This document shows positions 1-64,000 of a stretch of DNA of 64,000 nucleotides, in pieces. Position 1 is the first letter of the stretch; each line of letters begins with the position of its first letter. The DNA is from Fragilariopsis cylindrus CCMP1102 (taxonomy: Eukaryota; Bacillariophyta; Bacillariophyceae; Bacillariales; Bacillariaceae), in assembly GCA_900095095.1 (NCBI GenBank), contig FMBT01000323.1, positions 248,001-312,000 on the forward strand. The letters are read 5' to 3'. The notes beneath the pieces were generated by a model that worked only from the letters and a program-made list of their open reading frames with translations, made no database searches and was not told where the DNA came from. Both the position numbers and the translations under genes were made by a program.

Positions 1-518
1 TGATTGCTGGGAACCAGCAAATATGCAGTTTCCACCCAGTGCCATAGGCTTTTTAAACGATAGACATTGAAGCCCACTGGTGTCAGGAATCGCGGCACGT
101 CGTGGAAATATTTTGTTAAGTGTTCTGTCGCAATCTGTGCCAGCAACAATACCAATGGTGAAATTGCGCCACCAGAGATTTCAAGCGGTGCAAAGGCAAC
201 TAGAGAAAGTGGGAACAGAACCGTCAATACTTGAAATCCTATCATGTATCTTGTAAAGGCGACCTTGCCTCGAAATTGTCCGTGTCCCAGAGGATCAACA
301 GTAGCACCGCCCTTACCCTCGTCATTTTTCTGCGACAGCGCTAGCTCATTGGAATTGAAACATATGGCGTTGGCGAGATAGATGTACGCTGGATATGCGA
401 CTATGAAGATTGCGTCGGAAGCTGGGATGAATTGCTTTGATAGCAAGAAGGCCGATAAGACAACACAGAAAACGATAATTTTTGACATTGTTTCAACCAC
501 GTGGCTTTGTTTCTGCAT
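1..518 (-). CDS. Multi-pass membrane protein, 3' part cut by window edge
   Basis: The reverse strand is open from an ATG at 518 through base 1 without a stop, giving about 172 residues of a protein whose C-terminus lies outside the window. An alternative in-frame ATG lies at 488. A stop lies 24 codons upstream of the 518 ATG. The chain has at least four hydrophobic segments: one just after the second Met (IIVFCVVLSAFLL), one around IFIVAYPAYIYLANAICF, one around FQVLTVLFPLSLVAF and one around SPLVLLLAQIATEHL. After these comes a conserved-looking stretch, VPRFLTPVGFNVYRLKSLWH. That tail vaguely recalls the plant membrane proteins grouped as DUF7733, which is a memory-based guess. Composition is not low-complexity and the frame is clean, so I take it as a real gene. 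Function is unknown. Confidence 0.6.
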   Translation of the reverse strand, partial: MQKQSHVVETMSKIIVFCVVLSAFLLSKQFIPASDAIFIVAYPAYIYLANAICFNSNELALSQKNDEGKGGATVDPLGHGQFRGKVAFTRYMIGFQVLTVLFPLSLVAFAPLEISGGAISPLVLLLAQIATEHLTKYFHDVPRFLTPVGFNVYRLKSLWHWVETAYLLVPSN

Positions 519-2797
519 CGATATATTTAATTGTGGTATTGAAATGAGAAAGTTATTTTGCTTCTTTGAAAATGAATATTTCCGAAATTATAAGTTGGTA
601 GGAAGTTCGAACAACAGGAGGACAATACGGCATTGAGACCAGTTTGTAGTTTTCATAGTTGTCGTCCAAGCAGGATTTGGGGTAGCACGTTGAAGATACT
701 ATTGGGAGCAGGGCGAAGTTCGCGCGACAGTAGTGTCGTCAATGCAGGATTCATCATCGCTGTTAGATTTCCTTCCCAATGCGAGTAAAAACCACCACAT
801 CTTGAGTCCGCACGTGGATCTCAAACGTGCATCTCAAACTCGACCCTTTTTTATTTCTCAAGACAATGTGCTGATGTCTCACGAATTCGTCCCACTTCGA
901 CGATAGCTAACTTCTGAAGTTCGAACCACTATATTAATTATTCTATTTCGGTAGATTTTTCCGATCGAAAAACCATTGGGGACGGACGTACCTTACTTGT
1001 TTTGGTCCGTGGTTTCAAAGGAGATGAATTATTGAAGAGGTGAAAGGAATAATATGCGCCTACCGATGTTGATTTGAGAGAGATTGATGATTGATGAGAT
1101 GATGATTCGATACATATATCTGGATTTACGTGAGCTCCGTTAAGTCTAAAATCACAAAGAATCCGTAGATATTTTTACTTCGGCCTAAAAATATTCAAAG
1201 ACAATATTAAAAAAATCCTTTGGTCTTCTTTTCTGTCGTCAGCCGGGATCATGCGTTCCTTCGAGCCATGTTTATGTTGTTTCGTTACTTTCAGAACCCT
1301 TTAGCTTCCTCGTCCTGTCGATCTGTGAGCATTATCTCCCTTGGTCCCATCCTTGTCCCTACCTTGCGTGTTAATAATAGTTCCTTGCTGAATCTCGCAA
1401 CCCCCGGGAACGTGGTAGAACGGCGCTGCCCGATCCAGAGTGCCTGGATTGTTATTTTAATCCTCACAAAGAATCAGTATCTATCGATATACATATCGAT
1501 ACATCCTCTCTACAAAAATCCTACACCAAACTGTCCATCACCAGTGCGTGCCATCGTGATTGCGATCGCGTCGGATTGAGAAAGAGCGTTGTGTAGCTCC
1601 AATCACGTTCTACAGAGATAGGTGAAGTTCAGTGCCATGCTCTGCATGTATCCATGACAGAGGGATACAGATACAGACAGTTAACACGAAATGATGGACA
1701 GCAGTATCCAAAGCATAATCCGAACACAAGAACAATCGACTCTCTCGGAAGGTACCGCTGCAAGTCACCACCGACGATGATGTTGACGAGGTAATAGCCT
1801 CCTTTGCATCTGGTAGGGTATCATCAAAAACAAGCTCGGATTGGGAATATTGCATAGTATGCAAATATGTGGTACACCTGTTCCAACTGTCCTACCCTAG
1901 CCCGTCCTAGTAGGATAACTCTCACTAATTCACAGATCCACCGAAGTACACATATGAGACCCTGGTAGTAGTTCACGATACCCTTACTGAAGTTTCGGTT
2001 TCAAATTCATCTCTTTGGAAGCAATAAGAGGTGTCTTCATTTCCACCATCGATCTTTTTTCCATGCATTGCACGGTATAAACGGCCTCCTACACAGTGGT
2101 TCCCAAAAGTTGCAATGCTGCGAAGCCTTACAGTACTGTAAACAGATTTGAGGTATGCACTATCCAAGTACTGCTTGGGCGAGAGTAGAGTAGCGTAAAC
2201 AGATTTTAAGAGGTTCGCAAAATAATTCATATATGAACAATAAGTACCGTACCTACCGGTACAGTCCATGCATACTATGTGTGTATGTGTGAGGTTATGT
2301 CCAGGTGAGGAATAATGAATGAAGAAATATATCAAAGTCATCATCATCTTCCTCCTCACGGAAAGCCGTCAAACCCACCGGCACTAGAGTAACAAGATTA
2401 TAATAAAAAGAGAACACCCTATATGAATCACAAAAATAGGAATTGTCATATGGTATGGATATCCTATTTATAAAATTGGACGATAGAAAAATTAAAAAAA
2501 CAAGTGGTAAATGAATGCCGTCTTTTCCTATTTTCGTATGGTGCGTGCAAATTCAAGATTTTGGATGCAGAGTCGAGTCGAGTATAACATTTCTGTACCT
2601 GGTACCATGGAAGAAGACGATATAATTGTACTTTTCACAAATAATTTTATACGTCGTCAAAGTTAGTTCAAATAGAACACAATAACATATATATATAATC
2701 ATGTATTACATTAATCTTGTTGAAAAAGAGAATAACTATGATTCTATCTCACTATGTCGTGAATATAACACCATAATAATGATAAGCTTTTCCTGAA
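519..2797. other. Intergenic, no supported gene
   Basis: Several short open frames occur (for example 1220-1579 plus and 1973-2359 minus). They show no recognisable domain, and their composition looks like noise. The stretch 1300-1450 is richer in GC than its surroundings, and a minus-strand reading there has coding-like composition, but stops break it and nothing is recognisable. I see no RNA gene. Confidence 0.5.
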
Positions 2798-4021
2798 TTA
2801 TTTCACAACATATGTTGTGAGATAAAAATTACCTGCGTCTCGTATGATGATTTGTCGATTATAAGGCGAAGAACTAATAACCTCAATGTTATCGGCCGTT
2901 TCGTAACCTAAATATACAATATGCATTGTCTTATCAATGAATTCATGTTCAATCATACTCCATAATGTCAACCCATTTTGTGGAGCACGAAAGATGTATT
3001 TACCATCAGACGTAAAAAAAAACCTCTTATTTGTTGGAACAATTAACTTCTGTGTAATATATGTTTGACCCATGGCAATAGACCATACCGATCCTACACG
3101 CCGGTGATGGTCATAAATGGTCACCATTTTATGATCATGTGAAAGTGTATGTGTAAAACTTTTATGTCCATCGAGTTCAATATCAAGATAAGGACGCCAT
3201 ATTTTGATGGCCAGACCTTTATTTTGTTCACGACAACAAATAAAAGCAACATAATCAACAGAAGAAAACCCAAAACCAGGTGGTGGTATCAAAGATTTAA
3301 TAGTTTTTCCAGCGTTCGACACATCTTTCATGAACGCACAAGCTCCCAGTGAAACCATTATATATTTGCTACAAGGAGTAATAGAAACTTTAGGTATGCC
3401 GTTATTGAACTCATCGGCGAAGTCTTCTCTCATGTTCCATTCTTGTAATTGTTCGTAATTTCCAGTAACGTTATCCCATAATCTAATAAATAAATCAGCG
3501 TGGGCTGAGACTAAAAAGCTCCCGTCCGGTGAATATTTCAAATCAATGATCTGATTGTTGTAGTTAGTCGGTCTGTTGTCGTTTTCGTTAATTAAAACAG
3601 GCCCAAGTCGTTGGTCGACAATTTTGATGTTACCATGAACATAATGATTGTTAGCATTAGGATACTTACAAGCAAGACGTGTACCACATGGTGACCATGC
3701 CCAAAGATGACTGAATGGTAGGATATAATAAATTGGCCATGGTGGTAGGATCAACTTTGATTGGTTGTATATCTTTTTGTTAGAGCAAGATATGCTATTA
3801 AAAATCACTCTATCAGCAATGTATGGTAATATACAGCAAAGAAAATCTGGGAAGTCCTTTAGAATATTTCCAAGAGATAGCGTTGGGATGACGACTTCAG
3901 GAGTGAGAGTCGGCAATGATGAGTTGCCGCTGTTATCAATTGCTGTCTTTCTTTTTTCTCCTTTGCCAGCATCATCATTCGTAGCCATCATTCTTATTTC
4001 GATTTCTGTGATATCACGCAA
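2798..4021 (-). CDS. WD40-repeat-like beta-propeller protein
   Basis: A single uninterrupted frame of 407 residues. The first 60 residues are polar, with acidic/basic and Ser/Asn patches. A hydrophobic segment (residues 50-75) follows, then repeats typical of WD40 blades: WAWSPCGTRLACKYP, IIDLKYSPDGSFLVSAHADLFIRLWD, KVSITPCSKYIMVSLG, and later FFTSDGKYIFRAPQNGLTLWS and YNRQIIIRDAG. The SPDGSFLVSAHADLFIRLWD blade is the clearest match to the GH-WD pattern; the others are degenerate. The start could be Met1 (4021), Met11 (3991) or Met12 (3988); MMATNDD is a plausible true start. WD40 propellers are scaffolds for protein complexes and have no catalytic activity of their own. I cannot name the partner. 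No intron is needed. Confidence 0.65.
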   Translation of the reverse strand: MRDITEIEIRMMATNDDAGKGEKRKTAIDNSGNSSLPTLTPEVVIPTLSLGNILKDFPDFLCCILPYIADRVIFNSISCSNKKIYNQSKLILPPWPIYYILPFSHLWAWSPCGTRLACKYPNANNHYVHGNIKIVDQRLGPVLINENDNRPTNYNNQIIDLKYSPDGSFLVSAHADLFIRLWDNVTGNYEQLQEWNMREDFADEFNNGIPKVSITPCSKYIMVSLGACAFMKDVSNAGKTIKSLIPPPGFGFSSVDYVAFICCREQNKGLAIKIWRPYLDIELDGHKSFTHTLSHDHKMVTIYDHHRRVGSVWSIAMGQTYITQKLIVPTNKRFFFTSDGKYIFRAPQNGLTLWSMIEHEFIDKTMHIVYLGYETADNIEVISSSPYNRQIIIRDAGNFYLTTYVVK

Positions 4022-6474
4022 ATTAAATCTGGTCGTCCTTTATCGACAACCGAACTGTTATTGTGCTTATAAGAAGAAGCTATTCCCTTATGTTAAACGC
4101 TGCGTTGGGACATATGGTAGCAGGAACAGTAAGAGATTTGAGTATTCCTCTGCCATTCGCTTAGCGGTAAAGCAACAGCATATATTGTGATCGAGGTTGA
4201 CACTTGACGCGACGCGACTACTCCCGGGCATGATTAAAGTCACGTGTGGATCGTGACTGGGATTTTGTGACTGAAAGTATTCACCATATCCCATCAATGA
4301 TTGAGATTATCAAATAAAAATAAAATAAAATAAATAATCTCCAAAGTTTAAATCAATTATAGCTATGTACAGTATGGGCTAGTTATATCATATATATAGT
4401 TGCTACCACCACTTTTTTTTTTCTAAATAAATAGTCAGTAATATCCTGTATGTGCATTAAATAACACCCAAAGTAACTGTACAAAAGTAATATGTGTGTA
4501 GCTGCTGTTCTATGTGTATCATTCTGCCAATAATGGTCTAAGAGGGTATAGGTAGGCATTATGTGGGATTTATATTATATGTATAGATGCTACCATCACT
4601 TTTTTTTCCAGAATAATTAATCAGCAGCATTTCATACATGCATGAGATAATAACAAGAGCCACTGTAGGAAAGTAATATGTGTGCACTTGTTGTTCTACA
4701 TCATGTATCTGCTTATTTTGATGCAACAACAACCAACAGGATGTTTCTCATATTCTATAATACAACCAACATTGTTGAAGAGTGTGATAGTGAGCTGGTG
4801 TATTGAAATACTAACCAACCATCTCCATACTCCTTTTGTTAAGATCAATTAATACAGCTTGTGCCTGTCACTGTCATTTCTATATATCAAGATAAGTAAG
4901 AATTAAACATGCCCAAAAATAGGACTGATTTTAGTGCATACCTACCCAGCCAAATCTACATTTTTCTTCAACCACACATACAAAAAAATGATAGGAGGGT
5001 TAGGTAAGGTCCTCATACACTATTACTTGTGGATAGAAACCATCATCATCCCAACCCACCATTATTTTGGATGTAATTGCAGTTTACCCATGTTTTCAAG
5101 AATATCTCAAATATAAAAAGCAATCAAGGACCGTACTTAAAATAATCACTGTGGGCTGATCTATGCTCCAAAGCAAATTTTGACATGTATTTTCGCACAA
5201 ATACTCATAAAATAAACTAACCCACCAAAAGCCGAAACCATTGGGGCCTCTGGTTCATATGCTACATCTCGTGCAAAATTATTTTAAGTGGATTTTAGCT
5301 AAAATAGGGTATTTATTGGTTTTTGTTCTGTGACGAAGAAAGTAAACCCCTGGATGTACCCACTGTCTTGCATATATATAAATATTAAGCATATAATGGG
5401 TTCCATGTTTTTATTTTTCGAAAAAAAATCTTCTAGCAAAAATAATAGCTGCAACGAATTAACTAGTAACATGGTGCGTTAAAGGCTCGTCATCGTACAG
5501 GAATGTGTGCATGAACTGAAGGAGTGCATACCACATATTTTAAGACCAATATTTGTTACACACATGATAAGGTAGAGCAACTCTCGCTGACCAAAAAAAG
5601 CATTTTCCTGGAAGTTCTACCCTGCTTTGTGTCCTGAACAAGATAACTCATAGAAAGATGATGTGTGCTGTGTGTGAGCCTACATTGTGAGATACCAGTA
5701 GGCTTACGAGACTAAAGAATATAATATTTCTCCATCTCATAGGTCAATTGTAAACTTCATAGTTTAATTTTCCAAAAAAATGACTTTTCAGGTGTATATA
5801 TTTGATGCTAAAGTTGTTATAACATACTAGACTAACAAAATACTAGCAAAATTTTTGGACATGATTTAGTGTTTATATTGGCATAATTTTTTTATATTCG
5901 TACGCTGATAAAGTGAGCTTAAGTGTGTCATATTAGAAATCGATTTAACTGAAACTCCTTTTGGGGATAAGTCTGACACATAGTGATTAATTATGAGCCA
6001 AAAACAATTTCGGTTAATAGAGGAAATGAGATGTCTATGCTGTTTTTAATTGTTTTCTATTGAATTGAAACACACGATAGCTCGTGTTAATATTGAAAAA
6101 GTGACAGTTAGATTTGCAGTATGTGTATCGCGAAATTTTGGCGCGCACGCTACTATGATATATTCATTTTGCGTATAAATGAATGATGCGCGTTCTACAG
6201 GGCTGATTCTACGTGAGTGGAGACTAGACTCAATTCGCGCGGTGGGGGTTGTGAATTTTCCCTTATTTTGAATTTTTTCCAAATCGAGGATGTTCCTGAC
6301 TCCGATAACAAAACAGAGGATCGATGGGAAAGAAACTTAATTTTTTATCGCCTATTATTTATTTTTCCTAGGTATACCTACTGTAGTCTCCTTTGAACGC
6401 AATATGGCAGAACGACTTTTTGTTCCATCAAGAAAGAAACAATTGTTGTCCTCGTATGTAATCGAAAAGAAAAG
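4022..6474. other. Long AT-rich intergenic region
   Basis: No gene was found in 2.4 kb. It contains a diverged duplication (4381-4709), several poly-T tracts and TATATA stretches. Short open frames at 4934-5116 and 6046-6282 have no coding character. Confidence 0.5.
4381..4709. repeat. Diverged direct duplication of about 140 bp
   Basis: The segment 4381-4520 (TATATAGTTGCTACCACCAC, then a T-run, later AAAGTAATATGTGTG) recurs about 186 bp downstream at 4567-4709 (ATGTATAGATGCTACCATCAC, T-run, AAAGTAATATGTGTG). Both copies end in GTTCTA followed closely by TGTATC. The two are clearly related but diverged. Confidence 0.65.
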
Positions 6475-7335
6475 ATGCAACGATTGCAGAATTTTACTGC
6501 GACAGTACAAGCAGCAGTTGTCCCTTGCTTTCGTGTTGGCAATGTCATGAATCGTCGTCGGAATAAGAACAATAACCCTATCAGCAATAACTATGGAAGA
6601 TTACATAATGTACAACTCCTTTATTCAACGACAACAACAACAATCAAGAATCCCTTTCGTGTTTTAGGATTACCATCATTTACATCATTTTCAATTGTTC
6701 AAAAGAAATTTCTGAAACTTGCCATAAAACATCATCCAGATACGAAGGCAGTAGATAATAATGATACGGGTAATACTGTTACTGGTACTGGGACGGGCAC
6801 CATGGACAGCAGTGCCCCTATTTCTGTAAATGACGACTTTGTTCGTATTCGAACAGCCTACGAACAAATTCGTAATGAACACAATCGAAGACAATTACGA
6901 GAACGATCCACAACATTTACTTCCACGAGGACGAGTCAGAATTATACAGCAACAGAACGGAATAATAATAATAATAACAATGATACTTATAATACTACCG
7001 ATTATTCAGATTCTTCATCCTTTACATTTACTTCCGACGAAGAAGGAAATGAATTCTTAGATTGGTTTTATGATATGTCGAAGGTTCGGATCACATCAAT
7101 GCAACGAAAAGAAATGGTGGCAGTGTATTGGAAACAGGCACGATTGCATGAGCATTATCCGGGGGGACAATTTTGGGATTTTGCACGTCGGTTGGTCACC
7201 TTCCAAGAGGCATTCCTACAAAATCGTGAGAAGAACAAAAGTAGGAACGAATCAAAGAACACAACAACAAAGACTAAAAATAAAATGAAAGAAAACATTA
7301 GTATTCGAAGAAAACGACATCCAAGGGGACGATGA
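6475..7335 (+). CDS. J-domain (DnaJ-like) co-chaperone, probably mitochondrial
   Basis: One open frame of 286 residues. Residues about 58-140 form a J-domain: helix I NPFRVLGLPSFTS, helix II FSIVQKKFLKLAIKHHPDTK with the diagnostic HPD tripeptide at 87-89, then an inserted Gly/Thr/Asp-rich loop (92-118). Helix III is DDFVRIRTAYEQIRNEH. The HPD loop is what stimulates Hsp70 ATPase activity in this family. The N-terminal 40 residues are rich in Arg, Gln, Asn and Val with no acidic residue, as expected of a mitochondrial presequence (inference). A low-complexity Asn/Thr linker follows the J-domain. A second conserved-looking block (FLDWFYDMSKVRITS, then QFWDFARRLVTFQEAFLQ) precedes a Lys/Arg-rich C-terminus. 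No Gly/Phe or zinc-finger region is present, so it is a class III (J-domain only) type. Confidence 0.85.
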   Translation: MQRLQNFTATVQAAVVPCFRVGNVMNRRRNKNNNPISNNYGRLHNVQLLYSTTTTTIKNPFRVLGLPSFTSFSIVQKKFLKLAIKHHPDTKAVDNNDTGNTVTGTGTGTMDSSAPISVNDDFVRIRTAYEQIRNEHNRRQLRERSTTFTSTRTSQNYTATERNNNNNNNDTYNTTDYSDSSSFTFTSDEEGNEFLDWFYDMSKVRITSMQRKEMVAVYWKQARLHEHYPGGQFWDFARRLVTFQEAFLQNREKNKSRNESKNTTTKTKNKMKENISIRRKRHPRGR

Positions 7336-8087
7336 TACCGATATATGTATTTTGTCCAATAGATGGTCACAACTGTACGTCATTACCCAACGTTATTCTT
7401 GAATTTCAGTTTGCATTCCAAACTATAGAATTTTGACAAATTTCTTTTTTGTGAACTTGGTTTTAATAAATACAGAAAATCAAAGATAAATAACCGTTTC
7501 CTTGATATCGTATCTGAAGAGAGAACTTTATGCGTTGGTATCACAAATGACGATAGATACAATGACAAACACAAAGTTGCTTTCGGTACGTGGTAGATAA
7601 TAGAGAATGGTATGCAAATGCACTTTATCATGCTAAGGGAAACTTACTTTATACATGCTAACAAAAAAACAAACCCAAAAACATAGAAAAAGTGTTGAGT
7701 GGTATGCATGCTAAAGGTCTAGATTCTGTGTGGTAGTAATATTTTCTAAATGCATAGAATAGGGAAGTGTACCTAAGGATAAAGATTGAAGTTGATATGC
7801 AGCTACTACTAATTGTGTAGGACCTATGTGTGTGTGTGTGTGTATTATAGTATATATGTATGTTTGTGATTTCTTTAAACGATGTAAAGGACAGTGCTTC
7901 AGTAAGCAGCTTGTTTGTTTATTTATAATATGCCCTATCATTAACCATCTGACATCTTTGTGTGTCAAAAAATGTGGACAAAACTTATTATTGCTAGTGA
8001 AAATGGCAAAATTGTATTAGTAAATTGTATGTGCGTGTGTGTGTGTTCTTTGATATTTGATGAATCGTCCCATAGATCAGGAGATAA
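7336..8087. other. Intergenic with TG microsatellite
   Basis: Between the convergent J-domain and kinase genes. A TG run lies at 7826-7843 and a shorter GTGTGTG patch near 8034. No gene was seen. Confidence 0.6.
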
Positions 8088-9612
8088 TTACATGCTACCC
8101 CTTCTAAGGTCTGGTTGTTGTTGTCGTCGATCAATTTTTACTACTTCTTTAATTCGTTGATATATTTCTTCAAATGACGGTCTCTTATTCGGATAAGTTT
8201 GCCAACAGTCCTCAATTAACCTTCTTGTTATAGGGCAAGAGATGCGGGTTAGCTTAGGATCATGTTATCTTCAACGAGACGACGATTGAATTCCTTTTAT
8301 CTTGATGATTTTTGTTTTTACCGTATGCAATTGTTAACGAACAAAGCTCGTAAAGAATAATTCCAAATGAATAAACGTCTGATTTGAGCGAGTATCCTTT
8401 ACCCGTCATTAACGATGGGTCCATGTACCTAGTTGAGTGGAGAGAAAAGAATAACGAAGGAACAAATCTCGTGTTAGAGAAACAGTCAAATAATTGTTGT
8501 GAAACGTTATTCGTCCTTTGTAATCATATTATGTCATACCTTGGCGAACCACAGATATCATCATTGTCGCAATCTTCTAATTTACGTGCCATCCCAAAGT
8601 CGAAAAGACGAACCGTTCCTCCCTCATCAAATCCGATGTTTTGTGGTTTTAGATCACGCATGACGATACCCTTTTCGTGTAGGTATATCATCCCTTTAAC
8701 TATACCAAGAGCGACGTTTTCCATACGTCCGTACATCTTCTTGATATTCAGCTTAGGTTTTGCTAATGACCATTTGGTCTCATATGAAGCTTTTCTGGCA
8801 TCCTTTCTCCATCGTTCTAACCTATCACTTAAAACTTCTTCCAATAGATCCAATATGAGAAAGTATCCCTCCTCCGTGTCATCTGTAAACGATTGCGAAA
8901 AAGATGTAGAACATATACCTTTCAGTTTGATTATATTTTTATGATCGAGTTCGCTCAAATGCTTTGCTTCCATAGCAAAATCAGTAGCAGCTTTAAGTAG
9001 TGTTTCTGGATCTTTAATGCGTTTCGGGTTCAATGACTTTAGGGCGAAGTTCTCTTTTGTATTTGAGTTTGTTACCATACAAACATCGGCATAACATCCT
9101 CGACCGATGAAGCAAACTTTACTGTAGTTATTCCTATCTACTCGTTCGATAAAAGCAGTTCGATTTGTAGATTGAGAAGAAGATGAGGAGGAGGAGGAAT
9201 GGTTCTGATGATGGCAACCAATTAAGTCAAGATCGTCATCAAATTTTTCTAATTGCAATACAGCCTTGGGAGTTGCAAGAAGAGAAAAACTTGAACACGA
9301 CGAAGAAGAATATGCATCGTCCCCGCCCCAATCAGTTGTGTTGGAATCGGATCCATTATTCGTCGTCTGAGTAATAACTGGTGATACCAAAAAGTTAGCA
9401 CTCTTGCTCGTTCTAAGGATAGTTTGCGATTGAAGAGGCGGTAATAACGAAGTATTGTCAACTAACGGTATCAAAACATTACTACTACACCTCTTAATTC
9501 TTCGTACACGTCCAAGTACCCACGAAGCAGAACCACTTTCTTTCTTTTTACTACTACTGCTATTGACCGTAGGTGACAACGATGATGTCGAACTTCTACG
9601 AAGTTGTTTCAT
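8088..9612 (-). CDS. Ser/Thr (TKL-like) protein kinase, frame-broken in the last exon
   Basis: Exon 1 (9612-8540) encodes a Ser-rich N-terminus and a kinase domain from about residue 160. The Gly-rich loop is VCFIGRGCYADVCMV, the ATP-binding Lys lies in FALKSL, the catalytic loop is MRDLKPQN (the HRD His is replaced by Met) and the Mg-binding motif is FDFG. A 111-bp GT-AG intron (8539-8429) splices SPR to YMDPSL, giving the P+1/APE-equivalent region. Exon 2 continues SDVYSFGIILYELCSL. The frame then breaks near 8296, EFNRRLVEDNM follows in the next frame, and it breaks again near 8260 before PKLTRISCPITRRLIEDCWQ. The last piece ends RRGSM at the stop 8088-8090. Both breaks need one extra base. 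With them repaired, the C-lobe (DCWQTYPNKRPSFEEI) is complete. The gene is either a recent pseudogene or mis-sequenced. Confidence 0.8.
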
Positions 9613-10191
9613 TCTAAAGAGAACGAACTACTGGTTTAGTAGTGTTAATATTTTTGCTTGATCGATGTAAACATTTTTGTAATTTTGTGTCTGGTTTATT
9701 ACTGATTACTACGGTTTGTGATCGTTGACTCATAATGTTCGCTTTTTTATTTTCCCTAACCCACCTACTTATATTTTTTGGTCGTATTAAAAAATACGTG
9801 GTCTTTGTATATATTGCCTTAAATAGATACAAAGAGAACAATAAAACGACGATACTATTTAGATGATTTGAAAACATTGCTACGTAGTGATAAAAACTGT
9901 ATTTCCTTACTTCCAGATAATACCTGTCTTTTGATAGTGCCATATTACCATTCAACCACGATACTCTTTAAACGATTGAAAAAAAGCTGGCTACGTAGCA
10001 TATGAGAAATTAAGTTCGAAAGAGAACTAAAAAGTACGTACGCGTCGCGTTATTCAATTTCTCGTCGTTTTTTGACGCATGACAATATCAGGACCCTCCC
10101 TATATCGTACTTAGGGATTATCTTCAACATACCGGTTATAGTATTTGAATTATCATGGAAACAAAATAAGCACAGTTAGTTAAAGAATGTT

Positions 10192-10414
10192 CTCCTGGGG
10201 CAAGAAATTTTTGAAAGAGAATACAAAAATTAAGTAAATTAGTATGGCGAACGAAGCGCAGCTTTTAAATATCAAGTTATATAAAGGAAATTAGTACTTT
10301 AGTACTCCTGGGGCAAGAAATTTTTGAAAGAGAACAGAAAAATAAAGGAAATTAGTAAGGCGAGCGAAGCGCAGCTTTTAAATATTAAGTTATATAAAGG
10401 AAATTAGTACTTTA
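10192..10414. repeat. Tandem duplication, 2 copies of about 113 bp
   Basis: Copy 1 (10192-10304) and copy 2 (10305-10414) both begin CTCCTGGGGCAAGAAATTTT and contain GAAGCGCAGCTTTTAAATAT, then TTATATAAAGGAAATTAGTA. They differ by a few substitutions and small indels, so the duplication is fairly recent. Confidence 0.85.
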
Positions 10415-10898
10415 TTCGCGTCGTCTGTGGTTGTAAGTCGCGTCGTACTCTACAGTTGGTCGTAGTAATTGTACAGTAATCACGAATTATCAAAAACATA
10501 CATAATATAAGCTTCCAAAAAACCTACTAATATATAGTGAACGGAACAACTGAATTTTCCTAAGTACTGGAGGCAAGAATCCGAAGAAAAAGTCAGAATC
10601 TCAAGGACTTGGTTGCTAACTTTTGGGTCTCTCCTAATAATAATGGCAATGGCAACAAGACGAACCAAGAGTAATGAATCAATCGAAGCTCTCAAGAAAA
10701 AAATAACAAGAATGGAAAGTGAAGAACCTGCACGACTACTATGACTCATCAACAGAATTCGAAATGGTTGAATGCATTAGAGGGATGTGGACGAAGATCC
10801 TCCTCTATAACTGGAACAACAGGAACAATTGGTAGTCCCTTATTAAATACCAAAATTATTCCCATCGATTGATAATATACTTGCTATTGAAAAAAAAT

Positions 10899-10900
<2 letters not shown>

Positions 10901-10929
<29 letters not shown>
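10901..10929. repeat. TG dinucleotide microsatellite
   Basis: An uninterrupted TG run of 14.5 units. Confidence 0.95.
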
Positions 10930-10931
<2 letters not shown>

Positions 10932-11630
10932 CTAGTATCTCAGACAGTCCTCCCAGAATATTATTTATTATCTGATATGATGTAGAGACAAAAAACTGGT
11001 AGATGTACAATATATAATGACGATGTTAATGACGATGTTACATTCAAATGTGATGTGAATAAGCTAATAGAACTACAGCAGTACAGTAATTCATATTCAT
11101 AGGAACAGTTGAAACTCTATTATTAAAAAGTCAGAAAAATGAAGTTATATCAAAAAAGCTTACATAATGACCTATTTATTTTTCTTGTAGTCGGGTCTCG
11201 ATATTACAAGCATCACCTCGCCCATCATCGAAGTCCTAGTCATTACCATCACTTTCTATATCTCCTTCATTGAGGCCAAGACTCAAGACTCAAGCTATCA
11301 TTACTATTATCATTATCGTCGTCGTCGTAACTGCTCATAGTATGCAATGGAAGTGTATGCGTATCGATTACCAAAGAGTATGGAACTCACGCTTTTTGGG
11401 CGCTTATCTTCTCATGTAATCTTTTTTCGAACTATCTGCAGCAACCTCGTATACCTATCCAACCAGTCTGAATGTTACTGGTACCACCTTCGTCACAACC
11501 ACGACAAATGCAAAGACCAACATCAAATCAATAATTTGTTTGACGAACGCAGGGAGTATATTATATAGGACGCTCCATTACCATTTCCACCGGTGCATCA
11601 CCGACAATGACCTGTCACGCAGAGGATGAT

Positions 11631-12221
11631 TTACTTCCCTCCAGCCGCCACGTCTAGGAAAAATCCAAAAATAGTGTGATATCCTATATTCGCTGTCAAT
11701 CCATAGGATTGAGTATACACCCCCGATTTGTCAAAGTAGGTAATAGTAATACCACGTTGCTGCATCGCAGCATGGTGATCGTCTACCAAGGTCTGGAGTC
11801 CTTCTTTGGCCTTGTGGATATAACAACTTGCAATAAGTGACGCATCTAGAAAGAGTGACAGGATGCAACAGCGACACGGTGGTGGAGCCGTATTATCGAC
11901 GCAGTTCTTGGCCTCGAGACAAAATTCGGACCAATACGCCTCATCGTCGTCCATCATCACCCCTTGTAACTGCTCGGGAGTTGCGTTTGGTTTTAAAAAG
12001 TCGACCTTGTTCAAACTTCTCCATGGTCGATTGTGACGAACCAATAATGAGTACTGACTTGTGGACGAGGAACGACAAAACCAATCGCTACATGTTTCAC
12101 CTCCTTGCCTGAATTGAAACGTCACACGGGTTGGCGTTTCAGCAATCTCTTGCCAATACGACGGAGGACCCATGATGTAGTGTGAGAGTGAGTACTGTAC
12201 TCCGTACAGTAAGTCGCACAA
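11631..12221 (-). CDS. Unrecognised protein, possibly real
   Basis: An open frame of 196 residues. A second Met (MGPPSYWQEIAETPTR, start 12173) is the likelier start, because the first 16 residues look like translated leader. The composition is balanced, with many Cys (ETCSDWFCRSS, NCVDNTAPPPCRCCIL) and few repeats, unlike the antisense noise elsewhere in the window. The C-terminal part (MQQRGITITYFDKSG, SYGLTANIGYHTIFGFFLD) looks globular. I recognise no family, signal peptide or catalytic motif. It could also be the terminal exon of a longer gene. Confidence 0.4.
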   Translation of the reverse strand: MCDLLYGVQYSLSHYIMGPPSYWQEIAETPTRVTFQFRQGGETCSDWFCRSSSTSQYSLLVRHNRPWRSLNKVDFLKPNATPEQLQGVMMDDDEAYWSEFCLEAKNCVDNTAPPPCRCCILSLFLDASLIASCYIHKAKEGLQTLVDDHHAAMQQRGITITYFDKSGVYTQSYGLTANIGYHTIFGFFLDVAAGGK

Positions 12222-13051
12222 TCAAAGTGTCGGTGGAATAAAACAAGCAAAATAGAAGCAAAGAGACTACAGTATGCAACAACGACTTTTTTTCCATGTC
12301 ATTTCGATCTGTAATTTGTTCACCTTCCATATTATGGAACTTTCTGCTTCAAGTCGCTGTGTACCCTGCAGGTACCAGTACCCTGGTGCTGTAGAATTCT
12401 AAAAAGATACATTTTCTGACTGCCTTCTTTCCGGTTGGCCACCAGACGAAGGGACTAAGGTACACTAATTTCCCTTCATTTTTTTGTTTTCTTTCTTTTA
12501 AATTCTCTTTTTCAATTTAGCTCGTTTCAAGATTCACATTTTGCTTGTTTAACTAATTTTTCAAACGTGGATTTATTTGCTTTTTAAGCATTTGCATTCC
12601 GCTAGAAGTACATATGACATGACATGACACGGCCGACGATAGAGCAAGCCATAATTTTTTTAAATTTGAATACTGTGTATCATTCCTTTTTATTCCATTC
12701 GTCAATCGTGATACTGTGTATGTGAAAATGTATCTTTTCTAAATACATTACAGTACTTACAATCTACCGTAACTCTACAGTATTCCTCCGTTAGATACAC
12801 TAACCCGAACACAACGCACATCAAACGGTACACAGGAGTTGCCGGTCGTAGGTCTTTACAATTCGTAGATACAACACTGTACATTTTGCACACAACTAAC
12901 TCGGTACAGTACGTTTGCATTCCATACAGGACTAGACTAACCGCAGTCAATCATTCTAATTGTCTTACAGTATTATTGATGATAGGGCAGAGCATTCATA
13001 TAAGGAGAGAAACAAACGAACAAATAATATAGAAGAAGAAATATTATTATC
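12222..13051. other. Intergenic, nothing recognised
   Basis: AT-rich, with a short CATGACATGACATGACAC repeat near 12615. No coding or RNA signal was seen. Confidence 0.5.
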
Positions 13052-15312
13052 ATGATAATGCCGCATTTTAAAACTACTACGGCTGATGACGCAGACGCTG
13101 ATGCCGATTGCGACGGTGACGGCAATAAGGGTGGATTCCAGCATGATACTCAATATCATCAACCACCAGGAGTAGGAGGACAAGCAGGAGGTCAACGAAT
13201 AACAACACGTCAACAACGTCAACAACGACGATTCAAATATTATAAAGTAGCAGTATGGTTACCAATAGTAGTAATAACAATATTTTTGATAATGAATCGA
13301 TATCATCAATTATTAGAACAAACTAATTTAAGTTTTGAAGAATTAGAATATCATGATTTATACACGTATATTGAACCACCGACAGCGGCAGTAGTATCAG
13401 TATCTTCATCGTCATCGTCATTATTTTCATCGTCATCGTCGTCGACTATTACTACGTCATCATTAACTACCAATAGTAGTAGTAGTAGTAATATTAGTAG
13501 TAGCAAAAGTATAAAAATAAATTGGAAGAAGAAGAATGGAACGACGACAACTACTGATAGTAGTAGTAGTAGTAAAAGTATCAAAATAAATTGGAAGAAG
13601 AAGAATGGGACGAGTAACACGACTAGGTCGGCTATTACGTCATCATCATCATCATCACCTACTACTAATAGCAGTAGTAGTAGTAGTAGTAGTAGTAATA
13701 ATAGTAGCAAACCTCTAAATACGAAAAAGAAGAAGAAAAGGAGGAAGAAGAAGCATACTACTACTACTACTACTGATGATGAAGCAGCTTTTAGTTATAA
13801 TACTACTTCTGGGTTTGTATTATGGAGAAATTATAATGCAAGTATAATGTCAGATGGGAATTTAATGATTGAATTTTTTAATTCTAGTACTACCAACAAT
13901 GATGATGATGATGATGATGTAAAAGAACAAACTCAAAAAGCTCCAACCCAAGCAGGAACCAATAATAATGCAGATGCAGGTTTTTCAGCATGTTTAATCA
14001 ATTTAGAAGATACCATACGATTAACTGAATGGATACCCTATCATTATACAATATTACCTTTGACGTCATTAGTGATTGCCATCGATCCTAAAACATCCGA
14101 ATTGGGTCTCAATCGAACTCTTCGTCTAATAGAATTATGGTCGGACAAAGTTCAAATCACAGTATGGCCTTCGTACAAATTACCACCATCGAAACGATTT
14201 CGACCAGAACAATCGTATATTCGAGAACGACAAGTCTATTTTGCAAATTCATGTTTAAAATATCATTCTACATATACAGATCGATCTTGGACCTTATTAA
14301 CAGATAATGATGAATATTTACTCTATAATTATCCACATCTGAATGAATACGTCGATGATGAACATGAAAGAATGGTACTACTAGTATTAGTATTGATAAA
14401 GGGGAATACATTCACTATGATCATCCATCGTATAAAAAGAAAAAAATACAACAAGAAATTGAATCGAATCGACGGAAATATATGCATTGGAGATTTCCTA
14501 CTGGAAACAATAATCACACTAGTAACAATAACACTATTACTGAAAACAGTACTGAAAACAATAATCAAAATACTAATAATCATAGTCCAAATAATCAAAA
14601 TACATTACCAATGAAATTAAATCGAACAATATTTCAATTTATAAAACAAAACCAAGATCAGTTACAATTACCAATATGTGTTCGTATACCTGGTATACAT
14701 TATGGTGGTAGTGTTGTTGGCAATGCACCAGCAGCAGCAGTATCGTATTTAGATTCCATGTCATCATCACCATCATCGTCATTATCATCATTGTCCTGGT
14801 TAACGTCGTTATCATCAACGTCGTCGTCGTCGTCGTCATCGTCAAAGTCGTCGGTTGATAATATATTTGACTACTATTGATCCAAATTTATTATCCACTT
14901 ATCGATATATCTATCATGAAAAACGGAAAAGTAAGTTCAGTAAAGTGATGATCGATGTCAGTCGTATACATACAACTACTACTTCAATTCAAATTCAAAT
15001 AGTACTGGACATGTGTTAGATTGGTCCAAAATAATCATGCAAAACTATTCATAATCCAATCGAATCTTATGTGGTTATAATGGTGTGGTTGATTCCGGTA
15101 CGGATTATTATTCGAGTTTATTTCGTGTCAATCATTATATTGGTAGTGTCCAAGTTATTTAGAACGAAAAGAGGATTATCGTTCTAGAAGTATGGAATTA
15201 TATCAATATAAATTCCAAAAAATTATTAATGTGACGAAAATCCCTATTATTATGATTATGATATTTACCATGGATGGATTTATTTATACAAATGTCATCA
15301 TAATATCACATT
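13052..15312 (+). pseudogene. Type II membrane glycosyltransferase-like (GT92/DUF23-like) gene with several frame breaks
   Basis: The first frame (13052-14373) has an N-terminal anchor (about residues 65-81, AVWLPIVVITIFLIM). A long Ser/Thr/Lys low-complexity stem with a repeated SIKINWKKKNGT unit follows. The catalytic-type region begins near residue 308 (ACLINLEDTIRLTEWIPYHY). A DxD-like motif, LLTDNDEYLLYN, lies near 416-427, where this glycosyltransferase class binds nucleotide-sugar and metal. At 14374 the frame shifts by -1 and the chain continues (GTTSISIDKGEYIHYDHPSY, HWRFPTGNNN, LPICVRIPGIHYGG). It shifts again near 14850 (TTIDPNLLSTYRYIYHEK, SKVMIDVSRI), near 14985, and near 15160 (LFRVNHYIGSV joins SYLERKEDYRSRSMELYQYK). 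The order of blocks fits one ancestral gene. The end at 15312 is approximate. Assignment to GT92/DUF23 is from memory of motif layout. Confidence 0.7.
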
Positions 15313-16837
15313 AGTCAACGAATTATTATTTCTACCATTAAGGAATATAATAAATGTAATATGTAACATGGCGCGAAACTTCGATATGCGAGTTGTAAAC
15401 TAAACGAGGACAAAATAGTTTCGTTACGAGAACAGAATAGTTGAAGTCGAGAATGAGAATAGGAAACTGTAGTCCCGAGACTGCAGTGCGTTCTATCATA
15501 ATATAAAATACTCTTGTACATTATTACATATTACTATTAGCTCACAATATTACACTACATTTCAGTACAAACTTCACTGATTTCAATCTATCTGATTCAT
15601 CAAGTACTACTGTTTTTGTTTAGAGTTTTCAACTGCGACAACTGCCTTGTCCTTGGACCATGACGTACTACCGGATCATCCATCACACCAGTTCCTTTTT
15701 TTATATAGGAAAAAGTAAAATGCGGGTTGCTTTGGATATTAGAGGAATTGCTATTAAAATATAAGATGATATAATGCACTGCATAGGTCCTACTTCTGTT
15801 TTATACGTACAGGTTTATATATTGACTTATTCCTCTCGCAAATGGTATTGTCAATATTAAAAAATGCGTAGTATGATTTGTACTCTTCTTCTGATGTCGT
15901 GAAATTTGCTTTCTAATAATTTATGCTTAATCACTTCCTTTTTGGCTTTGTGTGGATGAACGAAGAATGCCAAGTACTGAATTTAGTGCTATGACAATAA
16001 ACGATGTGGATGTGTTGGAAAGAAATGAAAATGAAAATGGAATTGTACAACTGTAATAGAAAAGTGCCTTTGATTGCTGTGTTTATTGACGCCCATTATC
16101 ATTATTCCTATTAAAAGAATGTTTTCGCGTGTTGAATGTAGGCGTCAAAATCAGTGGTGCTGTAAATTTGGATATTGATTCGATTCATTCTGAAAAAAGG
16201 GGCTACCGTATTGGGCATTGCGAAAGATCGCGCGCCCATAGAATGGAGACCAACTGAGCAGCAAAATAAATAATGTACGACCCCGGCAAGCTTTAGCCTT
16301 CCTAGCTAGGATTTTAAGTTGGACATCTTTTGTGCTTTTGGTTGGATCCTACTTTTTAAAAGTATTGGCTATAGTATTGCATGGCTAAGTTGGCTGCTGT
16401 GTTGAAACCATAGTATTGTATGGGGGTACAGTACGTTTCAAAGATTTAATACAGTAAGCTTAAATCATAAATATATACTACAACAGCACAGAGCGCTCTG
16501 TATGTGGTTGGTCCCTACCTTTCGTAATCTGAGAGCGCGCGTTATCTTCATTTCGTGAAAGCAATGGCGACAACAACAACCGCAACCGCAACAGCAGCAA
16601 TAGCAACAATAGCAGCAATAGTGGCAATAGCAACAATAGCAGCAATAGGAACAACAGCAGCAACAGCAGCAACAACGACAACAAATGGGGAACGATCGAA
16701 GGAATCAACAGTCTTTTTTTAGTAGTTACAGTATAGTGATTATTTATCGAACTATATTGTTCTATTCTCTATTCTTATGCAGCAGAGTACAGTAGTAGCA
16801 TTTGCAGTTATTGTTTATGTTATTATTGTACTTACTA
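15313..16837. other. Intergenic
   Basis: No gene was seen. Includes the CAN-rich microsatellite at 16564-16684. A minus-strand open frame over it is only poly-Leu. Confidence 0.55.
16564..16684. repeat. Imperfect CAA/CAG/CAT trinucleotide microsatellite
   Basis: About 120 bp of interspersed CAA, GCA, CAG and AAT units (ACAACAACCGCAACCGCAAC through AACAGCAGCAACAACGAC). Every frame gives low-complexity peptide. Confidence 0.85.
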
Positions 16838-18753
16838 CTACAGTAAAGTATTTGGACATATCTGTGCATTCTTTTCAGATTGGATACCCCATGATTCTTC
16901 GACATAGACATATTTACATTGGACACCGGAGAGTTTAGCAGCAAATGCTGCATAATATCCAACACCATATATAACACATTTTGAATACATTGTGATATAT
17001 AAATCAATAAATGTACCATAATAGGCATATGGTTCACGACCCTTTTGACGATCAATATGTGTATTTTCTAATGTCACATTCCTAGAACGTATTAAATAAT
17101 TATTATTATTATTATGACCTTGATTATCACCAACACTATTACCACTAACGGTATGAACAATATCATATAATGGTGGATATATTGAACTGATATTATTTTT
17201 GTTTGTTTCTAAATATCCACTAGATGTAGTATCATATAATTCAATTGATACATGTTTCACTAAATCATTCGAATCGGATAAGAAATAGATTGGTGGTTGC
17301 TGTGTGGTAACATTTGAATTATTAGTAATTTGTATTGCACATTGAAGTGCGGAGGTGGCAATTTCTAATGCAAATTGACGTTCCACACCACCAATCATCC
17401 ATGGCAAACCAGTCTTATCAGCTGGATATCTTTGATTGATACCAAGTGTCGTTTTACCTTTGGGATGTGCTTTGGGATGTCGGACACGACAATGTACTGC
17501 TGTATAATTTTTCACTTTGATATTTTTATATCTACTAAGTCTACTGACTCCTCATTTACTACTGACTCTGAATCATCTGCTGAATCAAGTTCCAGTAAAT
17601 TCATTTCTTGTAATGATAGGATAATTTCTTTTTCCACTGCAGGAGATGGTATAAAAAATAAATTCCAGATAGTACCAAATGTGGGTGTAGTATGTAATTG
17701 TTGTGGTGTATGCTTGTCATCATTATTGTAATATCCTTCCTCAAATAACAGTTTTTCTAATATAGGTTCATCTAAATGACCTAATAAACGATGACGTAAT
17801 ATTTTCGCATTACGATATTTATTCGAGGTGGTACCAGTAGCACTTGCTCTTTTTAATGATTTTTTAAAACCAATCGTCCAGAAATTTTCGTCACCCGGAT
17901 GATCTTCCGGATACCCATCAAATAATTCGGGTATATAACTACGTACGGTACGTATATCATTAAAACCAAACTTTTGTGACGATGGTATAGTCCAATCGAT
18001 ATATAAAGGCTGGTCTTTTCCTTCAGGTAGATTTGGTAATGATGGTTTTTGGTTCGGTGGTAATAAGAAATTTTCTAATGATTTCGGTCGTTGCCATGCT
18101 ATTAATAAAACACGTTGTAATTTCGAAGCTAAATAGATATCAAATGGTAATTGTCCTAATCGATCATGTAAGCCACCACAAATCCCTAAACAGGTCCGCA
18201 CTAATAATTTGGGTGCTTCCTTGTTAGTAGAATTAAATAAAGCATCTCCAGGATATAATTGACGTTGTGTTTGATGCCATTTCACATAATCGACTATCCA
18301 TTTTGGTAGTAAATCATTATTATTATTTTTATTTTGATCATCTACTTCTTTCTGCTGTTGCATCTGCTGTTGTTGTACCTGCTGCTGTTTCTGTTCTTCT
18401 TCTCCTTTCAAAGTCGTCATCGTATTACTGTTTTTGTCAGACTTCAACGATGATGATTTCGACATTGTCAATAGTAACGAAGAAGAAGAAGAAGAAGAAG
18501 AAGGCACGTTATTCTTCTTCCTGTCGAATTTAGTTGTAAATACTACTAGTGATATTATACATATAACAACAACAATCAGTGGTATATACAATAATCGCAT
18601 CAATAATTTATCTTTTGTCTTTTTTGTTTTTTGACGGATTGTGTCATTATATAAATTAAATTTTCTTTGATTCTGTTGTTCACTACAAGTACTCCCATCT
18701 TCTGATATTGATGGCAGCGATGATGACGTAGTAGTTCTTCGTTGCTTTACCAT
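16838..18753 (-). CDS. O-fucosyltransferase-like type II membrane protein, one frame break
   Basis: The first frame (18753-17512) encodes 413 residues and the second (17515-16838) continues for 225. The cytosolic tail (residues 1-50) is followed by a membrane anchor at 51-72 (MRLLYIPLIVVVICIISLVV) and a Gln/Lys/Ser-rich stem. The lumenal domain starts VRTCLGICGGLHDRLGQLPF, then VLLIAWQRPKSLENFL and YIDWTIPSSQKFGF. The frames meet at the overlap GTGA: DIKISK stops, while VKNYTAVHCRVRHPKAHPKG runs on in the -1 frame, so a single missing base in an A-run would fuse them. The second part has GLPWMIGGVERQFALEIATS and PPIYFLSDSNDLVKHV, then near its end AYYGTFIDLYITMYSKCVIY, a layout like GT65/68-type fucosyltransferases. 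A Golgi location is inferred from topology. Start chosen at the first Met of the open frame. Confidence 0.7.
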
Positions 18754-19696
18754 TTTATCCTATCCTGTTCTATTTGCCTTCGTTTATTATGCGTCGAGAG
18801 TAGAGTAGAGAGAGACTTTCTTATTCTTGAGTTTTGTTATTCTTGATGAAGGAAGAAAAAATAATGGCTGCTGCTGTTCTGTTTACAGCTAACGAACGCC
18901 CCTACCCCCTCCCCTCCCCCCAAAAATAAACAAAGCAGACAAACAAAATAATAATAAATAATGACTTGGCGGACATAATAGTTCATCAGTCGTGCATGCA
19001 CATGATTCGATTCTTCCTCCGGCAACGCCCGATGATCTTCATTGAACGCGCTTATCGATTGAAAATTAACACGCGCTAAAGCACGCTAAAACCTTAATTC
19101 TAGCTACTCACAAAATGCCAACGAAAAAAAAAAGAAAAAAAAAAGCAAACACAGATTTTACGATGATGATGTTAATTAATGGTTCAACACGCTTTTTTCG
19201 TGTAATAATAATTCCAAGCGACGACAGGGCATGACCCGGAGGAAAATATTCAAGAAGAGAAAGAAGGGTAGGAACGATAAGATAAGATTGAAAAGTTGAA
19301 TAATGTGCAGCAGTATAGTGTAGTAGACTTCCACAATGAATTATAGCAACAACAACAAACAAAGCTGCATGGTAAATTTATCTGCATGGTCGTGTCACGC
19401 ATACTGTACAATCATGGAGGAAAAAAAAAGACACACACACAACAAGAACAAGTACAACAAGTACAAGTACGAGTACAACACAATGTTCTAGAGGAACTAG
19501 TATTGAGGTTAGTGTAATTTATTGCTTGTTTATTATCTCGTTTCTATCCCCCCCCCCCCCCCCCCCCAGTTACTACAGTTTTAGCTTTAGAATGTACAGC
19601 TTCTGGCAGTACGACACTGGTAGCATCCGTTGTTATTATGTTGGCGTCATTATCATTGTCGGATATGATATTATGGTTCTTGCTATAACATCGTTA
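18754..19696. other. Intergenic with poly-C tract
   Basis: Lies between two minus-strand genes, in the upstream region of the O-fucosyltransferase-like gene. It contains purine/pyrimidine-biased stretches, a homopolymer-rich A run at 19116-19147 and a 20-base C tract. No gene was seen. Confidence 0.55.
19548..19567. repeat. Poly-C homopolymer, 20 bases
   Basis: Twenty consecutive C on the plus strand, followed by AGTTACTACAG. This is unusual in such AT-rich DNA. Confidence 0.95.
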
Positions 19697-20916
19697 CTAG
19701 TAGTGCCTGCTAATACTGGTCTTGGGAGTTGTTGTTGTGGTGATTCTACTTACTACATCTACTGAATTATTATCAGATGATGCTGCTGCTTTTTTTCTAG
19801 ACCAAACTACGAAGTTTTTTTGTTTCAGTACTAGTAGTATATCTTCATCATTCACTGTACAATAATTTTGTCTACATGTTGGACATGGATTATCACTTAC
19901 ATTCAGTCGAGATTTTATCTTACGTTGTGCAGCATGTGATGCTAAGTAATTGACCATACATTCCTTATGATGTATATGAGAACAATTTGGATCTTTTGAC
20001 ACCAAACAATTATATCATCTTTTATAAATTTTTCAAAACATACAATACATATGTACCATCACTACTTATCATTTGTTGTTCTTTATTGTCTTTATTATCT
20101 TCATCAGCAAGGTGAGTACTACTCGTCGTGACAGCAGTCAATCCACTACCATGTTCTAATTCTATTGATAAATAAATTGACGGATCATCATCATCATCGT
20201 CGTCGTCGTCGTCGTCATCATCGTGTTCTTCAACGTCTTCGTCTTCGTACTCTTCATTGTAATTGTTACCTTTGCTACCGAGTTCGATATCAAGAAAGAT
20301 GGAGGAATTTTTATTTTCACTAATACTACTGCCACACTCGTGAATTGATTTTGATGACATTGTCTTTGTCGTCTTTGTTTTAATATGTTTATCTTCTAAT
20401 ATTAATTGATTCCCATATTTGAATCAAATGTTTTATTATATAATTCGATACGATCTTCTAATGAAAATTTTGGATTTAATCCGCTATTACTACGACTGAC
20501 GATTATGTCACTATTACTGAGATCATGATTATGATGATGATTACCGCCAACTTCAGTTCCAGTTCCAGTGGTTCCGTTGTTAATAATACTAGCATCTTCA
20601 CCGTTATTATTATTATTATTATTATTGGCGTTCGTAGTAATATTATTTATCGTCCACGACTCAAATTTTAATTGTTGTTGTTGTTCTTTATACGAATTTG
20701 CAATAATCTTATAAATAGTATAATAATAAATGCAATGATTAAAAATGATAAAAATAATGGACTGCTGTATGCTTCTGCTGCATTGGTATAAGTAGGTGAT
20801 GTAGGTGTAGTAGGAGCTAATGACGATGCAGCAGCAGCAGAAGCTGCTGCTGCTGTAACAGGCGTCGTACGAGACGTCGTCGTGTTATTACTGTTACTCA
20901 TTATTGTATAATTCAT
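19697..20916 (-). pseudogene. Membrane-anchored RING-finger (E3 ligase-like) gene with frame breaks
   Basis: The layout reads as one gene from Met at 20916 (or 20901, MSNSNN). An Ala/Thr-rich N-terminus is followed by a membrane segment (LFLSFLIIAFIIILFIRLL). The frame breaks near 20687 and continues EQQQQLKFESWTINN through GLNPKFSLEDRIELYNKTF. It breaks near 20414, then gives NQLILEDKHIKTK and the acidic block ending at DGTY. It breaks near 20050 into CIVCFEKFIKDDIIVW, and breaks near 20002 into SKDPNCSHIHHKECMVNYLA and NPCPTCRQNY. The joined cysteines and histidines (CIVC, CSHIHHKEC, CPTC) form a C3H2C3-type RING. Every break needs one added base. The family transfers ubiquitin from E2 enzymes; anchoring suggests a membrane target. 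Confidence 0.7.
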
Positions 20917-22340
20917 TCTATATACTGTGGTTGTTATATTGTTGTTGATCTTCTTCGATTTCTGTTCCTATATTATATTATCTGTCTGTGTGTTTGTTAT
21001 TGTTGTTGATCTTGTAGTGTTGTTGATATGATCCGTTTTACGTACGTTCGTATCGCTATGACAACTAATAGAATGTAGGTTTCCTTTTACCTTTGTTTCC
21101 TTATTTTACCTTTTCATATACATTAATCTTATACATTGTATAATTCACTATTAACACTACTGTTCTTTTCCGTATGCAATTGTTCTTTGCTGGCAGCTAT
21201 TTGTCTGATATTGGTCTTTTGAAAAGGTTTCCTATTGGTCTGATATATTGTTTCTTGCCGATTGCTATTGTTCTTCATGGAAACAACCATTCACACTTCA
21301 AAATGTTACTCATGCTCATTTCAGTGTTCTCATTTTGTGATCTCATTTCAGATCGCTCGACAATTCAGACGCGCGTTATATTAACAAGTGTAGTGTGGAG
21401 CTAATACAGTACGTCTGAATGGATGTTGTATTTAGTATGCCTTCGCTTTCCTCTCACTCTGTAGCAGCCAAGTACAATTTGATTGGATTCATTCTACAAT
21501 CATGAAAATTGCATCATGTATATTTGAATCAATCAATCATCAATCAATCAATCAATCGAATGATCGAAAAAGGCATGAAGCAATCAATCAATCAATCATC
21601 GAATGCCAATCAATCGATTGAATTGACGAATGAATTGTCAGGGTGGTTGTTAACAGGTGGTGGCGTTCTGATTGTGCTTTTTAGCAGTTTGTGATAAACA
21701 GAAGTGAGCTGATTGGGTTTGCTGTTGAAGCGAAGCAAGATCATGATGTTAATAGTTAGTATTGCCCTCATTGCTGGTTTGTACAGTACTTGTAATCTGA
21801 AGCGCGTTTTTTTCCGAACAAGATTCTTTGCAATGACACCTACACGTGACACACGCACAACTCACAGCAGGTGAGAAAAAGCTATTATTGACTGAGTGGT
21901 TGCTCATTTTCACGATCTTCACGAGCTATGTAACTTAGTCCCTACTGTATGAGGATTCAATTTCTCTAGAATGGGTAACTTACTCAAAGAATAGAAGAAG
22001 AAAATAGTAATAAAAATGCAACTCGAGACGGTACGATACGATACGAGACGATATCTACAAGGTCTACTAGTACTCTGTTGTGTTGTGGTCAAACTAATCT
22101 CATTACATATAAACTAAAAGTGTGTTGTACTTGTACTTGTTGTCATTGTTCTTGTTGTGTGTGTTTTTCTTTTCTTTTCATAGTGGTAGGGTATGGCATT
22201 ACCATGCAAATTTATTTGTTCCTATACTCCATTGTTCAATTCTACTACACTACTGTACGGTACATTACTGTACATTACTCAACTTTTCCACTCTTGTCTT
22301 TTCTTATTATTTTACTCTTCGTCTTAACTTGGACATTTAT
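20917..22340. other. Intergenic with CAAT/ATCA microsatellites
   Basis: The region upstream of the RING gene. Contains ATCA-type tetranucleotide repeats (21524-21612). The short plus-strand frames have no coding character. No gene was seen. Confidence 0.5.
21524..21612. repeat. Interrupted AATC tetranucleotide repeat
   Basis: Three clusters of AATC units separated by short unique sequence, ending AATCAATCGATTG. Confidence 0.85.
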
Positions 22341-24554
22341 TTATAATTGTGACTGTGATGACATCCGACGTTGAACTTCTGCAACCATTTCATTTGAAAC
22401 AGAAACACGACGTCCTGTTGTACGTAGTAAAGAACTACGTCTTTTACCATTAGTACCACCACGACATTTGTTAGCAGCAGCAGCTGCTGCTGCAGCTACA
22501 TCAAGTAACTCATCAATCTTTGTGTGCATTATATCATTAAAAAATTGTTTACATTCTTTGAGACTTAATCCTTTTGATGGATGATCACTACCGTATGCAA
22601 ATTTCATTAATTGTAAACCAATTATTGCATAGGAACCTTTTGCTTTTAAATTCAATTCAGAGGATAAATCTTGTAATGGCATTGTATCATGCAATATATT
22701 CATTTGATAGAATACATTATATAACATAAATGTTAACCAACCTAATGTTTCACGATATAAATTGATTAAAAATAATTCATCACAATCATCGGAATTACGA
22801 CGACTAATAATTTCGATTTCATAGAAATTATAAAATTCATTGATACAATCTAATATATGATAGGCTTCCATTTTATTACCATTCATGGCATGACAAATTG
22901 AACATGCCACAGGATAGGACATCACTTTACCAGGATCAGCACCTTGTGGTCCAATCACTGCCATTTCCCAATCACATATATACTGTTAAAGATAAAGGAT
23001 GGAATAGTTCGTGACTGTGAGTGAGTGAATATAGGATGGTACGGGACTCTCTGCATATCCATTTACTGTACTGTACTGTGTACTGTACTATCAATAATAC
23101 TTACAATATTACCGGTTGGACCAAAACGTTCTAATGTACTAATTGATGGTTTCTTTTCCACTAATAGATTGAATACATGTGTATCATTATGTATGAGGAC
23201 ATTACGTTCGTTCACGTATTCATGTTCCATAGCATCCATCATCAAATTAAATTCCCTGGAGGTAATGTTATTTTCTATTGCATATAGAATTGATTCATCC
23301 AAAATAATAGTTCCCTTATCACCATCTTTATTATAAGAGTCAATGGATTCTTGAAAAATTGTTTTTAATTGTGGAAATAATGATACCAGACATGGACGGA
23401 CATTATTATTAAAGTTTGGATCCATCACATCCACACAACAGTTCAATGTTGCAATTGCTGTTGCTAACTTGGGAAGAACACGTTTATCCACTAGACCATC
23501 AATATATTGATTCGCCCATTGTTCATCACCCTCTGCCCATTCGGTGATTAAAAGTTTGGAATGTTCATCAATATCATGTAAATAATAGGGTTGTGCCACA
23601 GGTGAATAATAAGATGATGATGATCCTGTACTACTATCATTATTATTCTCTTTCATTAGTAGTTCCATTTTTTTCATTAAATCAAATTCATTTTCAATTC
23701 TTTTTACATCATAAAATACTGATCGATCCGGATTCCTTTTATAATTTGAAGAAGAGACGAAACAAGAAAAGCAGTACGGTAGTTGTGAGGGACAAAAAAC
23801 AATACAAGACAAAACAAAACAAGATGATATATAAGACAAAAATGAATAATTGTAAGAAAGATCAGGCAGGCAGCAGATAAATTAGATGGGTAGATTTGTA
23901 GATATAGGAACAGATGCGAGGGACGGAATGAATGAATGAAGCTATCGAAACGTCACGAATTTTGTATGCAATCGAGAGACTCGACTATGGCTCGACTGAT
24001 ATCACACTGCAATGCATAATGTACGGAACGCAAACGCAAACGCAAAATGTACAAAGCGCAATCATCAACATAAAAATAGTGCACAGTACAACATCCGCAT
24101 ACATCGCAAGATATTATAGAAACATCGAAAAACTTAGTATCTTCTTTACTACTTACCATAATGCATAATCAAATGCAATTTTTGCAAATACAGCTTTCGA
24201 TGGATTATTATTTAAATATAATTTATAAGAATAATTTGTTTTTCCACCAGAAATTGTTTGACATACAAGTTCTACTACTTTGCCGGAACTCTTTTCTTCT
24301 TCTTCTTTGCTGCCATCATCATCTTGTTTGCAAGTAGATTCTTCTTCTTCTTCTAATTCTTTACCAATCTCAGCAAGACCATGAAATTTGGAATCGGATT
24401 GACAATATGTTTTTACAATTGATAAAACTAATTGACGTTTTTCTTCTTTTTCTTCTTCAATAAGTTGTAGTGCTACTCTTTCTTCTTCTTCTTCTTCTTC
24501 TTCTTTGTCGGTGGTCGTCGTGGTGGTGGTGGTGGTCGTCGTCGTGGTAGTCAT
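22341..24554 (-). CDS. APH/choline-kinase-fold small-molecule kinase, three exons
   Basis: Exons 24554-24157, 23735-23105 and 22982-22341 join cleanly (398, 631 and 642 bases; introns of 421 and 122 bp with GTAAGT donors and AAAAG/ACAG acceptors), giving 556 residues. Residues 1-120 are Thr-, Glu- and Lys-rich. The kinase core begins SGGKTNYSYKLYL (nucleotide-binding strand pair) and AVFAKIAFDYALW/NPDRSVFYD. The catalytic HNDTH (315-319, equivalent to HGDxH) follows, then FGPTGNI/YICDWEMAVIGPQGADPG, where D347 matches the metal-binding Asp. This arrangement resembles methylthioribose, choline and ethanolamine kinases; the GPQGADPG segment recalls methylthioribose kinase most. The substrate is undecided. 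No frame break was seen, in contrast to its neighbours. Confidence 0.8.
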
Positions 24555-25108
24555 GGTTGGTTGTATAATGATGATTGTATAATGAATGATTGTATAATTG
24601 TGATTATGATTTGTTTACTATTAAGCAATTCTTCTTGATTGATGATTGATGATTGATGTTTGTGTATATGTTTGTTATACAGTAGATAACAAGTTGAGAT
24701 TATTGTGTTGTGTGAGATTATTGTGAGTGGTTTTGAGTTGAGATTGTGAGGTGAAGAGGTGAAAGAGGAGAGGAGGGGAGAGGAGCAGAGAAGATATGAC
24801 GAGTGAAAGAATACACAATACTACGCACAGCATACGACTGACTTACATTTTTTGTCACTTGCTTCGGTATATCTTTTGTTGTGCATCAAAATAATTGTTT
24901 ATTTGAAAATAATGGCGGTTACAATACTTACAAAAGGCGCGGCGTGACCACAAATCCAGTGAAATGATAATGTAGTACTGTAGCGAGCGAAGACAAAAAA
25001 AAGATAAGATATTTAGCATGCATGCCTCGCTCTCCTTTTTCTTTAACGAAAATCTTTCTTCTTCTTCTTCTGTCTGAAAAATTCAAACGTTGAAAAAGGT
25101 TCAGCCTA
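24555..25108. other. Intergenic between kinase gene and transposon
   Basis: Purine-rich (GAGAGGAGGGGAGAGGAG) upstream region of the minus-strand kinase. No gene. Ends at the TA target dinucleotide 25107-25108 of the transposon. Confidence 0.6.
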
Positions 25109-25190
25109 CTTCCTCCGTGCAACTGAAAGTGTCGCGCGGGCTATCGCGTGAAAATTTAGCTAGTGTTATTAACACGTTCAACGGTCAATC
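25109..25190 (+). repeat. Left terminal inverted repeat of the mariner-like element
   Basis: 82 bp. It pairs with 28691-28769 with only a few differences, mainly at the TAGCTAGTGTTATTAAC segment, which is TAGCGCGTAATTAAC on the right. Confidence 0.93.
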
Positions 25191-25667
25191 CAAATCCATG
25201 AATGAAATTCAACTGAAGCTGTTCGCTTATCTTCTTTTTTTTATTCTTTCGTAAGCTTTTTTTTTAATTATTATCTTATTTTAATTACGATCCAATTGGA
25301 TTTGACCATGGTGGCGCATTTTAGACCACTTCCAATGAATGAAAATAAACAAAATCATACCTCCCATAACAAGCAACTCAACTACTACTATTGTACTACT
25401 TTTTTAGATCCCAAGTCCTATTATTTAAGCCAAGATATCAATTCTTCTAAAACTGGGTTTCTTGACACATCACGAAAGTAGAAATTTTCATTGTATTGAC
25501 TGTATCAAATCTTCTATTGATATAATCACAAAACGAATTCGGTGCACTCTCTTCTATATTAATAGCACAAGGTACACCACGAAGCGGGACCTTCTAACTC
25601 CATTTTTTGACCAAGAAAAAAATAAATACGTATTGCTTCTTTTCAAGACAATTAGAACAAATACAAG

Positions 25668-28200
25668 ATGTTTCGTCGTCCCCATGTCAAGCCTCCTCCT
25701 CCTATGAGTAGAGATATCTTCTCTATGGGTGCATGCGTTAGAGTTGACGCATCCACTACAAGCAAGGGAGGGATAGGATTTGTTTCTGCAGTTCATCCAG
25801 ATGAAAGAAAAGTTGATATTGATTACATTGAAAAAAATTCAATTGGTATTACTAATTCCTCTCCTCTCATTGATGAGATAAGATTACATCCTCATGTCTA
25901 TGCTCCATCTGATGATACTGGTACTACTCGAAGTGGTCGGCATCGAGGAGCAGCAGTAGTAAGTGGTCGCCGTCGTCGAGGAGCAGCGACTGCAGTAGTA
26001 ACACCACCACCACCACCAAGAGCAGTCGTCGGTTCACGAAAAAGAAAAAGACCAAAGAATATATTCGATACACTTGCCGCTTCAACATCATGGGTATCAT
26101 CTGAAGGACCACATCCAGTACTACAGACGCTGAAGGAAGGGAAGGAGAACAAGGAACAAGGATGGATGCGACGGGACGTGAAGAAAGCATTGCAACTATC
26201 ATCCACACCGGTAGGTCAGTTGAAATCTCCAGAACGAAGACTGCTTTCTCGAATTCATACTACAACTACAACACTTACTCCAAGCAAGACACAAGGATTC
26301 AATTCGCTTTCTAATCATGCGTATGCATGGGGTACATCTACACGTACAATCCAACGGATTGATGCACGTACTTTAGCTGATCCTACGTTGTCTGCAGCTA
26401 GAAAGGTTTCGACTGTTGTTGGAACTTCTATTTTCACTTGTGAAGCAAGAAGAAAGAAAGTCTTTACGGACATGGACTACTACAAGCGCTGGAGAAGGCT
26501 CCATCATCCGGAACCGTTGAGTGAGGCAACTTTACGGGAGGAGTTCCTACAGCTATCAGTACAGGAGAAAGTTCCGTATGGTCATGGTGCAGAGGCACTT
26601 CGAATTCGGGTTGCTACTGCATCTGATGATATCCAAGATGTACTACTCAAGACGAATGGGGCTGTCACATGGAGAGAGCTTTCAAGTCAACTTGCCGGGG
26701 ATGGTGTACTTATTGCTGCTCCAAATACCATCAGATCTTATGTCATGGCTTTGCCGGATTCTCAATATGAAACCACACGAATGCAACCCCTACTTAATGC
26801 CCAACACCGAATGAGACGATTCAAATGGGCTCGTATGTTTCATATTCTATGGCATGGGGGGAAGATGGTGGCAGATAAGGTTCAGTTTGTCACCCTTCAG
26901 TCGGACGAGAAGTGGTTCTTTTGTCTTGTAAGACGCCGGCATGTAAAGATGGTTCCTCATTTTGGTTGCTTTCCAGTCAATCATAAAGTCCATCATAAAA
27001 AACATATTGATAAGTTCATGGTATTTGCAATGTCAGCATTTGTCCCGACTGATAATAACTGGATGAGAGGTGGTGAAGCTTTTAAAGTAATCATCCAACG
27101 GATTGGTAGAATGGTGGAAGCGAAAGCGAATTCATATGGTCGTGTCTATGGGGAGGTACGTCTATTTCTATTTATTTCTGTATTTGTTACCATCTTATTT
27201 ACTATCACACATCACTAACTCTGTTTCTCTCTATCTCTCCTTTGTCCTTCTTTACTAGAACGGAAAGTACACTATGCCAAGAACGGAAGCGAATCTTCGT
27301 CGGAAGAAAGGAAATATGTACTTCAAGAACATGGAAATCCGAGGATCTGATGAAGGTGATGCTAAGAACCCAACCTTTGCACTGAAGCGATTCTGGGAGG
27401 AGGAAGTACTACCAGCACTTGATACAAAGGCACAGGAACTAACTCATCTGTATCCTGGAAAGAAGATTGTATTTCTAAATCATTGGGACAATGCACCACC
27501 ACATGTCGAGGGAGAATTCATTGGATGGTTGAAGGATCAGTTTTCTACAAGAGGATGGCACAACACCCCACAACCAGCACAATCACCTCTACTGAATGTA
27601 TTTGACACTGCCATATTTGCTGCAATGTCAAAGCATGTAATGGCAAAGCAAGGACTACTCAACAAATCAATGTACTTGAAGAAGGAGAAGCTATGGGAAA
27701 TTTTACAAGCAGTTTGGAAGGAATACGACCGAGCAAAGATTGCTAATTTGCATGTCCACCATCATCAAATGGTGAATGCAGTCATTGCATGGAAGGGCGG
27801 TGATGGATTTGCAACTGCATCTCGAGCTCTTCATTGTGGTGTTCGGAAGGTAGTTGTTCCAGTCTATAGAGACGAGGAATCAACTGAGGCATGTGGTGTT
27901 GAAGTAATAGAAAGTATGAATGAGGTGGGAGGATTAGATAGTCTTAGATATCCAACACCTGATGTAATGGCAGAATACAAAAGAGATGGACAACTACTAC
28001 CAGTACATGAATACAATCCACAGAAACTACTACCGAATGATATATATGAACTATTGGTACAGGAAGGAAGTGTCAATCACCCTGATTATGAATATTTTAC
28101 AGGTGGTATTGATGATGAATTTGATCAGATCTGGGAAGCAGATGAGGAACAGAGGAGACAAGTAGCACAATTTGAGGCGTGGTACTGGGAATTGGATTGA
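25668..28200 (+). CDS. Mariner-family transposase (DD-about-38/39-D), two exons
   Basis: Exons 25668-27155 and 27259-28200 are separated by a 103-bp intron (GTACGT to TTTACTAG, phase 0), giving 809 residues. The N-terminus carries a small domain (GACVRVDASTTSKGGIGFVS, about residues 20-70) that looks like a Tudor/KOW-type beta barrel. Arg/Pro-rich and helical DNA-binding regions follow (TWRELSSQLAGDGVLIAAPN as a helix-turn-helix). The catalytic Asp triad is TLQSDEKWFF, NHWDNAPPH and LLNVFDTAIF, with 38 residues between the second and third Asp, close to the plant-type DD39D mariner pattern. It cuts and pastes the element at TA sites. The start is the first Met of the frame. No inactivating lesion was seen. 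Confidence 0.93.
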
Positions 28201-28690
28201 TGTAACTACAATATACACGAAAGGAATGATCGCAACGAATGGATCCAATCCGATCTACGATTTGTATTACAAATCTATAATCCGATCGAACAAATGGAAC
28301 AAACGAATCAATGATTGAATCAATCTATTAATAACTGAAATACAAACACAACAATACACATGATAACACAACAATACACATGAATATGAATCAACGAATG
28401 GATCGGATTTGAACGCATGGAATGGAACGGATCGAACGAACGGATCCCGATCAATACTTTACATACTTGCCATCACAACAAGCAACAAGTACAGTATCTA
28501 TCAATCATTAATAAACACACACAGTAGTACTTATTAACATAAATATATCATATATGATTCAATCGTAATGATACCTTCTTGTACTGTGTATCGATCCATC
28601 GTTATTTTGATTTATTCTGTTTTATTGAGTAACATCCCATCCTTATTCTTTATTATCGTATTACACATATTTCCCCGCGATAAGCGCGTA

Positions 28691-28769
28691 GATTGACCGT
28701 TGAACGTGTTAATTACGCGCTAATTTTCACCCGATAGCCCGCGCGACACTTTCAGTTGCACGGAGGAAG
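28691..28769 (-). repeat. Right terminal inverted repeat of the mariner-like element
   Basis: 79 bp; reverse complement of the left end, followed by TA. Confidence 0.93.
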
Positions 28770-30071
28770 TAAGTTAGATGAGAAAATTAAGGAAAATTAA
28801 GAAAAAAATAGAACTAATTCATTTTGGTTTCGCTTAGCCCCCTCGAAATTTTTGGTAACAAGACTAAAAAGACATTGAATAAAACCGTCTAAAAATAAAA
28901 TGGAATAATACAGTGTTTGGTGTGTTTGACTGGTTCAATTATATAACTTATTATTTAATTATAGTAGCTGCCTCTTCGCTCCTCAAAGTCTTAAAAAAGA
29001 CAGAAAGTCAGCAGACAACCCGCCACTGTACTACACTACTACACTGAATTGATTAAAGATACTGATTAGAGAACACAGAAACGCGAAAGATATCTGTGCT
29101 CAACATAAACAATACATAATCATGGCCTAAAAATAACTCCACCACTCAGTAGTTAAATGATCATCTCAGGGATGTGGCAGAAAAACCCCACCTATAGGGG
29201 GAAAATCCCATGAACAATGTTGGAATAGAAAACCCAAACTTTGTACTGTTGCAACAGCATTGATTGATTATGAAAAGCTATAAACTAGCAACACCTGAAT
29301 CACGCTATGGCATCAAATGCTAGCAGTAGGTATAGAACTAATCATATCAGGTGCATCAATCATCTTTGTAAATACGAAATGTGTGTGGTCCATTAACCAT
29401 TGTATGGACTGGTTCCATTAGGTTCATGAGTAATAATAAGTATATAATAAGGCACGTCCCTTTGAACGTCCCATTTTTGACGGAGAACCCCCCTCCCCCC
29501 CTAAAAAGGACCTCTTATTCCTGCCCTATATGTGGGGTGATAGCTTGAAAACAATAACAATGACACAGGCTGTAAACAAGGAAAACCAGCAACTTACCAT
29601 CAAACGATACAATAGATGCGCCTATGTCAAACAGATTGATTTGGTTTTATTACCACTGTGAAAAACAAAGAATCAGGAAGGATTATCACCAGAAGGTTTT
29701 GTCACAGGAATTATCAATTATCGAATAGCCTTACAGCAATACATAACAGCTGACAAATAATTTACTTATCAAGCTAAAGTATGATTGTATTGTTGTTTTA
29801 CTATCGGTCTCATGCTGTGTGTTGTCATTTCACTCATAGTTTGTTTGTTTTGTAGAAAGCTTGCAGAAACGCTTTAGATTTGTATGCAGAGAGCCAACAC
29901 ATTTCAGAGCAAAATATGCCAAACAGTAGGAGAAAAAAGCAAACCCAACTGCAAGAAACAGCATCTTGCCAGCTTTTGATATCAAAGTGGAAGGATCAGA
30001 CGACAACTACGAAGGAGGAGGAGAAGAAGAAGTAGGGGTAGAAATAGAAGAAAGAAACGTTCTGTTAGAAG
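28770..30071. other. Intergenic right of the transposon
   Basis: No gene was seen. Contains a C-rich patch at 29490-29505 and AT-rich sequence. Confidence 0.55.
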
Positions 30072-30485
30072 ATGATAACAAATAGTTATTTGGTTACAAT
30101 GAGTTCTTTTTGGCGTAATTCCTGGGGTATTAACGACAAAGATAACGTTGTTGGTGATAATGACGTGTTGCAAAACAATTATGATTGGTACAATGATGCT
30201 TATAATATTATTGATTCTACTTTGATTAATCCATCTAATTTTATCAATGATAATGGTAATTTTTCTATTTCAAATCAATCGAAGTATCAAGTAATAACAA
30301 AGGAATGTAGTAGTATGAATAAGACCGAAGACGATTCAATGGATAAAACCAATGGGGAGTTGATATCAATATGTCGATACGGAGACTCTACTTCTACAAT
30401 CGATGGGGAGTTGCCAAAACTATATCATATACTCGTAGCAGGTCAATTGTACTATCATATAACAGATTTGATTAACTCAGCATGA
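30072..30485 (+). CDS. Small acidic Asn/Asp-rich hypothetical protein
   Basis: An open frame of 137 residues, or 128 from the second Met (MSSFWRNSWGINDKDN, start 30099). It is polar, rich in Asn, Asp, Ser and Tyr, with no signal peptide. It ends in a mildly hydrophobic segment (LPKLYHILVAGQLYYHITDL). I recognise no family. The biased composition resembles other diatom coding DNA more than the surrounding spacer does, but length alone is weak support. Could be a fragment of a decayed gene. Confidence 0.35.
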   Translation: MITNSYLVTMSSFWRNSWGINDKDNVVGDNDVLQNNYDWYNDAYNIIDSTLINPSNFINDNGNFSISNQSKYQVITKECSSMNKTEDDSMDKTNGELISICRYGDSTSTIDGELPKLYHILVAGQLYYHITDLINSA

Positions 30486-31765
30486 AGTTAATTCCTTAAC
30501 ATAATAGTATAGATATCTAGTTAAAACCCTTCCAGAACGCTCTCACGAAGGTGCAGTATCTATTCGATCAGCCTCGGCTATTGCTGGAATACAACTCTCT
30601 TCTTGTATTGTTATACGCTCCTCTGTATTGTATTCTATCTAGTAGCAGGTTTTACGTATAGTACGTTAATCTACCAAATTGAACAGATAAGTCCTCTAAT
30701 AGCAAAGAGCTACTAATGAATCGATACATTCGTCGTCTTTCTCGAGATCGAGTAAGTAAGACTGTCAACTACTGAAAATCCGGATGGATTACCAGAGGCA
30801 AACGCGGCGACGGTAGCTTCAGCTTCTTCTGAGATAGAACTCTCTTCCTCTATTTTGATGTCCTCGTGTAATGTATACTTGATGTAAGGAGTAGAGTAAA
30901 AATTCGAATCAAATCGAATTCGCGCTGTAGCACTCTCTTTCTCGTTTCTTCTTTCCGCGAGCGCCTCGAAAATCTTCTATTCTAAAAAGCTATATCGAAA
31001 CGAATTGAATCAAATCGAATCAAATCGAATCAATATGATAAATAGACGCGCCGGTGTTGACCTCGGCTTGTTGTATTTAATTTTGGACTAGTTCAAGATC
31101 GGTTACTTTAATAATTGCAATTAGACTAATCGGATCTCCAGCTCTTTTTTTATTCAATATGAACTTAGAGAAAGTTGACCAGCAGTTCTGTACCATAGAA
31201 TCCGCGACTGTCAATCTCATAAGTTTCACAAACAATGAGGGAAACATATGTTATTAATCTTCCTATTAATACGATAAGGGTTGCTATTCACTTCCCTTGA
31301 AAGACTACTGCGGTTGTTCTATCAGGTTATACACCCTTCTTGAATATGGATCTCTACTGATAAAGAGATGGTTATTCTTTCAGTAGATATCTCTATTGAT
31401 ATTGCTATTGCAATACGGTTGTTCAAACGCAGAAGGTTGTTACTAACAAATGTGTTTATTTAGTCTATCGTTATTTAAATCCATCAACAAAAAAGAGAGA
31501 GATAGAGCGTTTCTCGTAATCTTGGTCGTTTGTTTTCTTTTGGTATTGCGGTAAACGGTAACTTCGTACACAGCATTATTGGTAACATCACTTCGTCTAA
31601 TACGGTATTTTGTATTAGCGGTTCGCGGTTCGCACTTCTTTTATTCGTGCTTCGACTTCAACTGGTCATCACTGATTTCGATACTGTTCAACATTAACTT
31701 TTACGGACGTTATCCCTTGCGTACGTTTAAAAAATTCAATATGCCTCTTCGTGTAAAATCTAAAA
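30486..31765. other. Intergenic downstream of the VWA/Pro-Ser gene
   Basis: No gene was recognised. Short repeats of AATCGAATCA occur near 31005-31035. Confidence 0.5.
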
Positions 31766-34700
31766 TCATCCACAATTTGTTGGTTCGGCCGATGGTTCGG
31801 AACTAGGTGCCTCGCTAGGATGAGCTGAAGGGGTGCGACTTGGCCCTTCACTTGGATCTAGACTTGGAATAGAACTGGGTATAGCGCTTGGTCTCAAACT
31901 TGGTGATGAACTTGGATCTAAGCTTGGATTGAAACTGGGCTTAGCACTTGGTAACGAACTTGGTTCTGAGCTAGGACCAGAACTGGGAGCAGAACTTGGC
32001 ATAGCACTTGGTAACGAACTTGGTTTAGAACTAGGACTAGAACTGGGCGCAGTAGAGGAACTAGGGACAAAGCTGGGTGCTTCACTTGGAGACAAACTGG
32101 GTTTTGAACTAGGTGAGCTACTTGGCAACCTACTCGGCTCTGAACTAGGACCAGCAGTCGGAGATAAACTTGGTTCTGAACTAGGACCTAGACTTGGAGT
32201 GGAACTGGGCATACCACTTGGTAACAAACTTGGTTTAGAACTAGGTATAGAACTAGGCGCAGTAGAGGAACTAGGGACAGAGCTGGGTGCTTCACTCGGA
32301 GACGAACTGGGTTCCGAGCTAGGTAAGCTACTTGGTGACTTACTTGGCTCTGAACTAGGACCAGCACTCGGAGATAAACTTGGTTCTGAACTTGGATCTA
32401 GACTTGGAATGAAACTGGGCTTAGCACTTGGTAACAAACTTGGTTCAGAACTAGGACTAGAACTGGGCACAGTAGAGGAACTAGGGGCTAAACTTAGTTC
32501 TTCACTAGGAGACAGACTGGCTTTCGAACTAGGTGAGCTACTCGGCGACTCACTTGGCTCTGAACTAGGGATAGTGCTTGGTGCTAAACTTGGTGTTGAA
32601 CTTGGATCTAAACTTGGTCTGGAACTGAGGCTCGGGACAGAACTAGGATTGAGACTAGGCTCAGAGCTAGGCTCAGAGCTAGGAGTTGAACTGGGCTCTA
32701 AACTAGGGAAGCTGCTTGGCTCCTTACTTGGCAAAGCACTTGGCACAGAACTGGGAAATGTACTAGGAATTCCACTTGGAATAAAGCTCGGAAAACCACT
32801 AGTACCTGTACCGTGTTTTGAAATTCAGAGAAGTAGTTTTGAGTGCAGAGGTGAGGCAAGTTGTGTGAGAATAAATAGTACACTATAGTGTATGATCATA
32901 GTGGTACACATGAATGTATGATGATGTTTTACACATAAAAAGAAATGTGTTTGTATTGATGATACTTACTTGGAATAGAGCTGGGTAACAAACTGGGCTC
33001 TGAGCTACGAATGTTACTTGGCTTCCCACTCGGATCAGCACTTGGCATAGAACTGGGTTCCAGACTGGGCAAGAGACTTGGAACAGAACTTGGTTCAAGA
33101 CTAGGATCAGCACTAGGAGCTGAGCTAGCAGTATTACTTGGGGTGTCACTAGGCTTAGTACTTGGCGCCGTGCTTGGTTCCAAACTAGGTTTGCCACTGG
33201 GGGTAGAACTTGGAATAGTACTGGGCAAGGAACTGGGTAAGGAACTTGGTAAGCTACTGAGTATATTTGATGGTGGTGCAGAAGGATTTGCTGATATGGA
33301 AGGAACAGAAGATGGCACTGCACTTGGATTCGAACTAGGGTTGTAGGAAGGATTAGTGGAGAGTGATGGCTGCCCACTTGGGAGTAGACTAGGTTTGGAT
33401 GAAGGTTCTGTGCTTGATGTTGGTTCGAGGGTTCTTTCGTCACCATTGCAGTTTACTGTTACAATAATTTTTCTGATGATTTCATCTACTTGATCGAAAT
33501 TGTCAGCACTAATCCCTTGATTATCTTTGCAGGGTTGTGTCGGATTCTGACCAGCACATCTAGCAAGCTTGTCTAAATCTGCAAGAGCAGCAGTATCGTT
33601 AAGGACTGAAATTGGTATGATACTAATACCTGACACAGATGCAGTAGATGTAGCAGCAGATGTGGCAGCATTCTCTGCTGCTTCTTGGGCGCTCAGACCA
33701 CCTTTACATTGATTTTTGCCCTTACTTTCACCACGTACTGGTATATCATCGTCATTCAAGCATCTGGTTGGCATTCCATCAGTAATTAGAACAATAACAG
33801 CATTTTGCTCACCAGTCAGCAATTCTCGACACCTATCAATTGCACCTTCAGTATAAGTTCCACCACCCTTGTATTTATAACTAGAGATTGATGTTGTTGC
33901 GTCCATTACATTTGTAGTTAGATTTTGTATTACAGTGGCATCCTGAGAAAATTGAACAGCACTGTATTGTTTGAGTTGGGAAGCAAATCCTGCAGCTTCA
34001 ATACCGTTAAGTATCTTATCTGCAAATTCAGTAGCTTGTGTGAATGCTTTACAGCAAAGGTCTTCGAATGCAAACCTATTACAGCACTGTGCATCACAAG
34101 AAGATGAAGGTGAAGAAAACTGATCACACTTTTTGCAGGTTTGAGTGGGCGAACAAATTGAACCAGAGTCATCAATAGCAATACACACACTAACATCTAC
34201 TGCAGGGGAGCATGTAGGAAGCTGTGAAGTACTAGGGATAAAACTTGGTGCACCACTTGGATCAAGACTAGGAACGGAGCTTGGCAGAGAGCTTGGTGAG
34301 AGACTGGGCTGAGAACTCGGTGGAAGACTTGGCCAAAAACTAGGAACAACACTGGGTGATTGGCTTGGCTTGAGACTTGGGTTTGAACTAGAACTGGGCG
34401 TCATACTCAGTTCTGTGCTAGGGACAGAACTGGGTCCACTACTCGGTTCACCACTATTGGCTGCGCTTGGGTCATGACTGGGCTGAGAACTCGGAATAGT
34501 ACTCGGGGTATAACTTGGTGTGCTGCTTGGATCAAGACTTGAAATAGAGCTCGGTGGAGCACTCGGCGAAAGACTTGGATTAAGACTTGGTATGAAACTG
34601 GGCAGTACACTTGGTTCCGAGCTCGGGATGGAACTGGGTGCATTACTTGGATCAGCACTAGGAGCAGAACTGGGTCCACTACTAGGCTCGGTACTTGGAG

Positions 34701-37323
34701 CTGCGCTTGGGTCATAACTGGGCTGAGAACTTGGAATAGCACTTGGGGTATAACTTGGTGTGCTACTTGGACCAAGACTAGGAATAGTGCTAGGTAGAGA
34801 ACTTGGTGAAAGACTAGGCTTGAGACTTGGTATGAAACTGGGCATTGTACTTGGTTCCGAGCTCGGGATGGAACTGGGTGTACTACTTGGATCAAAACTA
34901 GGAGCAGAACTAGGACTACTACTAGGCTTGGTACTCGGAGCTGCGCTTGGGTCATAACTGGGCTGAAAACTCGGTGAAAGACTGGGCCTAGAACTAGGAA
35001 TCGCACTCGGGATTGAACTTGGTGTTTTACTCGGGTCCAAACTAGGAACAGAGCTAGGTAAAGAACTTGGTGAAAGACTAGGCTTGAGACTTGGTATGAA
35101 ACTGGGCATTGCACTTGGTTCCGTGCTCGGAATGGAACTGAGTGTACTACTCGGACCACCACTAGGAGCAGAACTAGGACTACTACTAGGAGTGGTACTT
35201 GGAGCTGCGCTTGGGTCATAACTGGGCTGAGAACTTGGAATAGTACTTGGGGTATAACTTGGTGTGCTGCTTGGATCAAAACTAGGAACAGAACTAGGCA
35301 GAGCACTTGGTGAAAGACTTGGCTTGAGACTTGGTTTGAAACTGGGCATTGCACTTGGTTCCTTGCTCGGGATGGAACTAGGCATGCTACTCGGACCACC
35401 ACTAGGAGCAGAACTAGGACTACTACTAGGAGTGGTACTTGGAGCTGCGCTTGGGTCATGACTGGGCTGAGAACTTGGAATAGTACTTGGGGTATAACTT
35501 GGTGTGCTGCTTGGATCAAGACTAGGAACAGAGCTAGGCAGAGCACTTGGTGAAAGACTAGGCTTGAGACTTGGTATGAAACTGGGCATTATACTTGGTT
35601 TCTTGCTCGGGATGGAACTAGGCATGCTACTCGGATTACCACTAGGAGCAGAGCTAGGACTACTGCTTGGCTTGTTACTCGGAGCTGCGCTTGGGTCATG
35701 ACTGGGATGAAAACTCGGTGAAAGACTGGGCCTAGAACTAGGAATAGCACTCGGGATTGAACTTGGTGTGTTACTCGGGTCCAAACTCGGGACAGAACTT
35801 GGTGGAGTACTTTGATCAACACTCGGTGCTGCGCTCGGATCCACACTAGGAACTGCAGTTGTTGGTCTAGCTGTTCGAGGTGTGTCTGTCGGTGTTCTTG
35901 ATTCAACTGTTTCAGCGCTTGGTAGAGAAGATGTCGGTGATGAAGATAGTCGAACAGATGGTGGCTTGGTACTCGGAGTTGCGCTTGGATCATGACTGGG
36001 GTGAAAACTAGGTGAAAAACTGGGTCTTGAACTAGGAATTGCACTCGGGATTGAACTTGGTGTGTTACTCGGGTCCAAACTCGGGACAGAACTTGGTGGA
36101 GCACTTGGATCAACACTCGGTGCTTCGCTCGGATCCACACTAGGAACTGCAGTTGTTGGTCTCGGTGTTCGAGGCGAGTCTGTCGGTGTGCTTGATTCAA
36201 TTGTTTCAGCGCTTGGTCGAGAAGATGTTGGTGATGAAGATAGTCGAACAGATGGCGACATAGTAGGCGTTTCGGTTGTTGGTTTAGGTGTTCGTGGCAT
36301 TATTGATGGTGTTCTTGATTCAACTGTTTCTGTGATAGGACTATCGGAAGGTGCAGAAGATGAAGAAGATGACGATGAAAAACTAGATGGAAAGGCTGTA
36401 GGGGTAAATGTTCCACCTTTGCCTTTGCCTTTCCCTTTACCTGATTTTCCTCCCTTGCCTTTGCCATCCGACTTTCCACCCTTGCCTTCGCCTTTCCCTT
36501 TACCTGATTTTCCTCCCTTGCCTTTGCCATCCGACTTTCCTCCTTTACCCTTCTTCCCTCTCTTGTTCGACTTTCCACTTTTAGTACTAGTACCAGTACC
36601 CTTTCCTCCTTTACCCTTTTTCCCTCCCTTGTTCGACTTTCCACTTTTAGTACTAGTACCAGTACCCTTGCCTTGTTTCGCACTTTTGGTGGTCCCATTC
36701 GACTTTCCACTTTTAGTACTAGTACCAGTACCCTTTCCTCCTTTACCCTTTTTCCCTCCCTTGTTCGACTTTCCACTTTTAGTACTAGTACCAGTACTCT
36801 TGCCTTCTTTCGCACTTTTGGTGGTTCCATTCAACTTTTCACCTTTAGTACTAGTACCAGTACTCTTGCTTTGTATCGCACTTTTGGTGGTTGAAGATCT
36901 ACTCTCTTCTCCTCCTTCCATTTCTTCTTTGCCATTCGACTTTCCAGATCTAGTACTAGTATCGTCTGATCCAATCGAAGCTTTTGTAGCTGGTTCGAGC
37001 CCACGTTCTTTTCTTGAATTGTCCTTTTGGCTTCCGTCTCTAGCAATGGTGCGAATGACGGCGGCGTTCTTTATGGCGAAAGATGCGTCAATGTGCTTCT
37101 CATTGCCGACATCTTCAGTAGTAGTCGTGGTGGTATCGATGATGATGCGATTACTACCAAGCAAATTTTTATCTTTTTCGTAACGTATGACGTTGACAAT
37201 AAAGTAACCTGATGTTCCGAACAACAAGAGCAGAAGTAAGAGAGGCTTGCTTCTGTAATGAGACACTCGTTGTTCTTCATGATCACGACATTGTCGTGGC
37301 TTTCTTCCGGTCAATGAGATCAT
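31766..37323 (-). CDS. Giant Pro-Ser-repeat membrane protein with von Willebrand factor A domain
   Basis: Exons 37323-32970 and 32805-31766 (164-bp intron, GTAAGT to ACAG) give 1,797 residues. A short basic tail is followed by a membrane anchor (27-46, LLLLLLLFGTSGYFIVNVI). A Lys/Gly/Ser region follows (about 120-300) with repeated SGKSNKGGKKGKGGKGTGTS units, then a long array of PSxxPSxxPSSxP repeats (about 370-1035). A VWA domain (about 1040-1288) has the metal-site motif IAIDDSGS, the Thr loop GGGTYTEGAI and VLITDGMPT. A second Pro-Ser array (about 1300-1797) crosses the intron. The VWA domain has an odd Cys-rich insert (CSPTQTCKKCDQ, CDAQCCNRFAFEDLCCK). VWA domains bind ligands through a divalent metal; the arrays probably act as extended, glycosylated spacers. 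A role in cell-surface adhesion or the frustule is inferred from context only. The frame is clean over 5.4 kb. Confidence 0.88.
36420..36880. repeat. Tandem coding repeats of the Lys/Gly/Ser region
   Basis: Within the VWA gene. The block reading TTCGACTTTCCACTTTTAGT followed by ACTAGTACCAGTACC recurs five times with variable spacers, and a second type (CCTTTGCCATCCGACTTTCC) occurs twice. Recent expansion is indicated by near identity of the copies. Confidence 0.85.
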
Positions 37324-37659
37324 CTTTCCTTCCTTTCCTTACTCTTGAGTCTTGGTGAATTCTTGTGATTGATGTATTATTTTGTAATATTTACGTGTAA
37401 ATGTAAATATTTGAGGTGTGATAGAATAATCGATGTTAATGTTGTGAGACAAGAAATAGAATCAACGATCAGAACAAATAATCTACTGAAAAGGTAGGTA
37501 GTTTTAGTAAGATAATCCTAAAGTTTGTGTATTTTGAGAATTTTGACTGGTATTAATGTTGTGGAAAGAGGTGCGGTTAGTTTCACTTTCTTCACATCTT
37601 TGAGCGCTGGTATAGACTGTAAAAATATCAAAGAAGAATGATTTGTGCGAAACGCGATG

Positions 37660-38245
37660 ACATACGCCACCATCAAACATCAATTATACGCCACCAACAA
37701 ACATTAATGTTAATTAGATCACACTACATAATGGATTTCTAGTCGTAATTATTTTGATAGTGCGAAATTATATTGGTCGGCGAAAAAGATACACTACAGC
37801 CTCATTTTTTTATGTCACGTAACTATTAAGTAAATTAAGGAGAATTCTAGGCTATGTTGAAGATAAGAAACGGTTTTGATTTCAAATTACCATCAAACAA
37901 CGTTACAGATATTGAAGTTTTGAATGAAATACGCCACCAACAAACATCAATTAATGTACTAAATTTGGATCACATTAACTAAATTGAGGAGAAAAGGCTA
38001 TATTAAATAAGAAACATTTTTTGATTTCATAGTACCATCACGGGAATTGAAGTTTTGATGTGTTTTGTGACCTAAAAGTTTGTGTAAAACGCGATGAAAT
38101 ACGCCACCAACAAACATCAATTACTATATCTGGATCACACTGACTAAATTAAGGAGAATTTAAGGCTATGTTGAAGGAGATAAGAAACGTTTTTGATTTC
38201 ATATTACCATCCACCAACGACACGAGTATTGAAGTTTTGATAAAA
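37660..38245. repeat. Diverged tandem array, about three units of 165-245 bp
   Basis: The phrase TACGCCACCAACAAACAT occurs at 37686, 37930 and 38100, with a variant at 37663. The accompanying block CTAAATT(A/G)AGGAGAA, GGCTAT, AAGAAAC, TTGATTTCA, TTGAAGTTTTGA occurs at about 37828, 37979 and 38143. The array lies 340-920 bp upstream of the VWA gene start, so it could be part of its promoter. Confidence 0.85.
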
Positions 38246-38344
38246 AATAGAAATTCAACATGCAAGTGATTATTATTAACGCAATATCTCAATCTTTTTT
38301 TTGCGTAGTCTAATCATTAAATTATTAGCTTATGTCATGAGATA

Positions 38345-38418
38345 GACGGCGGCGCTACCAAGACAAGAACACTTCAACTGAGACGACGGCGCTACCAAGA
38401 GAGAACACTTCAACTGGA
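38345..38418. repeat. Tandem duplication, 2 x 37 bp
   Basis: GCGCTACCAAGA, then GAACACTTCAACTG in both copies, offset 37 bp. Confidence 0.85.
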
Positions 38419-38832
38419 GAGCTCTTTTGGCGCCATTACTACCATCACCAATTGACTTTATTCAATGAATTTTTCATTGCAACAGATTACAGTACAGTAC
38501 TTCCTCTGGTAAAAAAAAGTACCATAGATAAGAATAAAAACAAAAACGCACGAATGAATGAATGGTGGGGGATCGAAGTGAAGTGAAGTGGATCAAATCT
38601 ATCTAGAGTCGAATCTGATTCAAAATAAAAATAAAAGGAATTCTAAATTCCTGAATAAGTGAAATCGTATATGTACTAAAAGTACAGTCGTATTCAGAAT
38701 ACATGACATTTGACATGCCATGCCATGAATGCCATGCCATGCAATCCTGTATGTTAGTTATTGTATTACTTTAAACTGTTTAACCTTTTTTAACCTTTTG
38801 CATTTATTTTAAATTTTAAACTTCCTATTTAT

Positions 38833-40081
38833 TTATTTATCACCATATAGTTTCCATAATTCTGTTTCTTTTGGTCCAGCACCATTTACTACATTCGTGT
38901 ATCCATTTAATTCTAAATATTCTTTCGCTTTTTGTCCACGTCCACCACCACCCTATATATATATATATATATATACATATATATAATTTTGAATTTTGAT
39001 GTTTGTATTTGTATTTGTTTGTGTTTTTTTTTTTGGTACGGAATAAAAGGGAAGGTAGGTGGAAAGAAAGAAAGAATTAATAAGTAAATATAATATTAAA
39101 AATGACAAACATTCAAGTCGTTTCTTTTGTATAAACAAAACAAAACCAAAATGACATAACATCACATAACAATAGGTCCTATAATTTTAAAGTTTAAAAA
39201 TGATTTAAAATAATTACTAAAACTTACACAATGAGTAATAATAGGTGTATCTTTTGATACTGTATCATTCGATGGTAATGGCATTGATGCAGTATCACGA
39301 TCCCAAATTAAACTTACTGCATTTGGTCTATTATTATCTGCAGGGGATGGTAATGATGCAACTGCTAATGATCTATTAATCATAATTATTATTATTTTGT
39401 TTGTGTATTTTGTTTTGTGTTATTGTTTTGTTATTTTCGTTTTTGTTTCGTTATTTTGTTTTATGAATTAAAGAGTCAAAAAATTGAATGATATAAGAAT
39501 AAATAAAAAGGAAAGATAAAAAAGATGAGAAATTTAGAAGAAGTAATAAACAAATAAATAGAATTGCTTATTGCAAGGCATCTATTCTATCTATCGAACG
39601 AATGAAACGAAATACGTAGATATCAAATAACAAATATATAAATATACAATTACATAGGCTTGTTATGTTATGTTATGTTCTATATATATATAACTTACTT
39701 TTGATCACCAGGTTCTTTGGATTCATCCGGATTACGTACATCCACAACCACTAAATTTGTACCAGCATCCTTCACAAATTTAGTTAATTCATCGAATGAT
39801 GCAATACCTGGTTTCACATTATTAACATTTTTTGCAGTCATCATTGTTCTTGTTACTATGAATCTTGACGACGCTGCTACTCTTGTTGTTGCTGTTGGAG
39901 TTGATGTAAAGCCGTTCACGAAAAATAATTTACTACTGGTTGATGAAGCGGTACGACGAGTAGCAGCAGAAAGGAATACAGTGTTCATTCCTTCAAAAGA
40001 TACGAGGGCGATAGTAGTAACAGTTAGTAAGAATACGAGACGTTGTAGTTGTTGTAATAACGATGAGGATGAGGATGGCAT
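38833..40081 (-). CDS. Rhodanese-domain protein, three exons
   Basis: Exons 40081-39699, 39372-39228 and 38952-38833 (introns 326 and 275 bp; GTAAGT donors, TAATAG and ATATAG acceptors) give 215 residues in a clean frame. Residues 1-80 form an organelle-targeting leader: Ser-rich start, hydrophobic core (LVFLLTVTTIALVSF), then Thr/Ala/Arg-rich. The rhodanese domain starts ASFDELTKFVKDAG, with VVVDVRNPDES (Asp114). The active-site loop is CGGGGRGQ with Cys176 right after THC at the exon 2/3 junction. It ends YTNVVNGAGPKETELWKLYG. Rhodaneses transfer sulfur through a persulfide on this Cys. The seven-residue loop is longer than the classic six, as in Cdc25/arsenate-reductase-type loops. The substrate is unknown. 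Confidence 0.9.
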
Positions 40082-41168
40082 AATATTATAAATAATTTTT
40101 ATTTTCCTTGTCTTGATTAATGCTTGTCTCGAATTGAGTCTTTGTTTTTTTAATGTGTTTGTCGTTCTTGTCGTTCGATCTCTATTTTGTATAGCTTGTT
40201 GTGCTTACGGTATGCATTCATTCTCTTAGTGGCGAGTACTGGTAGCGAGAATACGGCACGGCACAGCCAGCAACAATCGTCATAGAAGATCTTGAAAATG
40301 AAAATAAAACATAAATTCACATCTTCTTCTTTGATGATCGGCATTACTGTATCGACGTCAAGCACAAACTACAAAATTATAAAGAATGAACGAATCTCGA
40401 AGATTCATTCATTCATTCGATGCATTCTGTAGCGGCTACTGTTGAGTTTAGTTTAATCGAATGAGTCGAGTAAAACCATACGACTGAAGCAATGTGAAGG
40501 AGATCTAAATGCGCGGCTGCGATGAGTCAATGCATTTATTTTATGCACTCTCATACATGATGACGCACACAGGCAATCCAAGAGCGACAGATCATAATGA
40601 CGTCATACAGTTAGTACTGTAGTTCTGTATCAAAGATTTTACTTTAATTACCCAAATGCTAAAAATAAATCTGTCAACACGTGCAATGCTGTACCAATGA
40701 ATTTGTTTGCTTTTTACGCGCGCTCTAATAATACGATCAAAATTCACAAAACATCTTGAGGAAAGACTACCGGTAGTACCTTTCGTGACGGTATGGTGGC
40801 TGTGCTGTTATTGGAAAATATCATAGCGTGGACATGAAGAAAAATCGCTCTCTAATTCAACTAATTATTACCGAATACTAGTATACCTTGGTATATTCTT
40901 GGTTCAACGTCCCAGTCAGTGACAACAAAGCAAGCAAAGAAAAGATCGTTCAACATTGCTTCCAACAACTTCTTTGACTCACTCACCATTCGCGGCATTT
41001 TCTATCAGCCAAGTCAGATTTTTCAATTGAAGTTTGTGAGTGCATCCGACCCACATTATGTCAAGGAACTGAAGGTGCAGTATTTTGAATGAAAAAGAGA
41101 CATCGGAAAACTAAACAAGGAAACGAATGCTCACCAGATAGAAGATCGCCACACAAATACACGTAGAA
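40082..41168. other. Divergent intergenic region between rhodanese and carrier genes
   Basis: Probable shared promoter region. Contains CATT repeats near 40405 and ATGACGTCAT at 40597-40606, a perfect CRE/bZIP-type palindrome. No gene was seen. Confidence 0.5.
40597..40606. promoter_or_regulatory. Possible CRE-like palindrome ATGACGTCAT
   Basis: A perfect palindrome containing TGACGTCA, the classic bZIP site. It lies between the divergent rhodanese (start 40081) and carrier (start 41169) genes. Function is inferred from the motif only; a ten-base palindrome can occur by chance. Confidence 0.3.
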
Positions 41169-43540
41169 ATGAATCAACTGCTAACAGTACTTCGTCGAAA
41201 GAACAACAACAATAACAACAACAAGAACATGAATAGTATGAATAATAATAAGCTATCTGGATCGAGAACGAGAACGGCAGTAGCGTCTCATTTTAATATG
41301 CTTACTGCTGCCCTGTTTATGTTATCAATAGGGACGATGATAATAACGACGACAACAACAGCATTCGTCGTCGTCAATAGTAGCACAAAAATGAATCCAT
41401 TGTTTCCGTCGTCTTCTCACCAGCAGCAGCGGCAGCAGCAGCAACGACTACCTCAAAGCTTCGGTGCAATTCCAATAGACTCGTCTTTTTCTTCGTCGTC
41501 GTTGTCCGCCAAGCTGGATGACGACAAAAATCTGGATAATAGTAACAATAAAATAAAAATAAAGAAGAATCAATTATTAGGATTTTTATTAACAGTAACA
41601 ATTGCTATGACAGCAGGTATTGGTGGGATTGGTGTGGAACCAGCAAATGCTGGATTTGGTGCACCAGGTGGTGCAACATCCTCCATCACACCTAATTTAC
41701 AAAGTATTGAAAAAACAGCATCTAAAGTAAAGAAAACAGCAGGCTCATCGTCATCACAATCATCACAATCATCGCAATCATCACCAGAAAATTTTGATTT
41801 AGATGGAAAGAAATTAAAGTTATTAATTAATTCAGCATTAGATCGAGGTCGATTACAAGAATTTTCGAGTCAATTGGATGTATTAATTGAAAATTTAAAA
41901 ATTGATTTACCATTTCAAAAAGAATCAGAATCAGAAACAACATCAGAATCCTTCTTTCCACCCGATGCCACCACCGAAGCTGCCACACAATATTGGGTCG
42001 ATAAACGTGAAGAAGCCATATTAAAAAGAGCCGAACGGTTACATGAAATAGAAAAAGTGGAAAATTTACAACAACAAATACAACATCAAGAATTGATGTT
42101 AACAAAATTACAAAATCAACCCTATTGGTTTAATTATATTGCGGCATTCGTTGGTTCTGCTATTAGTACATTAATAATGCATCCAATCGATACCATAAAA
42201 ACAAGATTACAAATTGCTGGTGCACCGAATGATGATGATGATGACAATGACAATGACGATGACGAAAGAAGTGTTGTTGTTGGTAACACATTTTCAGGTA
42301 GTACCAGTGGTGTATCACTCTCGTCATTGTCATCGTCATCGTCGTCGTCGTCGTCATCATCGTCTCAGATTTTATCATCTCCGTATATACCGTTGTCATC
42401 GTCTTCGTTGGCTTGGCAGGAAGGGAGTAATATCACTAGTACTGCTGCTACCGCCGTTCTGGAACAACCGAGAGTTGCAGTCTACGAAGAAGACGAAATG
42501 GCAACCACGATGGTCTCGTCGGCAACAGCTACAACTACGATGAAGGAGGTGGTGGCAACTCCTGCTACTGCACATAGCGCCAAAACAACAGCATTGACAT
42601 CAACTAGTACTAGTACTAGTACTACCGAAAAAATTGATGGTGGTGGATTGTATGATGATTTATATGAAGGATTAACAGGAAATTTATGGAAGGAGGTACC
42701 ACCATCGGCAGTTTATTTAGGTGTATATGAAACTGTGAAGTATGCATTAGCACCAAAGGTGGCACCAATCTATTTATTATTTGTCTATTTAATTGCCGGA
42801 GCGGCAGGTGAGACTGTTGGGTCTGTTATTCGTGCCCCAGCAGAGGCTGTGAAATCATTAGTCCAATCCAAAGCAAAGAATAATGCATGGGAGGCATGTC
42901 AATCGGTATTGGGTACACCCGAGGGACGTGCCAATGTGGTACGTGCATGGTCCTCATCGATTACAAGAGATGTGCCATTTGGTGCAATCCAATTGGCTGT
43001 ATTTGAAGTAATTAAAGCATACATATTGAATAATCCTGATATTGAATTTGATTCATCAACATTATTGAGTGAAGCAATTATTGGTGCATTTGCTGGTGGA
43101 CTTGGTTCATTCTTAACAAATCCAACTGATGTTATAACAACACGTATCATAACACAAGATGTAACTACTACTCCTACTTATGATGACGACGGTGTTATGA
43201 TTGATGATGGTGAAAATAATGCACCATTGGATGTATTCGAAATGGGACGAAAAATTTATAACGAAGAAGGTTTTGATGCATTCTTTACAGGATGGACTGC
43301 ACGGTAAGTGTTGTTTATTTAGCTTGCGAAAAAAGTTGCTCATCCTCTTGGGTTTTCTATTATTCTGCTTTCCAATTACGTCGTTCTCTAACAACAACAA
43401 TTGTTTTGTATCTTTTTTCTAAATACGTATTCACATTCTTCAATTATAGGGTCGGATATTGGGCACCTGCTATTTCAATTTTCTTAACCTGTTACTGTTC
43501 TGTACGGCAAGCGGGTATTACTTATGACTTATTTCCATGA
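41169..43540 (+). CDS. Mitochondrial-carrier-family protein with bipartite plastid-type leader
   Basis: Exons 41169-43303 and 43450-43540 (146-bp intron, GTAAGT to TATAG) give 741 residues. The leader has a hydrophobic signal (LTAALFMLSIGTMI) ending TTTAF, matching the diatom ASAF-type plastid presequence (the Phe after Ala is the key), then a second hydrophobic segment ending VEPANAGFGAP with an AxA site. A coiled region (about 210-320) precedes the carrier fold. The three signature motifs are HPIDTIKTRL (about 338), APAEAVKS (about 555) and NPTDVITTRI (about 651), matching PX[DE]XX[KR]. A Ser/Thr/Asp-rich insert of about 150 residues splits the first repeat. Transported substrate unknown; similar to S-adenosylmethionine-type carriers by memory only. 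A plastid or other organelle membrane is inferred from the leader. Confidence 0.85.
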
Positions 43541-46500
43541 TCATGATCAGAACTATAATAGAATATTATGTACACAGGAATGGCCATCGATGATAAGATG
43601 GCGGGCGTTATTGCTTAGACCTCTTTCTTTCAGGAGGGAATAGAAGAAGAGGAAACTCTCTTTTAGAAAAAGACACACATGACTGGATTTTTCCAAAAAC
43701 CACGTCCAACATACCCGGTGATAATGGGTCCTCTCTTAGTATACCAATATCAATAAAAATTATCGCATTATTAAATATAACAGGAATAGAGACATCTGTA
43801 TTAGCACTTTATCTATTAGTCCATTATTTGATTTTTAATCTTCCTCTCTTATGCACCTCTTGTGACAATTCGAAATTCGCCTTCCATCCATATATAATCT
43901 CATAGAATTTTCCCAAATGACCAAATTCAACCGTTTTTTTTTTCCTTTGTTAAGAGTACAAATATCTATATTTCGCTAGTTAAGTTTATATTAAATAGAT
44001 CGATATCCATGGAGGTTCGGTTCAATACATTCCCATTGTCATGATGATGGGATCATTTTCCATTCCAATACTTAATAATTTTCAAGAGAATTTTCCTTGT
44101 TGCGAGGTATCGCGCATTGAGTCCCGTAAGCACATTACTAAGAACCGGGTTGAGCCAGAACACACCACCCATCATCTTCATCACCAAGAACAAGAATGCC
44201 TAAGATGAGATGGTACTACAAATATAGAACTGGTGATTCTAGTGTGACAGCTATTTACAGCTTTGTGTGTTTGTGTTAGGAGTCTCAGACCTAAAACATA
44301 ATTTTGATGATAGTGTTGTCTAGGTGCTCACCAATTTTACCAGTATTTATTTTGCTGTTTCATTTATAACACTTGTGTGAGCACATGTGGCCTGGAGAAT
44401 TCTAGCAGGACAGGTTGTAACAAGTGATAAACAGGTACTATCAACATCAGAAACTATAATGAGATAAGGGTGTTGTTCATTCAAGAACTAGATTAAATCT
44501 GCTGTTTCTTAATTTAGTTGTTGGGTCACAGAAAAAATTGTAACTATTTAGCAGCAATTGGTGGTGGTACAAAAGCTCCATAACAAAGACTTACTTGTGT
44601 AGAATGAGTGCACTGCCCCAACCTATTGTATTAGCATTTGGAGGTGATATATATTATCCAGTTTGACACTGTCCTAAACACCCTGACACCTTCCAAACCT
44701 CCCTCTACAGCACTAAGCAATAGTTGTGCCTTGTACCCACAGGTATATTGTTGAGCTCCATATAATCTTTCAAGGTTATTAGGTCTGTATTGATGGTGCA
44801 TCACGGCCTTGATTACACGCGCACTTGGCACTTAGAGAATTTGTGTGTGGTTAATAGCGGTGGTATGACCCATGACACCCCAAATATATTATGTATGGTT
44901 ACCTAAAGTAACGATAGAATCCAGAACCTTTATGAGTAAGGTGGATGCCTAGCTGTTTTATTTGGGACTCAGCATACCTGGTATGGGCGCTGTAACATCT
45001 CAAATATCTTTGCAATGTGTGCATTTTGGGTTATTTTATGTCTATTCTATTGTTCCCCATCCCACCCCACCACCAACAATATGGCAAATGTTCCAAGGAT
45101 TGTTGTTGTTGGTGTATTTTGACCATACAAATATATGGAAGGTATCTGGGTGTTCAAACCATGGTCCAATTCCTTTTTTTGATGTTGTGGCAGCCTATTT
45201 CTGAATGGTACTTTTGGGCATGGAAATATGACATGTTGGCCAAAATGCAATGTTTGTGTTCTGGAGGCAGGCAAGAATAAGGTTAGTATAAGGGATCATG
45301 ACCCTTGGTTCATCCCCTATGGGTATGGAATGGATGACTGGGTGGTATTTTGGTGCACCATGCTGGTTCTAGAACCTAAGGAGAAGTTATTCACCTTACT
45401 ATTCAAAGTTGTTTGATATTCCAATGTCCAAACTCCACTGGAGAATTTGTGAGATAAGAGAATTTGTGAGATAAAAATGACAACAATCAGAATTACTTTA
45501 GTCAGGTGATGATGAACCACCAGGGATGGTAGGAGGCAAGCACAATATCCTAGTGGATGTTTGTGTACCTGACCTGTCTGGTGATGATCTCTGTAACCGT
45601 TTCAAATGAGAAATTTTGTTGTTCATCCTTTGTTCATTATTCCTGATCCAAAACTATGTTGCTTGTGTGCCTACCATAACAGCAAAATGGATTTTATTCT
45701 GCAACCATAGGAAGATAAAAGTAGTAGGAGGCAAACACAATATTTAAGTACGCTATGTGGATATTAGTGCACATGACCCATTTGGTACTGTTGTCTGGAA
45801 TCCTTTCAAATAAGATATTTTGTCTAAATTTCTGATCCAAAATCAAGGTTTTTTTTGTGCCTGCCACAATAGCAAAACGAATTTTATTCCTGAACCACAG
45901 GAACAGAAAAGTGGTAGGAGGCAAACACAATGTTCTAGTATACTATGTGAATGCTAGTGCAACCGGGCTATTTGATGCTGTCCTCAGCAACCCTTTCAAA
46001 TGAGATATTTTGTGGTTCATTTCTAATCAAAAATCATGTTTTTTTGTGTGTGCCTGCGACAAAAGCAAAATGGATTTTATTCCTCAACCACAGGAACAGA
46101 AAAGTGGTAGGAGGCAAACACAATGTTCTACTAGTACACTATGTGAATGTTTGTGCACCTGACCCAGCTGGTGTTGTCCTCTGCAACCCTTTCAAATGAG
46201 ATATTTTGTGGTTTATTTTGATCCAAAATCTTGTTTTTTTTGTGTTTGTGCAACAGCAGTGAAACAAATTTTATTCCTCAACCACAGGAATGGAAAAGTG
46301 GTAGGAGGCAAACACAATGTTCTAGTACACTATGTGAATGTTTGTGTTCCTGACCCAGCTTGTGTTGTCTTCTGACATGAATTTTATTCCTCAACCACAG
46401 GAACAGAAAAGATGTAGGAGGCAAACACAATGTTCTAGTATACTATGTTAATGCTTGTGCTACTGGCCTATTTTATTTTGTCCTCTGCAACCTTTTCAAA

Positions 46501-47430
46501 TGAGATATTTTGCGATTCATTTCTGATCAAAAATCTTGATTTTTTTTGTGTGCCTGCCATAAAAGTGTAATGAATTTTATTCTGCAACCACAGGAAAAGA
46601 AAAGTTGTAGGATGCCAACACAATATTCTAATATACTATGTGGATGTTAGTGCACCTAACCTGTTTGGTGTTGTCCTCTGCAACCCTTTCAAATAGTACT
46701 ACTAGTGTAGTACATAAAAAATATTTTTGGATGAAATATTTTTTCCCCAAATACATTTTTGTGTCCCCAAATACATTTTTTTTTCTGGGCCCCCTCTATT
46801 CTAATTTGGGGGGATTATTACCAGTTACACTTTTAGGGATTAAAAAAAATAGTTAATAAAAAACACTAGTTCTCAGGAAAATCCCCAATTAGAAAAGTTA
46901 ATGTGATGCCTGGGAAGAATGAAGGAATCTCTTTTTTGGAGGAGAATATTTTTAAATTAGTTAACATAAATATTTACTTAAAGCCATTTCCGATCAAAAT
47001 TAATAATATTATAGTATTTGAAATTCAAAAAAAAAATACTACTTGGGCTTACATAATTATTCCTACTTGAAGTACCCCTCGCTCATAGTAAGTTCACATA
47101 GTATCAAAACGCGACGAAAGGTTAGCAAAGGCGCATAGTGTTACATTGAACATACAGAATATCATCACCACGCATGACCCTACATTTTGTTGACACAACA
47201 AGCATCAAAACAATACTGTAGTAAATAAATAAATAATCAATTACAAAAACAAACAAACAAACAAATAAGGCTGTACTACTGTACTTGACTTCAATAAAGA
47301 AAGGGTGTACGAGAGGAAGGGCAGTACATAGGCGACATCATCGAGTGACATTATTCCATTTGAGATTCTTGTTTTGGGACAAGGAAAAAGCAAAGAAAAA
47401 ACAAAACTATATTGCAAGTAAACGACTTAC
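43541..47430. other. Long intergenic region holding a satellite array
   Basis: 3.9 kb without a supported gene. The first 2 kb is AT-rich unique sequence with no recognised RNA. A 193-bp tandem array occupies about 45500-46690. Afterwards come poly-T/poly-A tracts and AAAT repeats near 47225. Short frames within the array (such as 45951-46199) are repeat products. Confidence 0.6.
45500..46690. repeat. 193-bp tandem satellite, about six units
   Basis: The phrase GTAGGAGGCAAACACAAT or close variants recurs at 45529, 45724, 45914, 46107, 46301, 46414 and 46607: spacings 195, 190, 193, 194, 113 and 193 bp. Each full unit also has CTATGTGAATG, CCTTTCAAATGAGATATTTT, GATC(C/A)AAAATC and ATTCCTCAACCACAGGAA. 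The 46301 unit has lost about 80 bp. Inner units are more alike than outer ones. Confidence 0.93.
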
Positions 47431-50400
47431 GTGTGCCTAGTAGAAGCTGACGATACGATACGATACGATATGAGCGCAAGTATCACAACAACGAAAACGA
47501 CAACATCTACATCCACATCTACATCTACTACTGTCCAAAAAGTACTGAATGTCGCTGCTACTCTCGCCAGTAGACAACAGTCGTCTGATGACAGTAGTAA
47601 TAGCGTTCCTCGAAAAAAGGTGGTCGCTTTTGTGGCTGCTAAATTTGAGGGACAAGTCATGGGTACCTCCACTTTTTCCTGTGCCTTGACCAAATTGAAA
47701 AAATTACACTTGATCACCTTTTCATCGAAATCGATTGAGGTCACCGACCAGGGGATGAGCCAGGCGAAAATTTATACTGAGACTGAAATGATGAACGACT
47801 ATGACTATGACGAAAGTAATAGTAGTAGTAGTAGTAGTAATACTATACATGATATTGTATTCCACAAAAAGAGTTTAGGAATAGGTGTATGTAGGACTAG
47901 TACTACAACAACAAGTACTAGTAGTACATCCGGTAATACTACTACAGGAGTAATACATGAAATTATTATTTCGAAAGTAGAAGTGGTAGTAGAAAATGAT
48001 ACAACTACAAATACACAACATCAAATGGAATTAATTGGAAATAATAATATCAATGCTACTACGCCTCTTCCTTTGATTGGTGATAAAATTCTATCCATTG
48101 GTACTATAAAATTATGGTATAATATAAGAATGAAAGATATCAAAGCCATTATTCATTCCAGTATCAAACGTCCATTAATAATTACAGTATCTAGAAGAAA
48201 TAGAAATCGACAAAGTAGTAGTGAAGCAATTAATAATCATAATAGTATTCAAGTATCAAGAAACAGAAAACGAAAAAGAAAAGCAGCAATTAATAATAAT
48301 ACGAAAAGAATCGTACAAGGGAGAGTACAAGAAGTACAAGTACAAGTACAAGAACGAGCAGCAACAATGGATGAACAGATCCTTGCCGTGATGCTTGGTT
48401 TCATATGAATAATGGTAATCCTCCCAAAAAGGTAACGGTACAGGATGTGGCCATGGAACTTGGAATACATGAACGTAATAAAGCCTTTCGTGAACGATGG
48501 AGTATTCTAAAGAATCACAAGGGATGTACCGGTACATCCAACAAGATTTCTGGTGTTGCAGGACTCTTTGAATTAACCCAAGCAGGAATCGAACACGCAC
48601 AACAGACCGACGAATACAAGGAAAGGTTGAAGGAGATGAATAATATCAAATCCAAAACCAACTGTGAGCAGCATCAGGAAGAAGTACACGGAGGAGTACA
48701 AGAAGGAGTACAAAGTGGATGCAGGAGTATTAGTGGGGAAGATGATGATAATGATGATGGTTCACAATCAACATCATTATCATTATCATTACCATCATTA
48801 GCGGCGGCGGTTTCGACGTCGACTTCGTCGTCGGTTTCGTCGTCGGAGCACAAGAAAGGAACTACTATGCCATTGTCATTGTCATTGTCATTGTCATTGT
48901 CATCCAATAAAGAAACAGATAAAGATAAAGAAGTTACTATTAATCAGGTAGTGGCGGCAGAGGCAGTTATACGTAATCGCGGCGGTTGTGTGTGGGATCC
49001 TACTACTACTACTACTACTGCTACTGCTGCTTATATACAACGTCAACGTCATCATCAACTTCAAATAACACAAAATCAACAACGTCAACGTCAACTTCAA
49101 GAACGATTATTATCAATACGCAGTAATAATGAGTTAGAATGTATTGATTGTGGTCGTGAATTTGAGACAAAGATGGGTCTTACTACGCATCAATCACAGT
49201 GGTGTAAAGGTAGTAGTAGTAAAGCAAAAGAAAAAGAAAAAGAAGTTACCATTAATCAGGTAGTGGCGGCAGAGGAGGCAGCTACACGACGTCAAGAACG
49301 ATTATTATCAATACGCAGTAAGAATGAGTTCGAATGTAATGATTGTGGTCGTGCATTTGAGACAAAGAGTGGTCTTACTACGCATCAAACACAGTGGTGT
49401 AAATATAGTACTAGAAATAATAAAAATAATAAAGAAAAAGAAGTCACTATTAATCAGGTAGTGGCGGCAGAGGAGGCAGCTACGCGATATGATGATAATT
49501 ATTATTATAACAATCATCAGCAGCAGCGCGGCGGGTGGTGGTGTGATCCTGCTACTGCTACTGCTAATGCTAATGCTAATGCTAATGCTGCTTATATACA
49601 ACATCAACGCCGTCATCAAAAAACCTTATGCCAACATCGTCGTCAACGTCAACATCAAGAACGATTATTAGCAAGAACAATACATGAACAACAACAAGAA
49701 CAACAACAAACTCTAACCCAACAACTGCAACAACTACAACAACAACAACAAAGTTATAATAAAGTACAACAGCAAAGTAATAATAAAGGACAACAACAAT
49801 ATTATGAAAATCATACTTATCCTAATCATTTTCATGGTCATAATCATAATTATCGAGAAGCAGCAGAAGCAGAAAAGCGAAAAGAAGGGCAAGAAGAAGT
49901 AGATCAAGAGCAGCAGCAGCATATCCACATTACTACACCATTACTAGCACTATATGAATCGAAAGAGAAACTGTGGCCACAGCAATTACTAGCACAATAT
50001 AAATCGGAGGCAGAGAAATATAAAGAAAAACAGCATCATCAACAGCAACAGAGAAATCAACAGCAACAGCAACGATATAAAGAAAGACACCAACAAAAGC
50101 AGCACAGTACTCCTACCCCATTACAAGCACTATATAAATTGGAGAAAGATCAACAACAACAGAAAGATGAAGAAGAATTAGAATATCAAAAACTGTTACA
50201 ACATCAACAGCAAAAACAGTTGATGGAGCAACAACAACAGCAACAGCTGGTTCAACAGCTCATGCAACAACAACAGCAACAGAATCAGTCATCGTGGGCG
50301 CAGGCGCAGGCAAAGATGCAGGCGCATGCACAGGCACAGACTACGCAGCAATTAGAAAAAGAAAAAGAAATCATTGATGCAATAAATATAATCACCAAAG

Positions 50401-52352
50401 AGAAAGAACAATTGGAACGTACTATGAAATTAACTCAAGTACTTTTACAGCATCAAGTAGAGGAAGAGCAAGAACAAGAACAAGAAAAAACACAACAGCA
50501 AGAACAAGAGCAGCAGGATCAGGAGCAGCATCAGCAGCAGCAACAACATCAACAACAGCATCAACAACAGCAACAGTACCACATCGCTGATCCAAATGAG
50601 AATGATGTTCTCTGTGGTCGTGGTCCACGCATCAACAGACACGCTGGAAATGTGCAATTTAGAGATATCATTCACTCGAAGAAGAAAGAATATTTAGCCC
50701 CATCCACACAGAAACTAGAAAAACCTCCTATCACAGCTGGCATCGTCAATGATATTCGTACTATGGACCCACCTGGACGATTCTTGAAAGAAGACAAAGG
50801 TACCGGATTATGGTTTGATATTGGTGAAGCGAAGGCTAGGGAGAAGACTAGTCAAGCACTCCGGGATCTACAGAAATATTCTGTCGACAACAAGTCTTAT
50901 GCGAATATGAATACGAATATGAATACGAATATAAATGCGAATGGTATGAATATGAATGCGAATAACATGAATACGAATACGAATGCGATATCAACAACAC
51001 TGTTGTCACCGTATCAACAGAAGGAAGAAAAACAACTGCAAAGTCAACTATCAACGCTGTTTTCCCTCCAGCAAGAACAGCAGCAGCAGCAACCGCAAGA
51101 ACAAGAACAACCGCAAGAACAAGAACAACTGCAAAGTCAACTATCAACGCTGTTTCCCCTCCAGCAACAACAGCAGCAGCAGCAACCGCAAGAACAAGAA
51201 CAACCGCAAGAACAACCGCAAGAACAAGAACAAACTGATAATAATTATGACAATGGCAATAACGATGACGACGTGCTTATATTTGCTGCTAGTTTTAATA
51301 CAAGACAATTAGGACTAGACGTTGAATGTGGTGGTGATAATAATAATAATGATAACAATGATGTTATTGTTGCTGTTACGAGAGTTAAAATCGAAGAATA
51401 TAAAAATATAATTTATCCAGGTGATATAATAATTTCAATAGGAAGAATTCAACTAAAGAATAATAGAAATATAAAATCAATTGATGATGTTTTAACATTA
51501 ATTTCATCTACAACTGAACGACCATTAATAGTTGAATTTTCAAGATATCGGAAACGAATTCGAAAACAACAAGTGGATCATGGTGGTAACAGTAACAGTG
51601 GCATTGTAGATGAGATCACAACGACATTGGCGAAGGAAACAAATAATGACGTCGACGTCGATGAGGATGATTGTTGTTATCAGCAGCAAAACTATGTAGA
51701 AAATGAATCATCAAAAGTTGCGGCAGCAATGGTTGTGATACCTATGGGTTGTAGTAATGGTGGCGGTGGCGGTGGCAGCATTGGTGGTCAACAACGAAAG
51801 GAAACGATGAAAGCTGATGCATTAGGCGAAGAATCTATCAAAACTACAGCTGCAGTAGCATATCATTTAAATCCCGTTCAATTACGTATACTTCTCGCTT
51901 CACAGCAGGACTCATCGGATATATTCAAAGATAAGATCCCCACCCCCAAAAATCGCAGCGGTATAATATCAGCTAAAAATTGGCGACGAGAAGAATTGAA
52001 ACGTTTGGGGATGACGGAAGAAGAATGGTGGATGAAGAAACAACCAATACAGAGATCAGAGGATATATTCAAAGATAAGATCCCCACCCCCAAAAATTGC
52101 AGTGGTATAGTATCACCTAAAAATTGGCGACGAGAGAGTATCCACACAGATTTGGAACTGAAAGACCAACCAGATAAAAATAGCGGTGATGCTTCTATCG
52201 GTTCTGATGCCGCTACTCCTACAGCAGCTGCTACAGCTACTGTTACCGGTTATTCTACTAGCATTTCTAATTTCATCACCACCAACGAAGCAACAGCTGG
52301 AACCGAAGGCTCTGATGATGAAACTTTATCGTGTTGTTCAATTACTATTTGA
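47431..52352 (+). CDS. Giant poly-Q regulator: winged-helix-like, PDZ-like, zinc-finger and DUF6824-type domains; one frame break
   Basis: Two frames abut through the overlap ATGA at 48405-48408: 47431-48408 (325 codons; likely start Met at 47470) and 48405-52352 (1,315 residues). The first has a winged-helix-like block (RKKVVAFVAAKFEGQVMG) and a PDZ-like domain with PLIGDKILSIGTIKLW. Its tail, DEQILAVMLGFI, runs straight into MNNGNPPKKVTVQDVAMELG of the second, completing a second winged-helix-like block, so this is probably one gene missing one base. The second frame adds two C2HC zinc fingers (about 244 and 308, CIDCGREFETKMGLTTHQ), three copies of a KEVTINQVVAAE repeat and long Gln runs. 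The DUF6824-type domain (about 728-815, PNENDVLCGRGPRINRHAG) follows, then a second PDZ-like domain (about 955-1050) and a twice-repeated DIFKDKIPTPKN block. Likely nuclear; the DUF6824 type is frequent in diatoms. Confidence 0.75.
48931..49487. repeat. Three coding repeats of a GAAGT(T/C)AC(T/C)ATTAATCAGG unit
   Basis: Copies near 48931, 49241 and 49440 share the following GTAGTGGCGGCAGAGG. Two are followed by a zinc finger, showing duplication of a repeat-plus-finger module. Confidence 0.85.
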
Positions 52353-53867
52353 TATACAGCACGGGAACAAACGCGAGATCGTATTTGAAATTCATAGAGC
52401 TATAGAGGTGATTCACAGGCAGCTACAGTGTAGGGTATATTATAGTTCGAATAGTATTAACAGTACACAAGTTACTACTCTTAAAAAACTTTTATCTTTT
52501 GTGACGTATACTGAGAGGAAATTCTACACTCTCTTTCAATTAAGTAGTTTCAAAGCCATCATTATTTTTCATTGTTGTGGTAGTATCGTATGATTCATTC
52601 AAACGAGATACCAGCACATATGTCGAGTCTTGATCGCCACCACCATCATCGACTTCTTTTGTAATAGATGTATCATTACTATCGCTGTCATCAGAACAAT
52701 CACTGTTTCTTTTCTCCCATTCAGCAATCTATTTTCTTATCTCTTCATTGATACCCTTTAGTGCAGTCATGTGCGTCATCTTTCTTCTGTTACTATTATA
52801 TTTAATATGGAGTATAGAGTTGAAGATAAGTTTATTAGTATGAGAATATATCTGGACAAAAAGAAGAAAAAGCAGACGCTTAAACGAGACGGAAGTTTTC
52901 TCTCGTTGTTATTTCTTACCAATGGATGTTAAGCGAGAAGCGACGAAATATCTAATAGAGCAAGAATTGTTTTGGTTCATTTCATTCCAATTCTTTTCGT
53001 TTCGTTTCATTTCGTTTCGTTTTTCGTTCTACTGTACTTACACTTGTGAAGTTATTACTGTAATGACATAATGCACAGTAACAATAAATAACAGAGATAA
53101 AAATTAATATCATCACTTTAAAATCACAAACAAACAAACTTGACCAGTGAATTCAATCGTAATCTTCGGTCGCACAAGAAGAAGGACTTTAGAGCAAGGC
53201 AAGGCCTAGTAAGGAATATTATTCAAACGTGTTAAAAAAAGAATAAACAAGAAATCTAATGAGGGGGCGTCACCACGATATTACATATCCAACCCCCTCC
53301 CCCGTACGCAGAAAGCAGGGTCATCCTCCAGAGCAAAGCTCTGATGTTTTATTTCGCCCTTTGTTTACAAATGCAAGAAGAAGCATGAAAAACTTCACAA
53401 CATTTATCGGCTGTTCTTATTTATTGAATGGAAAGAATGAATGAATCTCGTCTTCACAAGATGGTACATTGTACAAAAAGACATAATTCTCGCTATCATA
53501 TTCCAATATAGAACACAAACACCACCTGCTTCGTTTGACCTTGAACTTCACACACAAAAAACACAACGCAACTGACTTTACTAACTAGCTACGTAGCTAC
53601 CGAAAACCGAAAGATACAGTAGATCATTGGCATGTATATAGTCCGTTTACATCATTGAACCGTTTCCTACAAGAAAAGTGAAATAGAAATAAAGAAAGAG
53701 ATTAAGAGAGAGAAAGAGAGAGAGATTCAAGAGATAGTCAGTCAAGAGAGATTGAAGAGAAAGAAAGAGAAGAACGAAAGGAGATAGAGCGGAAGAGAGA
53801 TTCATCGAACGAAATTCCTCCGCAGTAAAGTCCAAATCCAAATCCAAGTTCAAGTTTACGCAGTGAA
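52353..53867. other. Intergenic with a decayed coding remnant
   Basis: No intact gene. The minus-strand remnant 52540-52779 is listed separately. Pentanucleotide TTTCG repeats occur at 52997-53028 and GAGA-type sequence at 53698-53790 just upstream of the channel gene. Confidence 0.55.
52540..52779 (-). pseudogene. Short coding remnant with in-frame stop
   Basis: From ATG 52779 the reverse strand reads MTHMTALKGINEEIRK, a TAG stop, then IAEWEKRNSDCSDDSDSNDT through LNESYDTTTTMKNND and a final TAA at 52542-52540. The acidic Ser/Asp-rich composition on both sides of the stop looks like diatom coding DNA. It could be a decayed gene or the end of a longer one. No family recognised. Confidence 0.35.
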
Positions 53868-56024
53868 ATGGTGCTGCAACGCAATATGTCTCTATCATGG
53901 TTGGGGGAACAAGCTCAATCCCAATTCCTTGATCGGAATTTAGAAAATCATGAAAAAAGTCAACAACGAGACGATCGCGATCATCATGAAGGTTGTTCCA
54001 GTTCCGATTCACGTGGATCAGGTGATGGTGGTGGTGGGTGGTGGTGGTGGATCATTTGGATCCCAAAAATCATTCCCATCGTATCAGAAATTGAATTCCT
54101 ACAATTCATTAGACCTAAATAATTATGATGAAAAATACACAATCCGTCATCAAGTTATTGTTTGGAATGTCGGTACTCCTGATGTCAAAAACAACCGAGT
54201 ATCACTTATGTTTCGTGTCACATTATTCTGGAATGATCCTTTACCGCCGAAACCACCATCATCAATAGAAAAAATACCATCCACATTAGATGAAGCATTA
54301 AAGGCAGCAATGGCAGATTCAAATGCCAATGCCAATGCCAATGCGTATGCGAATGCGAATGCGAATGCGAATGTGAATGCGTATGCGTCAGCCTATGACA
54401 ACACCTATGACATTACTACGAAAGGAAATGGCAGTAGCCATGACAGCAACAAAGATGATTCTGTTTGGGTTATGGAGGGACGGAATAAAGCTGTACGAAA
54501 AAAAACAAGAACTGAAAACAAACGTGAAAGGAACAGAAGTAGAAGTAGAAGAAGAAGAAGAAAAATGAGCGAAGATAAAAATAATGATTTCGAGGATGAT
54601 GAGGAAGACGATGAAGAAGATGAAGATGAAGAAGAAACAATTGATGTACCACCAGTATCAATAATAAATGCCGCTGATTTTGAAATCATAGGACGACCAG
54701 ATATAACATGCCTTCGTTATAATAATAAACCATCATCATCATCATCGCCATCACATTCATCACAATCACATTCATCAAGCAATACAAGATTAATGAGATT
54801 TTCGTGTATGTATCGTGCATCCTTATTACAGGAAGCACATTCAATGAATGTAGCACAATTTCCACATGATACACATGATTTAATTATGAAGTTAGGTATA
54901 TTAAGTCAAAGACAACCAAATGGACGATGGGATCGTCGAAAATGGAAATTAGGTTTAGCTAATGAATCTGATACACAGGGTAGTATTAGAGTACCATATG
55001 GTGTATTAGTGGATCATGTAGCTGTACCTGGTTTTCAAATATCTGATCGTGGATTAGAATTTGAATTATCACCAATTGAATATGGTAATAGTAAAACAGG
55101 TGGCAGTGGTAGTGTAGTGGCAGTAGTAGTAACGGTACTGGTGGTACTAATGGTACTATTACTACTACTAATATTAGTAGTAATGAAATAACAAATCAAC
55201 AAAGAGTTATGACACCATCCAATTCAAATACATCATTATCAACATTCTTTGAAGATGAAGATCATGATGATCCTCAACACCAACAAAAACAAAATCAAAC
55301 AACTCAGAAACTTTTGAAACAGCCAGACAAACAACAATACGGAAGTTTTATTCAGAATAACTTTCAACAACAACGTCCAAATCCAAATAAACAACAACAA
55401 CAACAACAACAGAATCAAAATCAAAATCAAAATATTGATGATCAAGATTTTTGTGTCAAAACAAAAATTCGTGTCAAACGTAATTCAGCCTATTATGATC
55501 GTAATATAATGCCATTATTGGATATATTAAATCTGGTATCAATTTCTATATTGGTGGCAATGGATGCCACAAATTTCTTTCAACGTGGTTTAATGTGTTT
55601 AAATATCGCATTTTTAGAAATTGGTTTAAGGACCAGTTTAGATGCAAGATTACCAAGTGTTGGATATGAAATTAAAATGCAAAAAATATTAAATTCCTAC
55701 TTTTATTCTATATTATATATTGTATTAGAAAGTGCAATAATGAAAGTATTATTAGATAATACTAAAGATAATGATCATACATATTGGACATTAGAACGTA
55801 CAAGATATACTGATCATATAACTGCATTCCTACTATTAATAAATCAGTTTTATTTACGTATGATTATATATAAAGATTTTTCAAATAATAATAATAATAA
55901 TAACAACAACTATGAAATACATCATCATCCATGTCAAATACTAATAACAGCACTAACAAAAATAGTACTAATGCTAGTGGTAAGGGTGATGGTGATGGTG
56001 ATGAATTTAAATGATTGGAGATAA
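53868..56024 (+). CDS. Pentameric ligand-gated ion channel-like protein with frame breaks
   Basis: Three frames join into one protein. The first starts MVLQRNMSLSWLGEQ (53868) and runs to a Gly-rich stretch near 54040, where the frame moves by one. The extracellular-type domain follows: YTIRHQVIVWNVGTP, RVSLMFRVTLFWND, a low-complexity insert, then YRASLLQEAHSMNVAQFPHDTHDLIMKLG. The FPHDTHDL block occupies the position of the FPFDxQxC segment of the Cys-loop family but lacks the Cys pair. Near 55114 a single base is missing, and the chain continues through a poly-Gln linker to KRNSAYYDRNIMPLLDILNL (TM1), LVSISILVAM, and the M2/M3-like NIAFLEIGLRTSLDARLPSV (LPxVxYE pattern). The last helix is HITAFLLLINQFYLRMI. 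A further -1 shift near 55915 would alter the tail. Such receptors gate anion or cation flow; the ligand is unknown. Prokaryotic-type members also lack the Cys pair. Confidence 0.65.
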
Positions 56025-56537
56025 AAAAGTCTAAAATATGAAACGTGACATTATTTCCTCTCACGATAAAAAAAAGGCACGCCGAAGCCATAACTTACTG
56101 AAAATCTTCTTTTGAAAATTGTTTTTTTTGCAATTTCCACTCGCTGGAGGAAGTACTAAGTTATGTACAGTTGTGGACCTCAAATTAGAAATTAAATCCA
56201 TGTTATACTGTATATAAGATGTCTCATTTTCATTCGTGATTTTCTTCTCCGAAGCGTCAGTGTCACACATTTGTTAATCGCTCGTGCTGTTTTACGAAAA
56301 TCATAAATTAATAAAAAAAAATTGAACTAAGAAACAAAAACTACTGTACATAAATACTATTATAGAATAGGACCACGACTGAATTCATTAATTAATAATA
56401 TCTGTCACGACTAAGTTCATTATTTATTTTCTTGAGCTTTTCTGCTTCATCCTAATACACGTTCTCATTAATTAATAATATGGTCAACAAACAAACAAAC
56501 AAACACAACACCAATAATTGTTATCATTATTAACACT

Positions 56538-56759
56538 ATGAATTCCAGCGCCAAATCATTTAGGCAATCCTCTTGTCACAGCAGGCATAACAAGAATTGG
56601 CAAGAATCAGAATCAGCATATGATAGTCCATTAAACTCATCAGCTAATATTGCAGACGACGAAGTCTACATCTAGGTATTATTCGGATCTCACGACAATG
56701 ACAATGACGAAGACAATGACGGACGACGACGAATGATGTATGTTTAAAGCGTTCTTATA

Positions 56760-56796
<37 letters not shown>

Positions 56797-57240
56797 TAAT
56801 AGCACAACAAGTCCAATGCATGGCAGGACTTCAAGTTGGTCGATGTTGCCACCATATGTGCCTTCCGGAATAGTAGTATAAGTATGCCAGTATATCAGCA
56901 GATCTATCTATTCATAAGAATTCATTTCATCGACTAGGATTACCGTCACAATATCCTGACAGACTCGACCAAAGCAGCAGCAATAGTAGTTTTGAAAGTG
57001 TTCTTCTCGAAGAACTAGAAGACTTTGATGATATTTTCGGTCGGCCATCATCATCTGAATCCTGACAGACTCGACCAATAAAGCAGCAATAGTTTTGAAA
57101 GTGTTCTTCTCGAACAGAGCTAGAAACACTTCGATGATATTTTCGGTCGGCCATCATCTGAATCGAATCGATTTCTGGGGAAAGTTGAGACAAATCTCGA
57201 TGATAATTTGTTAATAATTAAATCCGAAAGACTTTACCCT
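56538..57240 (+). pseudogene. Decayed acidic Ser-rich protein gene with internal duplication
   Basis: 56538-56675 reads MNSSAKSFRQSSCHSRHNKN through SSANIADDEVYI and a TAG. Further along, a second coding-like stretch (about 56918-57062) reads NSFHRLGLPSQYPDRLDQSS and ESVLLEELEDFDDIFGRPSS before TGA. Its last 106 bp are then tandemly repeated in degenerate form. Frames differ and stops intervene. No family recognised; I read this as a dead or exon-fragmented gene. Confidence 0.35.
56955..57165. repeat. Tandem duplication, about 106 bp
   Basis: Both copies contain CCTGACAGACTCGACCAA, TTTTGAAAGTGTTCTTCTCG and TTCGGTCGGCCATCATC. Copy 2 carries stops where copy 1 is open. Confidence 0.9.
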
Positions 57241-57779
57241 AAAATAAGTACAACCCTAATTCAAAAAATGGAGCACACAATTGTACTAGTAGCATAGTAG
57301 ATCATACTGTAATATTAGCTGTTATGTATTGTGCTGTGTACTGTGATGTAGCGGTCGGTCGTTTATCATAAAAGTGTGCTAAGCACTTCTGTTTAGCTTT
57401 GGCGTGAGAAAACAACCGGGTTATTTTGTGGAGCGCACGAGAATCTCAATTTCAATTTTTTTTTTTTCTTTCAAGCATTGCTGAACGCAGTTTAGCTACG
57501 CTACTATTGCACCGTACGGCACTTATGCCCCTCTATTTAATAAATTATATTATTCATTACTGTACATTGTATTCATTTTATATCTCATATGAATCAAAAT
57601 TAGGGTATAGTAGTAGGAAAGAAGAGGAGGAGGAGAACGGAGTCTACAGTACTACTATTGTACTACTATTGTTCTTAAATGTATTGTATAATGAATGCTA
57701 TTACTGTGTCGTTATATTTATGTTTTTCTTATAAATATTACTGTATATTCTTTATTCTGTTTTTTTCTATTATTATTTC

Positions 57780-58639
57780 TTATTCCACAATAACACGTAT
57801 CATCACATTAATTTCTTTTGTTAATGCTACCTTCAATTGATATATACCTGTACGTTTAATAGTTAATTTATCTGATTTTGGTAATGATTTGAATGTAGTA
57901 GAAGGAGTTGCGTTGTCATCATTATCATCATCGTCGTCATCATCATCCTTCCATGTTTTGAATGCGGGTTTGTCATCAGCAACTTTCTCCATTTCTTCTT
58001 CTTCTAATACATCCACAATAGATACTAATTTCGTATGTTCTTTGGAATATAGATCAAATTCATTACAATCTAATTTTAAGGCATCTAATAATTTTTTGGG
58101 ACCAATACCACCAAATAATTTTAATCCATCTGGTCCTGTTTGATTATCTAAAAATGATAATGTATATTTTTTTTACGTTTCTTCTTCAATTCCTAAAATT
58201 GTACTATTGTAGTTGCTTCTTATTACATTGTTTAGTATTTTCTTGTTTATTTTCAATATCATTTTGTACTTCATCATCATTAATTTTTCTTGCTAATTTT
58301 TGTGGTCGTAATTTATTATCAAAAAATATGGGATTGACCATAATCACATCCCCGCCTGTCCTGTTCCTGCAATATGTTGTAATAACTTGACTTGTATTTT
58401 ATTGACGGAACTATTACTAATGGTGGTATCCTTTTTTTTCTTTTTACCAAATAATGCTGTTGTACTACTAGTACTCTTAGTCGTTGATGTCATTGTACGC
58501 ATCGGCGTTGTAATTGTTGTTGTCGTTGTTGTCCATGCTGTTGTTGTTGTCGAAGGGATAGTATTGCCGTTGTCAACAACAACGACAACGACAATAAAGC
58601 ATTTTTGCTTATCTTATTATGACTATTATTTGACGCCAT
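57780..58639 (-). pseudogene. Organellar ribosomal protein bL9 gene with at least four frame breaks
   Basis: From Met at 58639 (MASNNSHNKISKNALLSLSL) a signal-like leader breaks near 58558 and continues IPSTTTTAWTTTTTT and SSTTALFGKKKKK. The mature part follows: NKIQVKLLQHIAGTGQAG, a break near 58351, then DVIMVNPIFFDNKLRPQKLA. Breaks lie near 58225 and 58208 around EATTIVQ and ILGIEEET. There is an in-frame TAA near 58175, then KKYTLSFLDNQTGPDGLKLF, GGIGPKKLLDALKLDCNEF and an acidic insert. The C-terminal strand is LTIKRTGIYQLKVALTKEIN. The order and spacing match bL9 (N-domain, helix, TGPDGKLFG, C-domain GIYxVxVxLH). In the family it binds domain V of 23S rRNA. Each break lacks exactly one base. 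The protein was probably destined for a plastid. Whether this is a pseudogene or mis-sequenced is unresolved. Confidence 0.75.
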
Positions 58640-59169
58640 GTTATATCTCTCTACCTTGCTTGCTGCTGTCGAATTTGAATTACTGGAGCTCAATAATGAT
58701 GATGTTTTGTTTCGTTGCTTGCCGTGAAATAAAATGATGTCTGTACCGTACATCATCGGCTGGTTGGCTTGTTTTTGTTTGATGTTTTTGTGTGTCTGCT
58801 TGCTTGCTTCACAAGAGAAAGATCTTTCAACGACATCTTGCTCAATCTCTCTCTTTTCCTTTTTTCTTTTCTGCCTCAGCCAATCACTCAACTCACATTT
58901 GTCGCGCGCAACCGCACGTGAATAGATTTCTTTTTCGTCTCCTGATGGAAATCCTGATTTATTACACGTGGATGGTCAGAAATCAATTCGAGGTCCAAAA
59001 TAAATGTCGTTCGTCGCTTCATTGTCTGCTTTTTTACCGTATTTCTTCTCGTTTTTCTCGGATTCCCATTAATAGATCTTTGCTTGATCTCCAACACAAG
59101 AAGCAGACACAACAAGATCGAAAATAAAAAAACATACACACTGTACCCAAACAAAACAAAACCAAGCAA
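58640..59169. other. Short divergent intergenic region
   Basis: Separates the bL9 locus from the methyltransferase gene. Probably holds both promoters. No motif I can defend. Confidence 0.5.
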
Positions 59170-60099
59170 ATGAAAAGCAAAAGTAGAAGTAGAAAAACAA
59201 ACAAAAAAGAATCAAGTATACAGCCAAAGCGAAAACCAAAAAAAGCCAAGATGGTGGGAACTACTATTACTACTACTACTACAACTACTACTAAAAGTAA
59301 GGATGTGAATAAGACCGGTGGTGTACAAACGGATGAAAAGAAACAACATTTTGATGATATTTATATTTGTGATACACCCGTACCCTATAAGATTCGTATC
59401 TTAGATGCCTTATCATATGTCAGTGATGATTTTAATCAACAAATGTTTGAAGCACATATTGCACCGGTCTTTGAAAAAAAAAGTAGTGCTGCTAATACAA
59501 AAACGATTAATTATGTTGATTTATGTTCCTGTTTTGGTAACACCACAATGGCAACATTACATGGTATGGGGTATGAAGAAATTCGTGACAATTGGAGTAA
59601 TGAAACACGTTGTATGACCATTGATAAACCACGTCGTACATTTAATGATCAAAGTACATCAGTAACAGCAATTGATATATCACCACAAGCAATGAAATAT
59701 GGTAAAACTGTTGGTTTATATGATACCACAATTGTATGTGATTTAAATAATCGTACTTCCAATGAATTTAAATTAACAAAGGAGGCCATGTCCAATGCTG
59801 ATATTATTATATCTACTGCATCATTAGTATATTTGGAATTAGAGACCATTGCAGAATTAATGGAAGCTTTTGTGACTGGTGGGAGTGAGAATGGGATGAT
59901 GTTAGTAAATTTTTTAAATCCATTTGCATTAGAAAAAGCAGATGCCACGAAACGTATACTATTGTCAAAATTAGATTTTGTTGCATCACGTGCCACACGT
60001 CATCGTCGAATGTCCAAATTAGAACAAGATAATTATCCTGGTGAAGAATGGTCACTATTAGAATTATGGGTATTACAAAAAAAGAAGAAATCGAAATAA
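59170..60099 (+). CDS. SAM-dependent methyltransferase-like protein
   Basis: One clean frame of 309 residues. The first 60 are basic and Thr-rich; Met27 (MVGTTITTTT, 59251) is an alternative start. The core begins FDDIYICDTPVPYKIRILDA. YVDLCSCFGNTTMATLHG (about 117-134) occupies motif I: the usual DxGxGxG is replaced by DLCSCFGN. Further class I features are TAIDISPQAMKYGKTVGLYD (motif II acidic loop) and IVCDLNN, then ADIIISTASLVYLELETIAE (motif IV region) and GMMLVNFLNPFAL. A Lys-rich tail closes it. The fold assignment is inferred from motif order; no substrate can be named. Unlike the neighbouring bL9 locus, its frame is intact. Confidence 0.65.
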   Translation: MKSKSRSRKTNKKESSIQPKRKPKKAKMVGTTITTTTTTTTKSKDVNKTGGVQTDEKKQHFDDIYICDTPVPYKIRILDALSYVSDDFNQQMFEAHIAPVFEKKSSAANTKTINYVDLCSCFGNTTMATLHGMGYEEIRDNWSNETRCMTIDKPRRTFNDQSTSVTAIDISPQAMKYGKTVGLYDTTIVCDLNNRTSNEFKLTKEAMSNADIIISTASLVYLELETIAELMEAFVTGGSENGMMLVNFLNPFALEKADATKRILLSKLDFVASRATRHRRMSKLEQDNYPGEEWSLLELWVLQKKKKSK

Positions 60100-60602
60100 A
60101 TAAATTCGAAAATAAGTCGAAATTGAAATAAGTAAATTCGAAATAAGTAAATACCAGGCAGACGATAAATAAAATAAATATTCAAAACTTTCGGACTGAT
60201 CGATTTACACTTAAATTGATTTGTCGATTGCGATGGCGATGACAGATACACATACTATAGTTAATACAACAAAACGAAACAGTAATAATATAAATAAACA
60301 AGACAAGACAAGACAAGACAAGATAAGATAAGATAAGATAAGACAAAAGTGCCATTATACTATATTATACTATTCATTATTATTAAACCTAGCGTATATG
60401 TAGTACTGTAGTCTTGCTTTTCTTTTTGGATTTTGCTTTCGATTGATTCTATTATAATTTAATTCAATTCACTATTATTATTATTTTTCGTGTAGCTTTT
60501 CTGCCTTTACATCATCATCATGTTCGTTTCAAGTTCCAGACTTTTTTCGTTTCGTTCCGATGCGATGCGACCGTACATGATATAACAATCATCTCAACGA
60601 TC
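60100..60602. other. Intergenic with AAGAC/AAGAT repeats
   Basis: Pentanucleotide repeats AGACA and AGATA at 60297-60345. No gene was seen. Confidence 0.6.
60297..60345. repeat. Pentanucleotide microsatellite AGACA/AGATA
   Basis: About ten units of 5 bp; the first half ends in CA and the second in TA, which suggests conversion of one unit type to another. Confidence 0.9.
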
Positions 60603-61271
60603 ATGGCAACTTTGTATACCAGAAATCAATCAGCGCATAGCCTACTCAATAGTAATTGTGAAAATGATCGTCTGATTTCCTTTTTAGAAAAATCAGGAAA
60701 GGAAAAAGATTTGTTCGTGGGCATCTCTGGCGGTAGAAATAAATGCCGAAAGGTAAAACCCCTAATGCCAGAAATCCCGGTAAAAGCAGGGATTATTATT
60801 ATTCTGCCAGCTACTTCCAAGGATAAATGCCACGATCGTAGTACGCCAGCACCAATATACTAAAAGTTGGTCCGATTATGATCCTAAGTATCTATATGAC
60901 GGACGAGATAAAGGGTTACTACGTGGGCATATATAGCAGTAGAGAAAAGTCGATGCAAATTTCAAGACAGAACAGCACTATTAGTAGCATTTCGTTTTGC
61001 CAGATCACATACGACTACCGTATGAATTTGATTGTGAAGAGGAAGGTGAAGATGTCTTAACCGAGTCACCTTTGGAACCATCTTTTTGTTGGGGATGTTT
61101 TTTCCTACAGAATCACCTTCGGAATCACCGTCAGTACCACGTGATCACTACGAAAATGATCCATTATTTCGTTTCAGAGGAAGCAATGGATTAGACACTA
61201 CCGATATTTCTTCTTGGGCATTTGCTAATCCGAAAGAAAAATGCAAAGGAAAAACAACCTGGTACCGGTAG
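60603..61271 (+). pseudogene. Decayed coding locus, pieces in several frames
   Basis: Coding-like peptides appear in order but in different frames: MATLYTRNQSAHSLLN and DRLISFLEKSGKEKDLFVG; MPKGKTPNARNPGKSRDYYY then SASYFQG; KSWSDYDPKYLYDGRDKGLL; EFDCEEEGEDVLTESPLEPS; and FPTESPSESPSVPRDHYEND to SSWAFANPKEKCKGKTTWYR and a TAG at 61269-61271. The last two pieces are separated by a -1 shift in a T6 run near 61100. No family recognised. The same kind of frame breaks occurs in bL9 and RING. Confidence 0.45.
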
Positions 61272-61615
61272 TCTAGGTTTTGTGTACAGGATGATATAAA
61301 ATGAATAACATAAACGACCGACTACTACAGTACAGTTATATGCTATGCTATGCTATGCTATACTCTACTATATTCTTCTGAACACATAGTAATATTATAA
61401 CATTGATTCAGGTTGACTTATATGAATGTAATGCATTGTACCACTTTCCAACAAAGTGCTACCATCTTTTAAGTGACACATAACATATCTATTCCTCGAA
61501 TAGAATGTGTTATCTTGGTATTTGGCTTAAAATTATTTGTTTTGCCTAAACTTGAAAAAATTTCATCGACCATCGAAAAATTTAACATGCGGTAAATCAG
61601 TTTAGATTATGTCGC

Positions 61616-62719
61616 CTATAGTAAATGCTTATGCTCCTCTTCATCCAATGGTTCAAGTGTTACTTTTGTATCGCAATAAAAATTAAAATGAATGTATGCA
61701 TCACCTGTTCTGGGAATATCCATTACGAATTTTGTTTCCTTTCGGACACAATACATGGTCAACTTATTCGATTTGAACTTGAAATATATACAATCTCCTT
61801 GAGCAAAACCCTTCCAAGCACAATCACGACTTCTGGTAAGCAATCCTCCGCGATATACTCCAGAAGGCAACACACCGTAAGATGTCGAGTCCAGACTACT
61901 AGAAACTTGATGAAGATTTCCTCTAATACCTAGAAAAATGCATCGACCACTCTCCATGTGGTCGATAGTCACCTTCCAAAATACACCTTCTCCAGAAGAA
62001 TTAAGAGGTGGTTGACAAGTGCCATGTCCTTGTGAAAATCCATCACTATTTTTAAAAAACTGGATTTTGTTCTCGCTTTTAATCACATTAATAATCGAAG
62101 AGCCTACGGACTTCACAACGACAATGTTAGTAATATCTAATACCGATGATGACGGTTGTAAAGACGGATAGAAAAATTCTGTTAGTCCATAATAATTCAG
62201 GAGTGAACGAAAATTATCTTTTCTGTCATCTCGAATTGTGGGAGGTGGTGCTGGTTTTGAAGGATCCTCTCTCTTTTTCATACGAAGAAAATCCACAATA
62301 ATTTCAATCAGTTCAGAGTTTTCATCTATAAAGACACGACCATTGCGATCGCGTTTCAAAGATTCCTCCCATCGTCCACTAAACATGTAAGAAAACATTG
62401 TATCGGGAGCGACGAGTGTGAGAGTGCTACGAAGTGCCTCGATGATTTTCCCTCCAGCATTTATTTCAATAATATCATCATCATCATTGGTACTAGTAGT
62501 AGCAGCAGCAGCGCCAACAGCAGAGTTCATGACATCCTTTTCCTTTTGAAGTTGTTCTGTCTCATCTTTCAATAGTTTCATCTTCTTTCGTTGAGATTCT
62601 TGCAATCGCTCCCAAAGGGTGGATGGATCATCATCATCGTCATCATCATTATTGCGTTTGTGCCACGGTGCCGCTCTCGTCGTCCATTGTCCACACTCTT
62701 TGGGTGTTGACTTGTACAA
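61616..62719 (-). CDS. BTB/T1 (potassium-channel tetramerisation-type) domain protein
   Basis: A clean frame of 367 residues ending in TAG. A poly-Asp patch (25-31) and a coiled-coil stretch (about 35-65, QESQRKKMKLLKDETEQLQK) precede a T1-type BTB domain (83-180): IIEINAGGKIIEALRSTLTL, APDTMFSYMFSGRWE, GRVFIDENSELIEIIVDFLR. This is the pattern of KCTD-type BTB proteins, which assemble as oligomers and often serve as cullin-3 substrate adaptors. The C-terminal half (about 215-365: FWKVTIDHMESGRCIFLGI, YGVLPSGVYRGG, DAYIHFNFYCDTKVTLEPL) looks like an all-beta SPRY-type recognition domain. BTB plus SPRY suggests a substrate receptor, an inference. There is no transmembrane segment, so it is not a channel itself. 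Confidence 0.8.
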   Translation of the reverse strand: MYKSTPKECGQWTTRAAPWHKRNNDDDDDDDPSTLWERLQESQRKKMKLLKDETEQLQKEKDVMNSAVGAAAATTSTNDDDDIIEINAGGKIIEALRSTLTLVAPDTMFSYMFSGRWEESLKRDRNGRVFIDENSELIEIIVDFLRMKKREDPSKPAPPPTIRDDRKDNFRSLLNYYGLTEFFYPSLQPSSSVLDITNIVVVKSVGSSIINVIKSENKIQFFKNSDGFSQGHGTCQPPLNSSGEGVFWKVTIDHMESGRCIFLGIRGNLHQVSSSLDSTSYGVLPSGVYRGGLLTRSRDCAWKGFAQGDCIYFKFKSNKLTMYCVRKETKFVMDIPRTGDAYIHFNFYCDTKVTLEPLDEEEHKHLL

Positions 62720-62840
62720 TATCGTTTATGGGAAGAAACCCATCTTTGGTTTTTATCGAGTTTCGTTTTCAATTCGCATGCGCGTAGCTTCATTTAAACT
62801 CAAATTTTGGAAGAAAATATACAAGCAAGATGTCTCGACA

Positions 62841-62911
62841 GCATCATTAGTTTAGTGGTAAAATATCTGCCTTCCAAGCAGATGTCCCGAGTTCGATTCC
62901 CGGATGATGCA
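62841..62911 (+). tRNA. tRNA-Gly (anticodon UCC)
   Basis: The cloverleaf folds fully by eye. The acceptor GCATCAT pairs with ATGATGC (7 bp), and A62911 is the discriminator. The D arm contains TTTAGTGGTAAAA (A-box TTAGTGG). The anticodon stem is TCTGC/GCAGA with loop CTTCCAA, anticodon TCC. The T arm is CCCGAGTTCGATTCCCGG (B-box GTTCGATTCC). No intron. A T5 tract follows. Confidence 0.97.
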
Positions 62912-62914
62912 ATC

Positions 62915-62919
62915 TTTTT
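62915..62919 (+). terminator. RNA polymerase III terminator (T5)
   Basis: TTTTT four bases after the tRNA discriminator. Confidence 0.8.
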
Positions 62920-64000
62920 AGATTGTCCCCCCTTTTCGTTTTGTAACTTTATATAATATTACCAGCCTTAAAATGTGTACTAGTTTTTGAAATGATATTG
63001 CATGCCTATACTTTTCATTCCTGCAACCAAACATTTACATGAAACAATAGCAGAACCTGGATGTACCCTTCTTGGAAACTTTGGCAGGTGAAGGTTATCC
63101 AATAACCATGTGCATTAAATGGGAAGATAAATATAAATAATGAGTGGGGGGATATTTAGACTTTAAAATAAGAGAGTGTAGTTTGATGGTCTAATCCTAC
63201 TAGTTTTCAATGTGTTCAGGACTAATAGCCATATGTGGAGAGATAACAATGACTCTAGAAACAAATTGAGCTAGACCATAGTGAGGAATAATTCATTCAC
63301 ATGCTGATAAATACCAGGGAGATTTAGTTTTAGCTGTTAACTATATCTTTGCTGTTGTTGTTGTTGTTGTTGTTCTGTTCTGGTCGGTCATCCATCTAGG
63401 CTCATTTGTGGAACTAGTGGTGAGCATGCAACTGTACCTGCCACAGAGGCTGAGTCCTATAAATTAGACTCTGTAATTTATAAAGTTAAAGTATACATTA
63501 ATAATCACCATTTTGGCCTAATGTCACCACCTCACTTGGGAACCTCATGGGTGATTTATTTACCACTTACCTCTACTTTCCCACCCATCTGATATTAGAT
63601 CTATTACTTAGCCCAGAAGATCCGTACCTGCCACCTCCGGCCCTCCCACAGGCTAGATATGCTACCCCATATATCATCAATTCCAATATTCTTTCCTTCA
63701 ACTAGCCATCCAAAATCACCCTGTAAACCTTATACCCAAGTGAGATGGGGAAGGAATAGGTAGTGTAGGAATGATTTGCTTCCTAATACAGTTGCAGGAT
63801 GTGCACCCCCCCCCCCTCCTTGGTCTATGCAAAACAACTGATTCACCTGGCCCATTATCCCACACAGAACCAAACGTGATGCATCCATAGGTAGTTCCAT
63901 GTATGTACCAAGCAAGCATTGCTTGCAACCTTGCCCAGCTCTGTCATTCCCTGCATAATTTATAGATTTAGTATTACTAGAGGAAGAAATTTAAAACCCT
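62920..64000. other. Intergenic to right edge
   Basis: No gene was seen. A TTG microsatellite lies at 63353-63373 and a C-rich tract at 63805-63818. The two overlapping minus-strand frames near 63716-63928 are uninformative. Confidence 0.5.

Follow-up and report, generated by a model that had tools for sequence, protein, structure and literature searches.

Programmed ribosomal frameshifting is genome-wide in Euplotes, where its sites lie at stop codons. For insertional RNA editing, we know of no nuclear precedent in diatoms. The genome of the diatom Fragilariopsis cylindrus was assembled from PacBio reads with FALCON and polished with QUIVER, and the published account describes a check against 13 Sanger-sequenced fosmids, in which 421 kb of aligned sequence held 622 indels, at 0-135 per fosmid or 0.00-4.63 per kb, and indels outnumbered SNPs in seven of the 13 (PMC5634323). 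The same paper reports that some transcripts from alternate contigs have identical copies on a primary contig (PMC5634323).

The window analysed here, a stretch of 64,000 nucleotides with a GC content of 37%, belongs to an assembly of 818 contigs and 67.9 Mb, which was searched and which appears to be the Fc_falcon_quiver_polished assembly of F. cylindrus. The first-pass annotation had listed 17 positions at which reading frames in the window break in one direction, each said to need one inserted base, as well as two breaks in the opposite direction. Deletion errors of a long-read consensus, programmed -1 frameshifting, insertional RNA editing and real decay had all been offered as explanations. 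The genes concerned are as follows.

8088..9612, minus strand: protein kinase gene, with a 111-nt GT-AG intron at 8429-8539 and breaks near 8296 and 8260
13052..15260, plus strand: glycosyltransferase-like gene (first-pass name), with a break at about 14370 by detector and others at 14850, 14985 and 15160 by eye
16838..18753, minus strand: O-fucosyltransferase-like gene (first-pass name), with a break near 17514 and a detector join at 17529, base missing
19700..20899, minus strand: RING-finger gene, with breaks at about 20694, 20416, 20051 and 20001
47431..52352, plus strand: large regulator-like gene, with a break near 48400 and a DUF6824 domain in its second part
53830..57061, plus strand: channel-like gene (first-pass name), with detector joins at 54038 (extra), 55115 (missing), 55916 (missing) and 56879 (extra)
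58000..58891, minus strand: bL9-like ribosomal protein gene, with detector joins near 58354 and 58498

A frame detector that uses composition only, trained on a set without the window and run at a join probability of 1e-4, called 11 joins in the window, nine with a base missing and two with a base extra. The number of joins varies with the setting, since a model whose training included the window gave 10 at 1e-4, seven (six missing, one extra) at 1e-5 and none at 1e-7. When changes were planted as a control, 106 of 114 losses and 109 of 114 gains were recovered and none had the wrong sign; the detector is thus without directional bias on planted changes. Joins fell within about 60 nt of eight of the 17 listed positions (14374, 17514, 20687, 20414, 48406, 55114, 58558 and 58351), in each case in the direction claimed. 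A further four are supported by homology, as described below, so that 12 of the 17 stand, while the detector misses nine. Among the remainder, 14985 and 15160 are plausible by eye only, and neither detector nor homology gave support for 58225, 58208 or 61100, the last of which had been described as a decayed locus and lies in an interval, 61.0-61.3 kb, with no coding call. The opposite-direction break at 54040 is matched by the join at 54038, while that at 14850 was seen by eye only. Two joins, at 55916 (missing) and 56879 (extra), were absent from the earlier list. The directional lean, at 9:2, is modest (p = 0.065).

Homology adds to this picture gene by gene. In the kinase gene, the open frame 8524-9612 matches the Pfam family Pkinase with 99 bits; with the next in-frame piece the score is 128 bits, and a two-exon read-through with an X at both breaks reaches 159 bits. 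The breaks at 8296 and 8260 are accordingly supported, with no detector join at either, and Pfam scores for one missing base and for two extra bases are equal within about 1 bit. Introns were considered as a cause of the breaks, and those inspected have no intron-sized gap; the one intron found, that of the kinase gene, is an ordinary GT-AG intron which the first-pass annotation had not mentioned. The second part of the regulator-like gene matches DUF6824 with 99 bits, and a paralogue that is 81% identical (L039, on C479) has one base more at the point of the missing-base join, 48400. In the bL9-like gene, Ribosomal_L9_N scores 33.5 bits when the 58351 join is given one residue and 24.8 bits when it is not, and one missing base therefore fits this site better. 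A second, different bL9 gene is present on C462.

The glycosyltransferase-like gene, whose detector join lies at 14368 (missing), has no Pfam match; its relatives comprise 20 matches including the window's own, and the one aligned (L047) shows no alignment downstream of about 14458, stopping short of both 14985 and 15160. Neither half of the O-fucosyltransferase-like gene matches Pfam at an E-value of 0.001, and its own genome holds distant relatives only. In the channel-like gene, 53950-55191 and 55209-56024 are likewise without a Pfam match at that threshold.

The window does not clearly stand out for its breaks. In 12 control loci of the same assembly, the detector called 13 joins with a base missing and five with a base extra; neither the rate per coding kb (0.36 in the window versus 0.25 in the controls, Fisher p = 0.42) nor the lean (9:2 versus 13:5, p = 0.68) differs significantly. 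The lean of the controls gives p = 0.096, and that of window and controls combined, with a base missing in 22 of 29 joins, p = 0.008. These control loci, like the contig pairs described below, were picked around strong kinase matches, which favours intact genes. In four ice-binding stretches on C445, C202 and C590, selected for already appearing in pieces, one base was missing in 15 of 18 joins relative to L037 and in 12 of 16 relative to L038. For two ice-binding proteins, the PDB holds relatives of solved structure, none of them shown to be identical. Similar breaks recur in unrelated genes elsewhere in the genome.

The nature of such breaks is best seen where the assembly holds a sequence twice. 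For the window itself, DNA searches with 8001-9700, 57900-61700, 13000-21500 and 47400-56100 found no near-identical copy, only paralogues and short repeats; for 13000-21500 and 47400-56100 this applies to the 40 of 301 and 40 of 249 candidates that were scored, and 8001-9700 had no other match in the genome. The evidence from pairs comes from elsewhere in the assembly and not from the window's own sites. Ten of more than 20 near-identical contig pairs were compared by their best alignments, 89,568 columns altogether, which held 55 mismatches and 116 gaps, 96 of the latter of one base and three of two bases. In one pair (L023 and L024), there were nine one-base gaps and no mismatch. The one-base gaps are patchy, 83 of the 96 lying in patches of at least three; one contig (L010) shows 16 losses within 272 bp. 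The base is absent from the shorter contig in 78 of the 96, and in the majority of cases in each of the seven pairs that have such gaps. Gaps in short homopolymer runs, where several of the window's breaks had been placed, account for only part of them: 45 of 96 lie outside any run and 15 in runs of at least four.

The effect on genes is illustrated by L019 and L020. The latter has a DNA-polymerase-X frame open over 376 codons, and the former is cut up there; over this region, 14 one-base losses fall in L019 and two in L020, in addition to 12 mismatches and an 8-base gap. Similarly, for five missing-base joins that the detector placed in only one member of a pair, that member has a one-base gap at the same point. 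Seven joins (six missing, one extra) are common to both copies of a pair, giving 14 calls, and the comparison leaves these unexplained. The assembly therefore carries patches of single-base loss, in genes and between genes, and such patches can fragment a gene whose near-identical counterpart is open. One-base gaps are rarer in coding sequence (27 of 96, versus 60,415 of 89,568 columns called coding), for which reason some of them may reflect genuine differences between haplotypes that are under selection.

Together, these observations make it very probable that the window's breaks arose as consensus errors when a diploid diatom genome was assembled and polished from PacBio long reads alone; the breaks do exist in the sequence and have a directional lean, yet most probably they have no biological origin. 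Stretches with poor read support, presumably the cause, would lose single bases from the consensus; the losses would often fall outside homopolymers and group into patches ranging from tens of bases to about 1 kb. Every base dropped within a gene would shift the frame the same way, which would be why the broken genes resemble one another and cluster, and genes between patches would stay clean. Assemblies self-polished with FALCON and Quiver show a similar excess of one-base losses over substitutions, with a patchy distribution, a higher frequency in the shorter contig and split coding frames, and the indel rates published for the F. cylindrus assembly span the rate seen here (PMC5634323). The proposal of long-read deletion errors is backed both by the contig pairs and by the published fosmid check.

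There is one principal departure from this pattern, in the RING-finger gene. Two paralogues, on C538 and C507, are intact: L030 has an open frame of 460 aa, and L046 is open across the 731 bases covered. Relative to L030, a frame-aware alignment places two extra bases at all four breaks, the sequence around 20694 being weakly conserved, and DNA alignment shows two-base gaps at 20416, 20051 and 20001. The breaks listed as 20050 and 20002, where the detector calls no join, are accordingly supported as breaks, but with two extra bases and not one missing. The claim that each site needs one inserted base fits 48400 and 58351 and is wrong for at least the three RING sites, two extra bases having the same effect on the frame as one missing. 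Pfam is mixed, zf-RING_2 scoring 28.8 bits without an added residue and 27.0 with it, and FANCL_C 24.1 without and 26.9 with. Since two-base gaps make up only three of the 116 gaps in the pairs, the RING breaks fit the common one-base error less well and, judged from these alignments, could be real mutations.

That some genes, the RING gene foremost, are recently inactivated copies whose breaks are true mutations would be consistent with the intact relatives on other contigs, which could make loss of the window copy tolerable, and with the substitutions. Over the 77 codons of the RING block, the window gene differs from L030 by 20 nonsynonymous and 13 synonymous changes, compared with 14 and 17 for L046 as an intact yardstick, and from L046 itself by 20 and 9. 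In longer alignments, which include the low-complexity part, its mismatches by codon position (49, 22, 39 and 7, 5, 4) lack the third-position peak of the yardstick (13, 6, 29 and 16, 12, 27). Yet second codon positions in the block are still conserved, with four changes in 77 codons, so that decay must be recent and nonetheless three or four times repeated; moreover, the bL9, kinase and regulator genes are likewise broken. Long decay is unsupported, given that similar breaks occur in unrelated genes and differ between near-identical copies, and inactivation by true mutation is improbable. For the RING gene taken separately, it is unlikely, if conceivable, that recent germline mutation produced the three two-base copies and the fourth two-base gain; the gene would then belong to a multi-copy RING family and have lost its function only lately, and a mutational process that makes clustered 2-bp tandem copies would be at work, distinct from the one-base consensus errors elsewhere.

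Explanations acting on the transcript fare worse. Repeated use of programmed -1 ribosomal frameshifting in this genome would account for the one-way lean in 22 of 29 joins and for coding-like sequence on both sides, and the joins share with the Euplotes type in-gene frame changes that go mostly in one direction. Slippery heptamers, in any frame, are not enriched, however, lying within 30 nt of three of 14 sites, none closer than 20 nt, versus 386 of 2000 random window positions. In addition, the five joins absent from a near-identical copy, and the polymerase X gene, repeatedly interrupted in just one of its copies, show that breaks vary between near-identical copies; at the RING sites the shift relative to the paralogues is +2; and several broken frames continue beyond the join, unlike the stop-codon sites of Euplotes. 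Frameshifting is therefore very improbable. Insertional RNA editing that restores single bases in transcripts is more improbable still: it is favoured by the frame lean only, whereas at similar joins outside the window the base is present in the DNA of one member of a near-identical pair, and the RING sites would need two bases removed.

Split, decayed or frameshifted-looking gene models in this assembly should be given no biological reading without accurate reads; in the sampled stretches, a frame join occurs roughly once in every 3-4 kb of coding DNA. The paired contigs provide an internal error yardstick that requires no outside data. Three of the ten pairs compared are identical, and these resemble the identical primary and alternate copies noted in the publication (PMC5634323).

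Frame joins were called from composition alone, by means of a 3-periodic fourth-order Markov model derived from long open frames and a seven-state Viterbi path, blind to the sites of the first-pass annotation. Trained without the window, this detector placed 11 joins in 30.6 coding kb, nine reading as a missing base and two as an extra one. The count varies with the setting; with the window included in training, join probabilities of 1e-4, 1e-5 and 1e-7 gave 10, 7 and 0 joins. Planted changes revealed no directional bias, as 106/114 losses and 109/114 gains were recovered, none with the wrong sign.

Frame joins called in the window by the detector trained without it
Base missing: 14368, 17529, 20412, 20712, 48400, 55115, 55916, 58354, 58498
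Base extra: 54038, 56879

The first-pass annotation had listed 17 one-direction breaks, eight of which coincide with detector calls, while homology added two in the kinase gene and two in the RING gene. Two sites in the glycosyltransferase-like gene are plausible, and 58225, 58208 and 61100 found no support. Reading through both kinase breaks raises the Pfam score from 128 to 159 bits, and these breaks are compatible with one base missing or two extra alike. The kinase gene also carries an ordinary 111-nt GT-AG intron that the annotation had passed over (window 8429-8539, minus strand, flanked by codons GSPR and YMDP).

The joins are not clearly peculiar to the window. Twelve control loci, comprising one copy from each of ten near-identical contig pairs and both window flanks, were scored leave-one-out and yielded 13 missing and 5 extra bases in 71.0 coding kb, or 0.25 joins per kb against 0.36 in the window (p = 0.42), controls having been selected around strong kinase hits and thus being biased towards intact genes. 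The lean towards missing bases likewise does not differ between the two sets (p = 0.68); it is significant when they are pooled (22/29, p = 0.008) and not in either one singly (window, p = 0.065; controls, p = 0.096).

Comparison within the pairs, ten of more than 20 evident and each represented by its best alignment, offers an internal test of what makes the breaks. Across 89,568 columns, gaps (116, of which 96 are of a single base) outnumber mismatches (55); one pair has nine one-base gaps and no mismatch at all. Natural variation is not expected to produce more one-base gaps than substitutions. Most one-base gaps (83/96) cluster in patches of at least three, in 78/96 the base is absent from the shorter contig, and most larger patches are one-sided, as in L010, one such contig stretch, with 16 losses within 272 bp, and in the first 1.1 kb of the pair L019/L020, with 14 losses in L019 against 3 in L020. 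Loss patches also strike genes: where L020 has a 376-codon frame with DNA polymerase lambda fingers and beta palm domains, L019 is fragmented (14 one-base losses in L019 and 2 in L020, one 8-base gap, 12 mismatches). One-base gaps are nevertheless rarer in called coding sequence (27/96, though coding makes up 67% of columns), as would be expected if a part of them were true haplotype variants, or if read support were weaker between genes. Three of the ten pairs are identical (L011/L012, L013/L014 and L015/L016, over 5.9-9.9 kb), so that some sequence is counted twice by the assembly.

Programmed frameshifting or RNA editing could in principle account for frame joins, yet near-identical copies differ in the presence of a break, which argues against both. 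Five missing-base joins called in a single copy of a pair each fall on a one-base gap in that same copy; of the remaining three single-copy joins, one has no nearby gap and two share one ambiguous spot in L017/L018. Seven joins are common to both copies, and lie outside what the pair comparison accounts for. Against frameshifting in particular, slippery heptamers are not enriched at the joins (3/14 sites against 386/2000 random positions). Long-read consensus error, which the first-pass annotation had also proposed, is supported by the pairs at sites outside the window, where one-base gaps exceed mismatches and patches of losses hit genes. On these sequence comparisons, the window breaks are filed as a probable assembly artefact, with the RING gene as one small loose end.

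In that gene, the intact paralogues L030 and L046 share identical residue spacing at three conserved places where the window copy is broken. Relative to them it has two bases more at 20416, 20051 and 20001, each gain duplicating the adjoining dinucleotide; a fourth gain at 20694, in a weakly conserved region, also reads as two bases but copies no dinucleotide. The claim that every site needs one inserted base is therefore wrong here, with the same effect on frame; one missing base does fit at 48400 and at 58351 in the bL9-like gene. Since two-base gaps are 3/116 in the pairs, the RING gene fits the common error poorly, and recent, real mutation of it is possible. Signs of constraint appear mixed: within its RING block the window copy keeps second codon positions conserved, but the longer alignment lacks the third-position mismatch peak that is present in the intact yardstick. 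Long decay is unlikely. The family has several copies lying near one another on contigs C507 (L031, L046) and C538 (L030) and relatives on C58 and C714, the window copy (19835-20471) being set apart from the rest.

Contigs C445, C202 and C590 carry four stretches of ice-binding genes (L041-L044) with similar breaks, mostly of one missing base; they were picked because a profile search showed them in pieces. Against the intact L037 protein, one base is missing at 15/18 joins (the other three being a two-base loss, a one-base gain and a two-base gain); against L038, at 12/16 (two missing at three, one extra at one). This family, DUF3494, has 53 matches in the genome, and is reported from two sea-ice diatoms and as absent in six non-polar ones (PMC13149256).

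The window occupies bases 248001-312000 of the 382-kb contig C459, in an assembly of 67.9 Mb and 818 contigs. We infer that this is the FALCON/Quiver assembly of F. cylindrus, described as 745 primary contigs (59.7 Mb; maximum 1.26 Mb) and 288 alternate contigs (9.1 Mb) (PMC5634323) and given elsewhere as 1028 sequences and 69 Mbp (PMC12159174). Its authors aligned 13 Sanger-finished fosmids to it; summed from their Table 3, the 421 kb contain 622 indels alongside 1185 SNPs. Single fosmids range from 0 to 4.63 indels per kb, and indels exceed SNPs in 7/13 (PMC5634323). Haplotype differences may account for part of these counts. The window join rate falls within this indel range.

Gene content is diatom-like, with a chlorophyll-binding family (104 matches), DUF6824 and PT-repeat proteins. 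Two further features were observed in the window:
25668-28200, plus strand: two neighbouring open frames separated by a short gap that may be an intron; the first frame weakly matches a Tc1/mariner-type transposase (Pfam E 0.031, under the curated cut-off)
62841-62911, plus strand: tRNA-Gly (tcc), the sole window tRNA by ARAGORN
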